Part shown: in pieces, positions 1-64,000 of the stretch
Position numbering within the stretch: position 1 is the stretch's first letter
Layout: every line of letters begins with the position of its first letter
Assembly (NCBI GenBank): GCA_030272155.1
Contig: CP126205.1
Coordinates: 2,530,501-2,594,500, forward strand
DNA length: 64,000 nucleotides
Direction: 5' to 3'
Source: Tetradesmus obliquus
Lineage: Eukaryota > Chlorophyta > Chlorophyceae > Sphaeropleales > Scenedesmaceae
Position numbers and translations under genes: made by a program
The notes under the pieces: model-generated
What the model was told of the DNA's origin: nothing
What the model saw: only the letters and a program-made list of their open reading frames with translations
Databases searched by the model: none

Positions 1-469
1 CTTTGTTTGTGTGGAAGACGGTGATGATGACCAAATGACTTGATCTTATCTATGAACGGCGTTGCCCCGCAGCAGCAGCCTGGCACGCAGCACCATGCTA
101 GCATGCGTGTGTGCTACCAGGCTGCTGCTGCGTCGCAGGCGGCGCTGACTGTTGAGACAAAGGTCCTGAACCGTTACACATCAATTGAACTTATTGCTGC
201 TGTGTTTTGATGAGACTTGTTCAAGATTTGACATCTCCGCTGCAGTGCTGTGCCTAGAGCGCGCACTGCAGTCATGTATGTGTCAAGCACAATCTCATCT
301 GCATTGCCACATGCACCAGAGTGTCTCTCTTCTGTTTTGTTTCAGCACGCCACGTTTGTACGCAATTGAATATGTGCGTACTACAAGCCCTCACCCAATA
401 ATTTCATCGACTTTCTTATCTCCACACATCTGCATCATTCAAACATGCTTGTGCATGCGATGCCTGCTT

Positions 470-541
470 GTGCGCAGGCTGTCGATTTTTTTGCAATATG
501 ACAAGCCTTCCCATCCAGATGGCCTCATCGTCTGTTTCATG
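470..541 (+). repeat. Decayed copy of the PRP28 Q-motif exon start
   Basis: An acceptor-like cag is followed by a degraded version of the first bases of the 602-785 exon (gctgtcgatttt, then atgacaagcc and ccatccagatggcctc). The flanking upstream text (catgcgatgcctgcttgtgc) also resembles that before the true exon, so the unit is intron end plus exon start. Confidence 0.7.
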
Positions 542-601
542 TCAACACATCTGCTATGCAACATGTGTGTTTGCATGCCATGCCCTCTGCTTTGTGCTCA
601 G

Positions 602-3600
602 GCCGTCGACTTTGTGCAGTATGACAAGCCCTCTCCCATCCAGATGGCCTCCATCCCTCTGGGCCTGAAGCAGCTGGACGTCATCGGAGTGGCAGAGACA
701 GGCAGCGGCAAGACAGCGGCCTTTGTCATCCCCATGCTGTGCTACATCATGCGGCAGCCAGTCATGGACGAGAGCAACTACGCAGGTGCGCTGGCACATC
801 TTGCATTGTTGCGTACTGCAGGCTCATGTCATGATGCCGATTATTTGTTGTGGCTGTTACATGTGTGAAGAGGGTGTTGGCGGCACCAAATCGGTGTGCG
901 CCTGGCTTTGGCTCACAAGCATAGCTTGTCACAACCACGTCTGGTGCATAGCTTGTGGTAGACAGCCGCCTTTGTCATCCCCATGCTGTGCTACATCATG
1001 CGGCAGCCCTTCATGGACGAGAGCAACTACGCAGGTACGATGGCGGGCTGCTACAGCCAATGAACAGCTGCATTGAGCCATGAGAGGCGCAGCACGACTG
1101 CATGTGTGCTGTGCGGACCTGTACCAAGCAGGGCTGGATCGGCCCGCATGCCAGTGCGTCTGGTGCTGAGGGTTGGCAGAACGTATGTGGAGATGGCGCA
1201 GAGCTAGCATCCTCGTCTCCGTGATGCCACCCATCTGTCCTGCTCGAAACTCACCAGCTTTTGCTGCCGCGCTGCTGCTGCGCCTGCAGACGGCCCGTAC
1301 GCTGTGGTGCTTGCGCCCACGCGTGAGCTGGCGCAGCAGATTGAGGAGGAGACAGTGAAGCTGGCCAAGTACACAGACTTCAAGTAAGTGCGCCGCGCCT
1401 GCTGTTGCATTATAATTGTGATATCCCGAGCTATGTGCATGCATGGTAGCTGTGCAGCAGATTGAGGAGGAGACAGTGAAGCTGGCCAAGTACACAGACT
1501 TCAAGTGAGTGTGTTGCTTGTGCTGCTGCCTCAAGAGCAGTAGAAGATTTGTACATGCGTGTGTTTTGTGCATCAAGTTGAGGAGGAGACGGTCAAGCTG
1601 GCCAAGTACAAAGAACTTTAAGCAAGTCGCTGCTGCTGCCTCGCATCAGTCGAAGCCATGTGTGCTTGGCTGTGGCCTTCATTTACATGCTCAGTGTCAC
1701 CCGAGCCCTCCGAGTGGCGAACATAGCAGTAACCATCTTAATCACCATTGTAAGCCTCCCATCTGCAGTCCGTTGCATTGCATGCTGCAACTGGCTCCGA
1801 CTTGAATGCACACACTGCTACTGCTCATCCGCACTGCGCTCCTCTGCTGCAGGGTGACATCGGTGGTGGGCGGGCAGTCGATTGAAGAGCAGGGCAGCAA
1901 GCTGCGCCGCGGCTGCGAGATTGTCATTGCAACACCCGGCCGCCTGCTGGACTGCATCGAGCGCCACTACTGCGTGCTGAATCAGTGCAACTACGTGGTG
2001 CTTGATGAGGCAGATCGCATGATCGACCTGGGCTTCGAGCCGCAGGTGGGCTGCTGGAGATGTGCCAGTATGTTGGCTGTATGTATGACCGCGTGTTTGA
2101 CTGCGCGATTGACCAGTATAACCTGTGTGGTGCTGGATGAGGCAGATGGCATGATCCACCTGGGCTTCGAGCCGCAGGTGAGCTGCTGGACGTTTGACCG
2201 CATGTTTGACTGTATGTTTAGACCGCGTGTTTGACTGCGTAATTGACCAGCATAACCTGTGTGGTGCTGGATGAGGCAGATCGCATGATCGATCTGGGCT
2301 TTGAGCCGCAGGTGGGCTGCTGGAGGTTTGACCACGTGTTTGACTGTATGTTTTGACCGCTTGTTTGACTGCGTGATTGACCAGTGCTACTACGTGGTGC
2401 TTGATGAGGCGGATCGCATGATTGATCTGGGCTTTGAGCCACAGGTGGGCTGCTGGAAGTTTGACCGCGAGTTGACCGCGCATGTGACTGCATGTTCTGT
2501 GTATGTTTTGCTGCTGATGCTGCTGCTGATGCTGCTGTTGCTGCTGAACTTTGACCACAGGTGCAAGCAGTGCTTGACGCGATGCCTCATGCTACACTCA
2601 AGCCCGAGGACGAAAACACGGAGCTGGACCAGAAGCGCACCTACCGCACCACCTACATGTTCAGTGCAACCATGCCGCCAGCAGTCGAGCGGCTGGCGCG
2701 CAAATACCTGCGCAGGTGGGGCAGGTTTAGGTTGATAAGTCTATCGGTCGAGTTTGTTCGTGCTCCTCTGTAAGCCCTGTTGCTATAGCAGCACTACATG
2801 TTCAGCGCCACCATGCCGCCAGCAGTGGAGCGGCTGGCGCGCAAGTACCTGCGCAGGTAAAGGCATAATCAGGATTCAGGGTCAAACCTTATGCTCCTAC
2901 TAGGAATTGCATTTGATGCCATGTGCTGTGTCTTGTGTGAGCACTGTGCCCCAAGCTATGCTGTTGTAGCCAGGTTCAGTTCTGCGTCTTCCTGTGTCTG
3001 TACTGGCACGCCTGTGCAACAGCTTCTTCCTCCTGCTGCTGCTGCTGCTGCTGCCGCTGCGCCAGGCCCATTGTGGTCAACATCGGCCGTGCGGGTATGG
3101 CTGGCGAGAACGTGACGCAGCGCGTGATCATGATCAAGGAGAACGAGAAGGCGCACAGGTGCGCGAGTGTGCATGCATGTGCATGTGATTGTATAAAAGG
3201 GGCTGCATGTCAAAGCGATGTGTTAATGTGCGCCTGACAGCAGCAGCTACATTGATGTATGCGTGCGATGAGGATGTGAAGCAAACGTGCAGCTGCAGAG
3301 TGGCGGCGCTGTGAGATGGTGCAAGAAGATGCTGCTGCCGTTTGTTGTGCATGCTGTGCTCTGAGCTGGACTTGATCCACGGGAAGAAGGTCACCATGAC
3401 TGAATCACTTTTCACGTGTCCAAGACAGCAACACACATGTTTTTGTACACCTATCCACCCCACAGGCTGTCGTCTGAGCTGGACATGATCCACGAGAAGA
3501 AGGTCATCGTGTTTGTCAACACCAAGCACGATTGCCTGCGCTAACCGTATGTGTCTGTGCTGCTTTCCTGCAGGCTACGTCTGAGCTGGACATGATTCAT

Positions 3601-6085
3601 TAAAAGCAAACCCACCACTTTTGTATCACCCTTGATGCATCCAACGGTCTGTGTTTGCACCCATCCACCCCACAGGCTGTCATCGGAGCTGGACATGATC
3701 CACGAGGAGAAGGTCATCGTGTTTGTAAACTCCAAGCACCATTGCTCGCGCTGATTTCATTTGTCTGTGCTGCTTGCCTGCCGGCTGTCGTCTGAGCTGG
3801 ACATGATCCATGAGAAGAAGGTCATCGTGTTTGTCAACACCAAGCGCCACTGTTTGCACTAATCCCATGTGTCTGTGCTGCTTGCCTGCAGGCTGTCATC
3901 CTGCTGGACATGATCCATGAGAAGAAGGTCATCGTGTTTGTGAACACCAAGCACCACTGTTTGCACTAATCCCATGTGTCTGTGCTGCTTGCCTGCAGGC
4001 TGTCGTCTGAGCTGGACATGATCCACGAGAAGAAGGTCATCGTGTTTGTCAACACCAAGCGCCAGTGCGACAACGTGTACGCGCACCTGGAGGACGCGGG
4101 CTACCACTGCACCGTGCTGCACGGAGGGCGCACACAGGACCAGCGCGAGGTGGGGAAATGCAGTGCGGCACGGTGTTTGTGTGTTTGTGTGTTTGATTGT
4201 TTGTTTGTTTGCTGGCGCAGTGTGATGCGGGCTACAACTGCGCTGGCTGCATGCAAAACCAGCTTGCGCAAGGTGTGTGACATCTGCAGCGTGGTGTTGT
4301 TGATGGTGAGATGCATGTTGCAGATTGTGTGTATATGTTCGCGGGGCGGCGGTGTGCGGCTGCCACTGCATCGTGCTTCGCGGACGACGCACACAGGACC
4401 AGCGCAAGGTGAGTGATGTTTTCATTGATGTGCTGTGTGTTTAATTGTTTGCTGGCGGTGTATAATGCAGGCAACCACTGCACCGTGCTGCACGGAGGAG
4501 GCACACAGGACTAGCGCGAGGTGGGAACAAACAAAGTGCGGCGCTGTGTTTGCGAGTTTGTTTGTTTGTTTGCCGGCGGAGTGTGATGGGGGCTACCATT
4601 GCACCGTGCTGCACGGCGGCCGCACACAGGACCAGCGCGAGGTGAGCAGCATGGCATCACATTCTTGGTTTACTTGGTAACTTGATTGCCAGCATTGGGT
4701 GCCTGCAGCTGCTAATGTCGAGCTTTGAACATTGATGTGTGCTGCATGGCACAGTGGCATGCGGCGTGTCTTGCTGCCTGCAGCTTCATCGGGCTCTGGT
4801 GGCTGTCCCTGACAGCTGGTTTAAATTATGTTTGACCGCGTTTGACTAGTTTTGATTGTGTTTGACTAGTTTTGGCGATGTGTGTCGTGGTGTGATTGGG
4901 TGCAGACCTCCATGAAGGCCTTCACTGGGGACACTTTATAACATGCTCATTGCCTGGGCTCTGGTGTTGCTTCCACAGCTGGACTAGAAAGCGTCATTTG
5001 ACTGTGTTTGACCATGTTTGACCATGTTTGACCGTGTTTGACCGGCTGCAGATCTCCATCAAGGGCTTCAAGGAGGACACCTACAACGTGCTCATCGCCA
5101 CAGACGTGGCAGGGCGTGGTATCGACGTGCCTGATGTGGCTCTGGTCATCAACTACGACATGCCCAATAACATTGAGGCATACACACACAGGTGAGGCAT
5201 GCAGCTAGTTAGATGGGGCTGATTCAGTGACAGCCTGCCTCTGCTGAGTTGCTCGAAGCGCGTCATCAACTATGCCATGCCCAACAACGTTGAAGCATAC
5301 ACACACAGGTGGACATGCAGCTAGTCAGCATGGGGGTGGTTGGTTGAACTCTGCAGTGCAGACATGCGCAATGCAGCACATGCTTGCATAACATGCGGCA
5401 GCACATCGTGTGTATGTTGTGCTGTGCACCATTCACATAGTCTCGGTTAACCATGGTGCCGTGTCGATGACCAAGGCGATGCTTCTGCCTTGCTTGCTTG
5501 CAGGATTGGCCGCACGGGTCGTGCTGGCCGTAAGGGAACAGCCATCACATTCCTTACAGGTAGGTTGAGCGCTGCCGACTTTGCATGTGCCAGCATCATG
5601 CATGCCTGATTTACTGCTGCTATCGCTGTACTACAGCAAGGTCTCATGCTTTCGGCGCCGCTATGCGTGATTTATGTGCTGTCACCTTTTAACGCATGAA
5701 GGGCATCTGCTGCAAGCTGGTGCATTCTGCAGTGCGGTCTTGCTGATGCAGCATGCCCTACTGCTCTGTGCAGTTTATAACCCTGCCTGCCAACACCACA
5801 GCTGTCCCTTGATGCTGCTGTTGTTGCTGGTTTGTGTTGCTGTGCTGCTGCTGCGAGGGCGGCAACAGTGAGGTCTTCTACGTCATCTGTTGTTATTGTG
5901 ATCGTTATATGTTGTTATTTTGCTGTCCTGCAGGCGGCGACAGCGAGGTCTTCTACGACCTCAAGCGCCTGCTGGAGGAGAGCAAGGCGGTGGTGCCCCC
6001 TGAGCTGGCGCGCAGCGAGGCAGCCAAGCAGAAGCCAGGCGGCGTCAGCCAGAAGCGAGACAGCATCCAGTACGCCAAGAAGTGA
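602..6085 (+). CDS. PRP28: PRP28/DDX23-type DEAD-box spliceosomal ATPase (5' end off window)
   Basis: By homology this is the ATPase that displaces U1 from the 5' splice site so that the tri-snRNP can be activated in the nucleus. The visible exons are 602-785, 1290-1383, 1853-2045, 2561-2715, 3066-3158, 3999-4149, 5052-5191, 5504-5559 and 5934-6085. All junction phases agree and give 405 residues. Motifs in order are Q ([13 protein letters not shown]), I (AETGSGKT), Ia (PTRELAQQ), Ib (TPGR), II (DEAD), III (SAT), IV (VIVFVNT), V ([10 protein letters not shown]) and VI ([10 protein letters not shown]). The segments [23 protein letters not shown] and [15 protein letters not shown], and the C-terminal [10 protein letters not shown], point to PRP28 rather than other DEAD-box families. 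The N-terminal third of the family is not found in bases 1-601, so the gene probably starts left of the window. Its introns are full of decayed copies of its own exon edges. Confidence 0.9.
962..1037 (+). repeat. Copy of the 3' edge of PRP28 exon 602-785
   Basis: This repeats the coding bases for [13 protein letters not shown] and DESNYA with few changes, followed by a donor-like ggtacg. It lies in the intron directly after the true exon. Confidence 0.85.
1453..1624 (+). repeat. Two copies of the 3' edge of PRP28 exon 1290-1383
   Basis: The copies at 1453-1506 and about 1570-1622 repeat the bases for [16 protein letters not shown]. The first keeps a donor-like gtgagt and the second is more decayed. 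Both lie in the intron after the parent exon. Confidence 0.8.
2112..2446 (+). repeat. Three tandem copies of the PRP28 DEAD-box exon edge
   Basis: Copies at about 2129-2176, 2258-2311 and 2392-2443 follow the true exon end (1993-2045). Each repeats the bases for [17 protein letters not shown] and then gtg[ag]gctgctgg. The spacing is 130-136 bp. Intron text with tttgaccgcgtgtttgactg is repeated with them, so the unit covers exon edge plus intron start. One copy reads [10 protein letters not shown]. Confidence 0.9.
2780..2858 (+). repeat. Copy of the 3' edge of PRP28 exon 2561-2715
   Basis: This repeats the bases for [21 protein letters not shown] (split: [21 protein letters not shown]) with a donor-like gtaaag. 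It lies about 140 bp downstream of the parent. Confidence 0.85.
3355..3993 (+). repeat. Six tandem copies of the PRP28 motif-IV exon start
   Basis: Copies begin near 3362, 3464, 3573, 3675, 3782 and 3891, before the true exon at 3999. Most carry an acceptor (ctgcaggctgtc or cacaggctgtc), then bases for [19 protein letters not shown], then a tail such as caccactgtttgcactaatccc. The spacing is 102-109 bp. Some are nearly perfect and others are internally deleted. Confidence 0.9.
4340..4645 (+). repeat. Three copies of the PRP28 [17 protein letters not shown] exon edge
   Basis: Copies at about 4346-4409, 4466-4520 and 4588-4641 repeat the 3' edge of exon 3999-4149 together with the following gtg[ag]g donor and a tttgtttgtttgctggcg intron segment. 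Spacing is about 120 bp. Confidence 0.85.
4900..4957 (+). repeat. Decayed copy of PRP28 exon 5052-5191 start
   Basis: A tgcag acceptor is followed by text matching [16 protein letters not shown] at reduced identity, with an in-frame stop. It lies about 145 bp before the true exon. Confidence 0.7.
5255..5310 (+). repeat. Copy of PRP28 exon 5052-5191 end
   Basis: This repeats the bases for [16 protein letters not shown] and the gtggacatgcagctag intron start. It lies about 118 bp after the parent edge. Confidence 0.85.
5853..5886 (+). repeat. Short copy of the last PRP28 exon start
   Basis: The text gagggcggcaacagtgaggt and following cttctacg matches the GGDSEVFY start of the terminal exon at 5934. 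Confidence 0.7.
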
Positions 6086-7215
6086 TGAGTTGCAGGCGCA
6101 AATGGTTCTGGAAGGGTGGCAATGGCTGCTTGTTGGATGCCGCTGTGTGAGCTGCAGGATGGGTGACAAGGACAGTCGGCAGCGTCTGCTGGGGGCAATG
6201 TGTTGACCATGTTTGACTGCCGCTGCAGCAGCAGCAGCTGGGCCCTAGCTGGGCACGCAACACAGAGGCATATGCTTTGGCAGCGTTCCTGCATGGTTGG
6301 CGCACTGGTCACTACTGCGCGATGGACACTGCGCAGCAGTAAGTTGTTTTTGGATGGGTGTGGCAGCTGTTGCTGCAGCCGTGTTTGCAAGCTGCATGCT
6401 GAGTGGGCCTGGCTGGACTTGCAGGATGTGATTTTGCAGCCATACGGCTGCAGCCGCAGTAACAGGCAATTGTATGTTGAGGAGCCGTGTTGTGATGTCC
6501 GTTTTCACCCATCTGCAGCAGCAGCAGCAGTTCTAGCACAGCAACAAGTGCCGCAATGCTGCAGCCAGTTGGGCGCAGACTGCAGCTTGTTGTGCACGTG
6601 CATTGTTGTCACATGCGTCAAATGGGCTCCAGGTGAACTTGACAGGCTGTGCTCTAGCAGTGTCTGTGGGATCTTGATGTGGGTGGAAGGGGAGCCGTAA
6701 CTGGGCTGAGATGTGATACTCCGCATCATGATCTGGGAGATGTGTCACATACGTTTCCTGTGTTACTGTGCAACCCTCACACCGGACGAGTAGCTTCAGC
6801 AAGTAGTCGTAACTGCTCTGCTGTTGGGTGGCCGGAGTGCTCTACTCCTGGGTGAGACTTCGCACAGGAACCAGCAGAGCACGTGAACTTACAAGAAATA
6901 TTTCTTAGCCGCAAAAACGAGCATCCGTGCGGCTACTCGTGGCAAAGCTCGGAGTACTGTCACCACGGATAGACCCCACGGGTAGCACCGTAGTAGTGTC
7001 ACATCAACTTGAACTCAGCATGTAACAGTTGCGCGCCACTTGCAGGAAATGTATTTAACCCCCGTAATGACCCTTCGTGTATGTATATGTCAACAACGGC
7101 TCACCGGAGCTTCGTCAACCTGCTCGGGTAACCTGATCTCTGCTTGAACGGGCGCGCCATACTGCCCAACAGCAACGCAGCCTTGGTTCAGTTCGTGCGT
7201 TCCAACATAATAAAA
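6086..7215. other. Intergenic, PRP28 3' flank and LRR-A 5' flank
   Basis: I see no gene here. CAG runs lie near 6226 and 6518. A TGTAA lies at about 7020 but is far from the PRP28 stop. Confidence 0.5.
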
Positions 7216-10190
7216 ATGATGTGGTGGGAGATAGTAGATGCTAACCGGGGCATGCGCAGCCCGCTGGGGCACGACTGCCTGCCCTTGGTGCTGCAGCAAG
7301 GAGTGGAGGACCTGCAGACAGCCTGCACCCTGCTGCAAACCTCCAAAGCCATGCGGGATGCTGCTCTGGCACACTGCTCAGTGCAGCTTGAGTTCAAAGC
7401 AGGTGAGCTGACTGCTCTGGTAGCGTGCTATGCTGCTGGACAATCCTTGATCCCGGCACTACCTCTTATGCTGTGCGTGCTGCTGCTCGATGTGATGCAG
7501 TGCAATGTGTGCATCAATGTGCTGTGTCTGTGTTGAGCTTTCGCTCTGGTCACCAGCCTGAAAGCTGCATCAGCATGGTAGCAAGTCACCGCTTGGTGCT
7601 GTCCTGCTGTTATGCTGCAACTGTTTCGTCTGCCGTTAATGGCAATATTGACCCGGCCGCTGCTGCCGCTGCTGTTGCTGCTCTGCTGTTTTGCTGCTCG
7701 CAGGCAAGATAGATCACGTGGATCGCGTTGCTGCATGGATCAACAAGTTTGGCTCCCTGCTGGGATCCTTGCAATGCACATGAGCCATCCAACCAGCAAG
7801 CTCCCAGGGCTGAACGAAGCGGAGCGAGCAGCAGCATTTGCAGCACTCGGCAAGGCCCTGAACCAAGCAGCAGCAACGCCTCACAGCCTGCGCCTGCGTT
7901 CCTGCAAGCTGGAAGTTGCCGACTGGGACTGTGCACACATCCTACAGCAGCTGCCGGTCAACACATTGACCAGTCTGGACTTACAGCTGGACCTCACAGG
8001 GCCCTGCGATGAGGCTGAATGTGTGCAGCGGCTTGCAGGAGTGAGGGCTGCACTGCCGCAGCTGCAGCAGCTGCGCGAGCTGTCACTCACAGTTGACTGT
8101 ATCACCTCTCGTGGCTTTGGAGATGCCCACTTGAAGCACGTGGACCCGCTGCTGCTGCAGCCGGGACAGCAGCCACTGCTGGGCCTCACATACCTAACCA
8201 GCCTCAAGCTCAACGCACTCTGGTCCTTTGAGTGAGTTCCATTTGTACTTGCCGCTGTCTTTGCTGCAGCGCTTGCCACAGGTCAATCCAGCCGCAAATG
8301 ATGTTTACCATATTGTGGCAGTCCTGCAGCTGCAGGCGTTGCTGTCCAGCACATAATAGCTGCTGCTTGCTTGCAGGATGCCGCAGCACCTGCCGTCCTG
8401 CACTCCTGTGGTCTGCCTGCGCTGCAGCACATGTGTTACAACACACGCACTGACGTGACACCAGATGTAACAACCATCCATATGCTTACTCCCTAGCACT
8501 GCTGCACCGTGCAATGATTAGTATCCATGACGGTGCCTGGACCCACGTGTAACGATCGCCTCTCAATTGCCTGCAGGACGCTGCGGCACCTGCCGGCCAG
8601 CCTGCTGGAGCTGGACTATATTTGGGATTATGATGCAGCGAGCCACCCGCTGAACCTGGCACACCTCACAGCACTCACCAAGCTGGCAACAGGTGTGTGC
8701 GGCAGAGCACTGCAGCAGTTGCTTCGACAGTCGCCAGCTTGTGTTGGTGTCTGTTTGCTGGGCATCACCAAGATTCAGGTAGATTATAGCCGCAGGCATG
8801 TTCATGGTATGCAGTGGAGTATGTTGGCATTGTCGCCAAGCTGTTGGTGTTCAAGGCACATGCTGCTTGCTGCTCAAAGAACCGCCAAACATGCTGGGGC
8901 TATCTGGCTAATGGGGGCTTGGTATCTTCATACGGTCAGTAGTACAGCATTTAACATGCCGCAGGCAACAGTACAGTGACTCACTATGCTGCTTGTGAGG
9001 GCTGTAGTTGTGCCTAGTTTCTCCTTCATTGGTTGGGCAGTGGTTTGGGCAGTGCAAATCACCCTCGCCAAAGCGTGAACTCCAGTCTCCCAGCCTTGGG
9101 CGGTGTTCAAATGCAACAGTGTGTGCATGTTCTGTCACAGCAATGACAACCACAGCATAGACTCCACTTGCCCCTGCCACTCGGCTACAAGTATGCTGCT
9201 GCTGCTGCTGCTGCTGCTCCTGCTGCTGCTCCTGCTGCTGCTGCAGGCGAGCACGTCCCCGTCTTCAGTGATGCCCAGCTGCCACGCAGCCTGCGGCACC
9301 TGGTGTGCGGACGCTTGCAAGACATACAGCCGCTGCTGCCGCTGCGCTACCTGCGGCGCCTGGACATCCAGAGCAGCCGCAGCACAGCAGCAGAGCTAGA
9401 TCGCCTGAGCAGCCTCACCGCGCTCACACAGATCAGCCTGGGCTACCGCCAAATTGACTGCCTCAACACAGCCCACTGTGTAGGTGTGGATGAGCGTAGC
9501 ATGGCGCCGAGTGCCGCATGTGCAGCCTGGCCTGCGCTGTCCTGCAAGCTGCGGCAGCTGCACATCGAGGTCATATATGAATTCCGCACAGAAGACCCGG
9601 CCCTGCGGGGCCTCAGTGCAGCAGCAGTGGCGGCGATCGGCAGCTTGTCCGCGCTCACAAGCCTGAAGTTGACCTTCGTAGACAGCCTGGAGGCCACCCC
9701 CACGCAGCTGGCAGAGGCGCTGCGCCGCTGCACAGCGCTGCAGCAGCTGAGCCTGGGCTGTGTGGAGCTGCAGTGGCTGCCGGCGGGCCAAGCAGCAGAA
9801 GATGATGATGATGAGGATCAAGCCAAGGCAGCTGGCATGGAGGCAGTGGCTGCAGCGGTTGCCAGCCTTCCAAGCCTGCAGAGCTTGAGTATTTTTGAGC
9901 TGCCGCTCAGCGTGCAGGCGACAGCCACGCTGGCATCAGCAGCAGCAGGCACGCAGCTGACGATGCTGCAGCTAGATGGCTGCGGCGTGACACCTGCAGG
10001 GCTGGCTGCGATAGCGCTGGGGTTGCCGAACCTGCGTCACCTGGATGCTGACGTGCATGGTGATGTCACTGCTGTGATTCCAGTGCTGGCCAGGCTGCCG
10101 CTGCAGCGGCTGCAGCTGGGGCATATTTGCACGTTCAGTACAGAGTCGCTGGCCGTGTTTCTGCCAAGTTGGAGGTCACTGCTGCGTTAG
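7216..10190 (+). pseudogene. F-box-like/LRR gene A, one frameshift
   Basis: Exons are 7216-7402, 7704-8231, 8577-8692 and 9247-10190, with the same intron positions and phases (1, 2, 1) as copies B and C. The N-terminus (LPLVLQQGVEDLQTACTLL, then TSKAMRDAAL) resembles an F-box, which would make this a substrate receptor of an SCF ubiquitin ligase. That role is inference. The rest is leucine-rich-repeat sequence such as LTSLDLQLDL, LPLRYLRRLDIQ and LPLQRLQLGH. The spliced length is not a multiple of three: in exon 2 the frame that reads GSLLGSLQ meets a stop near 7775, while the continuing homologous frame (SKLPGLNEAERAAAF) starts one base over, so there is one indel relative to B and C. It could be a recent pseudogene or a sequencing error. 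A (CTG)n run forms the 3' splice site of exon 4. Confidence 0.75.
9191..9246 (+). repeat. (CTG)n run ending at the LRR-A exon-4 acceptor
   Basis: About 17 CTG or CTC units end in ctgcag directly before the exon at 9247, so the microsatellite is the polypyrimidine-like tract of this intron. Confidence 0.9.
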
Positions 10191-10362
10191 ACAGGCATTG
10201 TGTGGCGGGGTTGGCGTGGCATAGCCCTGGTGGTGTGCTTTGATGAGAATAGGACGATTCCATGCGTAGTGGAAGCATAACTGCGCACCTTCAAGCAATG
10301 CTTGATGGGTGTGCTTTTGGGCATGTGACGTGTGTGATGACTTGATTGGTGGTGAGTGCAGC

Positions 10363-10629
10363 AGGTGGCAGCAGGCACGCAGCTGTCGCGGCTGCATGTG
10401 GAGGGCTGCGGAGTGACTGCTGCTGGGCTGAGTGTGATTGCACTTGGATTGCCTAAACCTACGAAACTTAGATGTGCGCAATTCTGATCACGCTGGTGTT
10501 GATGCTGTGATGCCGCTGCTGGGTAGGCTGCCGCTGCAGCGGCTGCATTTGGGTCCTGTGTGGTCCAGCAGCCAGGCGGAGTTGTTGGCAGTGTTCCTGC
10601 CAAACTGGCGCGTGCTGCTGCGGGGTTGA
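10363..10629 (+). pseudogene. Partial 3' duplicate of LRR gene A
   Basis: This repeats the last ~90 codons of exon 4: AAGTQLSRL, then GCGVTAAGLSVIALGLP, then after a frame change MPLLGRLPLQRLHLGP and LAVFLPNWRVLLRG with its own stop. It has no upstream exons. It is a tandem 3'-end duplication that has decayed. Confidence 0.8.
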
Positions 10630-11050
10630 CGCTGTCAGGCGGTTGCGTGGACCTGGCATAGGACAGCTGGATTTGTCTAGAATTCGTCAATTTACAGCTG
10701 GACTTGCAGAATGCAAGCAGTTGGGCCTTCGCTGTACTCTGGATGTAAGTCAAGCGAGACGTGCGCTACAGCTGACTCGCAGATTGGATCTGCTGCAGCC
10801 GCTGCACAACCGCAACAACTGCAGCAATGCTGGAGCCAGTTGGGGTGCAGGCTGGTGCTTGTTGCGCACGTGTGTAAATCGGACGCGGGGTATGTGAAGA
10901 GATCTGCTTCAGCAGCGACAATGACCGTGTGTGTTTTTCCTCCCGCATGTAACGTGTGTCACGTCAGTTTACATGCTGTGCCCACGACTTGCAACACCTG
11001 GGCAACTCCCACCGTCCATCAAACAAGCAGCACAACATGCTGATTCTTTA

Positions 11051-11120
11051 CTTTGCCCAATAAGCCTGTCATTGGCTCCCCAAACCGGCAAGGTTATAAC
11101 CTCAATTACCCGTGTGTAAC
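11051..11120 (+). repeat. Shared 3'-terminal motif ending at a TGTAA
   Basis: The ~45 bases starting ttgcccaataagcctgtc match those at 56281 (ttgcccaaggagcctgtc) with about five differences, through ggctccccaaac and ggc.aggtt. Both copies are followed within about 25 bases by TGTAA, the usual green-algal polyadenylation signal. Here it lies at the end of the LRR-A transcription direction. Confidence 0.6.
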
Positions 11121-12670
11121 TTTCACCGGCTAGTGCAAATTGTAATCCCATCAGCAGCAAGACCAACGTGCTATGCCAGGCTACGCCGGCCGCCTGGAAG
11201 GTAGCTTCGCATCAAGCTGCGCCAATTTGGCAGGAACACTTCAAACGACTCCAATTTGCAGCTGTTCCAGCCATGCCCCAGCTTCAGCCGCTGCAGCGGT
11301 AGCCTGCCTAACACTGGAATCGCAGCATCAACGTCACCATCCACATGCACCTCAAGGTCCCTCAGGTTGCTCAACCTCAGAGCAACCGCACTCAGCCCAG
11401 TGGCTGTGACACCACAATGCACCAGCTGCAGCCGCGTCAGCTGCGTGCCTGCTGCTGCTGCTGCCAGCGTGGCTGCCGCTCGCACACTCAACGGCAGGGC
11501 CAAAAGTCGAATGCTCTTTAAGTTAGGAAGGCGTGCAATTGCTGCAGCTACTGCCTCCATTCCAGCCGCCTTGGCCTGGTCCAGCCTCTGCTCAACTGTC
11601 TGATCACCATCATTGTCATCTGCTCTGCCGTCTGGCAGCCAATCGAGTTTTAACTGACCAAGCTGCAGGTGCTGCAGCGCGGTGCAGCGCCGCAGCGTCG
11701 CTGCCAGCTGCGCAGGCGGCGTATCCAGGCAGTCCACGCCCATCAACTTGAAACTCGTCAGGGCAGACAAGCTGCCTAGAGCTGCCACTGCTGCTGCGCT
11801 GAGCCCGTCAACCTCTCCATCCGGGGGACTCCCAAGACAGTACGGGCAGTTGATATGCAGCTCGCGCAGCTTGCTGGCCAGCGCAGGCCAAGCTGCTGCT
11901 GAGGCACTTGGTGTCAACTGCCGCTCATCCACACCTACATAGTAGTCTGCATTGAAGCTGTCAATGTCGTAATAGCCCAGGCTGATCTGTGTGAGGCCTG
12001 TCAGGCTGCTGAGGCGTGCCAGCTGCTCTGATGTGCTGCGGCCGCTCTGGATCTCTGAGCGCCGCAGGTAGCGCAGCGGCAGCAGCGGCTGTATGTCCTG
12101 CAAGCGGCCGCACACCAGGTGCCGCAGGCTGCAAGGCAGCTTGGCATCGCTGAATATGGGGACCTGGTGGCCTGCAGCAGCAGCAAACAGGCAGGCACAG
12201 GGTCAGTGGGCAGCAGCAGAGGCGAACTTGTGGCACCAGCGGCGCCGACATCTAAGTTTTTGAACTCTGCTTCTCACTGCTGTGGTGCAGCCCAGTTGCC
12301 CTTTCTGTATACATCTGCTTCATGTGGTACAATGGCAAGCTGCATGCACCATGCACGCCAGAAGCCTCCCCGCATGACCACTGCAGCAGCTCTGGTACTT
12401 CCTGCCACACACACCTGTTGTGAGCTTGGTGAGTGCTGTGAGGTGTGTCAGGTCCAGTGTTGCAGGCGCAGACTCCCACAGGTTCTCCCAGCAGTACTCT
12501 AGCTCCAGCAGGCTGGGCGGCAGGTGCTGCAGCGTCCTGCAGGCAGTGTGCAGCGATATGTTGAGTCCCTGTGCTGGCAGAACATAGATGAAAAGTATCA
12601 TGGAGTGCACGTGACAATTGCTGCAGCATCACGCCGCCACAGTGCAGGGATGATGATTGTGCTGAGCAAC

Positions 12671-13393
12671 CAGCTGGGCATGGTACAAACGTAGCATCTG
12701 CATTTTGCAACAAATCAACACAGCTTGCAAGCAGACAGCCATGCTGGCATAGCAACCTGCTGTATGTGGCAGGCACAGTAAGGCACAGCTGCCAGTGCTG
12801 CTGCTTTGGTTTGCTTGCATCCCAGTTGCACAGCAGGGCCCTCACCTGCCAGCAGCAGCAGCTCCAACCTGCTAGTGATTTTGACCTCCAGAATTCGCCT
12901 TGATCACACAGCATCAATGTTTGCAGGAGACTGTGTAGAATACTAGTACTCAACAAACTCTGTGCAGCCACACTAGCTGCACGCGCGCAGCAGCTGCCGG
13001 TGGGCCTGAAGCGGTGTTGAGCAGTATGTAACAGATATGACAGTTGAAATGGCATGTGCAGCGCACAGCGCAAAGCAGCAGAGCGCAACCGCAGCGGCAG
13101 GGCACTTGGCACACCAGAACTGCAGTGCCTGATCAGCCAGCAAGGGAAGCCCAGAAGTATTACAATACACATCAAAACATGTTGCAGGCAGCAGCACCCA
13201 CAGCAACACTCTACAGCGCAAGTTAACATATGTAACAGCCGAGTCGGGGCACTTCAGGGCAACGTGTTTTCAGCACTTTTCTTGCAGCACACTGTGCCAC
13301 TGCTAACAGCTCAAATTGATTTAGATTCGTCGTTGAAAGCTTGACATTTATATGTAGGCCACTTGTTCGCTACGTTTGTACCATGCCCAGCTG
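12671..13393. repeat. Left terminal direct repeat of the transposon (723 bp)
   Basis: It begins CAGCTGGGCATGGTACAAAC and ends GTTTGTACCATGCCCAGCTG, so the repeat itself has inverted ends of about 25 bp. It is identical by eye to 16951-17674 apart from one base in an A-run near 13313. A minus-strand open frame runs through both copies but has no recognisable similarity. Confidence 0.9.
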
Positions 13394-13501
13394 AGACCGG
13401 TCAAACTCCATGATGCTGCATGCTGTTGTTTGACCTGACCAGTTACTTCTGTTCACACTGCTGCTAGAAGCACAGCTAACATATCCATATGTTTTGGATT
13501 C

Positions 13502-15705
13502 ATGCCTGCAGGGGGGCTGTCCATGGTGCGCAGGCACCCTTCGGGATGGAAGAGCAACCGCAGTACCACGGCCATGAGGGTGGCGGCGGTGGTGTGTGTG
13601 ATAATGGCTTTGACCACCGCTGACGAAAAGATTACCCCCGCATACTATTACAGAGAGCAGTACCCTGACTACGCCAAGGAGGTACACGGGGACCTGAACC
13701 GGTTCTGCAGACTTCATCACAAGAACTTCACAGCAAACGGCACAGTGGCTACACCCAAGCATGGCGGCAGGCCCTCAAATGTCCCACATGCTGTCGCCTT
13801 CCATGCCAGCACAATATTCAAGGCTGGCAAGGTGGTAAAGGCCTACCCATCTGCAGATTCAAAGAGAAAGGTTGATGTGCACGTGTGGTGGACTTCAATC
13901 GAAGTCGCATGTCAGGAAAATGACACACTGCGCCAGCTGTGCACTGACTACAACATCACACCCAAGAGACTGCTGAAGTACATGAAATGGGCTGACCCCG
14001 ACCTGGTGCGCAGGAGAATAGATGTGAAGCTGGACTTGACAAAGATACAGAAACAAAGGCGAAAGGCAGCAGCTGCGGCGCTGTGGCAGAAGTACCAAAG
14101 TGACCCCAACATGCTGCAGCGCATATATTTCATTGATGAGTGCAAATTCTGGATGTCAGACCTGGCAGGCGGCTCCGTCAAGGTCTATTGTGATGCACAC
14201 GATGAAAACGTGCATGCTGTGCTGCCATGCAAATGGATGCGCAAGGGCAAGGACGCAGAGCCGGTCAAGTTGCACTTTGTCTGCGCCGTCAACGCTGTGC
14301 ACGGGCCCGTCTACTGCAAGTTTGTCACCGGCACAACAGACAACAAGGACCATGCTGGCAACCTCAATGTACCGTACATGGTGAGTGTGCGCTGCTACTG
14401 CGCAGGCGCCTGCCATTGAAAGACATGCCAGCCCTGCTGTACTATGTAGTAACAGTCCCGCAGTGCTTTTTTTAGTGCTGTAGTGAAGCTGCAGCGCTGC
14501 CCGTCCTCTGCTGTGAACATAACAGCAGAGTAACTTGGTGACAGTACAATGACACCACCTGCAGCAGCAAGCTGGAAACCAATGTGCAAGGAATGGTGCA
14601 TGTCACATCCGCGCGTGCTCACGCGCAGCACACTGCCCCCTGGCTGCAGCCAGTTGTCATATGCTGCAGCGCAGAACTCAAAGTCGCGCTCCAGCACCTG
14701 CTGCCTGCTGCTGCTGTAATAACCCTTGTAATGACATGAGCCATCAGCTTGAATCAGCATGTTGTGCTGTGCATGGAGGAAATCAATCCGCCCATCCCAC
14801 CACTCCACTGCTACCTGAGCACACATACTGCTGCTGATGCCTAACCAGTACAGCATGCGCACCAGCTGCTCCTCGCTTGTGTGCATGTAGCCCATGCATG
14901 TGCCAACCATATCAGCCAGCACACATGCACACATCTTGCACTGAAGCGCTGCTGCTGTGGCGACTGCACGCGGCGCGCAGAACTTGAAGTGCTGCACACC
15001 TGGCAAGCAGCCAGTCAAGCCCCAGAACAATCTCTGCCCCCTCATAGACTTGGTGATGTATCTGACCTTGTCTGCACTGAGCCTGATGTAGAAGCGTCCC
15101 ATCGCATCCATCCACACCGCTGCGTTGCGCTCCTGCGCTGCTAACAAGGCTGCGCGCTGCCAATCCGGCAATTCTTGCACCTGCAGTTGAAGGACAAACC
15201 AACCCAGCAGGCCAAGAGCATGACTCAGCTGGAGTTTGTTCACTGCATGATGGAGATCAAAGACATAGCCAACCAACAGCAGGCGCAGCGCGGCACTACG
15301 CCGCTGTACATCTTTGACAACCCAAGTGTTCACCTGGGGAAGGATGGCCTACAGATGTTAGTTGCAGGCGGCATCAATGAAGATCAACTGCTGCACATTG
15401 CACCCTACTCCCCAGATTTCAACAAGCCCATTGAACATGCATTTGGCAGCCTCAAAGCAGCCTTCCGCAACTACTTGTATAACAGCTGCCAGCTGGGTGG
15501 TGCTGATGTGAAGCCGCGAGACCTGCAGCACGGCCTGAACAACACCTTCATGAAGATCACAGCTGCATCTGTCATGGCTGATGTATTGAAGCTGCCAGAT
15601 TTGTGGAATATGGTGCGCAGTCGCAAGAGGAGTCTTTGTGTGTGCCGAGACGGGAAGCAGCGCAGCGGCACTGCTGGTGACTACCCCAGGAAGGACCAAC
15701 GCTGA
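13502..15705 (+). CDS. DDE transposase, Tc1/mariner-IS630-like (DDE_3)
   Basis: Two exons, 13502-14380 and 15187-15705, join in phase 0 to give 465 residues. Other in-frame starts (for example 13574) are possible. The catalytic triad is visible: D1 in RIYFIDECKFW, D2 in LYIFDNPSVH, and E in YSPDFNKPIEHAFGSLK. The D2-E spacing is 38 residues. The YSPD.N.PIEH.FG.LK block is the hallmark of the DDE_3 fold of Tc1/mariner and IS630 transposases. The N-terminal ~190 residues, with CTDYNITPKRLLKYMKW, would be the DNA-binding part. The protein should cut and paste the element in the nucleus. Both exons are open throughout. The intron is 806 bp and carries an antisense ORF. Confidence 0.85.
14395..15111 (-). 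CDS. Vsr/DUF559-like PD-(D/E)XK nuclease ORF, antisense in the transposase intron
   Basis: A 238-residue ORF from the ATG at 15111 to a stop at 14395 lies wholly inside the transposase intron (14381-15186) on the opposite strand. The frame stays open upstream to 15333, so the true start may be further up. Residues 78-165 fit the Vsr/DUF559 pattern: TSEEQLVRMLYWLG (helix with acidic residues), then GRIDFLH with D110, then MLIQADGSCHY with D123 and H127, then ERDFEFC with R142-D143, then GGSVLRV. Family knowledge places the metal-binding acidic residues and His at these points. Cysteines at 58, 61, 63 and 72 might bind zinc. A nicking or cutting activity that helps the transposon or its intron is inference. 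It is not a shadow of the transposase, because it covers only intron. Confidence 0.65.
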   Translation of the reverse strand: MDAMGRFYIRLSADKVRYITKSMRGQRLFWGLTGCLPGVQHFKFCAPRAVATAAALQCKMCACVLADMVGTCMGYMHTSEEQLVRMLYWLGISSSMCAQVAVEWWDGRIDFLHAQHNMLIQADGSCHYKGYYSSSRQQVLERDFEFCAAAYDNWLQPGGSVLRVSTRGCDMHHSLHIGFQLAAAGGVIVLSPSYSAVMFTAEDGQRCSFTTALKKALRDCYYIVQQGWHVFQWQAPAQ

Positions 15706-16187
15706 GTCTGCTGTTGTGCTGCTGCATGGCATGTTGTGCATGTGGCTGTCAGCTGCATGCAAGATGGCTGGCAGCAGTGCACAGGCTGACTTTCAGAGAG
15801 CCCTTGAGCTCACCTGTTTGAAGGCACCTGCGCTTGCCGCCGTCCTGCATGTTCGAACCGCCCGGGGCTTGGGAGGTGCTGGCACCATGCTGCTGTAGGG
15901 TGGTTACTTCCTGGTGTTCACCTGAGAGCGAGTGTGGGAAGGAAATGGCATGTTCAGAAGCTTATTGTATGAGTAAATTATATGTGGATGTTGAGCTTTG
16001 GTGCTTAGACTTGTCAGGAGTGGTTTCTGCTTTGAACGACTGCTGCCAGGCAGCAAGGCACTTGGTGGCCATTTCACATACAGGCATTTGCAGTCATGCT
16101 GAATTGCCAATTGTAATGGTAAAAAGCTTGGTATAATTCAAATACGCTCGTAGCTCTGGAACATGGCTCCTGCTGCTGTCACTCGCG

Positions 16188-16475
16188 TTGGTTGTGACAA
16201 CTGTTGGCCTGCCAAGCGATATGCACGGAGCCTGCAAGAAACATTGCGGTTGTTTTTTTTCTATATTTGACGATTGCTTTAAGCATGGCTTGAGCCGAGA
16301 TAAGCTGCGGTATGGTGAAGAACTTCAAGACGGAATGTGCCCTGAAACAAGCCTGCTCCAGGCCACACAGCTTCCACGCTGCTCACTTATCAACGTCGAC
16401 ACATTATGTAACGTAACTTTGGTTGAGGTAGAAAACCAACTGCGAAGGGCCCTCGCAAGCCCACCGTGCAGGTGA
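16188..16475 (+). CDS. Small cysteine-containing ORF inside the transposon, unknown
   Basis: The frame from ATG 16188 reads 95 residues with a Cys cluster (CKKHCGCFFSIFDDCF) and further Cys later. Just upstream the same open frame reads TWLLLLSLALVVTTVGLP, which looks like a signal peptide, but no in-frame ATG precedes it, so a first exon or another start would be needed. No family is recognised. Confidence 0.3.
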   Translation: MVVTTVGLPSDMHGACKKHCGCFFSIFDDCFKHGLSRDKLRYGEELQDGMCPETSLLQATQLPRCSLINVDTLCNVTLVEVENQLRRALASPPCR

Positions 16476-16950
16476 GCCTGACGGGTCAACACGGATGTCC
16501 AGAGCACTGCAGCTCGATCGTGTTGCTGCAGCACCTGCAAACAAATGGTATTGAACATTAAACGACGTTAAAAACAGCGCTGTGCCGAAAGCCTTCGCCA
16601 ATAAATTTGGTGGCAGCAGTGAGGCACCTGCTGGCACATGCTGCTGCTGTCACGCCCACCAACGACTGCAGTTGAAAAACACATGCCACCGTGATTCAAA
16701 GCACACATAGCTGTAACGTTTCCTGCTGTTTGCTGCTGCTGCTGCTCCTGCCCAGGCAGATATCATATATTGCAAACAGCACTACTGCCGCAGTAAAATC
16801 AGCTGCATACCCAGCAGCAGCAGGAGCACATCAGCCATAGCATAAAAAGGTAGGTGTGCACTTCAGGCACCAAGTCCAGGAACAGCAACAGAAGGGATGC
16901 AGTGCAGGCTGAGAACTGCTGCAGCAAAGGCTGGCATGCAATTACAGTCT

Positions 16951-17674
16951 CAGCTGGGCATGGTACAAACGTAGCATCTGCATTTTGCAACAAATCAACA
17001 CAGCTTGCAAGCAGACAGCCATGCTGGCATAGCAACCTGCTGTATGTGGCAGGCACAGTAAGGCACAGCTGCCAGTGCTGCTGCTTTGGTTTGCTTGCAT
17101 CCCAGTTGCACAGCAGGGCCCTCACCTGCCAGCAGCAGCAGCTCCAACCTGCTAGTGATTTTGACCTCCAGAATTCGCCTTGATCACACAGCATCAATGT
17201 TTGCAGGAGACTGTGTAGAATACTAGTACTCAACAAACTCTGTGCAGCCACACTAGCTGCACGCGCGCAGCAGCTGCCGGTGGGCCTGAAGCGGTGTTGA
17301 GCAGTATGTAACAGATATGACAGTTGAAATGGCATGTGCAGCGCACAGCGCAAAGCAGCAGAGCGCAACCGCAGCGGCAGGGCACTTGGCACACCAGAAC
17401 TGCAGTGCCTGATCAGCCAGCAAGGGAAGCCCAGAAGTATTACAATACACATCAAAACATGTTGCAGGCAGCAGCACCCACAGCAACACTCTACAGCGCA
17501 AGTTAACATATGTAACAGCCGAGTCGGGGCACTTCAGGGCAACGTGTTTTCAGCACTTTTCTTGCAGCACACTGTGCCACTGCTAACAGCTCAAAATTGA
17601 TTTAGATTCGTCGTTGAAAGCTTGACATTTATATGTAGGCCACTTGTTCGCTACGTTTGTACCATGCCCAGCTG
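16951..17674. repeat. Right terminal direct repeat of the transposon (724 bp)
   Basis: This is in the same orientation as the left copy and nearly identical to it, with its own inverted ends. The near-identity implies recent insertion or recent gene conversion. Confidence 0.9.
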
Positions 17675-18961
17675 AACGCGCCTTGAGCCGCCCGGGCTGT
17701 AGTTAAAGGCCTCTGCAACAGCACATACTGCAGCATGGTTTTGTGGGAAAGGATGCAAGGCAGCATGTGCTTGACCACCCTTCATTTCATGCATATGCTG
17801 CACCTACCTCACTACCTGCAGCAGCTGGGCATGTTCATACATGCTAAGCAGTGCTGCTGCTGTGCTGCTACAATAGAGGGGTACCAAAAGGGCTATAGCA
17901 TCATCTGGTAGCCACTACTGATATGCACTCACCCCACAGACCACACCGAGTTGAGGTTGAGGCTGGTCAGGTTTGTGAGCCCCAGCAGCGGCCGTGCATC
18001 CGGCTGCAGCAGCAGCGGGTCCACATACTTCAGATGCTCACATCTGCCACGGGCGTTGAGGCAGTCAACTACGAGCGACAGCTTGCGCAGCTGCTGAAGC
18101 TGCGGCAGTGCCGCCCTCACTCCTGCAAGCCGCTGCACGCACTCCGCCTCATTGTAGGGTCCTGTGAGGTCCAGATGCAGGTCCAGGCTGGTCAAAGTGT
18201 TGACCGGCAGCTGCTGCAGGATGCGTGCGCAGTCCCAGTCAGCTGTTTGCAGGAACGCAGGCGCAGCGCACTTCGGCGCAGGTCGTGAGGTGACTCTTCT
18301 GCCCACATCAGAGCAGTGCCGAGCGCTGCGAATGCTGCTGCTCGCTCCAATTCATTTAGCCGGTCAGTGCGCCCATCAACCGGGTGGTCCAGCTCCATTT
18401 CAAATGACCCCAGCAGCGAGCCATACTTGGCGACCCAAGCAGCGATGCGCTCTACCTCCTCCATGGTGGCTGGCAGCAGCAAACGGCCGAGCAGCAACAG
18501 CAGCAGCAGTCACTGTGTCACATCACAGCAGAGGGAGCTGAAGCATCACAGCAGGCCAACACGCCATGACTTGGTGTATGGCTGATATAGCTTGCAGGAT
18601 TATGAAAGGAGCATACTTTTGACAGTAGATTACCATAAGTGACGAAGTCCACATGCAGCTGCAGCAAGCAGTGGTGTTGAAGAATAGAAATCACGCCACA
18701 GCCTGGCAAGTGACCGAGGCCTGTACAGCAGCATGCCATGCTCCATGAATGGCTCGCTGCCAGGGCGGTCAACTCACTTGGGCTGCAACTGAGGGGCACT
18801 GAGCAGTGTGCCAGAGCAGCATCCCGCATGGCCTTGGATGTTTGCAGCAGGGTGCAGGCTGTCTGCAGGTCCTCCACTCCTTGCTGCAGCACCAGGGGCA
18901 GGCAATCGTGCCCCAGCGGACTGCGACTGCTCTTGCGGTCAATATCCATTTCCAACCACAT

Positions 18962-19894
18962 CGAACGCTATTTGATTGAAGCGAATGGGCTCAACAGACT
19001 TTGCCTTGCTGCTCGGCTGTATGGGCCTCCCTGTTTAAGCAGAGATCTAGTTGCCGCAGCGAATAAGCGAAGTACCACTATGTTTCATTGCGAGCCGCAA
19101 TTCGTCACGGGGTTGCCGTGTTCCCGCAAAGTGTGCTGACAGAGTGACAGTCACGTGCTGTGGTTTGAATTGGTGTCAGCGTGCTGAAGCATGTTTAAGC
19201 GGGGCCCCTAAGCTCTCCTGCCCTCCCTTGCAGCATGAGAACACCCTAGGTCTGCCTTTGACCTCAAATATGCTTCAAAGCACACCTGCTGATGACATGC
19301 TGGCAAGCTATGTGGCTGTAGCCAGATGCACTGCTCATGACACTGCTGCCATCCTGCTGCAGATGTCGCGGCTTGCTGTGTGCTGCAACAGCAGTGACTG
19401 TAATGTGTTTCAAGCATCAGCAGTGCATACATATCAAATGCTGGAAAGCGCACTGCATCATGCATATGGTGTGGGGGGCATCTGCATAGTGTGCTTCGTT
19501 CACAACGTACAAAGCAGTCTACAGCCTCTTGTGACGTTTGAAGATGTTTGTTACTTCTAAAAGAGCATTCTAAATGTGGGGCATGCGTTCCTGATCACCG
19601 CGATCCCTGTGTCACCCTTGTCAGACATGCATGGCACCTGAATAAGCCCCCCTGACTCAGATCCCCTGCCAAAGCCGTTCATTTGTGAAGTAACAAACCT
19701 CTGATGATTGTTTTGAGGATTTCGACACAAATGGAAGCTCCAAGCTGCAGTCGCTTGCCTGGTTCCTCGTCACCATCTCGCTCTTCTCTGATCGTGAGCT
19801 GTACCGATTCCTTCAAGCCGAGCCGGCACTCGCAACAACACTGTTCTCTCCGGATCTCTGCCGGTCGCACAAGCGCTTATACCTTCTGTTCACA
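18962..19894. promoter_or_regulatory. Divergent intergenic region between LRR-B and LRR-C
   Basis: The two start codons point away from each other across 933 bp, so both 5' ends and promoters should lie here. I see no clear TATA box or gene. Confidence 0.4.
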
Positions 19895-22679
19895 ATGTCT
19901 TCGATGCTGTGGGACAAGGGTTCTTTGAGCAGGCCGAGCTGCTGCCCGCTGGGGCACGATGGCCTGCGCCTGCTGCTGCAGCAGGAAGTCGACGACCTGC
20001 GGACGTTGTGCCGCCTGCTGCAGACCTCAAAAGCCGCTCGAGATGCCGCCCTTACACACTGCTCCGTGCCACTGCTGTGCAGCCCAGGTAAGTGACTGGA
20101 TGCTGCTGAATTAGTCAGCAGGCTAACAGCATGTGCTCAACAACGGTTGCCAGTGCATGTGGCAGTTGCACCCAAATCCTCTGCAGCTTCTTGTAGCCAA
20201 AGTAAAGCTGCACCAGGCATATACAGCCAATATTTTTTGTGATGCGAAAATGCATCAGATCGCTACGAAACGGCTGGCTCTGTGAACAGACTCCAACCCA
20301 CCTACGTCATGCCGCCATTGCCCCCGCTGCAACTGCCTGCTGCCACCGCCAGACACTCTGGAGCAGGCGGAGCGCACCGCTGCTTGGATCGCCAAATACG
20401 GCTCATCACTGAGCTCATTTGAGTGGCAGCCAAAGCTGGACAGGTCCCGCCACCCAAGCCTAGACCAAGATTCCAGGGCAGCAGCATTTGTAGCACTTGC
20501 TGCTGCCCTGCGAATGGCTGAAGCTACCCCTCGCGGCCTCAGCCTGTGTTCCTGCAAGCTGGCAAGTGTCAACTGGGACTGCGCCATCATCCTGCAGCAG
20601 CTGCCGGTCAACACTCTGACCAGCCTGGAGCTGTCGTTCGACTTCAACAGCACCACCAACAGCGTCACCAGCGTGCAGCAGGAGAAAGAGAAGCTTGCAG
20701 GAGTGGTGGCAGCACTGCCGCAGCTGCAGCAGCTGCGCAAGCTGGTGCTGGAAGTGGATGGCCGCGATTACCTGCAGCATGTTGACTCGCTGCTTCAGCC
20801 GTTGTCTAGCCTGACAAACCTGACACGCTTGGAGGTTGGGCCGCTGTGGTCACTCAGGTGAGAGCCTGTGCAAGCTCACGTCATGCATTGTTTCTCAGGT
20901 ATGCAGTTCGCATGGCCCTGCAGCAGAGCAGTGCATGGACAGAGCATTGACAGGGGCAGCGCTCAGCATGCAGTGCAGCACTCATCGGTGCTTGCAAACG
21001 CTCCTGCACATGCATGTGGATGTACTGCTTTGGGCACACCAACCCGCCGCCTAACTGCCGTTGCCCCTCCGCACATTTGCCACACACACATGCTGGCAGC
21101 CCTTCCTGCACATACTTGTAGCCAGTGTGCGTTTGTTCAAAGCCAATGCGGCTGCAGCTTGGTGCCTGCCTGCAGGGAGCTGCAGCACGCGCCGCCTGGC
21201 CTGCTAGAGCTGTACTATGACTGGGAGGTGTTTGAGGCAGCCAACCCCTGCTATCACCCGCTGAAGCTGACACACCTCACAGCACTCACCAAGCTGACAA
21301 CAGGTGTGTGCGTATGTCGCAGGACCCATAGTTGCCTGCTCTGCCTGCCTGTCGGTGCATGCTGGCAGTGCGCTCGCTGCTGCGGCCAGTATTACATGCG
21401 TGCATGCCAGCGCTTGCATTTACAGCCCTAACAAGCATTGAGGTCTTCTGGGCTGCATTGCCTCGGCTGCCCTCCATGTCGGCTGCGCCGATACCACTGC
21501 AAAACAGGCTTGAGGCATACCAGCGGCTGGCAGACAGGCCCATGCACAGGCAGCATTATGCTGGCACTGCCAGTCACAGCGAGGACGCCTCCTCCTAGTG
21601 CTGCTTGTCCTGCATTGTGATGTAAGGTGCTGAGATTCCAGCATGCACTGTTCTGCCATAACATAGTATGCGCGGGCGCCTCAACGTGCCGTACATACAC
21701 CATGCACTGCCTGAGGCATACCACTGACACTCTCATATCTGCTGCTTTGTCCACTGCTGGCGCAGGCCTCACAGCAGATATTTTCTACGGCACAGAGCTG
21801 CCCCTCTCCCTGAAGGAGCTGCAGTGTGGGAGGCTCCCAGATGCTGACCCGCTGCTGCCGCTGCGCTACCTGCAGCGGCTGGAAATCCAGAGCTGCATGA
21901 GCAAGGCAGCAGAGCTGCAGCGCCTGAGCAGCCTCACACATATCAGCATCTGCTACGTAGACACGCTGTCTTCAACCCCAGAGTACTACGACAGCACACC
22001 AGACGATGAGATAACACCAGATGTTGCGTCAGCAGCCTGGCCTGCGCTGACCAACAAACTGCGCGAGCTGCACATCGTCGACCATCGCGCAGGGTTGCCG
22101 GACTACCACCAGCCATACCAGCTCAGCGCAGACGCGGTCGAGGAGCTGGGCAGACTCACTGCACTGACCAGCCTCAGCTTGATGTACATGCAGTGCCCAG
22201 AAGTGACGCCTCAGCAGCTAGCTGCAGCGCTGAAGCGCTGCACTGCCCTGCAGGAGCTAGAGCTTGGCGATTTGCAGCTGCAGTGGGGTGCGATTGAGGG
22301 TCTGACAGGAGATGGGGGGCTTGCTGCAGCCAAGGCGCGTGGCATGCAGGCAGTAGCAGCAGGCATTGCCAGCTTGCCGAGCCTGCAGAAGCTGAGCCTC
22401 AGCCGGCTGCCTGTAGACATGCATGCAGCGGCGGCGCTGGCAGCAGCAGCAGGGGCAGGCACGCAGCTGACGCACCTCAGCTTGAAGGACTGCAAGCTGT
22501 CAGACTGCAGCATGAACGTGCTGGCACTTGGGCTGACAAGCCTGAAGAGCTTGGAGATTAGGTACTGCGATGTAGGCGATGCGTCACTGCCGGCACTGGT
22601 GAGGCTGCAGCTGCAGCTGCTGCAGTGGAGCGGCTGCAAGTTCACTGATGCTGCACTGGACCTGTTCATGCCGCGCTGA
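19895..22679 (+). CDS. F-box-like/LRR protein C (intact copy)
   Basis: Exons 19895-20087, 20353-20857, 21176-21303 and 21766-22679 give 579 residues with no interruption. Phases 1, 2, 1 match copies A and B. The N-terminal LRLLLQQEVDDLRTLCRLL followed by QTSKAARDAAL is F-box-like. From about residue 170 there are leucine-rich repeats (LTSLELSFDF, LQQLRKLVLEVD, LTHLSLKDCKL, LKSLEIRYCD), several with the LxxCxLxD spacing seen in cysteine-containing LRRs of F-box proteins. The role may be a substrate adaptor for ubiquitin ligation, which is inferred from architecture only. This is the only copy of the three whose frame is unbroken. Confidence 0.8.
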
Positions 22680-22789
22680 ACTTGCGCTGCGCTCTGCGCA
22701 TGCCTTACCAGTCATAGGCTATGGCAGCGTGCACTGTGATGTGATGTGAGAATATGTCCTGTGATGTGATGGCGTGTGGTATGTGCGGC

Positions 22790-23029
22790 GGTGCTGCCGG
22801 CGCTGGCGAGGCTGCAGCTGCTGCAGTGGAGCGGCTGCAAGTTCACTGATGCTGCACTGGACCTGTTCATGCCGAGGTGATGTACGATCACGCATGCAGT
22901 TTGGAAGTTGGCTACTGTGATGTGGGAACTGCTGCGCTGCCGGCGCTGGCGAGGCTGCAGCTGCAGCTGCTGCAGTGGAGCGGCTGCCGCTTCACTGATG
23001 CTGCGTTGGACCTGTTCATGCCAAACTGA
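22790..23029 (+). repeat. Two tandem copies of the LRR-C 3' end
   Basis: Copies at about 22795-22880 and 22900-23029 repeat the last ~30-40 codons (LPALARLQL, LLQWSGC, FTDAALDLFMP) and each ends in its own stop or splice-like gtgatg. They follow the true stop at 22679. Confidence 0.85.
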
Positions 23030-25167
23030 TGTACGCTGACACGTCATGCTTGTTACGCTTGAGTTGTAGGGCTTGTGGACAGGCTTTGCGATAGCAGGCC
23101 ACACTTTGTTAGTGAGAACTACAGCAGATACCCAAACCTTGGTGGTTGATAGATCATATCTCAAGTTGTTTTAAAGTGAGCTAGGATGTGCGGTTGTGAT
23201 GATACCCCCGATCGCACTGTCAGCAGTCAATAGTATATCACAGTTCCAGGCTTGCCGGCAGCGATAGCATGTTGTCATACTGCTGTCTTGCAGCTGCAGC
23301 TAGCTGCCTTGATGGTGCGCAGCGGTTGTGTTGGTCCTGCGTCAGCACTGGCTGTTGAGTGTAGTGCTTCAAGCAGTTGAAGTGCATGAGTTTGCGCAGG
23401 CCATGATATCAGCAGGCACAGTAAAGAGTTACAACGTGCATGCAAGGCAGCGCAGAACGGCAGCTGGCTGGCATAGTGCCTGGGATAGTGAGGACGCTTT
23501 GGTCGTTGATAGCGGGAGTGCATTTGATCATGTACAGAGAAAATAGTTACAGAGGTAACATTATGTATGTTAGCTCTGCGTTTGCCAGCCGCTCATGACC
23601 CAACTGCTGGCACGACAATGCTATTTCTGAACAGCAGTGCCAACACAATGCCTGCGCACTTACGAAAGCCTCCACCACTTGGAGGGATGACGAATGGTCA
23701 AACCGCGACCTGCAGGGCCCATAATGCTGCACAGCTGCCACACCACAACCAAACCTTAAGGTTGAAGCTTCATCACCATCATCAGCGTCACCACCTACTG
23801 TGTACATCATCAATTCAGCCGTCAACTGAACCATGCACATGTTGCAAAGCAGCAGCCCCTACCACCCAGCAGTGGAACTCAGCCACCAGTATCAAAAGTT
23901 GCAGGCAATACAAATTGCAACAGCACAATGCAACAGCCAGCAGCACACTGTTGCTGTGGATGGGCAGCAGCAGGCGCAGATACGACTGCCTGCGTCATCC
24001 AGCTCCTCACGCCATGACCGCACTAGCAGTATTTGCCGTGTAGTGTACAACAAAATTCGTCCGCAAGCTTTGCTTTTGCTGCTGAGCAAATCCCTTGCCG
24101 CAAATGGCGTTGCTGTTTGCAAACACAACGATAAAGATGAAGGTAAGATGCCGTGCATGCGCATACATCATGAGCCCCGCCAGATACATACGATGATAGA
24201 TTCCAAAACAAGTGCAGCCGTGCCGCAGACACAGTGTCAAAACCCACCAACTGTCAGCGCTGACAACACAATCAGCAACACCTGTTACTGTGCAACCACA
24301 TGCATTCCTGCAGGCAAGGCTTGCATGTGCCTGTTGTGGCAGGCTGATAAACCTGGTTGCAGTTGGCAAGCTGCCGCCAAGACATGATGCTGCACTTCAT
24401 TTTGAAGTAAGCATCGCTTGCATGCAGAGGCCATACATATGCAGCAACTTCTCACACGGCAATGCTAGACATGCCTGTCCCGCCAAAGCATCCCTACAGC
24501 TGCCAAATGCACAGCCCTGCAAAAACAGCAACAGCTCACCCAGTATTGCTTTTGCTGAGCATCCAGACAGCACCACACAGCGCAGCAGTACAGCAAGCTG
24601 CAACTTGCTGATCAGATGATGCTGCGGTTGTGAGTTCTGCAGCTGCTTGCATGCTGTCTGATACATATGCAACCACTTTTCACACGGCAATGCTTGACAT
24701 GCCTGTCTTGCCAACGCAGCCCCTGCAGCTGCCATATGCACAGCCCTTTGCAAACAACCACAACTGAACCAGCACTGCGTCTGCTGAGCATCCAGACAGC
24801 ACCACACTGCGCAGCACCCTGAACCACGCACCATGCACAACTAACCAATGCACAAGGCAAGCATCCATAACCAGTGTTGTGACACCAAAGAGTAAGCGGT
24901 GTTTGCGCTTGACTGACGCGGTTTGGACACAATCGCTAGCAGCCGAAAACCCAAGAGCCCATCACACCAGCTGCAGCCCACGCACCGACAGAATGCAACA
25001 CCCAGAAAGCACAGGGCCCACACATTGCTGAACTGTGCTGCCAACCCATCTCAATGCCTGTGGCTGGCATGCGCACAGCACCCGCAGACGGCAGAATCCA
25101 GCTGCTGCGCACATGAACAGTTCATGCAACTCACACGCCCACAGCAGCCCACGCACCAGTCGATGCT
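23030..25167. other. Intergenic between convergent LRR-C and PPR-like gene
   Basis: No gene is recognised. Long ORFs such as 23833-24387 lack family features and have irregular composition. A diverged tandem duplication lies at 24424-24836. Confidence 0.5.
24424..24836. repeat. Diverged tandem duplication, unit about 235 bp
   Basis: The segment starting catacatatgcagcaactt near 24432 recurs near 24660 as gatacatatgcaaccacttt. Both continue through cacacggcaatgct, gacatgcctgtc, and ctgagcatccagacagcacc. Confidence 0.8.
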
Positions 25168-27529
25168 TCAGTCCCGCATCCTGCCATGCCCACTGGACGG
25201 GCTGTAGCGGCTAGCTGCAGGGCCCTCCCCTGTGCTTTCATCGCCGCTGCTACTGCTGCCGCCGCTGCTACGCTGCGACTGTGCCGCAGTGCGTCGCACA
25301 GTACGAGCACCACCGCCAGCAGCAGCAGCAGCGGCGGCGGCAGCAGCAGCAGCAGCGGCAGATGCATCTAGGCCTGAGCCTGCACTGCTCAGTGGCACCC
25401 ACACACCCTTCGGGATAGCACTGCTGCTGCTGCTGCTGACACCTCCGGGATAGCTTGTGCTGCTGCTGCTGCTGTTGCTGCCAGCGCTGCCATGCGCTGA
25501 CGGCGCTGATGGCGCTTCACCCTGACTGCTGCTGCTGCTGCTGCTGGGTGCTGCGGAGTGGCTGTGCATGCTGCTGCTGCTTGCTGTGCGAGCAGCTTCA
25601 GGGAAAGGCCGTGGGAAGTATTGGAACAGGTCCTGCATGCGCGTGAAGGTGTGTTCATCCAGGTGCATGCTGACTGCCATGGCCATCTGAGTCAGCTGGG
25701 TTCAAAAGATGAAGAAGAAACAGAGCAAGGGCAGAAAAGACGGCAAAGCAGCAGCGGCGGCAGGTGCAGAAATTTGTGAGAAGAGCGTATGAAGGCAAGG
25801 GCGGGAGCACAAGGGCGGGAACGCATAGGCAGCGCATGTTTAGGCAGGCTGACTTGGTGCGGACCACCCCTGGCTTTGGGATTAGATGGCATAGTGATGG
25901 TAATAGGCAAGATTCCAACAGTTCCTCTGCTTGGTACTAAGGCAGTGCAGCTGAGGCACAGAGGTTTTTCATGGGGTTGAACCTCATTTGAGTGACAGCC
26001 CGAGCTGAGCTGTTTGCAGCTTCAAATCCTTTGAGGTGTTAGTGGTGGCGTATGCCGCGTGAGTACACCAGTGTAACCCCTCTCTCTCGCTAAGGCAGTG
26101 CATTGACGGTTGATCGACAGGCAGGCAGGCTGTCAAAATTTGTATGCTTGCACATGCTGCTGCCACTGGTAGCACTCCTCAGCATGTGTGACTGCTCATG
26201 CCAGCCGCTGCTCCTGCTGCTGCTATACGTGCAGCTACCGGCTGCTGCCACAGCGCAAAAACAATCATTCACCTTGTGTGCTGAGGCCACATCCCCATGG
26301 GCGTCACACAGCCTCAGCAGCTCATTGTACGAGTCCAGCGGGGGAGCGGTCTGGGTCTGCATTAAACAGAATGATAAGGCGGCAGCATGCAACAGTGCGC
26401 AGCGTGCAGTGTTTGAGTGGATGCCAGCTTCAACCAAGATCGTGCACTGTCTGCAACCACGTTGTGAGTGATGCAGTGTGTGCCTCTGCTGTTTAGAGAA
26501 GTGTGCCGCACTCCTGAGGCCCACTCCCACTGCTGCTGCTGCAACCACCAGCGTTCCCTGAACATTGTCAAGATGAAGTGACTGCTGAAATCATTATATG
26601 TTTATGAAAATGTTGCAGGCAGCTCTGCTACTACCTCTGGTATCAGACATATGTTGTGGGCCATTACTGACACTGGTTGTCAAGCCAGGACCTCATCCCC
26701 TGCACTGCTGCTGCAGCAGCTCACCGTGACGCAGTGCTTGGACAGCACGTCCACAATGTCATGCAGCTTTTCAGGGCTTGCCCTTGCAGATAACAACACC
26801 TGCAAAGCACGTAAGTCAAGGAGCACGAGGTTAGGCACCTGCTGCTGCTGTTGCTGCTGCTGATACGCAGTGCTAGTACCGCAGGCTGTCTCGCTCGATG
26901 CACGTACCTTATCCCATACAAAGTTGAGCCGCCCAGCGCTCCTGTGGCTATCAGATGAATAGGTCCGAATGGCTGCGAGCCATGTGAGTGCGACAGCGGC
27001 ACCAGCCGGTCCTTGACCAGCTAGGCTACGGAATGTATTTAAAAGCATTGTATTGGAGTCGAATCGGGCAGAACACGGATCAATGAGCCACGAAACCTGC
27101 AAGCCAGGCAACACTCTCTCCGTGACGACGAGGAAGAGAGGGACGGTTCACTGAAACCTGCACACATGCAAGCATCAACGGTTTACACAGAAAGATCATG
27201 AGACAAGCATGGGGCTCTGGGCGATGGGCAGTTCGTCCAGGGTTCTCAACGAATATGACACAGGCAAAGGCGTGCCTGATGCGGGGGTGGCTACTTCTCG
27301 TTAGTAAGTCAAGAAATGTATCAGTTTTGGCTGCACACGCCATGAAACAAACACCATACAATACGCGCGGTATGCGACCGTACTGCTGAGCCGTTGAATG
27401 TAAATTACTTATGTTCAGTTTATAAACAAGCGTAATAAAGATGACTGGTGGCGATCGGGCTGGTGCACCAGCAAAGAGCAGGGTGCGTTTGCAACTTTGC
27501 AGGCGCTGCTGCCGGCGAGCTGGTTGCAT
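25168..27529 (-). CDS. PPR-like organellar RNA-binding protein with Ser/Ala-rich tail
   Basis: Proposed exons are 27158-27529 (ATG at 27529), 26908-27096, 26725-26799, 26273-26356 and 25168-25695. All joins are phase 0, giving about 415 residues. The first 30 residues (MQPARRQQRLQSCKRTLL) are basic and could be an organelle transit peptide. Helical-repeat text typical of pentatricopeptide motifs includes FDSNTMLLNTFRSLAGQG, LDSYNELLRLCDAHGDVASA and HLDEHTFTRMQDLF. The last ~130 residues are low-complexity Ser/Ala/Gly with an alanine run. The first intron would be only 61 bp with a weak donor (gtttca), so the 5' exon is uncertain. Function in organelle RNA processing is inferred from the family. 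The number of repeats is low for a typical PPR protein. Confidence 0.55.
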
Positions 27530-27970
27530 GTGTAGGCTTGAGACAGTGATGACAACAACAGTTCACTGTAGATCAGGACAGGGTGGATGGGCAGCGGATC
27601 AGCACTGCTTTTGATGGTGCAGGGCCACTACAGCAGTAGCACAGTCACCCATGCCTCAGCTCATGCCATCCTGCTGCACTCACCTGCTTCAGCACCTGCT
27701 ATCATAACCGCCCACATAACTAGTCGATTCGCACTCAATGTTCTCTGAAGCAGTGATCAGGCATTACCACAGCCACCCTCAACTGCCGCAGCACTACACA
27801 TGCTTCCAGCCAGCAACGAAGGCTCTCCGCATGCACACTGGCTAGCAAGAGCACCTGCCACTGCAGCACTGCACCCAACACGCATCCTCGCACCAACCCC
27901 CAGCCCCTGAATCAGATCAACACCCCCTAAACCCCTCAATACACTCAAAAAAATAACAAACTTCCTGCAG
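27530..27970. promoter_or_regulatory. Divergent region between PPR-like gene and TTM-like gene
   Basis: This should hold both promoters and the missing first exon of the kinase/CYTH gene, which I could not find. Confidence 0.35.
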
Positions 27971-29179
27971 GGCCTGCTCAAGGAGAAGCTCGAATTGGAG
28001 AAGGTGAAGACCAAGGATGGCAGGACACGCGTCACGCTCAAGCCTATTCCCGATGACCTCACCTTTGACAAGGTGCGGGCACTGGGGTTTTAGTGGGTAG
28101 TGTGGGTTAATGGGTTTTAGTGGTGCTGGGGTTTTTTGAGCATGTGCATTTCAAGCCCATCCCCGATGACCTCACCTTCGACAAGGTACGGGCACTGGGG
28201 GTTTTGGCAAGTCATTTGCATGGTGCTGGGGTTGACAGCATGTGCATGTGAAGCCTATCCCAGATGACCTCATATTTGACAAGGTAGGGGCTGGGGTCTT
28301 AGTGGCTAGTGCAATTGCATGGTGCTGGGGTTGAGAGTGCGCATTGCATTCCAAGCCCATCCCAGATGACCTCACCTTCGACAAGGTACGGGCGCTGGGG
28401 TGTCAGTGGCTAGTGCAATTGCATGGTGCTGGGGTTGAGAGTGCGCATTGCATTCCAAGCCCATCCCTGATGACCTCACCTTTGACAAGGTACGGGCGCT
28501 GGGGTGTTAGTGGATAGTGCAATTGCATGGTGCTGGGGTTGAGAGTGCGCATTGCATTCCAAGCCCATCCCTGATGATCTCACCTTTGACAAGGTACGGG
28601 CGCTGGGGTTTTAGTGGCAAGTGTGGTTTAATGGTGCCGGGGTTTGAGTGGCTAGTGTGGTTTAATGGTGCTTGGGTGCTGGGGTTTGTTGAGCACGTGC
28701 ATTCCAAGCCCAGCCTTGATGACCTCACCTTTGACAAGGTACGGGCTGGGGTTGTAGTGCTAGTGTGGTTTCATGGGTTTTAGTGGTGCTGGGTTTTGTT
28801 GAGCATGTGCATTCCAAGCCTAGCCCCAATGACCTCACCTTTAATTAGGTGCGGGCGCTGGGGTTTTAGTGGCTAGCGTGGTTTAATGGTGCTGGGGTTT
28901 GTCTTAATGGTGCTGGGGTTTGTTGAGCATGTGCATTTCAAGCCTAGCCTTGATGACCTCACCTCTGACAAGGTGCGGGCACTGGGGTTTTTTAGTCAGC
29001 AAGTGCTTTCAACTGTGCTGGGGTGGAGAGCATGTGCAATCAGAGCCTAGCACTGGCGTTCATTGCAGCCGTGGCAGCCTCTCACAGGCGCTTCTGCTGT
29101 CCATCCTTCAGCATGTGCCTACTAAACAGCATGTAGGTGCTATTTGAAGTGCTTGAACCACGCAATGCATGCAATGCAC

Positions 29180-29214
<35 letters not shown>

Positions 29215-29566
29215 AGGGCTTCTACGTGTTCATCCGAGCGCTGCAGCTGCTGCGCAGCCACAACGAGGGAGTGGTGCTGGTGGGGCTGGGAGGCGCCAGC
29301 GGCAGCGGCAAGACCGCATTCAGTGAAAAGGTGCGTGGGCGTCAAGGGAAACAGTTGTGGTGCAGCCTCACCAGCAGCAGCAGCAGCAGCAGAGGGCCTT
29401 TAGGGCTTGGTGCTGGTCGTGCTGGGGGCCGCTAGTGGCAGCGGCAAGACGGCATTCAGTGAAAAGGTGCGCAGCAGCAGCAGCGGTGGCAGTTGATGGG
29501 GTGCACTGCTGGTGGGGCTGGGAGGGGTCAGCGGCAGCGGCAAGACCGCATTCAGCAAGAAGGTGC

Positions 29567-29604
<38 letters not shown>

Positions 29605-32600
29605 GTGTTGGTTGGGGCAGGGTGCTGGTGGGGCTGGGAGGCGCCAGCGGCAGCGGCAAGACCGCATTCAGTGAGAAGGTGCGCATCAGCAGCATCAGCA
29701 GCAGCGGCAGCAGCAGCAGTGGTGTGTTGATTGAGGCAGGGTCCTCGTGGAGCTGGCAAGAAGCAGTGGCAGTGGCAGCAGCCGCAGAGGTAGCAAGAGG
29801 CGCAGGAAGCAGCAGTGCAGTTTGAGCTGCGGTAGTCAACTGAGGGTGTCGGCTGCCAGCCGACCGCTGGCGCAGCAGTAGCGGCGGCGGCAGTGGTCAT
29901 GGCAGCGGCAGCAGCACGGCGGCGGCGGCAATGTCGGCCAGCAGCAGCATGGCGCTGTGCGCACTAGAGTATTATTTCATGAGCAACTGCATACAAGTCA
30001 GTCGCTGATACTGTTGATATCTGTGCTGCTGTGTGCTCAGGTGAAGGACTTCATGCCGGGCATCGTGGTCATCAGCATGGACAACTACAACGACGGCTCC
30101 AAGGTGGTGGACGGCAACTTCGACGGTGAGCGCAGCTGCTGCTGCCGCTGCTGCTGCTAGCTGCTAGCTAGGCTAGGGTGATGCATGATGCAGCTGATGG
30201 CTCCAAGGTGGTGGACGGCATCTTCGACGGTGAGCTGATGCTCCGTTGCTGCTGCTGGTGGTGCTGCTGTTGCCGGCTGAGCTGGCAGCTGCTGCTGGCG
30301 TAGCTTGACTTGTTGTAGAGTGCAGAATCGCTTGTTATGTGACCGGCTGACGCAAGCTGTGCACCTTACCTGAGCGCTTGTCTGCACTGCCGCTGCCCTG
30401 CTCGTGTTGCGCACAATGGCGGCCCGCGTCTGTTACATTTTTGTCACATAACAACCACCAGACCCGCGCCTGACGGACTACGACCTGCTGCTGTCCAACC
30501 TGTCAGACCTCAAGGCGGGCAAGTCGGCAGATGTAAGTGGCAGGCTGCTGTTGCCTTTGTTTTTTAAAATTTGATTGAATGCATTGGTGTGCACATGCAT
30601 CGTGTGCGTCGCCTTGCAACTGGGGGCAAGTGATTCTGCCGCAAGGTGTCTTGTGCGCCGCATGCTCGGTGGCCTGGCGAGCAGTGCTCTTGTGCTCTCT
30701 GCTCACTTGCATTACTTCTGCAAATCCCAGAACTTTCAAGCAGTCCAAGCGCATTGGCTTCACCAACCCAGATCAGACTCTCTCCATTTCTCTCTTCATT
30801 TCATCTTCGTTTCTGCTGCTTGCTGCCCCGCAGATCCCCATCTATGACTTCAAGCAGTCAAAGCGTGTTGGCTTCACCACCACGCCAGTGCCCTCCAGCC
30901 GTGTGGTGGTGCTGGAGGGCATCTATGCGCTGAATGAGAGGCTGAAGCACCTGCTGGACCTGCGTGTCAGCATTGCAGGTGAGGCTTGCAGGAAACACGT
31001 GCCGCTGGAGGAGCTTGGGCGGCTTGCAGGAGACGTCTGCAGCTTGCAGGAAACACATGAGCCTTGCAGGAAACATGCATGGCCCAAAGACATGCGCTTG
31101 AGCGCCGCGGTGAACGGGTGACATGCACATCTGTTGCTGGATGCGGTTCGTACGACTTGCAGGCAACCCGTGCGGCTTGCAGGAAAACACACGCAGCTTG
31201 CAGGAACCTTGCGGGCTTGCAGCGCATTAAGGCACCTGCTGGACCTGTGCGTAAGCAGTGCAGGACGCCGCGCAGATAGTGTGCAGTGGGTTGCTGTGTT
31301 CCTTTGTCCTGTCATTGCAACTTCTCCATCTTTGCTGCTGCTAACACTGTTGTGGCTGCTGCTGCTGCTGGATGGCAGGTGGCGTGCACTTTGACTTGGT
31401 CAAACGCGTGCTGCGCGACATCAGCAGGAGCGGGCAAGGCCCTGAGGAGATCATCCAGCAGGTGGGAGCTGCTGCTGCTGCTGCTGCTGCTGCTTGAGGG
31501 GTTCAGCCTCCTCATGTCATGTTGTTGGTTCAAGCTCCTGCTCTGCCAATTGTGGGTGCGCTGTGTTACTCAGACAACTGCTGTCGTGTTGACCCTGAAC
31601 ATTCCCTTTGTCTACAACCTCAGCCTCACTAGTTGAACACCCTGTCACCAGCACTTGTTGCAACACACGCAGATCACGGACACGGTGTACCCACTGTACA
31701 AGGCCTTACAATGAGCTTGGCCTCAATACGGCTCAGCCTCACCACCATTCTTTCACAGCCTCAGTCTTACCTGTCACAATGACTGTTACTAACACATGTC
31801 ATGTAACACACGCAGATCACGGACACGGTGTACCCCATGTACAAGGCCTTCATCGAGCCGGACCTCAACGCTGCTCAGCTGAAGATCCACAACAGCTTCA
31901 ACCCCTTCACCGGCTTCATGAACGCCACATATATTTTGAAGGCCAAGAGGCAGCAGGAGCTGTCGCAACAAGCCGTGGTGGCGGTGCTCGGGGTAAGGGT
32001 TTGCGGTTAACATGCGGTTTGTTTGATCATCAGGGTTTTAAGTTTGGTGTAAGGGTTTGGTTTTATGAACGCGTACTTTCTCAAGGCCAAGAGGCAGCAG
32101 GAGCTCAGTCAGCAGGCGGTGGTGGCGGAGCTCGGGGTGAGGGTTCTGCAGTTATCAGAGATGCACGACATCCACCTGCTGCTGCCAAACGAGGAGCCCG
32201 AGACCTGCGCCAGCTGGCTGCAGATCACTTGGCGTCACTTGCAGAATTGGCTGTGGCGCTGACCGAGTATGGTGCTTTCTTCTTGTCATTTTCTGTCGTT
32301 TTATGTTGGCAGGCTGACGCAGTGACAAAGACCGAGTCGGAGATGTACGACATCCACCTGCTCCCGCCAAACGAGGACTGGGAGACCTGCGCCGGCTGGC
32401 TGCACACCATCCTGTCATAACCTCCGCCCATTTTGCTTTCTGGATTCCTGACTAACGTGTCAAAGGTGTTGCCAAAACCTCTATCTGACCACATTTCTGT
32501 CTTGGTTCTAACTGCGTGCTGGTCTTTACAACTTCAACTTTTGCAAGCGCGCAGGCTGACGCGGTGACCAAGACGGAATCCGAGATGTACGACATCCACC

Positions 32601-32733
32601 TGCTGCCGCCAAACGAGGACCCCGAGACATGCGCCAGCTGGCTGCGCATGCGCAACAGGGACGGCCGCTACACGCTGCTCTTCGAGGAGTGGGTGACTGA
32701 GGGGCCTTTCATCATCAGCCCGCGGTGAGTGTA

Positions 32734-32796
<63 letters not shown>

Positions 32797-33011
32797 CGGC
32801 TGTGTCCAATCTGAGGTCAGCGTGCTTGTTCTGTGTGGCCTGATGTCTTTTGACTACCACATCAGCACCATCATGCGCCGCACCTCACGCCCCTCCTCCT
32901 GCTGCTGCTGCTGCTGCTGCAGGATCCAGTTTGAGGTCAGTGTGCGCGTGCTGGGTGGGCTGATGTCCCTGGGCTACCAGATCGGCACCATCATGCACCA
33001 CACCTCAAATC

Positions 33012-33068
<57 letters not shown>

Positions 33069-34869
33069 GCCGCAGGATCCAGTTTGAGGTCAGTGTGCGT
33101 GTGCTGGGTGGGCTGATGTCCCTGGGCTACCAGATCGGCACCATCATGCGCCGCACGAGCACCATCGTCAGCGGCGCTGATGGTGTCACCAGCGTCAAGT
33201 TTGATGATGTGGAGGGGCTGGGCAAATACGTGCAGGTGGGTGTGGGTGTGTGGTGGTGGGGGTGGTGAGGGGAGGGGGGCAGGGGTGGCTGGGAGGGATG
33301 TTGCTGGCTTTCCCGGTCTGGCTGCTGGCACTGTGTGAACCTGAGCTTGTTGTGACTCACATGCATGAATAAACACAGCATGTCGACACACCAGTTGGCA
33401 GCATCCTGCTCGCTGCGCAACTGGCGCGTCCGTCCAAGTTGCTGTCCCTTTGCTGCTTTTTGATGTTACAGGTGCAAGGCAAGGACCGCGACAAGGTGGC
33501 GTCCACAGCCGAGGCACTCGGCCTCACCGACTTCATCCCGCGCTCATACATCGAGCAGGTGCAGCTTTCAAAGCTCGTCGACAACTTCCAGACTTTTACA
33601 GATGACGTCAAGCGCCGCTTCAGCATGAGCAGCAACCCCTCTGCAGCACCAGATGATGTGTATGGCCAAAGCCCTCCACTGTTTGGTGGGCTGTTAGGCC
33701 GCAGCCCGCTTGGCGGCAGCAGGGGAGCAGCAGGGTTGCGCGGCGGGCGCTTCGGCCGCCACGCGCGCGGCTCAGCGGCGGCCGCAGCAGCGGCAGCAGC
33801 GTTTGGCGGTGACGATGACGATGACGAAGCAGCGGAGTATGGGGGTTCAGGGCTAGGGGATGAGGCGCTGCTGTCATGTTCGGCGCCGGTCCGAGGTTCT
33901 AGGCCGATCGCGATCCAGCCGCCGGCACGCAAGGCAGCAGCAGCAGGCGGCAGCAGCAGCCTCACGTCTGCTGCTGCCGGCGGCGGCGACATAGTGAGTC
34001 CCAGCAGCAGCGCAGCAGCAGCGGCAGGCAGCACGGTGGGTTGCGGCAGCATTGTGAGTGCTGCAAGCAGCATCGAAGGAAATGGCAGCCCAGCAGGCAG
34101 CATAGAAAACGGCTCAGCTGCCGCTGCTGCTGCTGCTGCCGGCTTCCCTGGCAGCGCAGGTGGTGCAGCAGCAAGGGTAGCAGGTGTGCCACCTAGCGGC
34201 CACATTGCCGCTGGTGGCAGTGGCGGCAGCGAGAGCAAGCGCACTAGTTTGCTGGGTCAGCAGCTGCGGCGCGGCAGCAACCACGGCAGCAGCAGCAGCC
34301 TGGGCGGCGGCGACGCCGCACCCGCAGCAGCAGCAGCAGCGCCGATCGGCACTCCTGAGGGGCAGTCAGGAGGGTTTGTGGAGCGTTCAGAGCGCTCGCA
34401 GCGGGTGTCTGCGATTGGCGCGGGGGACTTTGGGGCAGAGGTTGGGGTTCAGGCTTTGCGGCGGCTGCAGGAACAGATGGAGGTTGTGGCAGAGGGGTTC
34501 AAGCGCCACTCGGGAATGCAGCTGCATCTGGATGCGCTTACGCATCAGTACAAGCACCTGAACGAGAGCATGGCAGCATTGACTGCGGCTACGCAGGCGC
34601 TCGGGGGGTGCGTGCAGCAGCTGCAGCAGCAGCAGCAAACTCAGCAGCCAGGACAGCAGCAAGCTAGCGGCAGCAGTAGCGGTAGCAGCAGCATCGCGGG
34701 AAGCACAACAGCAGCAGCAGCAGGCCTGGGAGCATGGCTGCCGAGGAGCCTGCTGCAGGGCGGCAGCAGTAGCAGCAGCAGTGTAGGTCTAGGGGTATTG
34801 GGTGCAGGGGTGTTGCTGGGTGCTGCAGCTGGCGCTGCGCTGTCACGTGCTGCTGCTGCTGGCCGGTAG
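27971..34869 (+). CDS. Uridine-kinase/CYTH tandem protein, TTM1/TTM2-like (5' exon not found)
   Basis: Exons are 27971-28072, 29217-29330, 30041-30125, 30462-30532, 30834-30978, 31379-31461, 31816-31992, 32555-32724, 33076-33235 and 33472-34869, giving 834 residues in consistent phase. Order: GLLKEKLELEKVKTKDG; P-loop GLGGASGSGKTAFSEK; VISMDNYNDGSKVVDGNFD; DPRLTDYDLLL; VVVLEGIYALNE; then the CYTH domain with MYDIHLLPPNEDPE, LRMRNRDGRY and FEEWV. This matches Arabidopsis TTM1/TTM2, which act on inorganic pyrophosphate or triphosphate and sit in the mitochondrial outer membrane. The last exon adds ~420 residues: low-complexity Ala/Ser/Gly, a coiled-coil-like stretch, and a hydrophobic end (GVLGAGVLLGAAAGAAL) fitting a tail anchor. 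The first codons and ATG lie upstream in an exon I did not find. Confidence 0.88.
28130..28980 (+). repeat. Eight extra copies of the TTM PIPDDLTFDK exon edge
   Basis: The parent exon ends at 28072. Copies end at 28185, 28283, 28385, 28489, 28593, 28738, 28848 and 28972. Each has cattccaagccca-type text, bases for PIPDDLTFDK, a donor gta[cg]ggg or gtgcggg, and the intron start ctggggtttta. Spacing is 98-145 bp. All but the 28848 copy (ttaattag) keep the AAG/GT or AAG/GTA junction. Confidence 0.95.
29182..29216 (+). repeat. (CTG)n run forming the TTM exon-2 acceptor
   Basis: About eleven CTG units run into ctgcag at the exon starting 29217. Confidence 0.9.
29405..29683 (+). repeat. Three extra copies of the TTM P-loop exon edge
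   Basis: The parent ends at 29330. Copies ending near 29466, 29561 and 29679 repeat GGASGSGKTAFSEK-coding bases (variants ASGSGKTAFSEK, VSGSGKTAFSKK) followed by gtgcg and a CAG-rich stretch. The third is almost identical to the parent. Confidence 0.9.
30190..30232 (+). repeat. Copy of the TTM exon 30041-30125 edge
   Basis: This repeats the bases for DGSKVVDG.FDG plus gtgagc, about 105 bp after the parent edge. Confidence 0.85.
31665..31713 (+). repeat. Copy of TTM exon 31816-31992 start
   Basis: This repeats an acacacgcag acceptor and the bases for ITDTVYP.YKA before the true exon, with shared preceding intron text (cagcctcac, cctgtcac). Confidence 0.85.
32065..32420 (+). repeat. Copies of two adjacent TTM exon edges
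   Basis: At 32073-32144 the FLKAKRQQELSQQAVVAELG end of exon 31816-31992 recurs. At 32150-32225 and 32311-32420 the start of exon 32555-32724 recurs (ADAVTKTESEMYDIHLLPPN in the second), with acceptor-like ends. Confidence 0.9.
32728..32793 (+). repeat. (CTG)n microsatellite, about 20 units
   Basis: It follows the donor of exon 32555-32724 and lies at the start of a decayed copy of the next exon. Confidence 0.95.
32815..33003 (+). repeat. Two copies of TTM exon 33076-33235 start
   Basis: A diverged copy (VSVLVLCGLMSF) lies at 32815-32890. A closer copy at 32924-33003 has a CTGCAG acceptor and the bases for IQFEVSVRVLGGLMSLGYQI. Both precede the true exon. Confidence 0.9.
33011..33066 (+). 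repeat. (CTG)n run before the TTM exon at 33076
   Basis: About 18 units continue as ccgccgcag into the true acceptor. Confidence 0.9.
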
Positions 34870-35329
34870 CCGGCTATTGCCAAGGCGCCGCAAGGTTCAT
34901 GCCATGCCGCACCTTTTGGTTGCCAAACAGGCCGTGTTTAGCTGTTGGCAAAGTCCGGCACCTTCAGTTGGCATCTGTGTCGTCTTGGATGGAGTACTGT
35001 AAGACGGGGCCGTGCAATGCTTGACGGCCGTTGTGCGGTGGAGCTGCACATGCTAATCTGAGGTTCAGCAGCCACGGTGGCCTTTCGGGGGACCACTTCT
35101 TGCCATGTGAGTGCGCATTATGTTGCATGATGCTGATGCTTGTAATGAATGCAATTCGGCAACTTTCCTTATATGTGCATAGCAGTACGAAGCCGGGCTC
35201 ACAAGGAGGGAAAATTTTGGGGGGGGACTGATCAGGGAGAGGGTATGATATTTTTTTGAGGGGCGCGCAGCGCCCCTGCTATCACACTTCTAGCAGTTCC
35301 CGACCCACATAATGTGTTGGCATAGTCTG

Positions 35330-36450
35330 GCAACCAACATCAAACTTTCCGTGCTCTCCAGCAACTGCACAGTGAGTGCCAACCCTGGTGACATGCACAC
35401 ACATCACAGCAGCACCAGCCAAGGTCAACTGTAACTGCACCATATACATGTATATAAACGTGCTGTGCTGTTCAGAACATATTGCAGCTGAATCCACACA
35501 GCAGGCAGGCAGCTTGCAGCAGCACTGGCACTGGTGAACATTGGACAGCTGGCCTGAAACTTGTCAGCCCCTGGTGACACGCATACACAGCGCAACAGCA
35601 CCAACCAAGGTCAAATGTAAATGCACCATATACATGTGTACAAGATGTGCCGTGCTGCTGTGAACTGGGTGCAGCCAGATGCATACAGTAGGCAGGCAGC
35701 TTGCAGCAGCACTGGCACTAGCAAGCACCGGACATCTAGCCTGAAACTTGCAACCCCCGGTGACATGCACACGCAGCGCAGCAGCACCAGCCAATGCCAG
35801 CAGTAGATGCACCATATACATGAGTATAAGATGTGCTGTGCTGCTGTGAACTAGGGCCAGCTGAAAGCACACAGCAGGCAGGCAGCTTGCAGCAGCACTG
35901 GCACTAGCAAACACCGGACATCTGGCCTGAAACTTGCAACCCCTGGTGACATGCACACGCAGCGCAGCAGCACCAGCCAATGCCAGCAGTAGATGCACCA
36001 TATACATGAGTATAAGATGTGCTGTGCTGCTGTGAACTAGGGCCAGCTGAAAGCACACAGCAGGCAGGCAGCTTGCAGCAGCACTGGCACTAGCAAACAC
36101 GGGACTTCTAGCTTGAAACTTGCAACCCCTGGTGACACGCACACACAGCGCCACAGCACCAGCCAAGGCCAGCTATAAATGCACTATGTAGATGTGTATA
36201 AAAATATGCTGGTCTGCTCTGCATTGGGTGCAGCCAGATGCACACAGTAGGCAGGCAGCTTGCAGCAGCACTGGCACTGGTTACCACCGGACAGCTGGCC
36301 TGAAACATGTCAACCCATGTGACATGCACACGCAGCGCAACAGCACCAGTCAAGGCCAGCAGTAGATGCACCACATACATGTGTATAAGCTGTGCTGTGC
36401 TGTGCTGCTCTGAACTGGGTGCAACCAGATGCACACAGTCGGTAGGCAGC
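35330..36450. repeat. Satellite array, about 185-bp unit, six copies
   Basis: The phrase ccctggtgacatgcacacgc recurs near 35383, 35567, 35757, 35941, 36126 and 36315. Each unit also has caccatatacatg.gtataa and cagcttgcagcagcactggc. The third and fourth units are almost identical. No gene is seen in it. Confidence 0.9.
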
Positions 36451-37253
36451 TTGCAGCACTGAAACTGAATTACAAAGCAGTACAGCATGTCAGTCAGACG
36501 TTGTGTAGGTCGATGTGCACCACATGTCATAAGAGTATAGCACATAAAAGCTATATATGTGCCTTTGTAATGGCTTTGCAGTCCGCAACTCTACAAATAT
36601 GACGGTGTATGACGGTGTATGCGTGACAATGCTTGTTGCAACAAGCAACCTTCAATTGAAGGGTGACTCAAGGCATCAGAAAGAAACCTAACTCTGACAG
36701 CAGGCTGCATTGGTCACAGAAATTTTATGATGAAATCAGCTACTTGAACATGCATTTCTGACGAGATTTTGGCGGCTGCGCCGCCCAACCTGCACATACA
36801 ACCAGCAAAAGGAGCCCCTAACCTGATCAAACCCAAGGTTGCATCTGCAGTCGTTATAGTCCTCAGCTGGTGCAGGCCGCACATCACAAAATCGTTTACA
36901 TGTATATAGCCTTTGGAGCATGCGGTGCTGCTTGCGGAGATCCCTCCTTGCCTTCATACTTCTCTACTGTACTACTGTCTCACACCCGCCCTGCTGTCTG
37001 GCACCAAGAAGCGCCTATACAGAATCCTCCCCCGTTGTTTCCAGCTTTAAAAGTAAAAGACACATATGTGAGGTGCCTGGCACCGTATCAGCCGTGCAAT
37101 CGAGCGTAACTTGGGCAACAACACGGAGCTGGGGGTGCTGACGCTGTGTGCTACGATGAGCCAAAAGCAGCGAGGATAGTCTTGATAATGATATTATAAA
37201 ACTTTCAACGGGCCGCAGTAGTCGCTGCGCTGCAAAAATCCATCCAAAAAAAT

Positions 37254-37321
37254 GGGTCAGTAGGGGATCCCCTACACTCCGGAGTATCAAGTCCGGTCAG
37301 TCTCCCGGTCAGTAGGGGAGG
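37254..37321. repeat. Palindrome and direct-repeat cluster
   Basis: GTAGGGGATCCCCTAC at 37260-37275 is a perfect 16-bp palindrome, followed at once by ACTCCGGAGT, a perfect 10-bp palindrome. The phrase ggtcagtagggga occurs at both ends of the cluster (37255 and 37308). Confidence 0.7.
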
Positions 37322-38260
37322 TGTGAAGGCGCAGCAAAATAGCAAGCAAGAAACTCGTGATGTGGCTGTGCCATATGGATGCATCTTCCCCTTTAAAGGC
37401 TGATAGCTACAATCATGTACTGTTGCAAGCAGATCCTGCAAGGCAACCTGCAACAGACACACATGGCCCAGCTCATGCACTCCAATCTGCCTCAGGCGGA
37501 GCTCACCTGCAGGTCGCTCCTGCAGCCGTCAGCTGCCTTGTTGCAGTGCTGTGGCGGTTGCTGCGCGCGGGGTGTGCAGGACTCATCAGGCATTCGCCTA
37601 GCCTGCACACACACTGAAAAAACGCGCAGCTCCATACCACGCGGGGCGAACCCAGCCTTCACAACTGCTTGCAGGACAAGTCCCGCACAGCAGCTGTGCC
37701 GGCCTGCAAGAGGCCGCGGCTGGCACACTGCTGCTGTAGCAACAGCATGGCGGTGCAGAGGTGCAAGAGTATACTCTTACCGCCTACGTAGGCGGACCCC
37801 TCTTGACAAGGCTGTGTTGAAAAAAACAGCAAACACCTCTGCTGCAGTGCGCCCTTGTGTCGAATGGTGTGTCATGAGGCAGCAACCAGATGCTGCACAC
37901 CTGCGCCAGCAGCTTGCAACTAGCACACACGCAGAGCATGCAAGCACCCAAGCAACCATGCAAGCGGCAGGTGGTGCTTGCAGCAGCCAACTGTAGCTAG
38001 CTACCACTGTTTGTCACCACTGCAGCTGCTGCTGCGGCTGTCGAAGCTGCCATGCAAAGGCTTTGTATCACAAAGATAAGTATACTGCTGCTAAGGTGCA
38101 GTCGCTGAGAAAGTTGGAGCGTAGTTGGAACGTAGACTGCACCAGTATGTGCCCACTGAAGGAAGCGGACCATTAGGACACCCAAGAGGCGAAACAACGA
38201 AGCAGACTCAGGCATGTTGCATCAGGCCATGTTAAGGACCTGTTGGATGCAAGACACCTG

Positions 38261-38705
38261 CTAACAATAGCGTGTTGCAGGGGCCGTGTGAAGGACCCAT
38301 AGTGTGCAACAGACTGTCTGAGATGCAGCATGGTTGCCGCTTATGTTGCAACTTGCATGGAAGCCCAGCAGGCATAGCATGGCTACAGTAGTGACAGTCG
38401 CCACATCATCGTTCGAGATGAATTCGAGGTGCGTCAGCAGCGCTGCGGCTTTCACAAGAAGCTCAACTTGTGACTGAAAGCATGCTGCAGCTGTGATGCA
38501 CTTGCCAGCTTCCCCAATGCAGAGCAATCCTTGGGACAAGCTTGCTGCTGACAGCAGGACTGTTCAGCAAATTTGAGAGTGCCAATGCTGTCGCTATTGC
38601 AGAAGCTTCTTTTACATGTGTATCACAGGCGATTAAATATGCTCTCGCAGCGTCACCTGAATTTTGGCGGGAGGAGCTTTTTTGATGAACAGCATGTGCT
38701 GACAA
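38261..38705 (-). pseudogene. Possible broken minus-strand gene fragment, unknown
   Basis: Two overlapping minus-strand frames look protein-like: one with HVKEASAIATALALSNLL (upstream), the other with CFQSQVELLVKAAALLTHLEF (downstream). A single frameshift between them would explain the pattern. No family is recognised. Confidence 0.3.
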
Positions 38706-39246
38706 AGAAAACGAAGTTCTCGAACATATGAAACACTAGTTGAATCTGGTTCGGTTCAATAGGCAAAGGGTGCGTCAGCAGCTTGCGCTCCTGTTCAAGG
38801 TCGAATGTGCAATAAGGCTCGCCGAGTCGGGTTGGGTTCAGCTCGCAGTTTACTTTGCCAGCTCAAGATGTGGTATGTAAGCCTAATCAAATCGATTGTA
38901 TTGCAACAGTTTCGTATGTGCAGTAGTAGTGACATGAAGTGGTTCTGCAACGGTCGGGCACCACTGCAGTGCTCTGTACAGCTGTGTGCAAGTCAGTGCC
39001 ACTTCTGGTGGCCCATTGCACGTGATAGAATCATATTCGATCTCCTTCCGTACAGATGCGCACACCCAGCTGGACCAGTAGCTCAGCCTGACATGACGCT
39101 ATGGCAGCACTTGGGTCACCACATGGGCAGCAGCAACATTGCATCCCACCGTGCATGCCACCGCGTGTGGCATGTAACCATTTGTGAGCGGACAAACCAT
39201 CTTGACCGGCAGCACTGCAGCAGCTGCATCACTCCCGCAATCCGAA

Positions 39247-39457
39247 TCACTCGCCGTACTCCTCCAGGTCTGCATATGCTGCTTCTGCAATCATTGCTGA
39301 CTCCTGCCGGAATCCCTTGCCCCCCCTGCTGCCTGACCGTGGCAGGCCCCTGCTGCTGCTGCCGCCCTTGCCGCTGCCATTGTTCTCCCACCAGCGCTCT
39401 GCTGGCAGCTTGCAAGCCAGCACGTCACACAGGTGCACGGCACCCTCGCCATTCACT

Positions 39458-39490
<33 letters not shown>

Positions 39491-39897
39491 CGAGGTAGGA
39501 AGCACAACCTGGAAAGGATAGTAACGATGACGACACTGGCAGCGTTGCAGATCCAGCTTCTGCTAGACAGCAGCCAATGCCCACATGCATCACCAGGTGC
39601 CGGCTTCTGTTTCAGCCTGCTCAGGGCGCCTTAAGAGGCTAAGAAAGCGAGGGCGCTGCAGTCCCACCACACGTGGCTGGCATGCAAGATGCCAGGCGAG
39701 CATGTACAGCGCCGCACAACCAAGCTGCATTGAGTGCTGGCACTGTCAAACCCAACCCACCTGTTTTCTGTTGCCGCTGCACGGAGTCCTGCGCTGCTGG
39801 AGCCGGTGGTGCCACTGCTGCTTTGCTGCTGTTGTTGCCACGTGAGGTGGCTGCAGGAGCTGCAGAATGCAAAGGAGTCAGCAGCAGCAGCAGTAGA

Positions 39898-39931
<34 letters not shown>

Positions 39932-42900
39932 TAGGGGATGACGCAAGCACCTGATAAGACCCGCAAGCTGGCTGCAAGCATGCGCAATCACACAGAAGCA
40001 CAGACAAGAAGCCGCAGCAGCAGTAACAGCATTGGTCGTTTAGCTGCTATGTACACCACGCATGCTGCCTGCCGGTCAACAGACAATACAGACAACACAT
40101 GCTGCAGGAGCTGCGGATACTTCCACACAACGAAGCTTCAAACACCTGTCGCAGCAACCTGCAGCAGCAACCCACCTGCTGCTTGTGCCGGCAGCAGCGC
40201 CGCATGGTGCTCTGCCACGCTCATGCGGTCCAGCACTTTGAGGCGCGACCTGCCATCGGCCTGCCAGCTGAGTGCTGCTGCATCCAGCGCTGCTCGCCGC
40301 TTGTCGTTGACGAAGCCAGGGAAAAACTTGGCACCTGCGGCAGTGACGGTGGCCAGAAAACAGGGGGAAAAACGGGTTTAGCAGCAGTTCAGGACTGCAG
40401 CTATGCGGCAGCGCTGCTCGCCGCTTGTTGTTGACAAAGCCGGGGAAGAACTTGGCACCTGCGGCAGTGATGACAGTAAGTTATATACAGGCACAGGCTT
40501 GGGGGCAGTTCAGGCCTGCCAGCAGTGCAGCAGCAGAACTTGGCGCCCTGCTGCCACATCATAGCAAGGTCGGCACAGGTTCAGCAGCAGTTTGGATCGG
40601 CCAGCTCAGCGCTCAAACCTTTGTACCGCCTTGTACAGCTGCCTGTATAACCACCATTTTTGCAGATACTGTCTGGTTCAAATGCCTGTACCGCTCGCCT
40701 GCCACGCTCCAGTGCGTGTAGCAGCACACTATCAGGGGAGGTGCTGCATGCACTGCCTGTGCAGCTCTGGCCGAACACAAGTTTAATGTGTACTGCTTGT
40801 ACTGCCTGGCTCAAATGCATGTACTGCCTGTACTGCCTGTACTGCCTGGCTCTAATGCATGTACTGCCTGTACTGCCTGTACTGCCTGGCTCAAATGCCT
40901 GTACTGCTCACCAGCCACGCTCTCCAGAGCATAAACTGCATGTAGAGTAATGCTTGTTTTGCATCTGCTGCCTTGCACAACTGCCATATCAACTAGCACG
41001 TACTCCTTGGCTCAAATGCCTGTACCGCTCACCAGCCACGCTCTCAAGCGCATCAAGCGGCACCGCGAATGCAGTCACCGGGGTTTGGGGGTCGATCGGA
41101 GCGTTGGGCATCACGAACGCGCCTACTGCTGCGCTGTGCTGGCCGTGCTTGCCGCTGCTGTTCTCTGCTAGCACCACCTTGTAGTAGTGCGTGGGCACTG
41201 ACACCAGCTGCGGCGGCTTGCCTGCAAGGTGCGGCAACAGGTGCGGCATTTAGTAAGCCTACTGCTGAAGCAGCAGGTTCAGCACCGCCTTGTAATGTTA
41301 TGTGTGGCTGCAGCAGCCACAGCACACATATGGTGTTGCACTAAGAAGTGCAATTGCACATGCGGACTGCTTTCTGCATGCTGCTGTGTGTCTCGATCAG
41401 CTGGCGCCTCATGGCGGCAAGCAAGGCCGTACTGTGTTTGCTGCATGGCTGAACCTGCAGTTAAATCAGCCAGAGCAGCAGCAGCTTGCTGTGCCGCACT
41501 CACCAATCATGGGGTGCCGCATCTCCCACTTGCCGGAGCCGCGTGCGTCCTGCTGCGGCAGCCACAGCGGCCCTGTCACGATGTACACGCCATCAGACAC
41601 CTGCACCAGTCAAAGCATCAGCAGCATCAGTAGCAGAATGTTGGTGATGCTGACTTCATAACTGCATCCACCTTCTGTAGCACATGCAGCAGCGCCAACC
41701 TGATCTACGCTGAAACGCATCTGCATGCATCACTGCAGCACCCTGTCAACACAGCCTCTTGGTCTGCGAGGTGGCGGCAGCTCGCTGACATGCCTAGAAA
41801 AATGTGTTGTATACAAGGGGGGGGGGGGGGGGCGGGGGGGAACTAAAGAAATTCCAGGACATCATCACAAAAAACCCCAACGGGGTCCCCCCCCTTGCAC
41901 TCACCTCAAAAATTTGCGCCTGCAGGCCCCTGACTTACTGATATGTTGATTGGGAGTAACAATAATGTGCATTGACGACTGCAGCTGTGTTAACGTGTGG
42001 TTGCAGCAACCTGTCCGCCAGTTTGCCCGACCAAAAAAATTGTTGCTGCTGAGATTCGACATGCGCCACACCAGTGGTCAGTCGATGGTAAGCTGCTGCA
42101 CATGTAAGTAAGTGCTCACTAGCCTTGAAAAAGTGTGCAATGGTTATTTTATGAGCCAAGCTTTCAAACAAGCTTATGCGTGTCTCAATCAGGCACCTGG
42201 CAAAAATGTTATGAAATCCAAGACAAAAAAGTTGACCAGGCCCCTGCCCCCCCCCACCCCTCCACCCAAAAAGCACGCCGGATGGCCTTAAAAACTTTGC
42301 AGTAGGTGTTTGTTATGTTGAATTACATATCCTAACGTTTTCAGGCCGAAAGGAATGATGATGCTGTCAGTGGATGGAGTGCCCCACCCCCTGTTATATA
42401 TGTAAAAATGTCAAACATGCCAAAGCAAGTGCCCACCTTGACTGCGTCCTTGACAAACTTCTCGAAGCGCGCCCAGTAGTCGCGGTTGAAGCCAGACCCA
42501 ACCTGCAGGAGGGCAAACCCCACAGGGTTCAAAGTTTGTGATGTGTGTCGATGCCAGCAAGTTTGGCTTGCAAGGTGTGACCATACAACTTTTCCATTTC
42601 AACCATGAGCAACCAACAGGCTGAGTCAGTAGCAACACGGCATGCCGGACACCATGCTGCATGGACATCAACAAGCGTGCAAAGCTCGCCTGCCTACGCT
42701 CCGGCACAGCTAGGGTTTGAAATTTGACGCACCTGCGGACTGATGTTGCTCAGGCTAAATGTGTCATTCATCGCCTTCTGGCTGGCTCGGTGGTTGGCAG
42801 CAGGAGCCTGCAACACCATATAGCAGCAGCAGCAAACGGCACACCCGCAGGCAGCTGCTGATCAGTGGTTCACGTCTGTGAAAGCCCTGCTGCTTGCAAG

Positions 42901-43452
42901 CCCTGCCTGCCCAGAAACAGCCAAGGCACACCACTCGCATAACAGTGACAGCACCTTCCCCGAATCTCGCGGATTCCAAGGAGGCATACAGCTATATGCC
43001 CTATAGGGTTGACGTGCAAGCAACAGGCAGGCATTTCTGATGTTTGGCAAGCAGCAGGCAGGCATTTCTGATGTTCGGCTAAGGTGGTCTATCTGAAGGT
43101 TGCACCCAGCAGCAAGCTGGCGCACCATGTGCCCCCTGTCATATCCTGAGTCCTTGAAATCGTCCAGCCTGTTCCTCAGCCGCGGCTCCAGCCCCTGGTC
43201 CTCATAAAAGGAGGAAGACTCACTGCAGCAGCAGCAGCAGCAGCAGCACCGGCAGCAGCAGCAGCACTTGTTTGGTTATTTGGGGCTATGTAGTTGCGCG
43301 GCTCCAGCCCCTGGTCCTCATAGAAAGAGGACGGCTCCCTGCGGCAGCAGCAGCAGCAGCAGCAGCAATAACAATGGTTGGGTAGTTGGGTCTGAGCAGT
43401 CAAGGCTCCAGGCCCTGGTCCTCATAGAAGGAGGACGACTCCCTGCGAGGGC

Positions 43453-43485
<33 letters not shown>

Positions 43486-45407
43486 TTTAGGGGCAAAGGT
43501 CTGTTTGACACCACCATAATGCTCATCCCACAAGTAATTGTCAGGCCTGCAACCAGCAGCTTGCGTATAGTACCACATGCAACAGACGGTGACTATGTGT
43601 GCTGTCTGTCCTCAGACTGCGTACCAAGTGTCACGATGCATGCGCAGCAGCTGCCACAGTAAGCCGTCAACACCTTCCTCCCATTGAAACTGGTGCTGTT
43701 TTCACATCTCACCAAGTCACAGACAGATGAGGTATTGACCTACTTGTCAGCTTTGGAACGTCACGCGAACGTTGAGGTCTATCTTTTCTACTACAAAAGT
43801 TGGCTTCCTTGCATCGATCGCGTGCCCTCCCACTGCAAGCTCTCTTTGGTGATGTGCTCCAGCACCCACATGAAACTGGTGATGTGGCCTAACATTTACT
43901 ATTGCTTATCTTCACTTTGCGTAACTGAAGGGTCACACTGCAGGTGCAGCAGCCGCACTCGTCTGTCAAACATCCGTCAGGGCCACCAGGGCGGTTTGAG
44001 GCGCTGTGATACACCCTATTGAAACCTATGCGTACCGCGTGCCCTCTCCCTGCAGGCTCTCCTTGGTGATGTGCTCCAGCACCCACTTAGGGTTGCAACA
44101 TAAAATTGGTGATGTGGCCTAACATTTACTATTGCTTATCTTCACTCTGCATAACTGAAGGGTTACACTGCAGGTGCAGCAGCCGCACTAGTCTGTCAAA
44201 ACATCAGTCAGAGCCACCAGGTCGCTTTGAGGCGCTGTGATACACCCTATTGAACCCTATGCTTACCGTGTGCCCTCCCCCTGCAGGCTCTCCTTGGTGA
44301 TGTGCTCCAGCACCCATTTCGGATTGCGCGTGCGGCCGTCAAAGCTGGCCACAAAGCCCTCGTAAAACCGCAACGTGTCTGTCTGGGGGATGCCTGCAGA
44401 CAAGGCAAAGTAACAGTGATCTGTCAAAGCTGGCCACAAAGCCCTCGTAGAACCGCAACGTGTCTGTCTGGGGGATGCCTGCATCAACGCAAATCAACAG
44501 CAACCAGTCAAAGCTGGCCACAAAGCCCTCGTAGAAGCGCAGCGTGTCTGTCTGGGGGATGCCTGCAGCAAGGCAAAATTACACCAACTTTTTGATGGAG
44601 GCCAAAAAGCCCTGGTAGAACGGCAGCGTGTCAATCTGGAGGATGCCTGCAGCATGGCACAGTGACTTGTCAAAGCTGGCCACAGAGCCCTCGTAACACT
44701 GCAGTGTCCATCTGGGGAATGCCTGCAGGCCAGAATACCAGCAGCGCATCCACAAGGCGCACGAATGGGTAATCTTTGCCACACTGCTTTATGCTGTGGG
44801 TAAAATGACAGGAATGAGATCAGCGGATGCAGGGCCTGGTTTGCAGCTGTCCGTGCCAGGAGGCGGTCCCTGCCAGGAACTCGGCACATGCCTGGTGTTA
44901 AAGGCTGCAATCAAAGCATTCAACAGTGCTCAGCTCTGCTGCTGCTGCTGCTGCTGCTGCTGCTCACCAAACTTGAAGGCCGAGTGCACCCTGAACACAG
45001 ATGCCTCATCGGAGGCTTTGGGCCCTGCACAAGTCACACAAATCAGCAGCACGGCGGATACGGCAGAAATTAAGCAGCCAATTGTCAGCAGTGGCTCCCA
45101 CTGGACGCATAAACTACCAGACTATGATCCCCAGCTAAGTGTCTGCATCAAGCCTCAGCGGGGTAGATAGTGCATGCATGCAGAGCATGGCAGCGCAGCA
45201 GTCCAGGACCATCTGCAAGTTGCTGCTCCTGCTCCTGCTCCTGCTGCTGCGTAATACACTGCAGTGTGTTTTTGCTCACCGCCAGGGATGAGGTCTGCTG
45301 CTGGGGCTTTTTGAACAACACTTGCACGGGAGCGGTTGAGGTAGGCATAGGCGCCCCCTGCACCTATGCCTGCCCCAACAGCAATGCCTAGTGCGACACT
45401 CCTAAAC
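39247..45407 (-). CDS. EndoG-type DNA/RNA non-specific endonuclease (first exon not found)
   Basis: Exons in transcription order are 45280-45407, 44968-45024, 44267-44393, 43126-43222, 42733-42807, 42437-42502, 41504-41600, 41033-41221, 40176-40334, 39761-39850 and 39247-39455, giving 430 residues with agreeing phases. A hydrophobic N-terminal stretch (ALGIAVGAGIGAGGAYAYL) fits the membrane anchor of mitochondrial EndoG. Then come GIPQTDTLRFYEGFVASFD and RTRNPKWVLEHITKESL, the DRGH active-site motif (GYDRGHM), NHRASQKAMNDTFSLSNISP with the metal-binding Asn, VYIVTGPLWLP, VSVPTHYYKVVL and AFVMPNAPID. These are in the family's usual order. Family members degrade DNA and RNA, often mitochondrial DNA, with Mg2+. 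The last ~100 residues are a Gly/Ser/Arg-rich extension not usual in animal EndoG. The start codon should lie upstream of 45407. Confidence 0.9.
40398..40461 (-). repeat. Copy of EndoG exon 40176-40334 start
   Basis: On the minus strand a gcag acceptor is followed by the bases for AKFFPGFVN, then KRRAAL, about 125 bp upstream of the parent edge. Confidence 0.85.
40675..40935 (-). repeat. Copies of EndoG exon 41033-41221 end plus short minisatellite
   Basis: Donor-edge text (ctcaccagccacgctctc on +) recurs near 40695 and 40908, each preceded by tcaaatgcctgtaccg or close variants. Between them the 9-12 bp phrase tactgcctg(gctc) repeats many times. Confidence 0.8.
41810..42330. other. Unusual AT-richer insert with long G-tract inside an EndoG intron
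   Basis: The 836-bp intron 41601-42436 contains a run of about 20 G broken by one C near 41818-41840, several shorter C-tracts and A-tracts, and no exon copies, unlike the other introns. It could be an inserted element or a poorly sequenced stretch. Confidence 0.45.
43225..43456 (-). repeat. Two copies of EndoG exon 43126-43222 start with CAG runs
   Basis: The minus-strand text for ESSSFYEDQGLEPR recurs at about 43299-43338 and 43404-43443. Each is preceded (minus sense) by a (CTG)n acceptor. Spacing is about 105-110 bp. Confidence 0.9.
43805..44240 (-). repeat. Two long copies of EndoG exon 44267-44393 end plus intron
   Basis: Units of roughly 215-220 bp repeat the bases for VLEHITKESLQ, the donor region and intron text including cctaacatttactattgctt (on +). 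They lie in the intron after the parent exon. Confidence 0.9.
44405..44745 (-). repeat. Four copies of EndoG exon 44267-44393 start
   Basis: The bases for GIPQTDTLRFYEGFVASFD recur near 44424-44481, 44508-44564, 44590-44648 and 44672-44726, decaying with distance from the parent. Each has a ctgcag-type acceptor. Confidence 0.9.
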
Positions 45408-46828
45408 CTGTGCCCATCGTATTTACAGCGTTCGCAGGAAAGTAAAATCAAAATCGTGTGTGGTTAAGGGCAACATGAGCAGCAGGTGTTGCTACAAGGA
45501 CCAAGCACATGACAAGCAGCAGTAGCAGTAGCAGCACCAGCAGCAGTAGCAGTGCTGCCCACAGGTATACAGCAGACGCATCTGCGAAGGGACTGGTGCT
45601 AGCTAGCAACTTTTTTGTTATACTGTGTGCTACTAAATGGTTTGGAAGAAGCAGGTGATTGCAGCAATTCGAGGAGAAAGATCGCCAACCTGAGATCGAG
45701 CATTCTGCTGTACTGCGGCCCTCGCCGCCTCAACACGGCAACAAAAGCTTTTAGATTATTCAGTTTTGGTCAGTCCAGAACTACAGGGGCGACGTATTTC
45801 CGTGATGTGGCCGATAGGTTTTGCTGGCAGTACAGCAGGCTGGCACTTTCAACGGCCGTGGGCGTGTCCCTTGCACGTGCTGTCAAAATTGCAATGGCTG
45901 TAGCCTGCGTCTGGTAACAGGTACGTAGAATGTGCACGTCCTGACACGTGCTAGCCGCATCATGTGCAGTAAAACCTGTACCGCTGCAACTGACAAACCA
46001 ACTCAGGCTGTCAGCCTGAGCAGATCGTACGCACACACTGTGACAGATGACACCATACTTGCCTCAGAACAGCCTGGATGTTACACGTGCATTTGCACGC
46101 AATTCAAAATGCAAAAAAGGGCACCCTAAAAAGCCAATGGCTTGCCTGCAGCACCCATACCAACATACCCAGCCAAACATGCCCAGCTGGCATCTGCAGG
46201 CTCGGCCTCAAGTTGTTCCCTACCAGTGCACAATGACCGACCACCAGAACACAATGACCTAGCGATACACAAACACAGTTTCTGTCAGGCTGTACCATAT
46301 CAATCAATCCGTTTAAGCCGCTGTGCGGGCATGCTGTGCTGGTTGCCCGGCTCATCTGCACCAGCTGTAGATGGAAGGGCGCATGCGCAGCATCAGCACC
46401 CTCAGTAGGCTTTGAGAGGCCTCAGATCCAGCCGCACCCATCCTCGATGCCGTGCTATGAGGCTACGGCATGCAGAGCACAAACAACCCATCAGTGACCT
46501 GCCTGCACAGATGAATGGCTGCCATCTATCTTGCACTGTACCTCTGACAGACACTGTCATCACAGCGCAAGTGACAAAGCCAGCTGCACAGCCATGCCTC
46601 CAGCCCAGCTAACACCTTGCACCTCATACATGGACACAAAGGACAACACCAGTGCAGCAGCGCGATACATGTAAGTCTGTGGGTATCTGTGTGGATCCGC
46701 ATGAAATGTTACTGCCCTGCTTGCATGGCTACACATGTAGCCTCGCTGTCAACATAATCGAGTCGCAACCCAAAAGCCTTCACCTTGGGTGGCTGAAGAT
46801 TGAAGTGATGGTTGTACTGTACACCTTT
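45408..46828. other. EndoG 5' flank and Maf 3' flank
   Basis: The first EndoG exon should lie here. A candidate Met at 45705 (minus, MLDLRLAIFLLELLQ) has no convincing donor. No other gene is recognised. Confidence 0.4.
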
Positions 46829-47912
46829 CTACTGCTTGCTGGCCTGCGCTGCTACTGCTGCCTCTGCTGCTGGCAGCGTCAGCAGGCCCTCCTGCAGCAG
46901 CTGCTGCACCTGCTGGCTGAACGAGTGCAGCGGGAAGCCCACCACGTTGAAATAACAACCTGTTATGCCTGTTACAAATGACGAGGCAGCGCCCTGGATG
47001 CCATAGCTGCCTGCCTTGCCAAACGGCTCGCCTGCAAGGCAAGTCAAGAGGGAGTGCAGCAGCAGCGCAGAGCAACATGATGTGCTAGCAGCAAGACAGA
47101 TGAATGCGCAGGTGGTGGGCAAGATGCAATCTGGCCATGCTGCACACAGCAATGCAAAGTTACGTGAACTATTTGTCTACAGCGCGAGGTGTCACTGGCT
47201 GACGCCCGTTTCTAATGTTTGATTTTGCTGCACGTGGGGCAAGCAGGTGAGCAGCCTGGAACGGTGTATGGCAGCACGCACGATAGCTCACTGGCAGATG
47301 CAACTGCAGTCGCACCTGTGTGAATGTACGCGTCTATCAGTTCAGTAGGCAGCTCATGGAAGAGCACGTTGGTGGTCTCAGAGAAGGTGCGGCAGAAGGG
47401 GCCCTCCTGGCCCTCTGGCACAGGCGCCTGCGGCAGCACCAGCGCCACGCCGGTGTGCACGTGGTGGCTGCTGCCGCTCAAGCTGCATGGAGGAAGCAGA
47501 CAATTGTGTGAGCAGCGGCAGGTCAGTGTCAGCAGCAGTATGGCAGCGGCGACACCAGCGCCACGCCTGTGTGCACGTGGTGGCTGCTGCCGCTCAAGCT
47601 GCAGCCCCAAAATAGGGAGTTTGTTGAAAACAGCGGCGGCAGGTTAGGAGTCAGTAGTATGGCAGCGGAAGCACCAATGCCACGAATGTGTGCACGTGGT
47701 GGCTGCTGCCGCTCAAGCTGCAAGCAGGGGCAGTTACATGTGTAAGCAGCGGAAGGTCAACGCAACTGCCAGCTGCTGCAGGTCTGGCAGCCTCTGCAAA
47801 CATCCCCGGCCTGCTGCAAGCTGGTGCAGTGCTGCACTGCTGTGTTGCTGCTTGGGCACTGCCCGTTGCTGCTGGTACTGCGGTGCACTCTCAAGCTCCA
47901 GGCGTGCTGACA

Positions 47913-47943
<31 letters not shown>

Positions 47944-48035
47944 ACGCACCTCTCCAGCATCTTACGGGCATGGCTGACGTCATCCGGCTTCTCCAATATG
48001 TAGCCGCCATGCTCCACAATCTGTTGATTACAATT

Positions 48036-48106
<71 letters not shown>

Positions 48107-49030
48107 CAATGTGTCAACATGACAGGAGCTCGAGTGGTGCTGGTGCAGCCTGCACCTGGCTTTGAGTGATTGGCTTGTACACACACTGCTGTGCTGCTTC
48201 CTCTTTGTTAAACAGTTGGACCTGTCTTGCACCCAAAAGCATGCATGCACAGATTCGTGCAGAACACGTGCAGGATGCGCGTGCAATGCAGTCACTAATC
48301 GCTGTCAGATGCAGCTGTGCACTGCTCGCCTCTGCTGCGTGCAGCGCAGCTGTGTGTGACTCGGCACTGCAAGTTGCAAGTAAACTCAAGCAACACTGCT
48401 GCCCCTCTGTGCACAACTGCGCAACAAGCGGGCAGCGCTTCCTCACACACTGCAGCACCAGCAGCTGCTGCTCCTGCTTCTGCTTCTGCTTCTGCTGCTG
48501 CAGTCAGTTGCAGATGTTGCAAGCGCACCGTGTCTGCTGAGATGATGAGGTCCACTGGGGGCTTGCCTTTCTGCGCTGCACACACTTTTGCGACATCCAG
48601 CGCTTTGTGCCGTGCTGTCTCTACTGCGTAGTCTGCTGCATTCTCAAACCAGTGGTGTGGCAGGGTTTCTTCGAAGGATGAGACCACGATCTGCAGAGGG
48701 CAGCATGCATGGGCAGATGCGCAGTAGGATGCGAGGAATCACAGCCTGAGCAGCACCACTGCAGCACCGCAACAGAAGCAGCAGCAAGGCCTGCAGCGCT
48801 CGCAAGCTACTGGAGCAAGAAGATAAGAACCTTATTTTGGCAGAGCTGCAACGTGTAAGCCCTGAAGAAAGCAGCGGGAGGCATAACTTCAAGCATCTTC
48901 ACACCATCAGCTGCTGCTGCAGTACCTCAAATTTTAGGCCAAGATTCCCTAGCAGCTCCTTTCGCCTGGGCGAACCACTGGCTAGCACGATACGCTTTGT
49001 ATTCAGGCCAGTGATATGTTGCAGGATCAT
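46829..49030 (-). CDS. Maf-like nucleoside triphosphate pyrophosphatase
   Basis: Exons are 48926-49030, 48529-48690, 47950-48020, 47316-47482 and 46829-47031, giving 235 residues, close to the family's usual ~200. The start is the ATG at 49030, because the open frame further upstream has no ATG. Diagnostic blocks are [25 protein letters not shown] with the catalytic Asp, [41 protein letters not shown] and FNVVGFPL. Maf proteins hydrolyse non-canonical or methylated nucleoside triphosphates; eukaryotic relatives include the N-terminal part of ASMTL. The gene is divergent from eIF3d with 405 bp between starts. Its longest exon has copies of its own 5' edge upstream. Confidence 0.9.
47528..47722 (-). 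repeat. Two copies of Maf exon 47316-47482 start
   Basis: The minus-strand ctgcag/cttgagcggcagcagcc acceptor edge and the bases for [14 protein letters not shown] recur at about 47547-47604 and 47664-47722. Spacing is about 115-120 bp. Intron text with ctgctgacac or ctaacctgccgc is repeated too. Confidence 0.9.
48037..48107. repeat. (CAG)n microsatellite, about 23 units
   Basis: An almost pure run upstream (minus sense) of Maf exon 47950-48020, separated from its acceptor by about 15 bp. Confidence 0.95.
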
Positions 49031-49435
49031 GTTGCACTGCCGTGACTCCTTGAGGCAAGAGTGACTGTAGGTGCTACTGCTGCTGCTCGCGAGTGAGTGA
49101 ATGTCCAGGACCTTGCAAAAGTATAATCGTTTATCCAAAACGCAAATAAACAGGTTGTAGACCTTTATGAACGTGGGGAAAGTGATCGCGTGGGATGCAG
49201 TTTGAACACTTCCTGGGGCTCAGGGCAGGACAGACAACCGCTACTCTCAAGCCCGGTCCTTGCTGTCTCACGCTTGATCCTGACGTTACGTCTCGTCTAT
49301 TTTGTCTTTGCGTTGCGTTCTGCCTGTGTGAAGCAGGCCGCCTGAATCTCACTGTTTTCAGGAGGGCATTCATAGACAGGTGCTAAGACTGGAACAAAAC
49401 GAGATAAACTGGCGGATTCAGATTGGCAAGTAGTC
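49031..49435. promoter_or_regulatory. Divergent promoter region, Maf-like gene and eIF3d
   Basis: Only 405 bp separate the two start codons, which point away from each other. I see no clear core motif. Confidence 0.5.
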
Positions 49436-52400
49436 ATGGCGCCACTGCCTTACGCAGTCCCAGACATTCAAGATAACCCAGACGGCTGGGGTCCATGCGC
49501 TGTGCCAGACCACCTCAAGGATGTGCCGTTTGCGCCATTCAGCAAGGGAGATAAGCTAGGCAAGGCAGCAGACTGGACGCAGCAGGCATACCAGAGAAAC
49601 CAGGGTGCGTGTAGTGCAGCACCATCCTGCTGGCCTGGCGTGCTCTGCTCGATCCCTGGCATGCAGCTTGCTAGCCTGCTGCAGACGCATCATCAAGCTT
49701 CATGATATTGCTGCAGGTCGTTATGGCGCCAACCCCGCGAATGCAGTGTTCCAGTTCTTCCACACAGAAGAGGTGTGTGCATGCAGCTGCTGCTGCTGCT
49801 GCTGCTGTGGTGACATGTTTGATGCTAGCTGCAATAGGGACATGGCAGCTACTCAGGGGAACCTTGCAGATCCTTCACAGCAGCAGCAACAGCAGAAACA
49901 GCAGCAGCAACAGCAGGACAGCAGCAGTTGCAAGGCAGACGATTCTGTAGACCCACACCATACTTGGCAGCAGTGGCAGGAGCAGATAGTTGCAGGATAC
50001 AGGGACACAGCTATGCAGCTGTGTTGTTGCCCAGCCATATGTTTGGAAATGGCACTATATATAGAGCAGGCCGTGCTGCAGTAGGCAACAGCAAGGGAGT
50101 CCTGCCAGCAACGCAGCTGTTGCTCTAGCAACTGAAAACAGCCGCGCAGCAGCGTACAGCATCCAGCAACAATCCGACAGCCGACATCACTGCCTGCGCA
50201 TTGCATAAGCATCTGTCATCGTGCCGCAGTGGGTAGCGCAGTAGCCCCACTTGTCACATGCATGGCTGAGCTCATGTCACGGCATTGTGCACAGTGTGCT
50301 CAAGTCAACACCGCTGCCCTTGTCTCACAGCTGACCGGCAACTAGCATCCAGCAGCGTAACAACTCGTGTCACACCATGCATCCCAATCCATGTTACAAC
50401 ACTTGTCATAACATATGTTACATCTTGCAGGAGGACAGCTTCCACCTGGTGGACAACCGGCCCGCCAAGGCCACCAAGTTTGGGCAGCGCCGCTTCCAGC
50501 AGAACAAGTTTGCGCAGCAGCGCCGCGAGCGCGAGGCGGCGCGCGCCGAGCGCGAGAAGCGCGAGGGAGGCGGCCCGCGGCAGCAGCAGAAGAAGAACCC
50601 GTGGCAGCAGCACTGGAGGGAGCAGCAGCGGGTGAGTGGCGAAGGGATGTGGGTAGCTGGCAGCAGCAGTGGCAGCAGCAGCAGAGGAGCCCGTGGTGGC
50701 AGCGCTGGAGGGAGCAGCAGCTGGTGCGTGCGTGCTCAGGGTGTGCATGAGGGTCCTGCTACGTGGCTGGCTGGCTGGCAGCAGCAGCAGCAGCAGCAGC
50801 ATGATCATCAGCAGCAAGGGTGGCTGGCAGCAGTGGCAGAGGCAGCAGCGGCAGCAGCAGTGATGCCTGGGTGGCTGGCAGCAGCAGCAGCAGGGGAGTG
50901 CTGGGTGGTTGCATGTCGTGATTAGGATGCTCAGGGACGGCATGAGAATGAAGCACGGCAGCAGCAGTACAGGCAGCAGCCGTAAGAGTATCATGATGGT
51001 GTCATGTTTGTGATGCAGCAGCATCAACAGCGCTGGGGGCAGCTGGTTACGAAAGTGATGTAGAAGGGTGCAATTGCGGCTACACGGCACAACTGGACGG
51101 CAGTGACAGCTGCGGCAGCAGCAGGGGCAGCAGCAGCTGTTTGAAAGCAGCACGTAGCCTGGTTGCTGGGTGCGATGAGCGTAGCGCAGCAGCAGCCTTG
51201 GGTCTCATGATGCATGTGCCAGCTGCCAGCTGGCGTGGCACACACAGAGCACAGCAACAAAGACCGATACCTGACCTACGCTGCACACCAGCTGATGCTT
51301 TCAATAGCGCATGCGTCAAACGAACGATCGCCACATGATTTGTTGCTTTCGTTTGCTGTTTGTCCCTGCAGCAAGTGCAGTACAGCAGCAGCGTGGACAT
51401 CCGCCCCGAGTGGGCTGTCACATGTTGCAATGTGCCCGTTACTAACACCTGCCACACACCTGCCAAATGTTGATGTCGTTCCGCCGTGCAGCAAGTGCAG
51501 TACAGCAGCAGCGTGGACATGTGCCCCGAGTGGGCTGTCACATGTTGCGTTGTGCCTATTACTGACACCTGCCACACACCTGCCAAATGTCTATTTCAAT
51601 GCCCCCGCAGCAAGTGCAGTACAGCAGCAGCGTGGACATCCCCCCCGAGTAGGCTGTCGCACGTTGCAATGCGCATATCACCAACTAACACCTGCCACAC
51701 ACCTGCCAAATGCCCATTTCACTGCGCCCTGCAGCAAGTGCAGTACAGCAGCAGCGTGGACATCCGCCCCGAGTGGGCAGTCAAGGAGCAAATTCCTTTC
51801 GCCAGCCTGGCCAAGCTCACCACCAGCGTGGGGGAGCCCAAGGACCTCCACAGTGCAGGGCAGCTGGAGTACTACGACAAGTGAGTGAAACATTCGCTTC
51901 GTATATTCTGTGCAGCGTCCATCAAACAGCTTTGCAATCATGTCCTACAATGGTCAACGAATATCTGGTGTGTGGGGCCATGGAGCAGGATCCTAAGAGC
52001 TAGGGCAAGACCTGGCGACCAGCTTTGCGCGCATGCCGCCAGCTGACTTGCTGGCTGCCATCACCACCTGCCTGGCAACATCGTTTGTCCTGCCGGCGCT
52101 GCTGCTGCTGCTGCTGCTGCTGCTGCACCACGTGCCAGAAACAATTGACTTGATTTTTCACCATCTTGCTGCTGCTGCTGCGTGCACCCCCCAGGGCGTA
52201 CGACAAGCTCACCACGCGCCAGGAGAAGCCGCTGGAGCGCACCAAGCGCGCCTTCAGGAGCGTGTCCACCAGCGACGACCCCATCATCCGGTGAGCAGTT
52301 GATGGCAGCAGCAGCAGTAGCTGCAGCAGCAGCAGCAACAGTGCCAGCAGCAAAAGCAGTTGCAGCGCCATTGACGACTCTTTGCGAATGAGCAGCAGGA

Positions 52401-52655
52401 GCAGGAGCAGCATTAGCAGCAATGATAACACCATCGGATCATCTGGAGAAATGGCTTATACTGGTTTAAGCAGCCCTGCAGACTGCAGTTACAAGCCTGT
52501 CCAGCACTCTACAAAGCACTGCGTGATTGCCGCTCAACCCTCCTTGCTCTTCTTCTGCTTCTGCCGCTGTTGCCAAACCGCAGCAACCTGGCCTCAGAGG
52601 GTGCTGGCCGCGTGTTTGTCACTGACGCCATCCTCACCACCATCATGTGCGCAGC

Positions 52656-52720
<65 letters not shown>

Positions 52721-55608
52721 CTGCTGTCCAAATCGCAGCAACCTGGCTTCAGAGGATGCTGGCCGCGTGTTTGTCACGGATGCCATCCTCACCACCATCA
52801 TGTGCTGCTGCTGCTGCTGCTGGTGCTGCTGCTGTTTTGCCAATTTGCAGCAACTTGGCCTCAGAGGATGCTGGCCGCGTGTTTGTCACGGACGCCATTC
52901 TGACCACCATCATGTGCGCCGCCAAGAGCGTGTACAGCTGGGACGTGGTGGTCACGCGTGTCGGGGACAAGCTGTTCTTTGACAAGCGCGAGGGCAGCAG
53001 CCTGGACCTGCTCACAGTGAATGAGACCGCGCCAGAGCAGGTGGGGCTTCTGAGTTGTGCCAGGCTGCATCTGGGGGTGTGTCGTCTGTCATTGCTTCAA
53101 GCACACGGTGTGTGCGCGAGCAGTAACCCATCATGTACCTGGCTTCGTTCATGCATTGCTGGCAGTTGATGTATCCTACTGCAACCCTATTGTGGCTGCT
53201 GCTGCTGCTGCTGCCAGGTGCCAGCGAACAAGGACAGCATCAACGGCGTGCAGCACACCTACCAGCTCGACCCTGCATCAAACATCACTGCCCTGCTGCT
53301 GCTGCTGCTGCCGCTGCTGCCACCACACAGGTGCCCGAGGACAAGGACAGCATCAACGGCGTGCAGCAGCTGAGCCTGGAGGCCACCATGATCAACCAGA
53401 ACCTCAGCCAGCAGCTGCTGGTCAAGGGAGGCGAGAAGTGAGTACTGCTGTAGCACTCTGTGCTGTGACGACATTCTACCAGCTGCAGCATCAGGCATGA
53501 GATATGAGAATTGAATCTAGCCAGCAGCTGTCAAGGGCGGGGAGGAGGGGGTGTGCTGCGAGACCAGCCCGCAGCTTGCCTCTTGGCCCGGCAGCGTCAT
53601 CATCATCACGCAGCGTTGCATGTTGACAAGATGTATATAGCAAACGAAACCAACGTGTTGTATTGCTGCATGTGGCAGCTTCCCTAAGCTGACCTGCTGC
53701 TGCTGCTGCTACTGCTGCCGCTGCTGCTGCAGGTCCAGCCTGGGCAACCCCAACCCCTTCGACGACGGCGCAGGGGAGCTGGCCAGCGTGGGATACAAGT
53801 GAGCGGCGCTTCATAATTTATTATCATGTTTGAAACCTTGTTGCAGACTGAACCTTGTTGCAGAATGACAGACCCCTTGTTGCAGAATGAGGAACCCTGT
53901 GGTATCTGCACCATGCACTGTGTTTGTGCTGTGCTGCGATGTGTGGGTGTGTCTCTCAGCAGTGTGTTCTGCTGCTGCTTGCCGGTCTTCTTTGCAGTAT
54001 CCTTTTCACTGCAGGGATGCCGGCGTGGACCTTGCTGCTGCTTGTGTTTCACTCAACCTGCTGCTGCTGCTGCCACCACTCTCCGCTTGCCTAATGTTGC
54101 AGGTACCGCCGCTGGACGCTCAACAGCGACGCTGGCGTGGACATCGTGGTGCGCTGCATGCGACCAACACTGCTGCTGCCGCACTGCCTTCCGTCACTGA
54201 TTGCTGCTGCTGCCGCTGCTGCTGTGCAGGTACCGCCGCTGGACGCTCAACAGCGACGCTGGCGTGGACATCGTGGTGCGCTGCGAGATTGATGGCGTGA
54301 TCAACAACAAGGGCGAGGACCAGTTGCTGAGCATCAAGGTGTGTGTGATGTGACTGGTTTGTATGGTGACTGTTGTGTCCATCACCATGTGCCAGTAGGA
54401 GTGGTGTGGCTGAGATCAAGTGGGCGAGGACCAGCTGCTGAGCATCAAGGTGTCGTGTGTATTGGCTTTTATGTTGAGTTGTTGAACTGGGTGCAGGTGC
54501 TCGCGCATGTTGGCGGGCAGGGATGTGCAGCTGCTCAGATGCAGGGATTTGCAGCGACTAGTCACGCTTGCTGTTGCTCCTGCTGCTGCTGCTGCTGCTG
54601 CTGGTGCTGCTGCTGCTTTCTCTCCCATTAGGCGTTGAACGTCTTTGACCTGCCCGCCAGGGACTGACGCAAACCTGCTGGCTCCCTGCCCTTCTCACCT
54701 CCTGCAAGTCAAAACTCACACTCCCGCTGCTGCTGCTACTGCTGCTCTGATCTGCAGGCGCTGAACGAGTTTGACCTGCGCGCCACGGACTGGCGCAAGA
54801 AGCTGGAGAGCCAGCGCGGAGCAGTGCTGGCCTTTGAGGCCAAGAACAACCTGGCCAAGCTGGCCAAGTGGACCATGGCTGCACTGCTGGCTGGAGCTGA
54901 GCTGGTCAAGCTCGGCTATGTCAGCCGCGCCGGCCCTAAGGACAACGGCAACCACGTCATCCTCGGCACGCAGGTGTGTGGGTGTAGGCCTAAAGTGTGT
55001 GTACATGTGGTTAAGACAACGGTCTTGGATGTTGTGTTTCTGTGGGTGCGGCTTAGGAGGTGTGGTCGACATGTCGGGGTCAGCTGGTGCTGCACCTGAC
55101 ACAACAGACGAGCAAGCGGCACGACCTGGCCAGCCAGATGAGTCTCAGCTGTCGCTGCTTTGCACAATAACTCTGTCTGACTGTTGTAATTCCTCCAATA
55201 TCTGCAGACGAGCAAGCCGCGCGACCTGGCCAGCCAGATGAGCCTGAACCCGGAGCACTGCTGGGGCATCGTGCGCGCACTGGCTGACTGGCTAACTGCT
55301 GACTGCTGCTGCTGCTGCTTGCTATTTCAAACCTGCAGACGAGCAAGCCGCGCGACCTGGCTAGCCAGATGAGCCTGAACCCGGAGCACTGCTGGGGCAT
55401 CGTGCGCGCCCTGGTGGACATGCTGCTGCGCCAGCCCGAGGGCAAGTACCTGCTGGTGAAGGACCCCAACAAGGACCTGCTACGGCTGTATGCTGTGCCC
55501 GAGGACGCCTTTGAGACAAACTATGTGGAGGAGCCGCTGGCTGATGCAGATGAGGTGCCTGCGGAGTCGGCGCCAGCTGCAGCAGCAGATGAGGCCGGCG
55601 ATGAGTAA
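49436..55608 (+). CDS. EIF3D: Eukaryotic translation initiation factor 3 subunit d
   Basis: Eleven exons: 49436-49604, 49717-49772, 50431-50631, 51735-51880, 52195-52290, 52851-53040, 53331-53437, 53733-53798, 54230-54338, 54758-54973 and 55339-55608. They give 541 residues, the expected length. eIF3d is a cap-binding subunit of the eIF3 complex that helps recruit mRNA to the 40S ribosome. Family blocks in order are [17 protein letters not shown] near the start, [17 protein letters not shown], the basic stretch [18 protein letters not shown] typical of the RNA-binding N-terminus, [91 protein letters not shown] and [19 protein letters not shown], then an acidic tail. Nearly every intron contains copies of a neighbouring exon edge. 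Confidence 0.95.
51366..51660 (+). repeat. Three copies of eIF3d exon 51735-51880 start
   Basis: Copies at about 51371, 51491 and 51609 carry a gcag acceptor, the bases for [15 protein letters not shown], then gtcacatgttgc and acacctgccacacacctgcc. Spacing is about 120 bp. Confidence 0.95.
52570..52803 (+). repeat. Two copies of eIF3d exon 52851-53040 start
   Basis: Copies begin near 52581 and 52738 with a cgcag acceptor and the bases for [20 protein letters not shown]. Each is followed by a CTG-rich run. An open frame runs across all three, but the CTG runs would add Ala or Cys tracts that the family lacks. Confidence 0.95.
53210..53262 (+). repeat. Copy of eIF3d exon 53331-53437 start
   Basis: This has (CTG)n, an acceptor, and the bases for [10 protein letters not shown], about 114 bp before the true exon. 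Confidence 0.9.
54060..54165 (+). repeat. Copy of eIF3d exon 54230-54338 start
   Basis: After an acceptor at 54103 the bases for [18 protein letters not shown] are repeated before the true exon, at near-identity. Confidence 0.95.
54408..54668 (+). repeat. Copies of the flanking edges of eIF3d exons 8 and 9
   Basis: At 54421-54450 the GEDQLLSIK end recurs with a gtgtcg donor. At 54631-54668 the ALN.FDLPARD start recurs with an in-frame stop. Confidence 0.85.
55095..55300 (+). repeat. Two copies of the last eIF3d exon start
   Basis: Text for TSK.RDLASQM recurs near 55100 and again, extended through [14 protein letters not shown], at 55207-55283. Both precede the true exon at 55339. Confidence 0.9.
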
Positions 55609-55639
55609 GCAGGAGCAGGATGGATGTCGTTGTGTGCTG

Positions 55640-55890
55640 CAGGCTGCTCAGATGAGGAGCCGCTCGCTGACGCCCATGAGGTGCCAGCGGAGTCGGCACC
55701 AGCAGCGGCAGCTGACAAGGCCGGCGATGAGCACGGAAGGAGGTTGTGTTGACAGCGTGTGACAGCATGTGACAGCACGTGGCGGTGACTGGGACACTTG
55801 GTCAAGGAGCTGCTGGCTGATGCTGGCGTGGTGCTGCAGAAGTCTGCACCGGCAGCAGCTGTGGGCGATGTCGGCAACAAGTGGGGTTGT
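55640..55890 (+). repeat. Copies of the eIF3d C-terminal coding sequence after the stop
   Basis: The bases for [20 protein letters not shown] recur at about 55655-55730, and a weaker copy (ELLADAGVV, SAPAAAVGD) lies at 55805-55880. Confidence 0.9.
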
Positions 55891-56280
55891 GCTGCAGCTT
55901 GTAGTTTGTATGCGGCGCCTGTGCTGCAGGTGCTACAGATGTCACACAGATGCCGCGGCTGATGGGTCGGCAGCAAGAGTTTATGCTGCAGCATGCGTCG
56001 GTCATAGGCTGATTCGATGGCGTCAGAGAGCAGCAGCACGGCATAGTACCGGCAGTGTTGTTGCTCAGTTCTTATTGGCAGCTGCAGTACGTTGGCATTT
56101 GTACATACTGGTCTGCACTGCGCTGTGCTCTGCACTGCGCTGTGCTCCTTATGCCTCATGTCCTCAATTTAGGTGGTTCTCTTTGCGGTCTGCGCTACAC
56201 ATGCACCTGGCATGCATGTGTGCGCGCACTCATCTGCTTGATGCTGTGATAAAGCACCTTGCATTGGTTTTGCTTTCGCC

Positions 56281-56337
56281 TTGCCCAAGGAGCCTGTCGT
56301 TGGCTCCCCAAACGGGCGAGGTTGTTATTGTGTAATC
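56281..56337 (+). repeat. Second copy of the 3'-terminal motif, ending at TGTAA
   Basis: The text ttgcccaaggagcctgtcgt continues through tggctccccaaac and gggcgaggtt, with TGTAA at about 56331. It matches 11051-11120. Here it probably marks the eIF3d mRNA end, about 720 bp after its stop. Confidence 0.6.
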
Positions 56338-56699
56338 AGGCTAGTACCGCATTGACCGGCGCCACTCGGCAGGTCCTGGTAAAGAATGTTGGTGAAGCAG
56401 ATACTATCTGATCAGATTGGATCATCTGTATGAGTATGGGCGGTGGAACGGGTGAGACTTGTTAGGCTTACAAGAATTGCTGCATCACACGCCCGCAAGC
56501 TCAATTAATCGCGTGTCGCGGTCCCAGGTATAAAATTGGTACAACGTGCAAGCAGGTCAATCATTTCAAGTATAATGCAGCATAATGAGTACTCACATGG
56601 GTAGAACAGGCTGCAACTTGACTACATATGCATGCCGCCGCCTTCAGATCTGCACAAGCAGCTTCCATGTGCACTTCCCAGCATGTGGCACAATGCATA

Positions 56700-56880
56700 T
56701 TCCGAACACGTGGCTGATGAATGCCGAACACGTGGCTGATGTAATGCCGAACACGTGGCTGATGTAGTGCCAAACACGTGGCTGATGCAGTGCCAAACAC
56801 GTGGCTGATGTAGTGCCAAACACGTGGCTGATGTAGTGCCAAACACGTGGCTGTGACAGCTGATGTGGTGCCAAACACGC
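56700..56880 (+). repeat. Minisatellite with seven CACGTG boxes at 22-23 bp spacing
   Basis: CACGTG occurs at 56707, 56729, 56752, 56775, 56798, 56821 and 56844 in a unit reading gatgtagtgccaaacacgtg. CACGTG is the G-box/E-box core bound by bZIP and bHLH factors. Confidence 0.95.
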
Positions 56881-58146
56881 AAAGGACACCGTGCGATTGG
56901 CATTGTCAGGACGCCATACAATGCTCCCAACTTGACACGGCCGTCAAGAAACCATGCACAATCGATCTGTTGACAAGTGCACGAGGTGCTGACGGCTCCT
57001 TTTGAACAAACGCCGTGGCCCCGTGAAATAAAGTGCAGGCTGCTAAAGCACGTCACCTGCACTTGAAGTGCTTCATGTACTTGAGATGATTTTGAACCAC
57101 TGCTAGCTGGCAGTCAGCACAGCAGCATGTAAAGGACGTGGCAACATGATGTGGGAAGATGAAACTGCCAGTCTGTGTAAAGGTGAGTGACGCTGCAGGG
57201 CATGCGATGCGCACACCATGCCAGGGGGAACTACAGACTGCTGTGCAATACGGCGCTGCACTGTGCACAAGATGGCATGCCGAGCAGAACAGAATGCCAC
57301 GGACAGTGCAATATTGGTGATGTATGCTGTAACATGTAAGCAGTGTAGAGCACGGCATACCGCGCAGCTGCACAAAGACGAAAAGCAGCGCCCAAGCGCG
57401 CGAAAGCGTCAACCTCAGGCTGCCTGAAATTGGCCAGTCAACCTGCCTGAAGCCTGCCTGAAACTGCCTGCAACTGGCCATGGATGCGACTTTTCAACCA
57501 CATCATCTGGAAACAAAATGAAATCTGTTGTTTGTGATCAGCAAATAACGTGCAGCAAGCAACCCTACGCCATACATATCAAGCAGACGCCTTCCCCTAT
57601 CAGCATCATGCATGTTTTGCACCCCAGGCCCGGGCATGCAGTCATCACAAAGGTCGCCACATGCAACACGACAAGTACACCGTTGCATTCAACTCAGCAC
57701 GACAGACCAGAAAACTGCGCAGCCGTGCACTTGCTGCCAGCTGGCCTGGACACAACAAGCATTGCCGTCACCACCGCCGTGCAAATAGTACAATCGGACT
57801 GCCTTTATCTTGCTCTGTAATGATAGCAGCAGCACAATATACTCTGGCAGAGTATTGATAATCAGCCACTATCCCCTCCCGTGAGAGCCCAGTCTTGGCT
57901 CTTGACAGAGTTATCTGCCGCGTGGTGTGTGTGAGTGGGCAGAAAGTCAAAGAGAAACCGAAGCAACACGTGGATAACGCCAGCAGCAGTATGGATACAA
58001 GCCACATATCTGAATGTAACATGGTAATTTGCAACACCAAGCCATCAATCCCACCACAGCTGCCACTGCTGCATGCGCACACACACCACCACCATCAGCA
58101 ACATGCAACATGCCGCCCATCCTAACATAGCCTCTGCTGCTGGGCC
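56881..58146. other. Intergenic, no gene recognised
   Basis: Short ORFs only. The 3' flank of the cysteine-rich gene probably ends here on the minus strand. Confidence 0.5.
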
Positions 58147-61100
58147 TCACACAGGCACGCACTTGTTGTACCCATGGTTCGCCGGCTTATCAGGCGTCAT
58201 GCTCCCCGCCGCGCGCTGCTTGCACACCGCCAGGCCCTGCACGTCCGCAAACTTCCCGCCATTGCATGGCGCCGGCGGCACCGTCACTGTCGTGTTGCTC
58301 CCACCAGCACACGCAAACCCTAGGGGACAATCCCTGCATGCCACAAGCTCCGGATTCACATACTGCCCTGGCTTACAGGGGCCCACGCCTACTGCTGCGC
58401 AGTCATTGCATTGGTCAGGGACACAAAGCCTGCCCCAGCCGAATTTGGCAAGGATGCAGCGGCTTGCCGTGCCCATGCAGGGGCGGCGCTGCTGCTGCTG
58501 CTGCATGTGCATATGCATTACCACCACCAGCAACATGCAACATGCCGTACATGAAACCTCACACAGGGATGCACTTGCTGTACCCCTGGTTCGGCGGTTT
58601 ACCAGGCGTGGTGGTCCCCGCCGCGCACTGCTTGCACGCCGCCAAGCCCCGCACGTCTGCAAACTTCCCGCCATTGCACGGCGCCGGCGGCACCGTCACT
58701 GTTGTATTACTCCCGCCAGCACACGCAAACCCTAGGGGACAGTCCCGGCATGCCACAAGCTCCGGATTCACAAACTGGCCTGGCTTGCAGGGCCCCACCT
58801 TTACTGCTGCGCAGTCATTGCATTGGTCGGGGACACACAGCCTGCCCCAAGCGAACTTGGCAAGGATGCAGCGGCTTGCGGTGCCCATGCAGGGGCGGCG
58901 CTGCTGCTGCTGCTGCTGCTGCTGCATGTGCATATGCGTCACCACCACCAGCAACATGCAACGTGCCGTAAATGACACCTCACACAGGAGTGCACTTGCT
59001 GTAACCCTGGTTTGCCGGCTTATCAGGCGTCGTGGTCCCCGCCGCACACTGCTTGCACTGTGCCAAGCCGCGCACGTCCGCAAACTTCCCGCCATTGCAC
59101 GGCGCCGGCGGCGCCGTTACCGTTGTAGTACTTCTATCAGCACACGCAAACCCTACGGGGCAGTCCCGGCATGCCACAAGCTCCGGATTCACAAACCGGG
59201 CTGGCTTGCAAGGTCCCATGCCTACTGCTGCGCAGTCATTGCATTGGTCGGGGACACACAGCCTGCCCCAACCAAACTTGGCGAGGATGCAGCGGCTTGC
59301 TGTGCCCTTGCAGGGGCGGCGCTGCTGCTGCTGCTGCTGCTGCTGCTGCATGTGCATATGCGCTACCACCACCAGCAACATGCAACATGCCGTACATGAA
59401 ACCTCACACAGGGATGCACTTGCTGTACCCCTGGTTCGGCGGTTTACCAGGCGTGGTGGTCCCCGCCGCGCACTGCTTGCACACCGCCAAGCCCCGCACG
59501 TCCGCAAACTTCCCGCCATTGCACGGCGCCGGCGGCACCGTCACTGTCGTGTTGCTCCCACCAGCACACGCAAACCCTAGGGGACAATCCCTGCATGCCA
59601 CGAGCTCCGGATTCACAAACTGGCCTGGCTTGCACGGGCCCACTCCTACTGCTGCGCAGCCATTGCATTGGTCAGGGACACACAGCCTGCTCCAACCGAA
59701 GTTGGCCAGAATGCAGCGGCTTGCGGTGCCCATGCAGGGGCGGCGCTGCTGCTGCTGCTGCTGCTTGTGCATATGCGTTACCACCATCAGCAACATGCAA
59801 CATGCCGTAAATGAAACCTCACACAGGGATGCACTTGCTGTACCCCTGGTTCGCAGGCTTAGCAGGCGTCGTGGTCCCCGCCGCACACTGCTTGCACTGT
59901 GCCAAGCCGCGCACGTCCGCAAACTTCCCGCCATTGCATGGCGCCGGCGGTGCCGTCACTGTGGTGTTGCTCCCGCCAGCACACGCAAAACCTAGGGGAC
60001 AATCCCTGCATGCCACAAGCTCCGGATTCACAAACTGGCCTGGCTTGCAGGGACCCACTCCTACTGCTGCGCAGTCGTTGCATTGGTCGGGGACACACAG
60101 CCTGCCCCAGCCGAATTTGGCGAGGATGCAGCGGCTTGCGGTGCCCATGCACGGGCGGCGCTGCTTGCCGTTGCGGCAGCGGGGTTTGCGCGGAAGGCAG
60201 GCGGCGTTGCAGCCGCCGCAATACCTGCACATGCAGAGAGGCAAGCATACAGGCAATGCGTCACTCGATAAAAAAAGGCATGCAGGCGAGTCAGGTGGGC
60301 AGGCAGGGAGGCAGGCCGTGTTGCAGCCGCCGCAAAACCTGCACAGTCAGGCCGGCAGGCGATTGCTGAGTCAGGCAGGCAGGCAGGGAGGCAGGCGTGG
60401 AGGCAGGCAGCACTGCTTGTGGGGCAGGCAGGCCGCGTTGCAGCCGCCGCAGTACCTGCACATGCAGACAGGCAAGCAGGCAGGCGATGCGTCACTCAAT
60501 AAAGAAGGCACGCAGTCGAGTCACGTGGGCAGGCAGAGAGGCAGGCCGTGTTGCAGCCACCGCAGTACCTGCACAGTCAGGCAGGCAGTGAGTCAGTCAT
60601 GCAGTTGGTGAGTCAGTCAGTCAGTCAGTCAGTCAGTCAGTCAGTCAGTCAGTCAGTCAGTCAGTCAAGGCAGGCAGACAGGCAGGCAGCGCTGCTTGCC
60701 GTTGCGGCAGCGGGGCTTGCGGGGCAGGCAGGCGGCGTTGCAGCCGCCGCAGTACCTGCACATGCAGACAGGCAAGCAGACAGGCAATGCGTCACACAAT
60801 AAAAAAAGGCATGCAGGCGAGTCAGGTGGGCAGGCAGGGAGGCAGGCCGTGTTGCAGCCGCCGCAAAACCTGCACAGTCAGGCCGGCAGGCGATTGCTGA
60901 GTCAGGCAGGCAGGCAGGGAGGCAGGCGTGGAGGCAGGCAGCACTGCTTGTGGGGCAGGCAGGCCGCGTTGCAGCCGCCGCAGTACCTGCACATGCAGAC
61001 AGGCAAGCAGGCAGGCAATGCGTCACTCAATAAAGAACGCACGCAGTTGAGTCAGGTGGGCAGGCAGAGAGGCAGGCCGTGTTGCAGCTGCCGCAGTACC

Positions 61101-62278
61101 TGCACAGTCAGGCAGGCAGGCAGTTGGTGAGTCAGTCAGTCAGTTAGGAACAGGCAGGCAGGCAGGCGGCGCTGCTTGCCGTTGCGGCAGCGGGGCTTGC
61201 GGGGCAGGCAGGCCGCGTTGCAGCCGCCGCAGTACCTGCACAGGAAGATAGCAGCAGCAGCAGCGTTGCGCGAGTGAGTGAGTGAGTGAGTGAGTGAGTG
61301 AGTGAGTGAGTGCGGGTTTGAAGCCACATCACAGCAAAGATGTTGTCACCAGCAGCCTTGCCTGCTTGCTGCCATGCAGCAGCACGTACTCTGACCGCCC
61401 TTCAACTGCCTGCCGTCATATCACCAGTGCTGCTCACTGCCGAGTGTACCTCCTAGCACTCACATGTTCAAAACGGCCCACTCAATGACTGCCAAATGCA
61501 TCCAAGTCAGCAGCCGACCAACTCACTCTGAGGCGCAGTAGCGGTTGCCGGTGCAATCCTTGGTGCTGCATGGATCCACCAGGCAGTCGACAAATCTACA
61601 CAAAAAATTTCAAACTGCACACAACCAGCTGCGCGTCACTCACTCTGAGGCGCAGTAGCGGTTGCCGGTGCAGTTCTTGGTGCTGCATGGATCCACCAGG
61701 CAATTGACCAGCGAATCGCCGATGCAGAATTTCGCAGGATCCTCAGGCTCAGGGCTGGGGCTGGGCTTTGCAGGATTGTCAATCTCCCTGCACTCTGCAG
61801 TGCACTTGCCACACCTCCGGGGGACGCAGACAGTGCCGGTTTTGCACGTTGTTGCAATACACGGGTTGTAGGGGCATGGGACGGTTGCCACTCCTGGGGG
61901 GCAGCTTTCTGCCGTGTCTGGGGTGACACAGAGAGGCACACACTTGCCGCCACAAGTGTACATCGCACAGACCTTATCTGGCATGCAGTCAACCAGCTCG
62001 CAGGTGAATTGCGGGGGTGGGGTGCCTGCACATCCGGGGATAGCTTTTGCGCCAGTAACGGGGCACACTGCAGCGGCACTGCTGCTGCTGGAAGTGCTGC
62101 TGTCATCCTGTTGCAGGCGCCTGCTGCTGCTGGCATGCTGCTGCAGAGGCTTAGCGGGAGTTGCGTCGCTCATCTGCTGCTCGGTGCTGAGCAGGGCCTT
62201 GCCGGAGCTGGCATCAGCGGCGCTGCTGCAGAGGGCGTGTGCAGCGACCAACAGGGCCAGGAGCAGTGCTCGAGACAT
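58147..62278 (-). CDS. Secreted cysteine-rich protein with five tandem exon-encoded repeats
   Basis: Exon 1 is 61644-62278 (ATG at 62278). It encodes a signal peptide (MSRALLLALLVAAHALCSS), a Ser-rich stretch, a Cys-rich region (CELVDCMPDKVCAMYTCGG, CVPRRCGKCTAEC) and a Pro/Glu linker. Exon 2, 59825-60224, adds YCGGCNAACLPRKPRCRNGK and the first repeat. Exons 59410-59745, 58986-59321 and 58565-58900, each exactly 336 bp, add three more, and 58147-58488 ends the protein. The total is 794 residues. Each 112-residue repeat runs RRPCMGTASRCILAKFGWG, LCVPDQCNDCAAV, PELVACRDCPLGFACAGG and CKQCAAGTTTP, resembling the GCC2/GCC3 or EGF/TNFR-like cysteine modules of extracellular proteins. A cell-wall or surface role is inferred. 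The last bases of every repeat exon, CCTGTGTGAG, contain both a donor (GTGTGAG) and an in-frame stop if unspliced. Confidence 0.75.
58153..60160 (-). repeat. Five tandem exon-intron units, 336-bp exons with 76-88 bp introns
   Basis: Exon parts are 58153-58488, 58565-58900, 58986-59321, 59410-59745 and 59825-60160, each 336 bp, separated by introns of 76, 85, 88 and 79 bp that end (minus sense) in (CAG)4-9. The exon copies are highly similar. Since 336 is divisible by three, any number can be spliced in or out without a frame change. Confidence 0.95.
60225..61250 (-). repeat. Array of copies of the YCGGCNAAC exon start with caggcagg filler
   Basis: The minus-strand gtacctgcag-like edge (plus: cagccgccgcagtacctgca) recurs near 60438, 60560, 60740, 60976, 61087 and 61220, with weaker copies (cgccgcaaaacctgcac) near 60330 and 60870. 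The two blocks 60258-60545 and 60788-61075 are near-identical duplicates of each other. The copies near 60740 and 61220 keep the full CLPRKPRCRNGKQR coding text. Confidence 0.85.
60606..60667. repeat. (AGTC)n microsatellite, about 15 units
   Basis: Pure tetranucleotide run within the cysteine-rich gene's large intron. Confidence 0.95.
61272..61312. repeat. (GAGT)n microsatellite, about 10 units
   Basis: Pure tetranucleotide run in the same intron, close to the exon copy at 61220. Confidence 0.95.
61525..61597 (-). repeat. Copy of the exon-1 3' edge of the cysteine-rich gene
   Basis: The bases for VDPCS, TKDCTGNRYCASE and the gtgagt donor recur about 115 bp after the parent edge (61644). Confidence 0.95.
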
Positions 62279-62683
62279 GACGGCCTTGCAGGACGGTTGA
62301 TTGGCTTGAACAATTAAGATTGCGCTTAGAGTCTTGTGGGCCGATCCGGGATTGGAATGAAGCTGCTTGCCGGTAAGTTTTACAGAGCTGCTCACGGTGC
62401 TTCTTCCGGCCTTCCAACACGAGTTCGATCAGTACTGCACGGTTGCTTTTGGTCTGAACAGGATGATAAGGCATCAGATAACTCGGATAAGCCAAGTCGC
62501 TGCTGGTAGCCAGGTGTCACTGCACCTGTCAGTAACACCTCGGGGGCCTGACGCATCAGCAACTGGTGACAACAAATTTGGATAATGGCACAGGGCCCAG
62601 TAAGGCAGCATTCCTCTGTACAGTTGCAAGACTATGCATTTGGACCCACGACGGCAGGTCCACAACCGCCAGGTCAAAGCCAG
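62279..62683. other. Intergenic between the carrier-like gene and the cysteine-rich gene
   Basis: About 400 bp that must hold the 3' end of one minus-strand gene and the promoter of the next. No clear motif is seen. Confidence 0.4.
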
Positions 62684-62841
62684 TCAAAGCGTCATCTTCT
62701 CCCGCACTGCCGCATCCGCCTTTGCCAGCTGCTTATGGTGCTGGCCCAGCTTGTGTGCCGTGGCAAGCCACACAAAGCACATCGCAACACCTGCTGCTCC
62801 TACGCCAGCTTGGCCCAAGCTCCACTGGACATCTGCAGCAC

Positions 62842-62877
<36 letters not shown>

Positions 62878-63311
62878 GCAGCTTGGCAACTTGCTTTGAA
62901 AGCGCCATGCAACTTTCAGCAACACCAACCCCAACAAACGGCAACAACACGGGCTTGCTCAGCTGGTAAGGGAATTGCGTGTTTATCTGATAGCAGCGCG
63001 TTGTTTGGAAGATGCAGAAGCCACGCGCATTGCATTGCTGGCTAGGTTGACTCACCCAGCACTTGGAAGGCAGCAGCAGCCAGCGCATCCCCCAGCTGCT
63101 GCACCACCGTGGCAATGCGCATTGTGACAATGATCAGAACCAATGGTGCATGCAAGCACTAGAAACACTGCGCTGTCACCAGCAGTCCACCCACCCAGTA
63201 CTTGGAAGGCAGCAGCAGCCAGTGCATCCCCCAGGCGTTGCACCACCGTGTCGATGACAAGCTTGGCCGAGTACTTCTCGTCACGTGACACTACAGTGAA
63301 CAGCACCTGGA

Positions 63312-63343
<32 letters not shown>

Positions 63344-64000
63344 TTGATTAGTGCTGAAAGCTTGGCGAGTACTTCTCACTGCGTAACACAACGGTGAACA
63401 GCACCTGCCAGCAGCAGCAGAGCAGCAGCAGCAGCAGCAGCAACAATGAGCATGAGCAGCAGGTGTGCGCCAGCTGCTACGAACTGCCCAAACTGCGCCA
63501 GCGCACAGCATGCATCACTACAAAACCCAACCCCATTGCACGCAACCTGCTAGAAAGTTTCCGCAGTCCAGTCCCTGATTGGGTGATGGAGAAGAGTAGG
63601 CAACACTCAACTACATATCTGCACGCACCTCCCGTGACGGCCTGTACATGGCACACGCAAAGACCTTGCGCACCACCTCAGACACAGCATCCCCATCAGG
63701 GCACTAACACAACAGCAACATACCAATAAACGTCCATGCACCTCCCGTGACGGTCTTACACAGCATACGCAATAAGACCTTGCCTACCACCCGAGGCATA
63801 GCCACACTGGTATAACCACAACAAAACCAACTGCAAACACCTACCACTCCCGTGATGGCTGATGCACTGCGTAGGCAAAGACCTTGCGCACCACTTCAAA
63901 CAGCAATACTGGCAGAACTAACAACATAACCAACTTCAAACGCCCACCCACCTCCCTTGAAGGCCTGCAGACGGCGTATGCAAAGACCTTGCGCACCACC
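62684..64000 (-). CDS. TLC/ATP-ADP-carrier-like (NTT-like) membrane protein, 3' end only
   Basis: Visible exons are 63952-64000 (open at the right edge), 63195-63306 and 62684-62832. Phases agree through the stop. The text VVRKVFAYAVCRPSRE, then VLFTVVSRDEKYSAKLVID, then TVVQRLGDALAAAAFQV fits the conserved loop of the nucleotide-transporter-like (AAA, TC 2.A.12) or related MFS family, which has R.VL.TVVSR.EKYKAK..ID...QR.GDA. The final exon holds one hydrophobic segment (GVGAAGVAMCFVWLATA) and a short charged tail. Most of the protein lies outside the window, so substrate and location cannot be judged. Copies of each exon edge lie in the introns. Confidence 0.55.
63052..63125 (-). repeat. 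Copy of the carrier-like exon 63195-63306 end
   Basis: The bases for TVVQQLGDALAAAAFQVLG and a gtgagt donor recur about 139 bp after the parent edge. Confidence 0.9.
63360..63410 (-). repeat. Copy of the carrier-like exon 63195-63306 start
   Basis: The minus-strand bases for VLFTVV.R.EKYS recur after a gcag acceptor with a CAG-rich surround. Confidence 0.85.
63600..63905 (-). repeat. Three copies of the VVRKVFAYA exon edge
   Basis: Copies end near 63631, 63735 and 63844 before the parent edge at 63952. Each encodes VVRKVFA.A or a decayed version, then PSRE and a gtgcatg or gtgggt donor. Spacing is 104-109 bp. Confidence 0.9.

Follow-up and report, generated by a model that had tools for sequence, protein, structure and literature searches.

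Short direct duplications across splice junctions leave exon-edge copies in adjoining introns of Tetradesmus obliquus

Introduction

In the potato RdRp gene, a tandem genomic duplication across an intron-exon boundary gave rise to a new intron, according to the available parts of that report (PMC4974935). The AGGT, or proto-splice-site, model, in the sections of the paper that were accessible, requires splice signals inside the duplicated exon and results in an intron made of exon sequence (PMC2891723). Small tandem duplications also arise by break fill-in involving CST, Pol alpha-primase and end joining; in the excerpts at hand, most of these span nearly the whole overhang (PMC8355091). Finally, introners are a form of genome-wide intron change that the available text of a fourth source reports mainly from fast-evolving lineages, green algae among them (PMC9860276).

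In this study, we analysed a 64-kb stretch of T. obliquus DNA (the window, to which all positions refer) and 25 other 10-kb samples of the 104.66-Mb genome, which is assembled in 17 contigs. Short direct duplications, mostly with displacements of 80 to 160 bp, occur at many places in the genome; where one spans a single splice junction, it appears as a copy of an exon edge within the adjoining intron, and some of these copies have been amplified into arrays. As in the potato gene, the duplication takes in a splice junction and leaves part of one copy within an intron (PMC4974935); however, the potato case, as far as the source describes it, concerns one gene and a new intron, whereas the alga has dozens of copies in many genes, with no new intron seen, and the intron lies outside the match in about half of the clean cases. 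Both the alga and the AGGT model involve local tandem duplication within coding genes (PMC2891723), but the free ends of the algal copies carry no splice signal above control, and by our reasoning the model, in the form accessible to us, predicts another arrangement than that seen. The fill-in duplications, in the portion of that work available, are likewise small, direct and tandem (PMC8355091), whereas the algal displacements are mostly 80 to 160 bp, with a floor near 80 bp. Unlike introners as they are portrayed in the available text, each algal copy is related to its own adjoining exon, and the dispersed matches that were read are CAG/CTG runs or triplet-rich sequence. Dense, datable, dead copies of exon edges provide a rare view of intron lengthening and of the gain of decoy splice sites; they are also a warning for gene annotation, since our own gene finder called several of them exons.

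Results and Discussion

Exon-edge copies in the window

An earlier note on this DNA had described exon-edge copies in seven genes. They were seen as described in five of them, namely PRP28, a PRK-domain kinase (there called TTM-like), EndoG, Maf and eIF3d, for which Pfam supports DEAD, PRK, Endonuclease_NS, Maf and eIF-3_zeta domains, respectively. The sixth, a cysteine-rich gene, proved to be a different case: 58.06-60.18 kb holds a tandem array of a coding unit of about 424 bp, and the protein had no Pfam match. For the seventh, called carrier-like, no counterpart could be identified; a gene at 61.4-64 kb contains four repeat families.

All of the PRP28 features lie on the forward strand. 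A 5'-edge copy (404-526) stands upstream of the exon edge at 525-651 (404..651; 78% over 131 columns, displacement 121), and the exon 3' edge at 711-795 has a copy at 960-1044 (711..1044; 94% over 85 bp, flank z 0.8), the match ending just beyond the 5' splice site. Further 3' edges are followed by two copies starting at 1454 and 1570 (1333..1642, from self-BLAST), by three copies that include part of the intron and repeat with a period of about 134 bp (1995..2473) and by a single copy at 2794-2858 that matches as far as donor +2 (2653..2858; 94% over 65 bp). Approximately six 5'-edge copies with a period of about 108 bp precede the exon edge at 3996-4068 (3348..4068), three copies (4358, 4467 and 4590) accompany the 3' edge within 4096..4646, a decayed 5'-edge copy of 4997-5099 occupies 4851-4954 (4851..5099; 75%), and another 3' edge has a copy with intron attached at 5262-5341 (5145..5341; 86%).

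In the kinase gene, also on the forward strand, the exon 3' edge at 28038-28072 is followed by eight copies with a period of about 104 bp and with an intron part in common with the parent (28038..29045). The 3' edge of the Walker-A exon has three copies (29402, 29504 and 29621; 29266..29740), and two other 3' edges have one each, at 30196-30256 (30092..30256; 85%) and 32059-32157 (31912..32157; 78%). Copies of 5' edges are found at 31642-31737, matching 31783-31879 (31642..31879; 82%), and at 32154-32221 and 32309-32406, both matching 32551-32648 (32154..32648; 93% and 88%); two more are flanked by CTG runs, with the parent edge extending to 33156 (32740..33156).

On the reverse strand, EndoG contains a 5' edge at 40285-40346 with a copy at 40409-40470 (40285..40470; 94%, with weak residual intron similarity), a 3' edge at 41000-41056 with a copy at 40879-40935 (40879..41056; 89%), a 5' edge with two copies and CTG runs (43181..43484), a 3' edge at 44267-44316 with copies at 44036-44096 and 43819-43868 (43819..44327) and a 5' edge with four upstream copies at a period of about 84 bp (44338..44728), the exon being the Endonuclease_NS match. 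In Maf, also on the reverse strand, a 5' edge has two upstream copies with a period of about 116 bp (47430..47759). A second Maf locus is present on C6.

The eIF3d gene, on the forward strand, has three 5'-edge copies with a period of about 120 bp upstream of the exon edge at 51727-51783 (51364..51783), two upstream of the edge ending at 52923 (52545..52923) and one at 53195-53255 matching 53301-53368 (53195..53368; 84%). The copy at 54098-54157 is identical to the exon start at 54225-54284 over 60 of 60 bp, the match beginning at TGCAG (54098..54284), and copies at 55105-55145 and 55202-55283 match 55333-55414 from CAG or CTGCAG onward (55105..55414; 90% and 98%). One 3' edge has a copy at 54422-54459 (54311..54459; 95%), and the end of the coding sequence has a downstream copy whose match ends right before the stop codon (55528..55731; 86%). 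The unnamed gene at the end of the window, on the reverse strand, has an exon-edge pair that matches up to the donor consensus (61521..61708; 94%) and, by self-BLAST, further local pairs at 63050/63189, 63259/63358 and 63622/63945 together with overlapping ones (63050..64000).

Occurrence, orientation and spacing

Gene models were produced by our own gene finder from the DNA sequence alone, which missed some exons and called some copies exons. Pair counts exclude pairs more than 400 bp apart or with overlapping members, and the 66 edge pairs discussed below exclude the eIF3d pair at 54098, the array at 28038 and the EndoG pairs at 43.8-44.3 kb, where the gene-finder labels differ.

The proposal that local tandem duplication is genome-wide was borne out: local direct repeats occur in 15 of the 25 10-kb samples and exon-edge pairs in 13 of the 25, on 12 of the 17 contigs, so that a local, direct, tandem-type duplication process is genome-wide. 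Single-base shuffles of 31 ten-kb segments, one shuffle each and therefore a weak control, gave zero repeat pairs in all 31. The pairs are 73 to 98% identical, spaced apart and spread over these 12 contigs of a T. obliquus assembly that is chromosome-scale, all of which makes an assembly artefact scarcely credible.

Copies were said to be direct and next to their parents, and this agrees with our data. Self-BLAST of the window gave 99 direct pairs versus 9 inverted; 90 of the 99 direct pairs had displacements below 1.2 kb, and none of the 9 inverted pairs was displaced by less than 600 bp. The copy lies in the intron adjoining its edge in 44 pairs and on the wrong side in 2, copies of 5' edges lying upstream and those of 3' edges downstream. 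This 44:2 side rule is the geometry of tandem duplication and disfavours a scattered insertion of copied fragments, a question on which pairs with a junction label on both members are not informative. The wrong-side pairs are L021 5137/5489 and L026 9022/9161, either of which may be a gene-finder error. Among the junction families, 71 of 84 are displaced by 80 to 160 bp and none by less than 80 bp. Exon-edge arrays have periods of 84 to 134 bp, in keeping with the 100 to 130 bp first noted, and the repeat unit includes the splice site.

The statement that most introns hold copies is true by eye of PRP28, the kinase and eIF3d but not overall, since local-duplicate sequence of any kind, at least 20 bp long, is present in 27 of the 72 predicted introns of the window and in 79 of the 338 in the window and samples together.

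Placement and limits of the matches

Placement was compared with a null of random placement for 154 pairs from the window and the samples, 25 of the 154, which touch predicted intergenic sequence, being left out of the test. Pairs touching a junction numbered 84 of 154 versus 45.6 expected, and intron-intron pairs 16 versus 38.3; junctions are therefore enriched over intron interiors, a comparison on which the earlier note had been prepared to see its claim fall. Both the excess and the deficit would follow if intron halves were unalignable in most events, although this is reasoned and not fitted. A process that strikes everywhere, combined with selection on exons and unalignable intron halves, could give the same junction picture.

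A clean subset comprised 46 of the 84 junction pairs, the other 38 lacking the clean pattern and not being split by intron length. Matches ending at most 12 bp from the junction were termed precise and those with more intron extended; this split was chosen post hoc, so the contrast between classes is exploratory. Precise copies numbered 27 versus 4.2 expected, an approximately six-fold excess, and extended copies 19 versus 14.3, close to chance. Because the excess is confined to copies of exon plus splice consensus, duplication at splice junctions need not be targeted. The splice site is part of the unit, as claimed, but attached intron is seen in about half of the clean cases, and 36 of the 66 edge pairs have no more than 12 bp of intron in the match.

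Aligned from the junction, the exon part is about 0.9 identical, and identity drops past donor +5 and upstream of acceptor -3, so that matches end at the edge of the splice consensus on the donor and acceptor sides alike. This limit and the six-fold excess are what would be expected of a splice-site-recognising process, either RNA-using repair or a spliceosome-defined end, that copies exon edges up to the consensus. However, the side rule and the direct orientation are unlike scattered RNA-templated insertion, and no neighbouring exon was noticed joined to the copies read by eye; we consider such a process improbable. Copying from the end of a cut exon RNA was rejected, since a cut exon would lack the donor GT and the five or so intron bases that the copies contain.

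In arrays and many families the matched length fills the displacement; in precise pairs the stretch between the matching blocks is unmatched. Intron flanks of precise pairs had a mean z of 0.84, with 17% above 2 (35 of 36 pairs tested), and simulated homologous flanks carrying 10 to 30% substitutions plus indels had mean z values of 3.9 to 21.3. Some precise pairs do have distant intron similarity, and flank similarity elsewhere in the gene, within 1.5 kb, was found for a few pairs (L016 4321 and EndoG 40470) and for members of longer arrays. These flanks bear on the possibility that all copies are in-cis tandem duplications whose intron halves decay faster, the exon halves remaining visible longer through one selected partner. 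Against it, precise pairs at least 90% identical still had a flank mean z of 1.01, with 15% above 2 (20 pairs), and simulated decay at about array strength or more (25 to 30% substitutions plus indels) was detected in 100% and 69% of cases.

Divergence of the copies

The mismatch ratio of four-fold sites to codon positions 1 and 2, outside CpG, is predicted to be about 2 or less for a copy dead from birth. It was 3.97 (bootstrap 2.48-6.14) in the 36 precise pairs, which are partly non-independent, several coming from one array, and 1.86 (1.41-2.47) in the 30 extended pairs. Without copies called coding, the precise-pair ratio was 4.23 (2.31-7.29; 25 pairs, P(ratio<=2) 0.011), and under a stricter cut it was 5.16 (1.83-17.52; 15 pairs); when base type and CpG class were matched, the two classes differed less, at 2.49 versus 2.06. 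Since 3.97 lies above the limit for a dead copy, part of the divergence of precise copies seems to date from a time when they were still coding, as it would for an allele.

The same ratio weighs against old tandem duplications in which gene conversion with the working exon kept the exon halves similar and the introns drifted. Conversion would account for the exon-limited similarity, the right-side geometry and the slow divergence of dead exon copies; however, the synonymous ratio expected from it is at most about 2, and it should act on the intron halves too while they are alike, which leaves it an unlikely explanation.

Wholly in-cis duplication fits the extended-pair ratio. In 58 pairs whose copy was called non-coding, the mismatch was 0.155 in intron columns, and at codon positions 1 and 2 it was 0.083 and 0.077, as expected for two free lineages versus one. 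Moreover, the intron-derived part was more diverged in 8 of 8 window arrays (0.269 versus 0.137, with about nine-fold gap columns). Ratios in the eight aligned window arrays were 2.06 between parent and dead copy and 1.50 between dead copies, and array copies look like in-cis duplicates dead from birth. Nevertheless, with the flank results set against it, in-cis decay is a rather doubtful account of all copies.

A proposed origin

Our best explanation, which we judge to have just short of an even chance of being correct, combines untargeted short duplication, purging from exons and the joining of diverged haplotypes, the last a step that we infer. Duplications of about 100 to 150 bp would arise everywhere without being aimed at splice sites, and those within exons would be purged by selection. 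For most events, the two copies would have had unlike intron halves from the moment of joining, most likely because each joined end derived from a different one of two strongly diverged haplotypes, alike in exon and splice consensus but not in intron; copies with intron attached would come from events confined to a single haplotype. Exon edges would then stand out because exon-internal duplications are purged and intron halves already differ. We put forward more tentatively the proposition that precise copies are fossils left when homologous chromosomes that had diverged strongly recombined in a diploid alga (repair with splice-site-defined ends being a less likely origin).

In favour of the haplotype step, we count a record of diploid T. 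obliquus with extensive heterozygosity, from a source available in part, and the assembly of one strain to 208 Mb. Against it, the flank of the eIF3d copy at 54098 differs even though the copy itself is identical to the exon start over 60 bp, array copies look in-cis and dead from birth, and there are the precise pairs with distant intron similarity. In addition, we calculate that the excess divergence at four-fold sites was only about 8% when the copies were born; introns that far apart would be expected to align in most cases, unless indels dominate their turnover. A second T. obliquus assembly of 17 contigs exists (GCA_030272055.1), which may be the other haplotype, and the split between copies with intron and copies ending at the consensus makes a sharp prediction for a second phased haplotype. 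If the haplotype step is true, illegitimate exchange between haplotypes can still be read from the introns, and such exchange would be a main source of intron growth and of decoy splice sites.

The copies as exons, and their source

Decoy splice sites, as had been foreseen, are indeed retained: of the 20 precise 3'-edge copies, 17 have a donor score above 0. In contrast, the suggestion that new introns or exons could arise met with no example, and the free ends of precise pairs carried no acceptor or donor signal above control (mean rank p 0.58 for 20 3'-edge copies and 0.53 for 16 5'-edge copies), with median scores below control. In eIF3d and PRP28 the copies had looked by eye like mini-exons, preceded by AG and followed by GT, but this motif test led us to reject that reading, along with an intron-like element with a long target-site duplication, which predicts the same signals. 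It is very unlikely that the copies function as alternative or mutually exclusive mini-exons: the gene finder calls some of them exons and precise pairs have a synonymous excess, but in addition to the missing signals, gaps are multiples of three in only 3 of 51, and conserved segments of PRP28 and eIF3d would be repeated if the copies were included. The copies do not look like exons and are without sign of function.

No paralogue was found as a donor for the PRP28 array, a 690-bp query from which matches its own region only. Queries from L021 and L026 gave many scattered matches among the 39 of 459 and 40 of 437 candidates scored, and the 12 query stretches read from these dispersed matches are CAG/CTG runs, contain such runs or are triplet-rich.

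Exon-edge copies in the window and the wider genome

The earlier note had claimed that introns here hold local duplicates of the adjoining exon's 3' or 5' end (exon-edge copies), and this was borne out by reading of the sequence and by self-alignment of the window. In PRP28, the exon end at 711-785 recurs at 960-1034 (94% identity over 85 bp); a donor follows both members, and the sequences diverge beyond it. The eIF3d exon start at 54225-54284 is matched by a copy at 54098-54157, where 60 of 60 bases are identical from TGCAG onward and the sequence upstream of the match is unlike that before the parent exon. Pfam backs five gene identities in the window (PRP28, a PRK-domain kinase, EndoG, Maf, and eIF3d) and indicates that the array at 44.3 kb is also part of an Endonuclease_NS gene. 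A second Maf-like gene lies at G000:C6:1285666-1286591.

The window (C15:2530501-2594500) belongs to a genome of 104,662,953 bases in 17 contigs (N50, 6.12 Mb); a 2025 Sphaeropleales comparison gives the Tetradesmus obliquus assembly GCA_030272155.1 as 104.70 Mb, 17 contigs, N50 6100 kb, and GC 56.5%. Among 25 ten-kilobase samples drawn from all 17 contigs, 15 contained direct repeats within 2 kb and 10 contained none; shuffled sequence yielded none within that distance. A looser search of samples and window, run after masking of simple repeats, found 340 pairs in 141 families. Exon-edge pairs numbered 66, with 21 in the window and 45 spread over 13 of the 25 samples; the process is thus genome-wide, as the earlier note had proposed, and not peculiar to the window. 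No comparable genome-wide set was found in the literature on intron gain, exon duplication, small tandem duplications, and Tetradesmus-Scenedesmus genomes, with subscription journals mostly outside the coverage. Published reports describe a junction-spanning duplication in a single gene (PMC4974935) and exon duplications in Drosophila (PMC2891723), and the words "intron," "exon," and "tandem" are absent from the main text of the 2025 comparison.

Placement and extent of the matches

Gene models came from a hidden Markov gene finder trained on window and sample sequences (115 kb of coding sequence and 334 introns, with GTG.G as donor and TGCAG as acceptor), which by eye fits many conserved exons, misses some (e.g., at 28.0 kb and 44.3 kb), and labels some copies as exons. 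The 154 nonredundant pairs no more than 400 bp apart comprised 84 with a splice junction, 16 intron-intron, 11 exon interior-intron, 18 exon-exon, and 25 touching intergenic sequence. When each genic pair was slid randomly inside its own locus (300 trials), the classes other than intergenic had expectations, in that order, of 45.6 ± 5.4, 38.3 ± 5.2, 20.8 ± 4.2, and 24.3 ± 4.1; junctions are therefore enriched over intron interiors, as had been suggested. In a clean subset of 46 pairs, with one member fully intronic and the other an exon edge, 27 matches had an intron side of 12 bp or less, against 4.2 ± 2.0 (maximum, 11) under the null, whereas 19 ran further, against 14.3 ± 3.7; the excess in this subset thus lies in matches ending at the splice consensus.

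Anchored at the junction, the 39 3'-edge pairs agreed at about 0.9 in the exon, 0.77 to 0.92 at +1 to +5, 0.56 at +6, and 0.41 at +7. For the 27 5'-edge pairs, agreement was 0.85 to 0.89 over the CAG at -3 to -1, fell to 0.69, 0.65, and 0.50 at -4, -5, and -6, and was near background by -13. In precise pairs (those matching 12 bp of intron or less), flank similarity is little above that of unrelated introns, with a mean z of 0.84 over 35 pairs (3' edges, 0.60; 5' edges, 1.17). A few show distant intron similarity, so the precise class is mixed. Rapid decay or turnover of the intron half after duplication in cis is a possible but less probable account of these flanks: intron-derived parts of the window arrays do show about twice the divergence and nine times the gap columns, but simulated homologous flanks retained a z of 3.9 even with 30% substitution and heavy indels.

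Coding constraint and origin of the copies

In 58 pairs with the copy called noncoding, parent-copy mismatch at codon positions 1, 2, and 3 was 0.083, 0.077, and 0.192. That the copies are mini-exons is very improbable: gap lengths were divisible by three in only 3 of 51 cases, and no splice signal above control was seen at the free ends of copies. Without CpG sites, the ratio of four-fold to position-1,2 mismatch was 1.86 in extended pairs (matches running further into the intron), in line with a copy that never functioned while its parent exon did. Precise pairs gave 3.97. Matching on both base type and CpG class shrank the contrast to 2.06 (extended) and 2.49 (precise). Window arrays gave ratios of 2.06 (parent-dead) and 1.50 (dead-dead) and appear to behave as dead in-cis duplicates.

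Two classes of copy fit these data best. The first would be in-cis tandem duplications, random relative to junctions and dead from birth. In the second, the exon half is similar with synonymous bias, the splice consensus is largely intact, and the intron half is unrelated, the residue to be expected if homologous chromosomes that had diverged were joined unequally. Such joins inside introns would leave nothing alignable, which would explain the deficit of intron-intron pairs. T. obliquus is described "with extensive heterozygosity" and possibly of hybrid origin (Biondi et al., as cited by Craig et al. 2025), and another strain has been assembled at 208 Mb, roughly double the 109 Mb of a draft. 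The identical eIF3d copy and the modest exon divergence implied both count against haplotype joins, and gene conversion could, less probably, have kept the exon halves alike. We hold the explanation as a whole, haplotype joins included, tentatively and at just short of an even chance, since the data cover one haplotype, the sample is small and partly dependent, and the contrast is smaller after matching.

A candidate repair route is the filling in of staggered breaks and their subsequent end joining, which produces tandem duplications of a similar general kind (PMC8355091). Long CTG/CAG runs, a possible source of breaks, are very common in introns (e.g., 32735-33067 and 48036-48106, and in samples L021 and L026), where they often adjoin acceptors and also occur within duplicated units.

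Displacement and other repeats

Of the 141 families, 1 had a smallest displacement below 80 bp and 99 had one of 80 to 160 bp. Junction families accounted for 71 of 84 in the latter range and 0 of 84 below 80 bp (that junction pairs and junction families both number 84 is a coincidence); the remaining families contributed 28 of 57 and 1 of 57, the latter exon-exon. In a control with planted duplications and 8% of letters redrawn, those of 60 to 80 bp were recovered in 35 of 36 trials, so the scarcity at that length is real; those of 40 to 50 bp were recovered in 0 of 24. The arrays retained from Tandem Repeats Finder, 266 in all, included none with a period of 50 to 79. Across window and samples, local duplication has a floor near 80 bp and an overall mode of 100 to 140 bp, clearest in the junction class, with minisatellites below 50 bp standing apart as a group of their own.

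Direct repeats of 725 bp, 99.9% identical, occupy 12671-13394 and 16951-17675, and a 29-bp stretch at 13369-13397 matches 16947-16975 in inverted orientation. Between them, open reading frames at 13502-15705 resemble, by eye, a DDE transposase; Pfam gave no match on 13502-14419. The repeat pair and reading frames are possibly a recent mobile element. Sample L019 (C14:1500001-1510000; GC, 49%) is unlike the other regions in its dense direct and inverted repeats, perhaps transposon derived. A cluster of related, apparently leucine-rich-repeat genes spans 7127-23050 on both strands (65 to 80% DNA likeness). The stretch 58059-61311 holds nearly five repeats of a coding unit about 424 bp long and rich in cysteine, together with an adjoining second array that has a displacement of about 531 bp and carries CAGG and GAGT microsatellites, and a 186-bp unit is present in 5.8 tandem copies at 35377-36458, where there is no clear exon.
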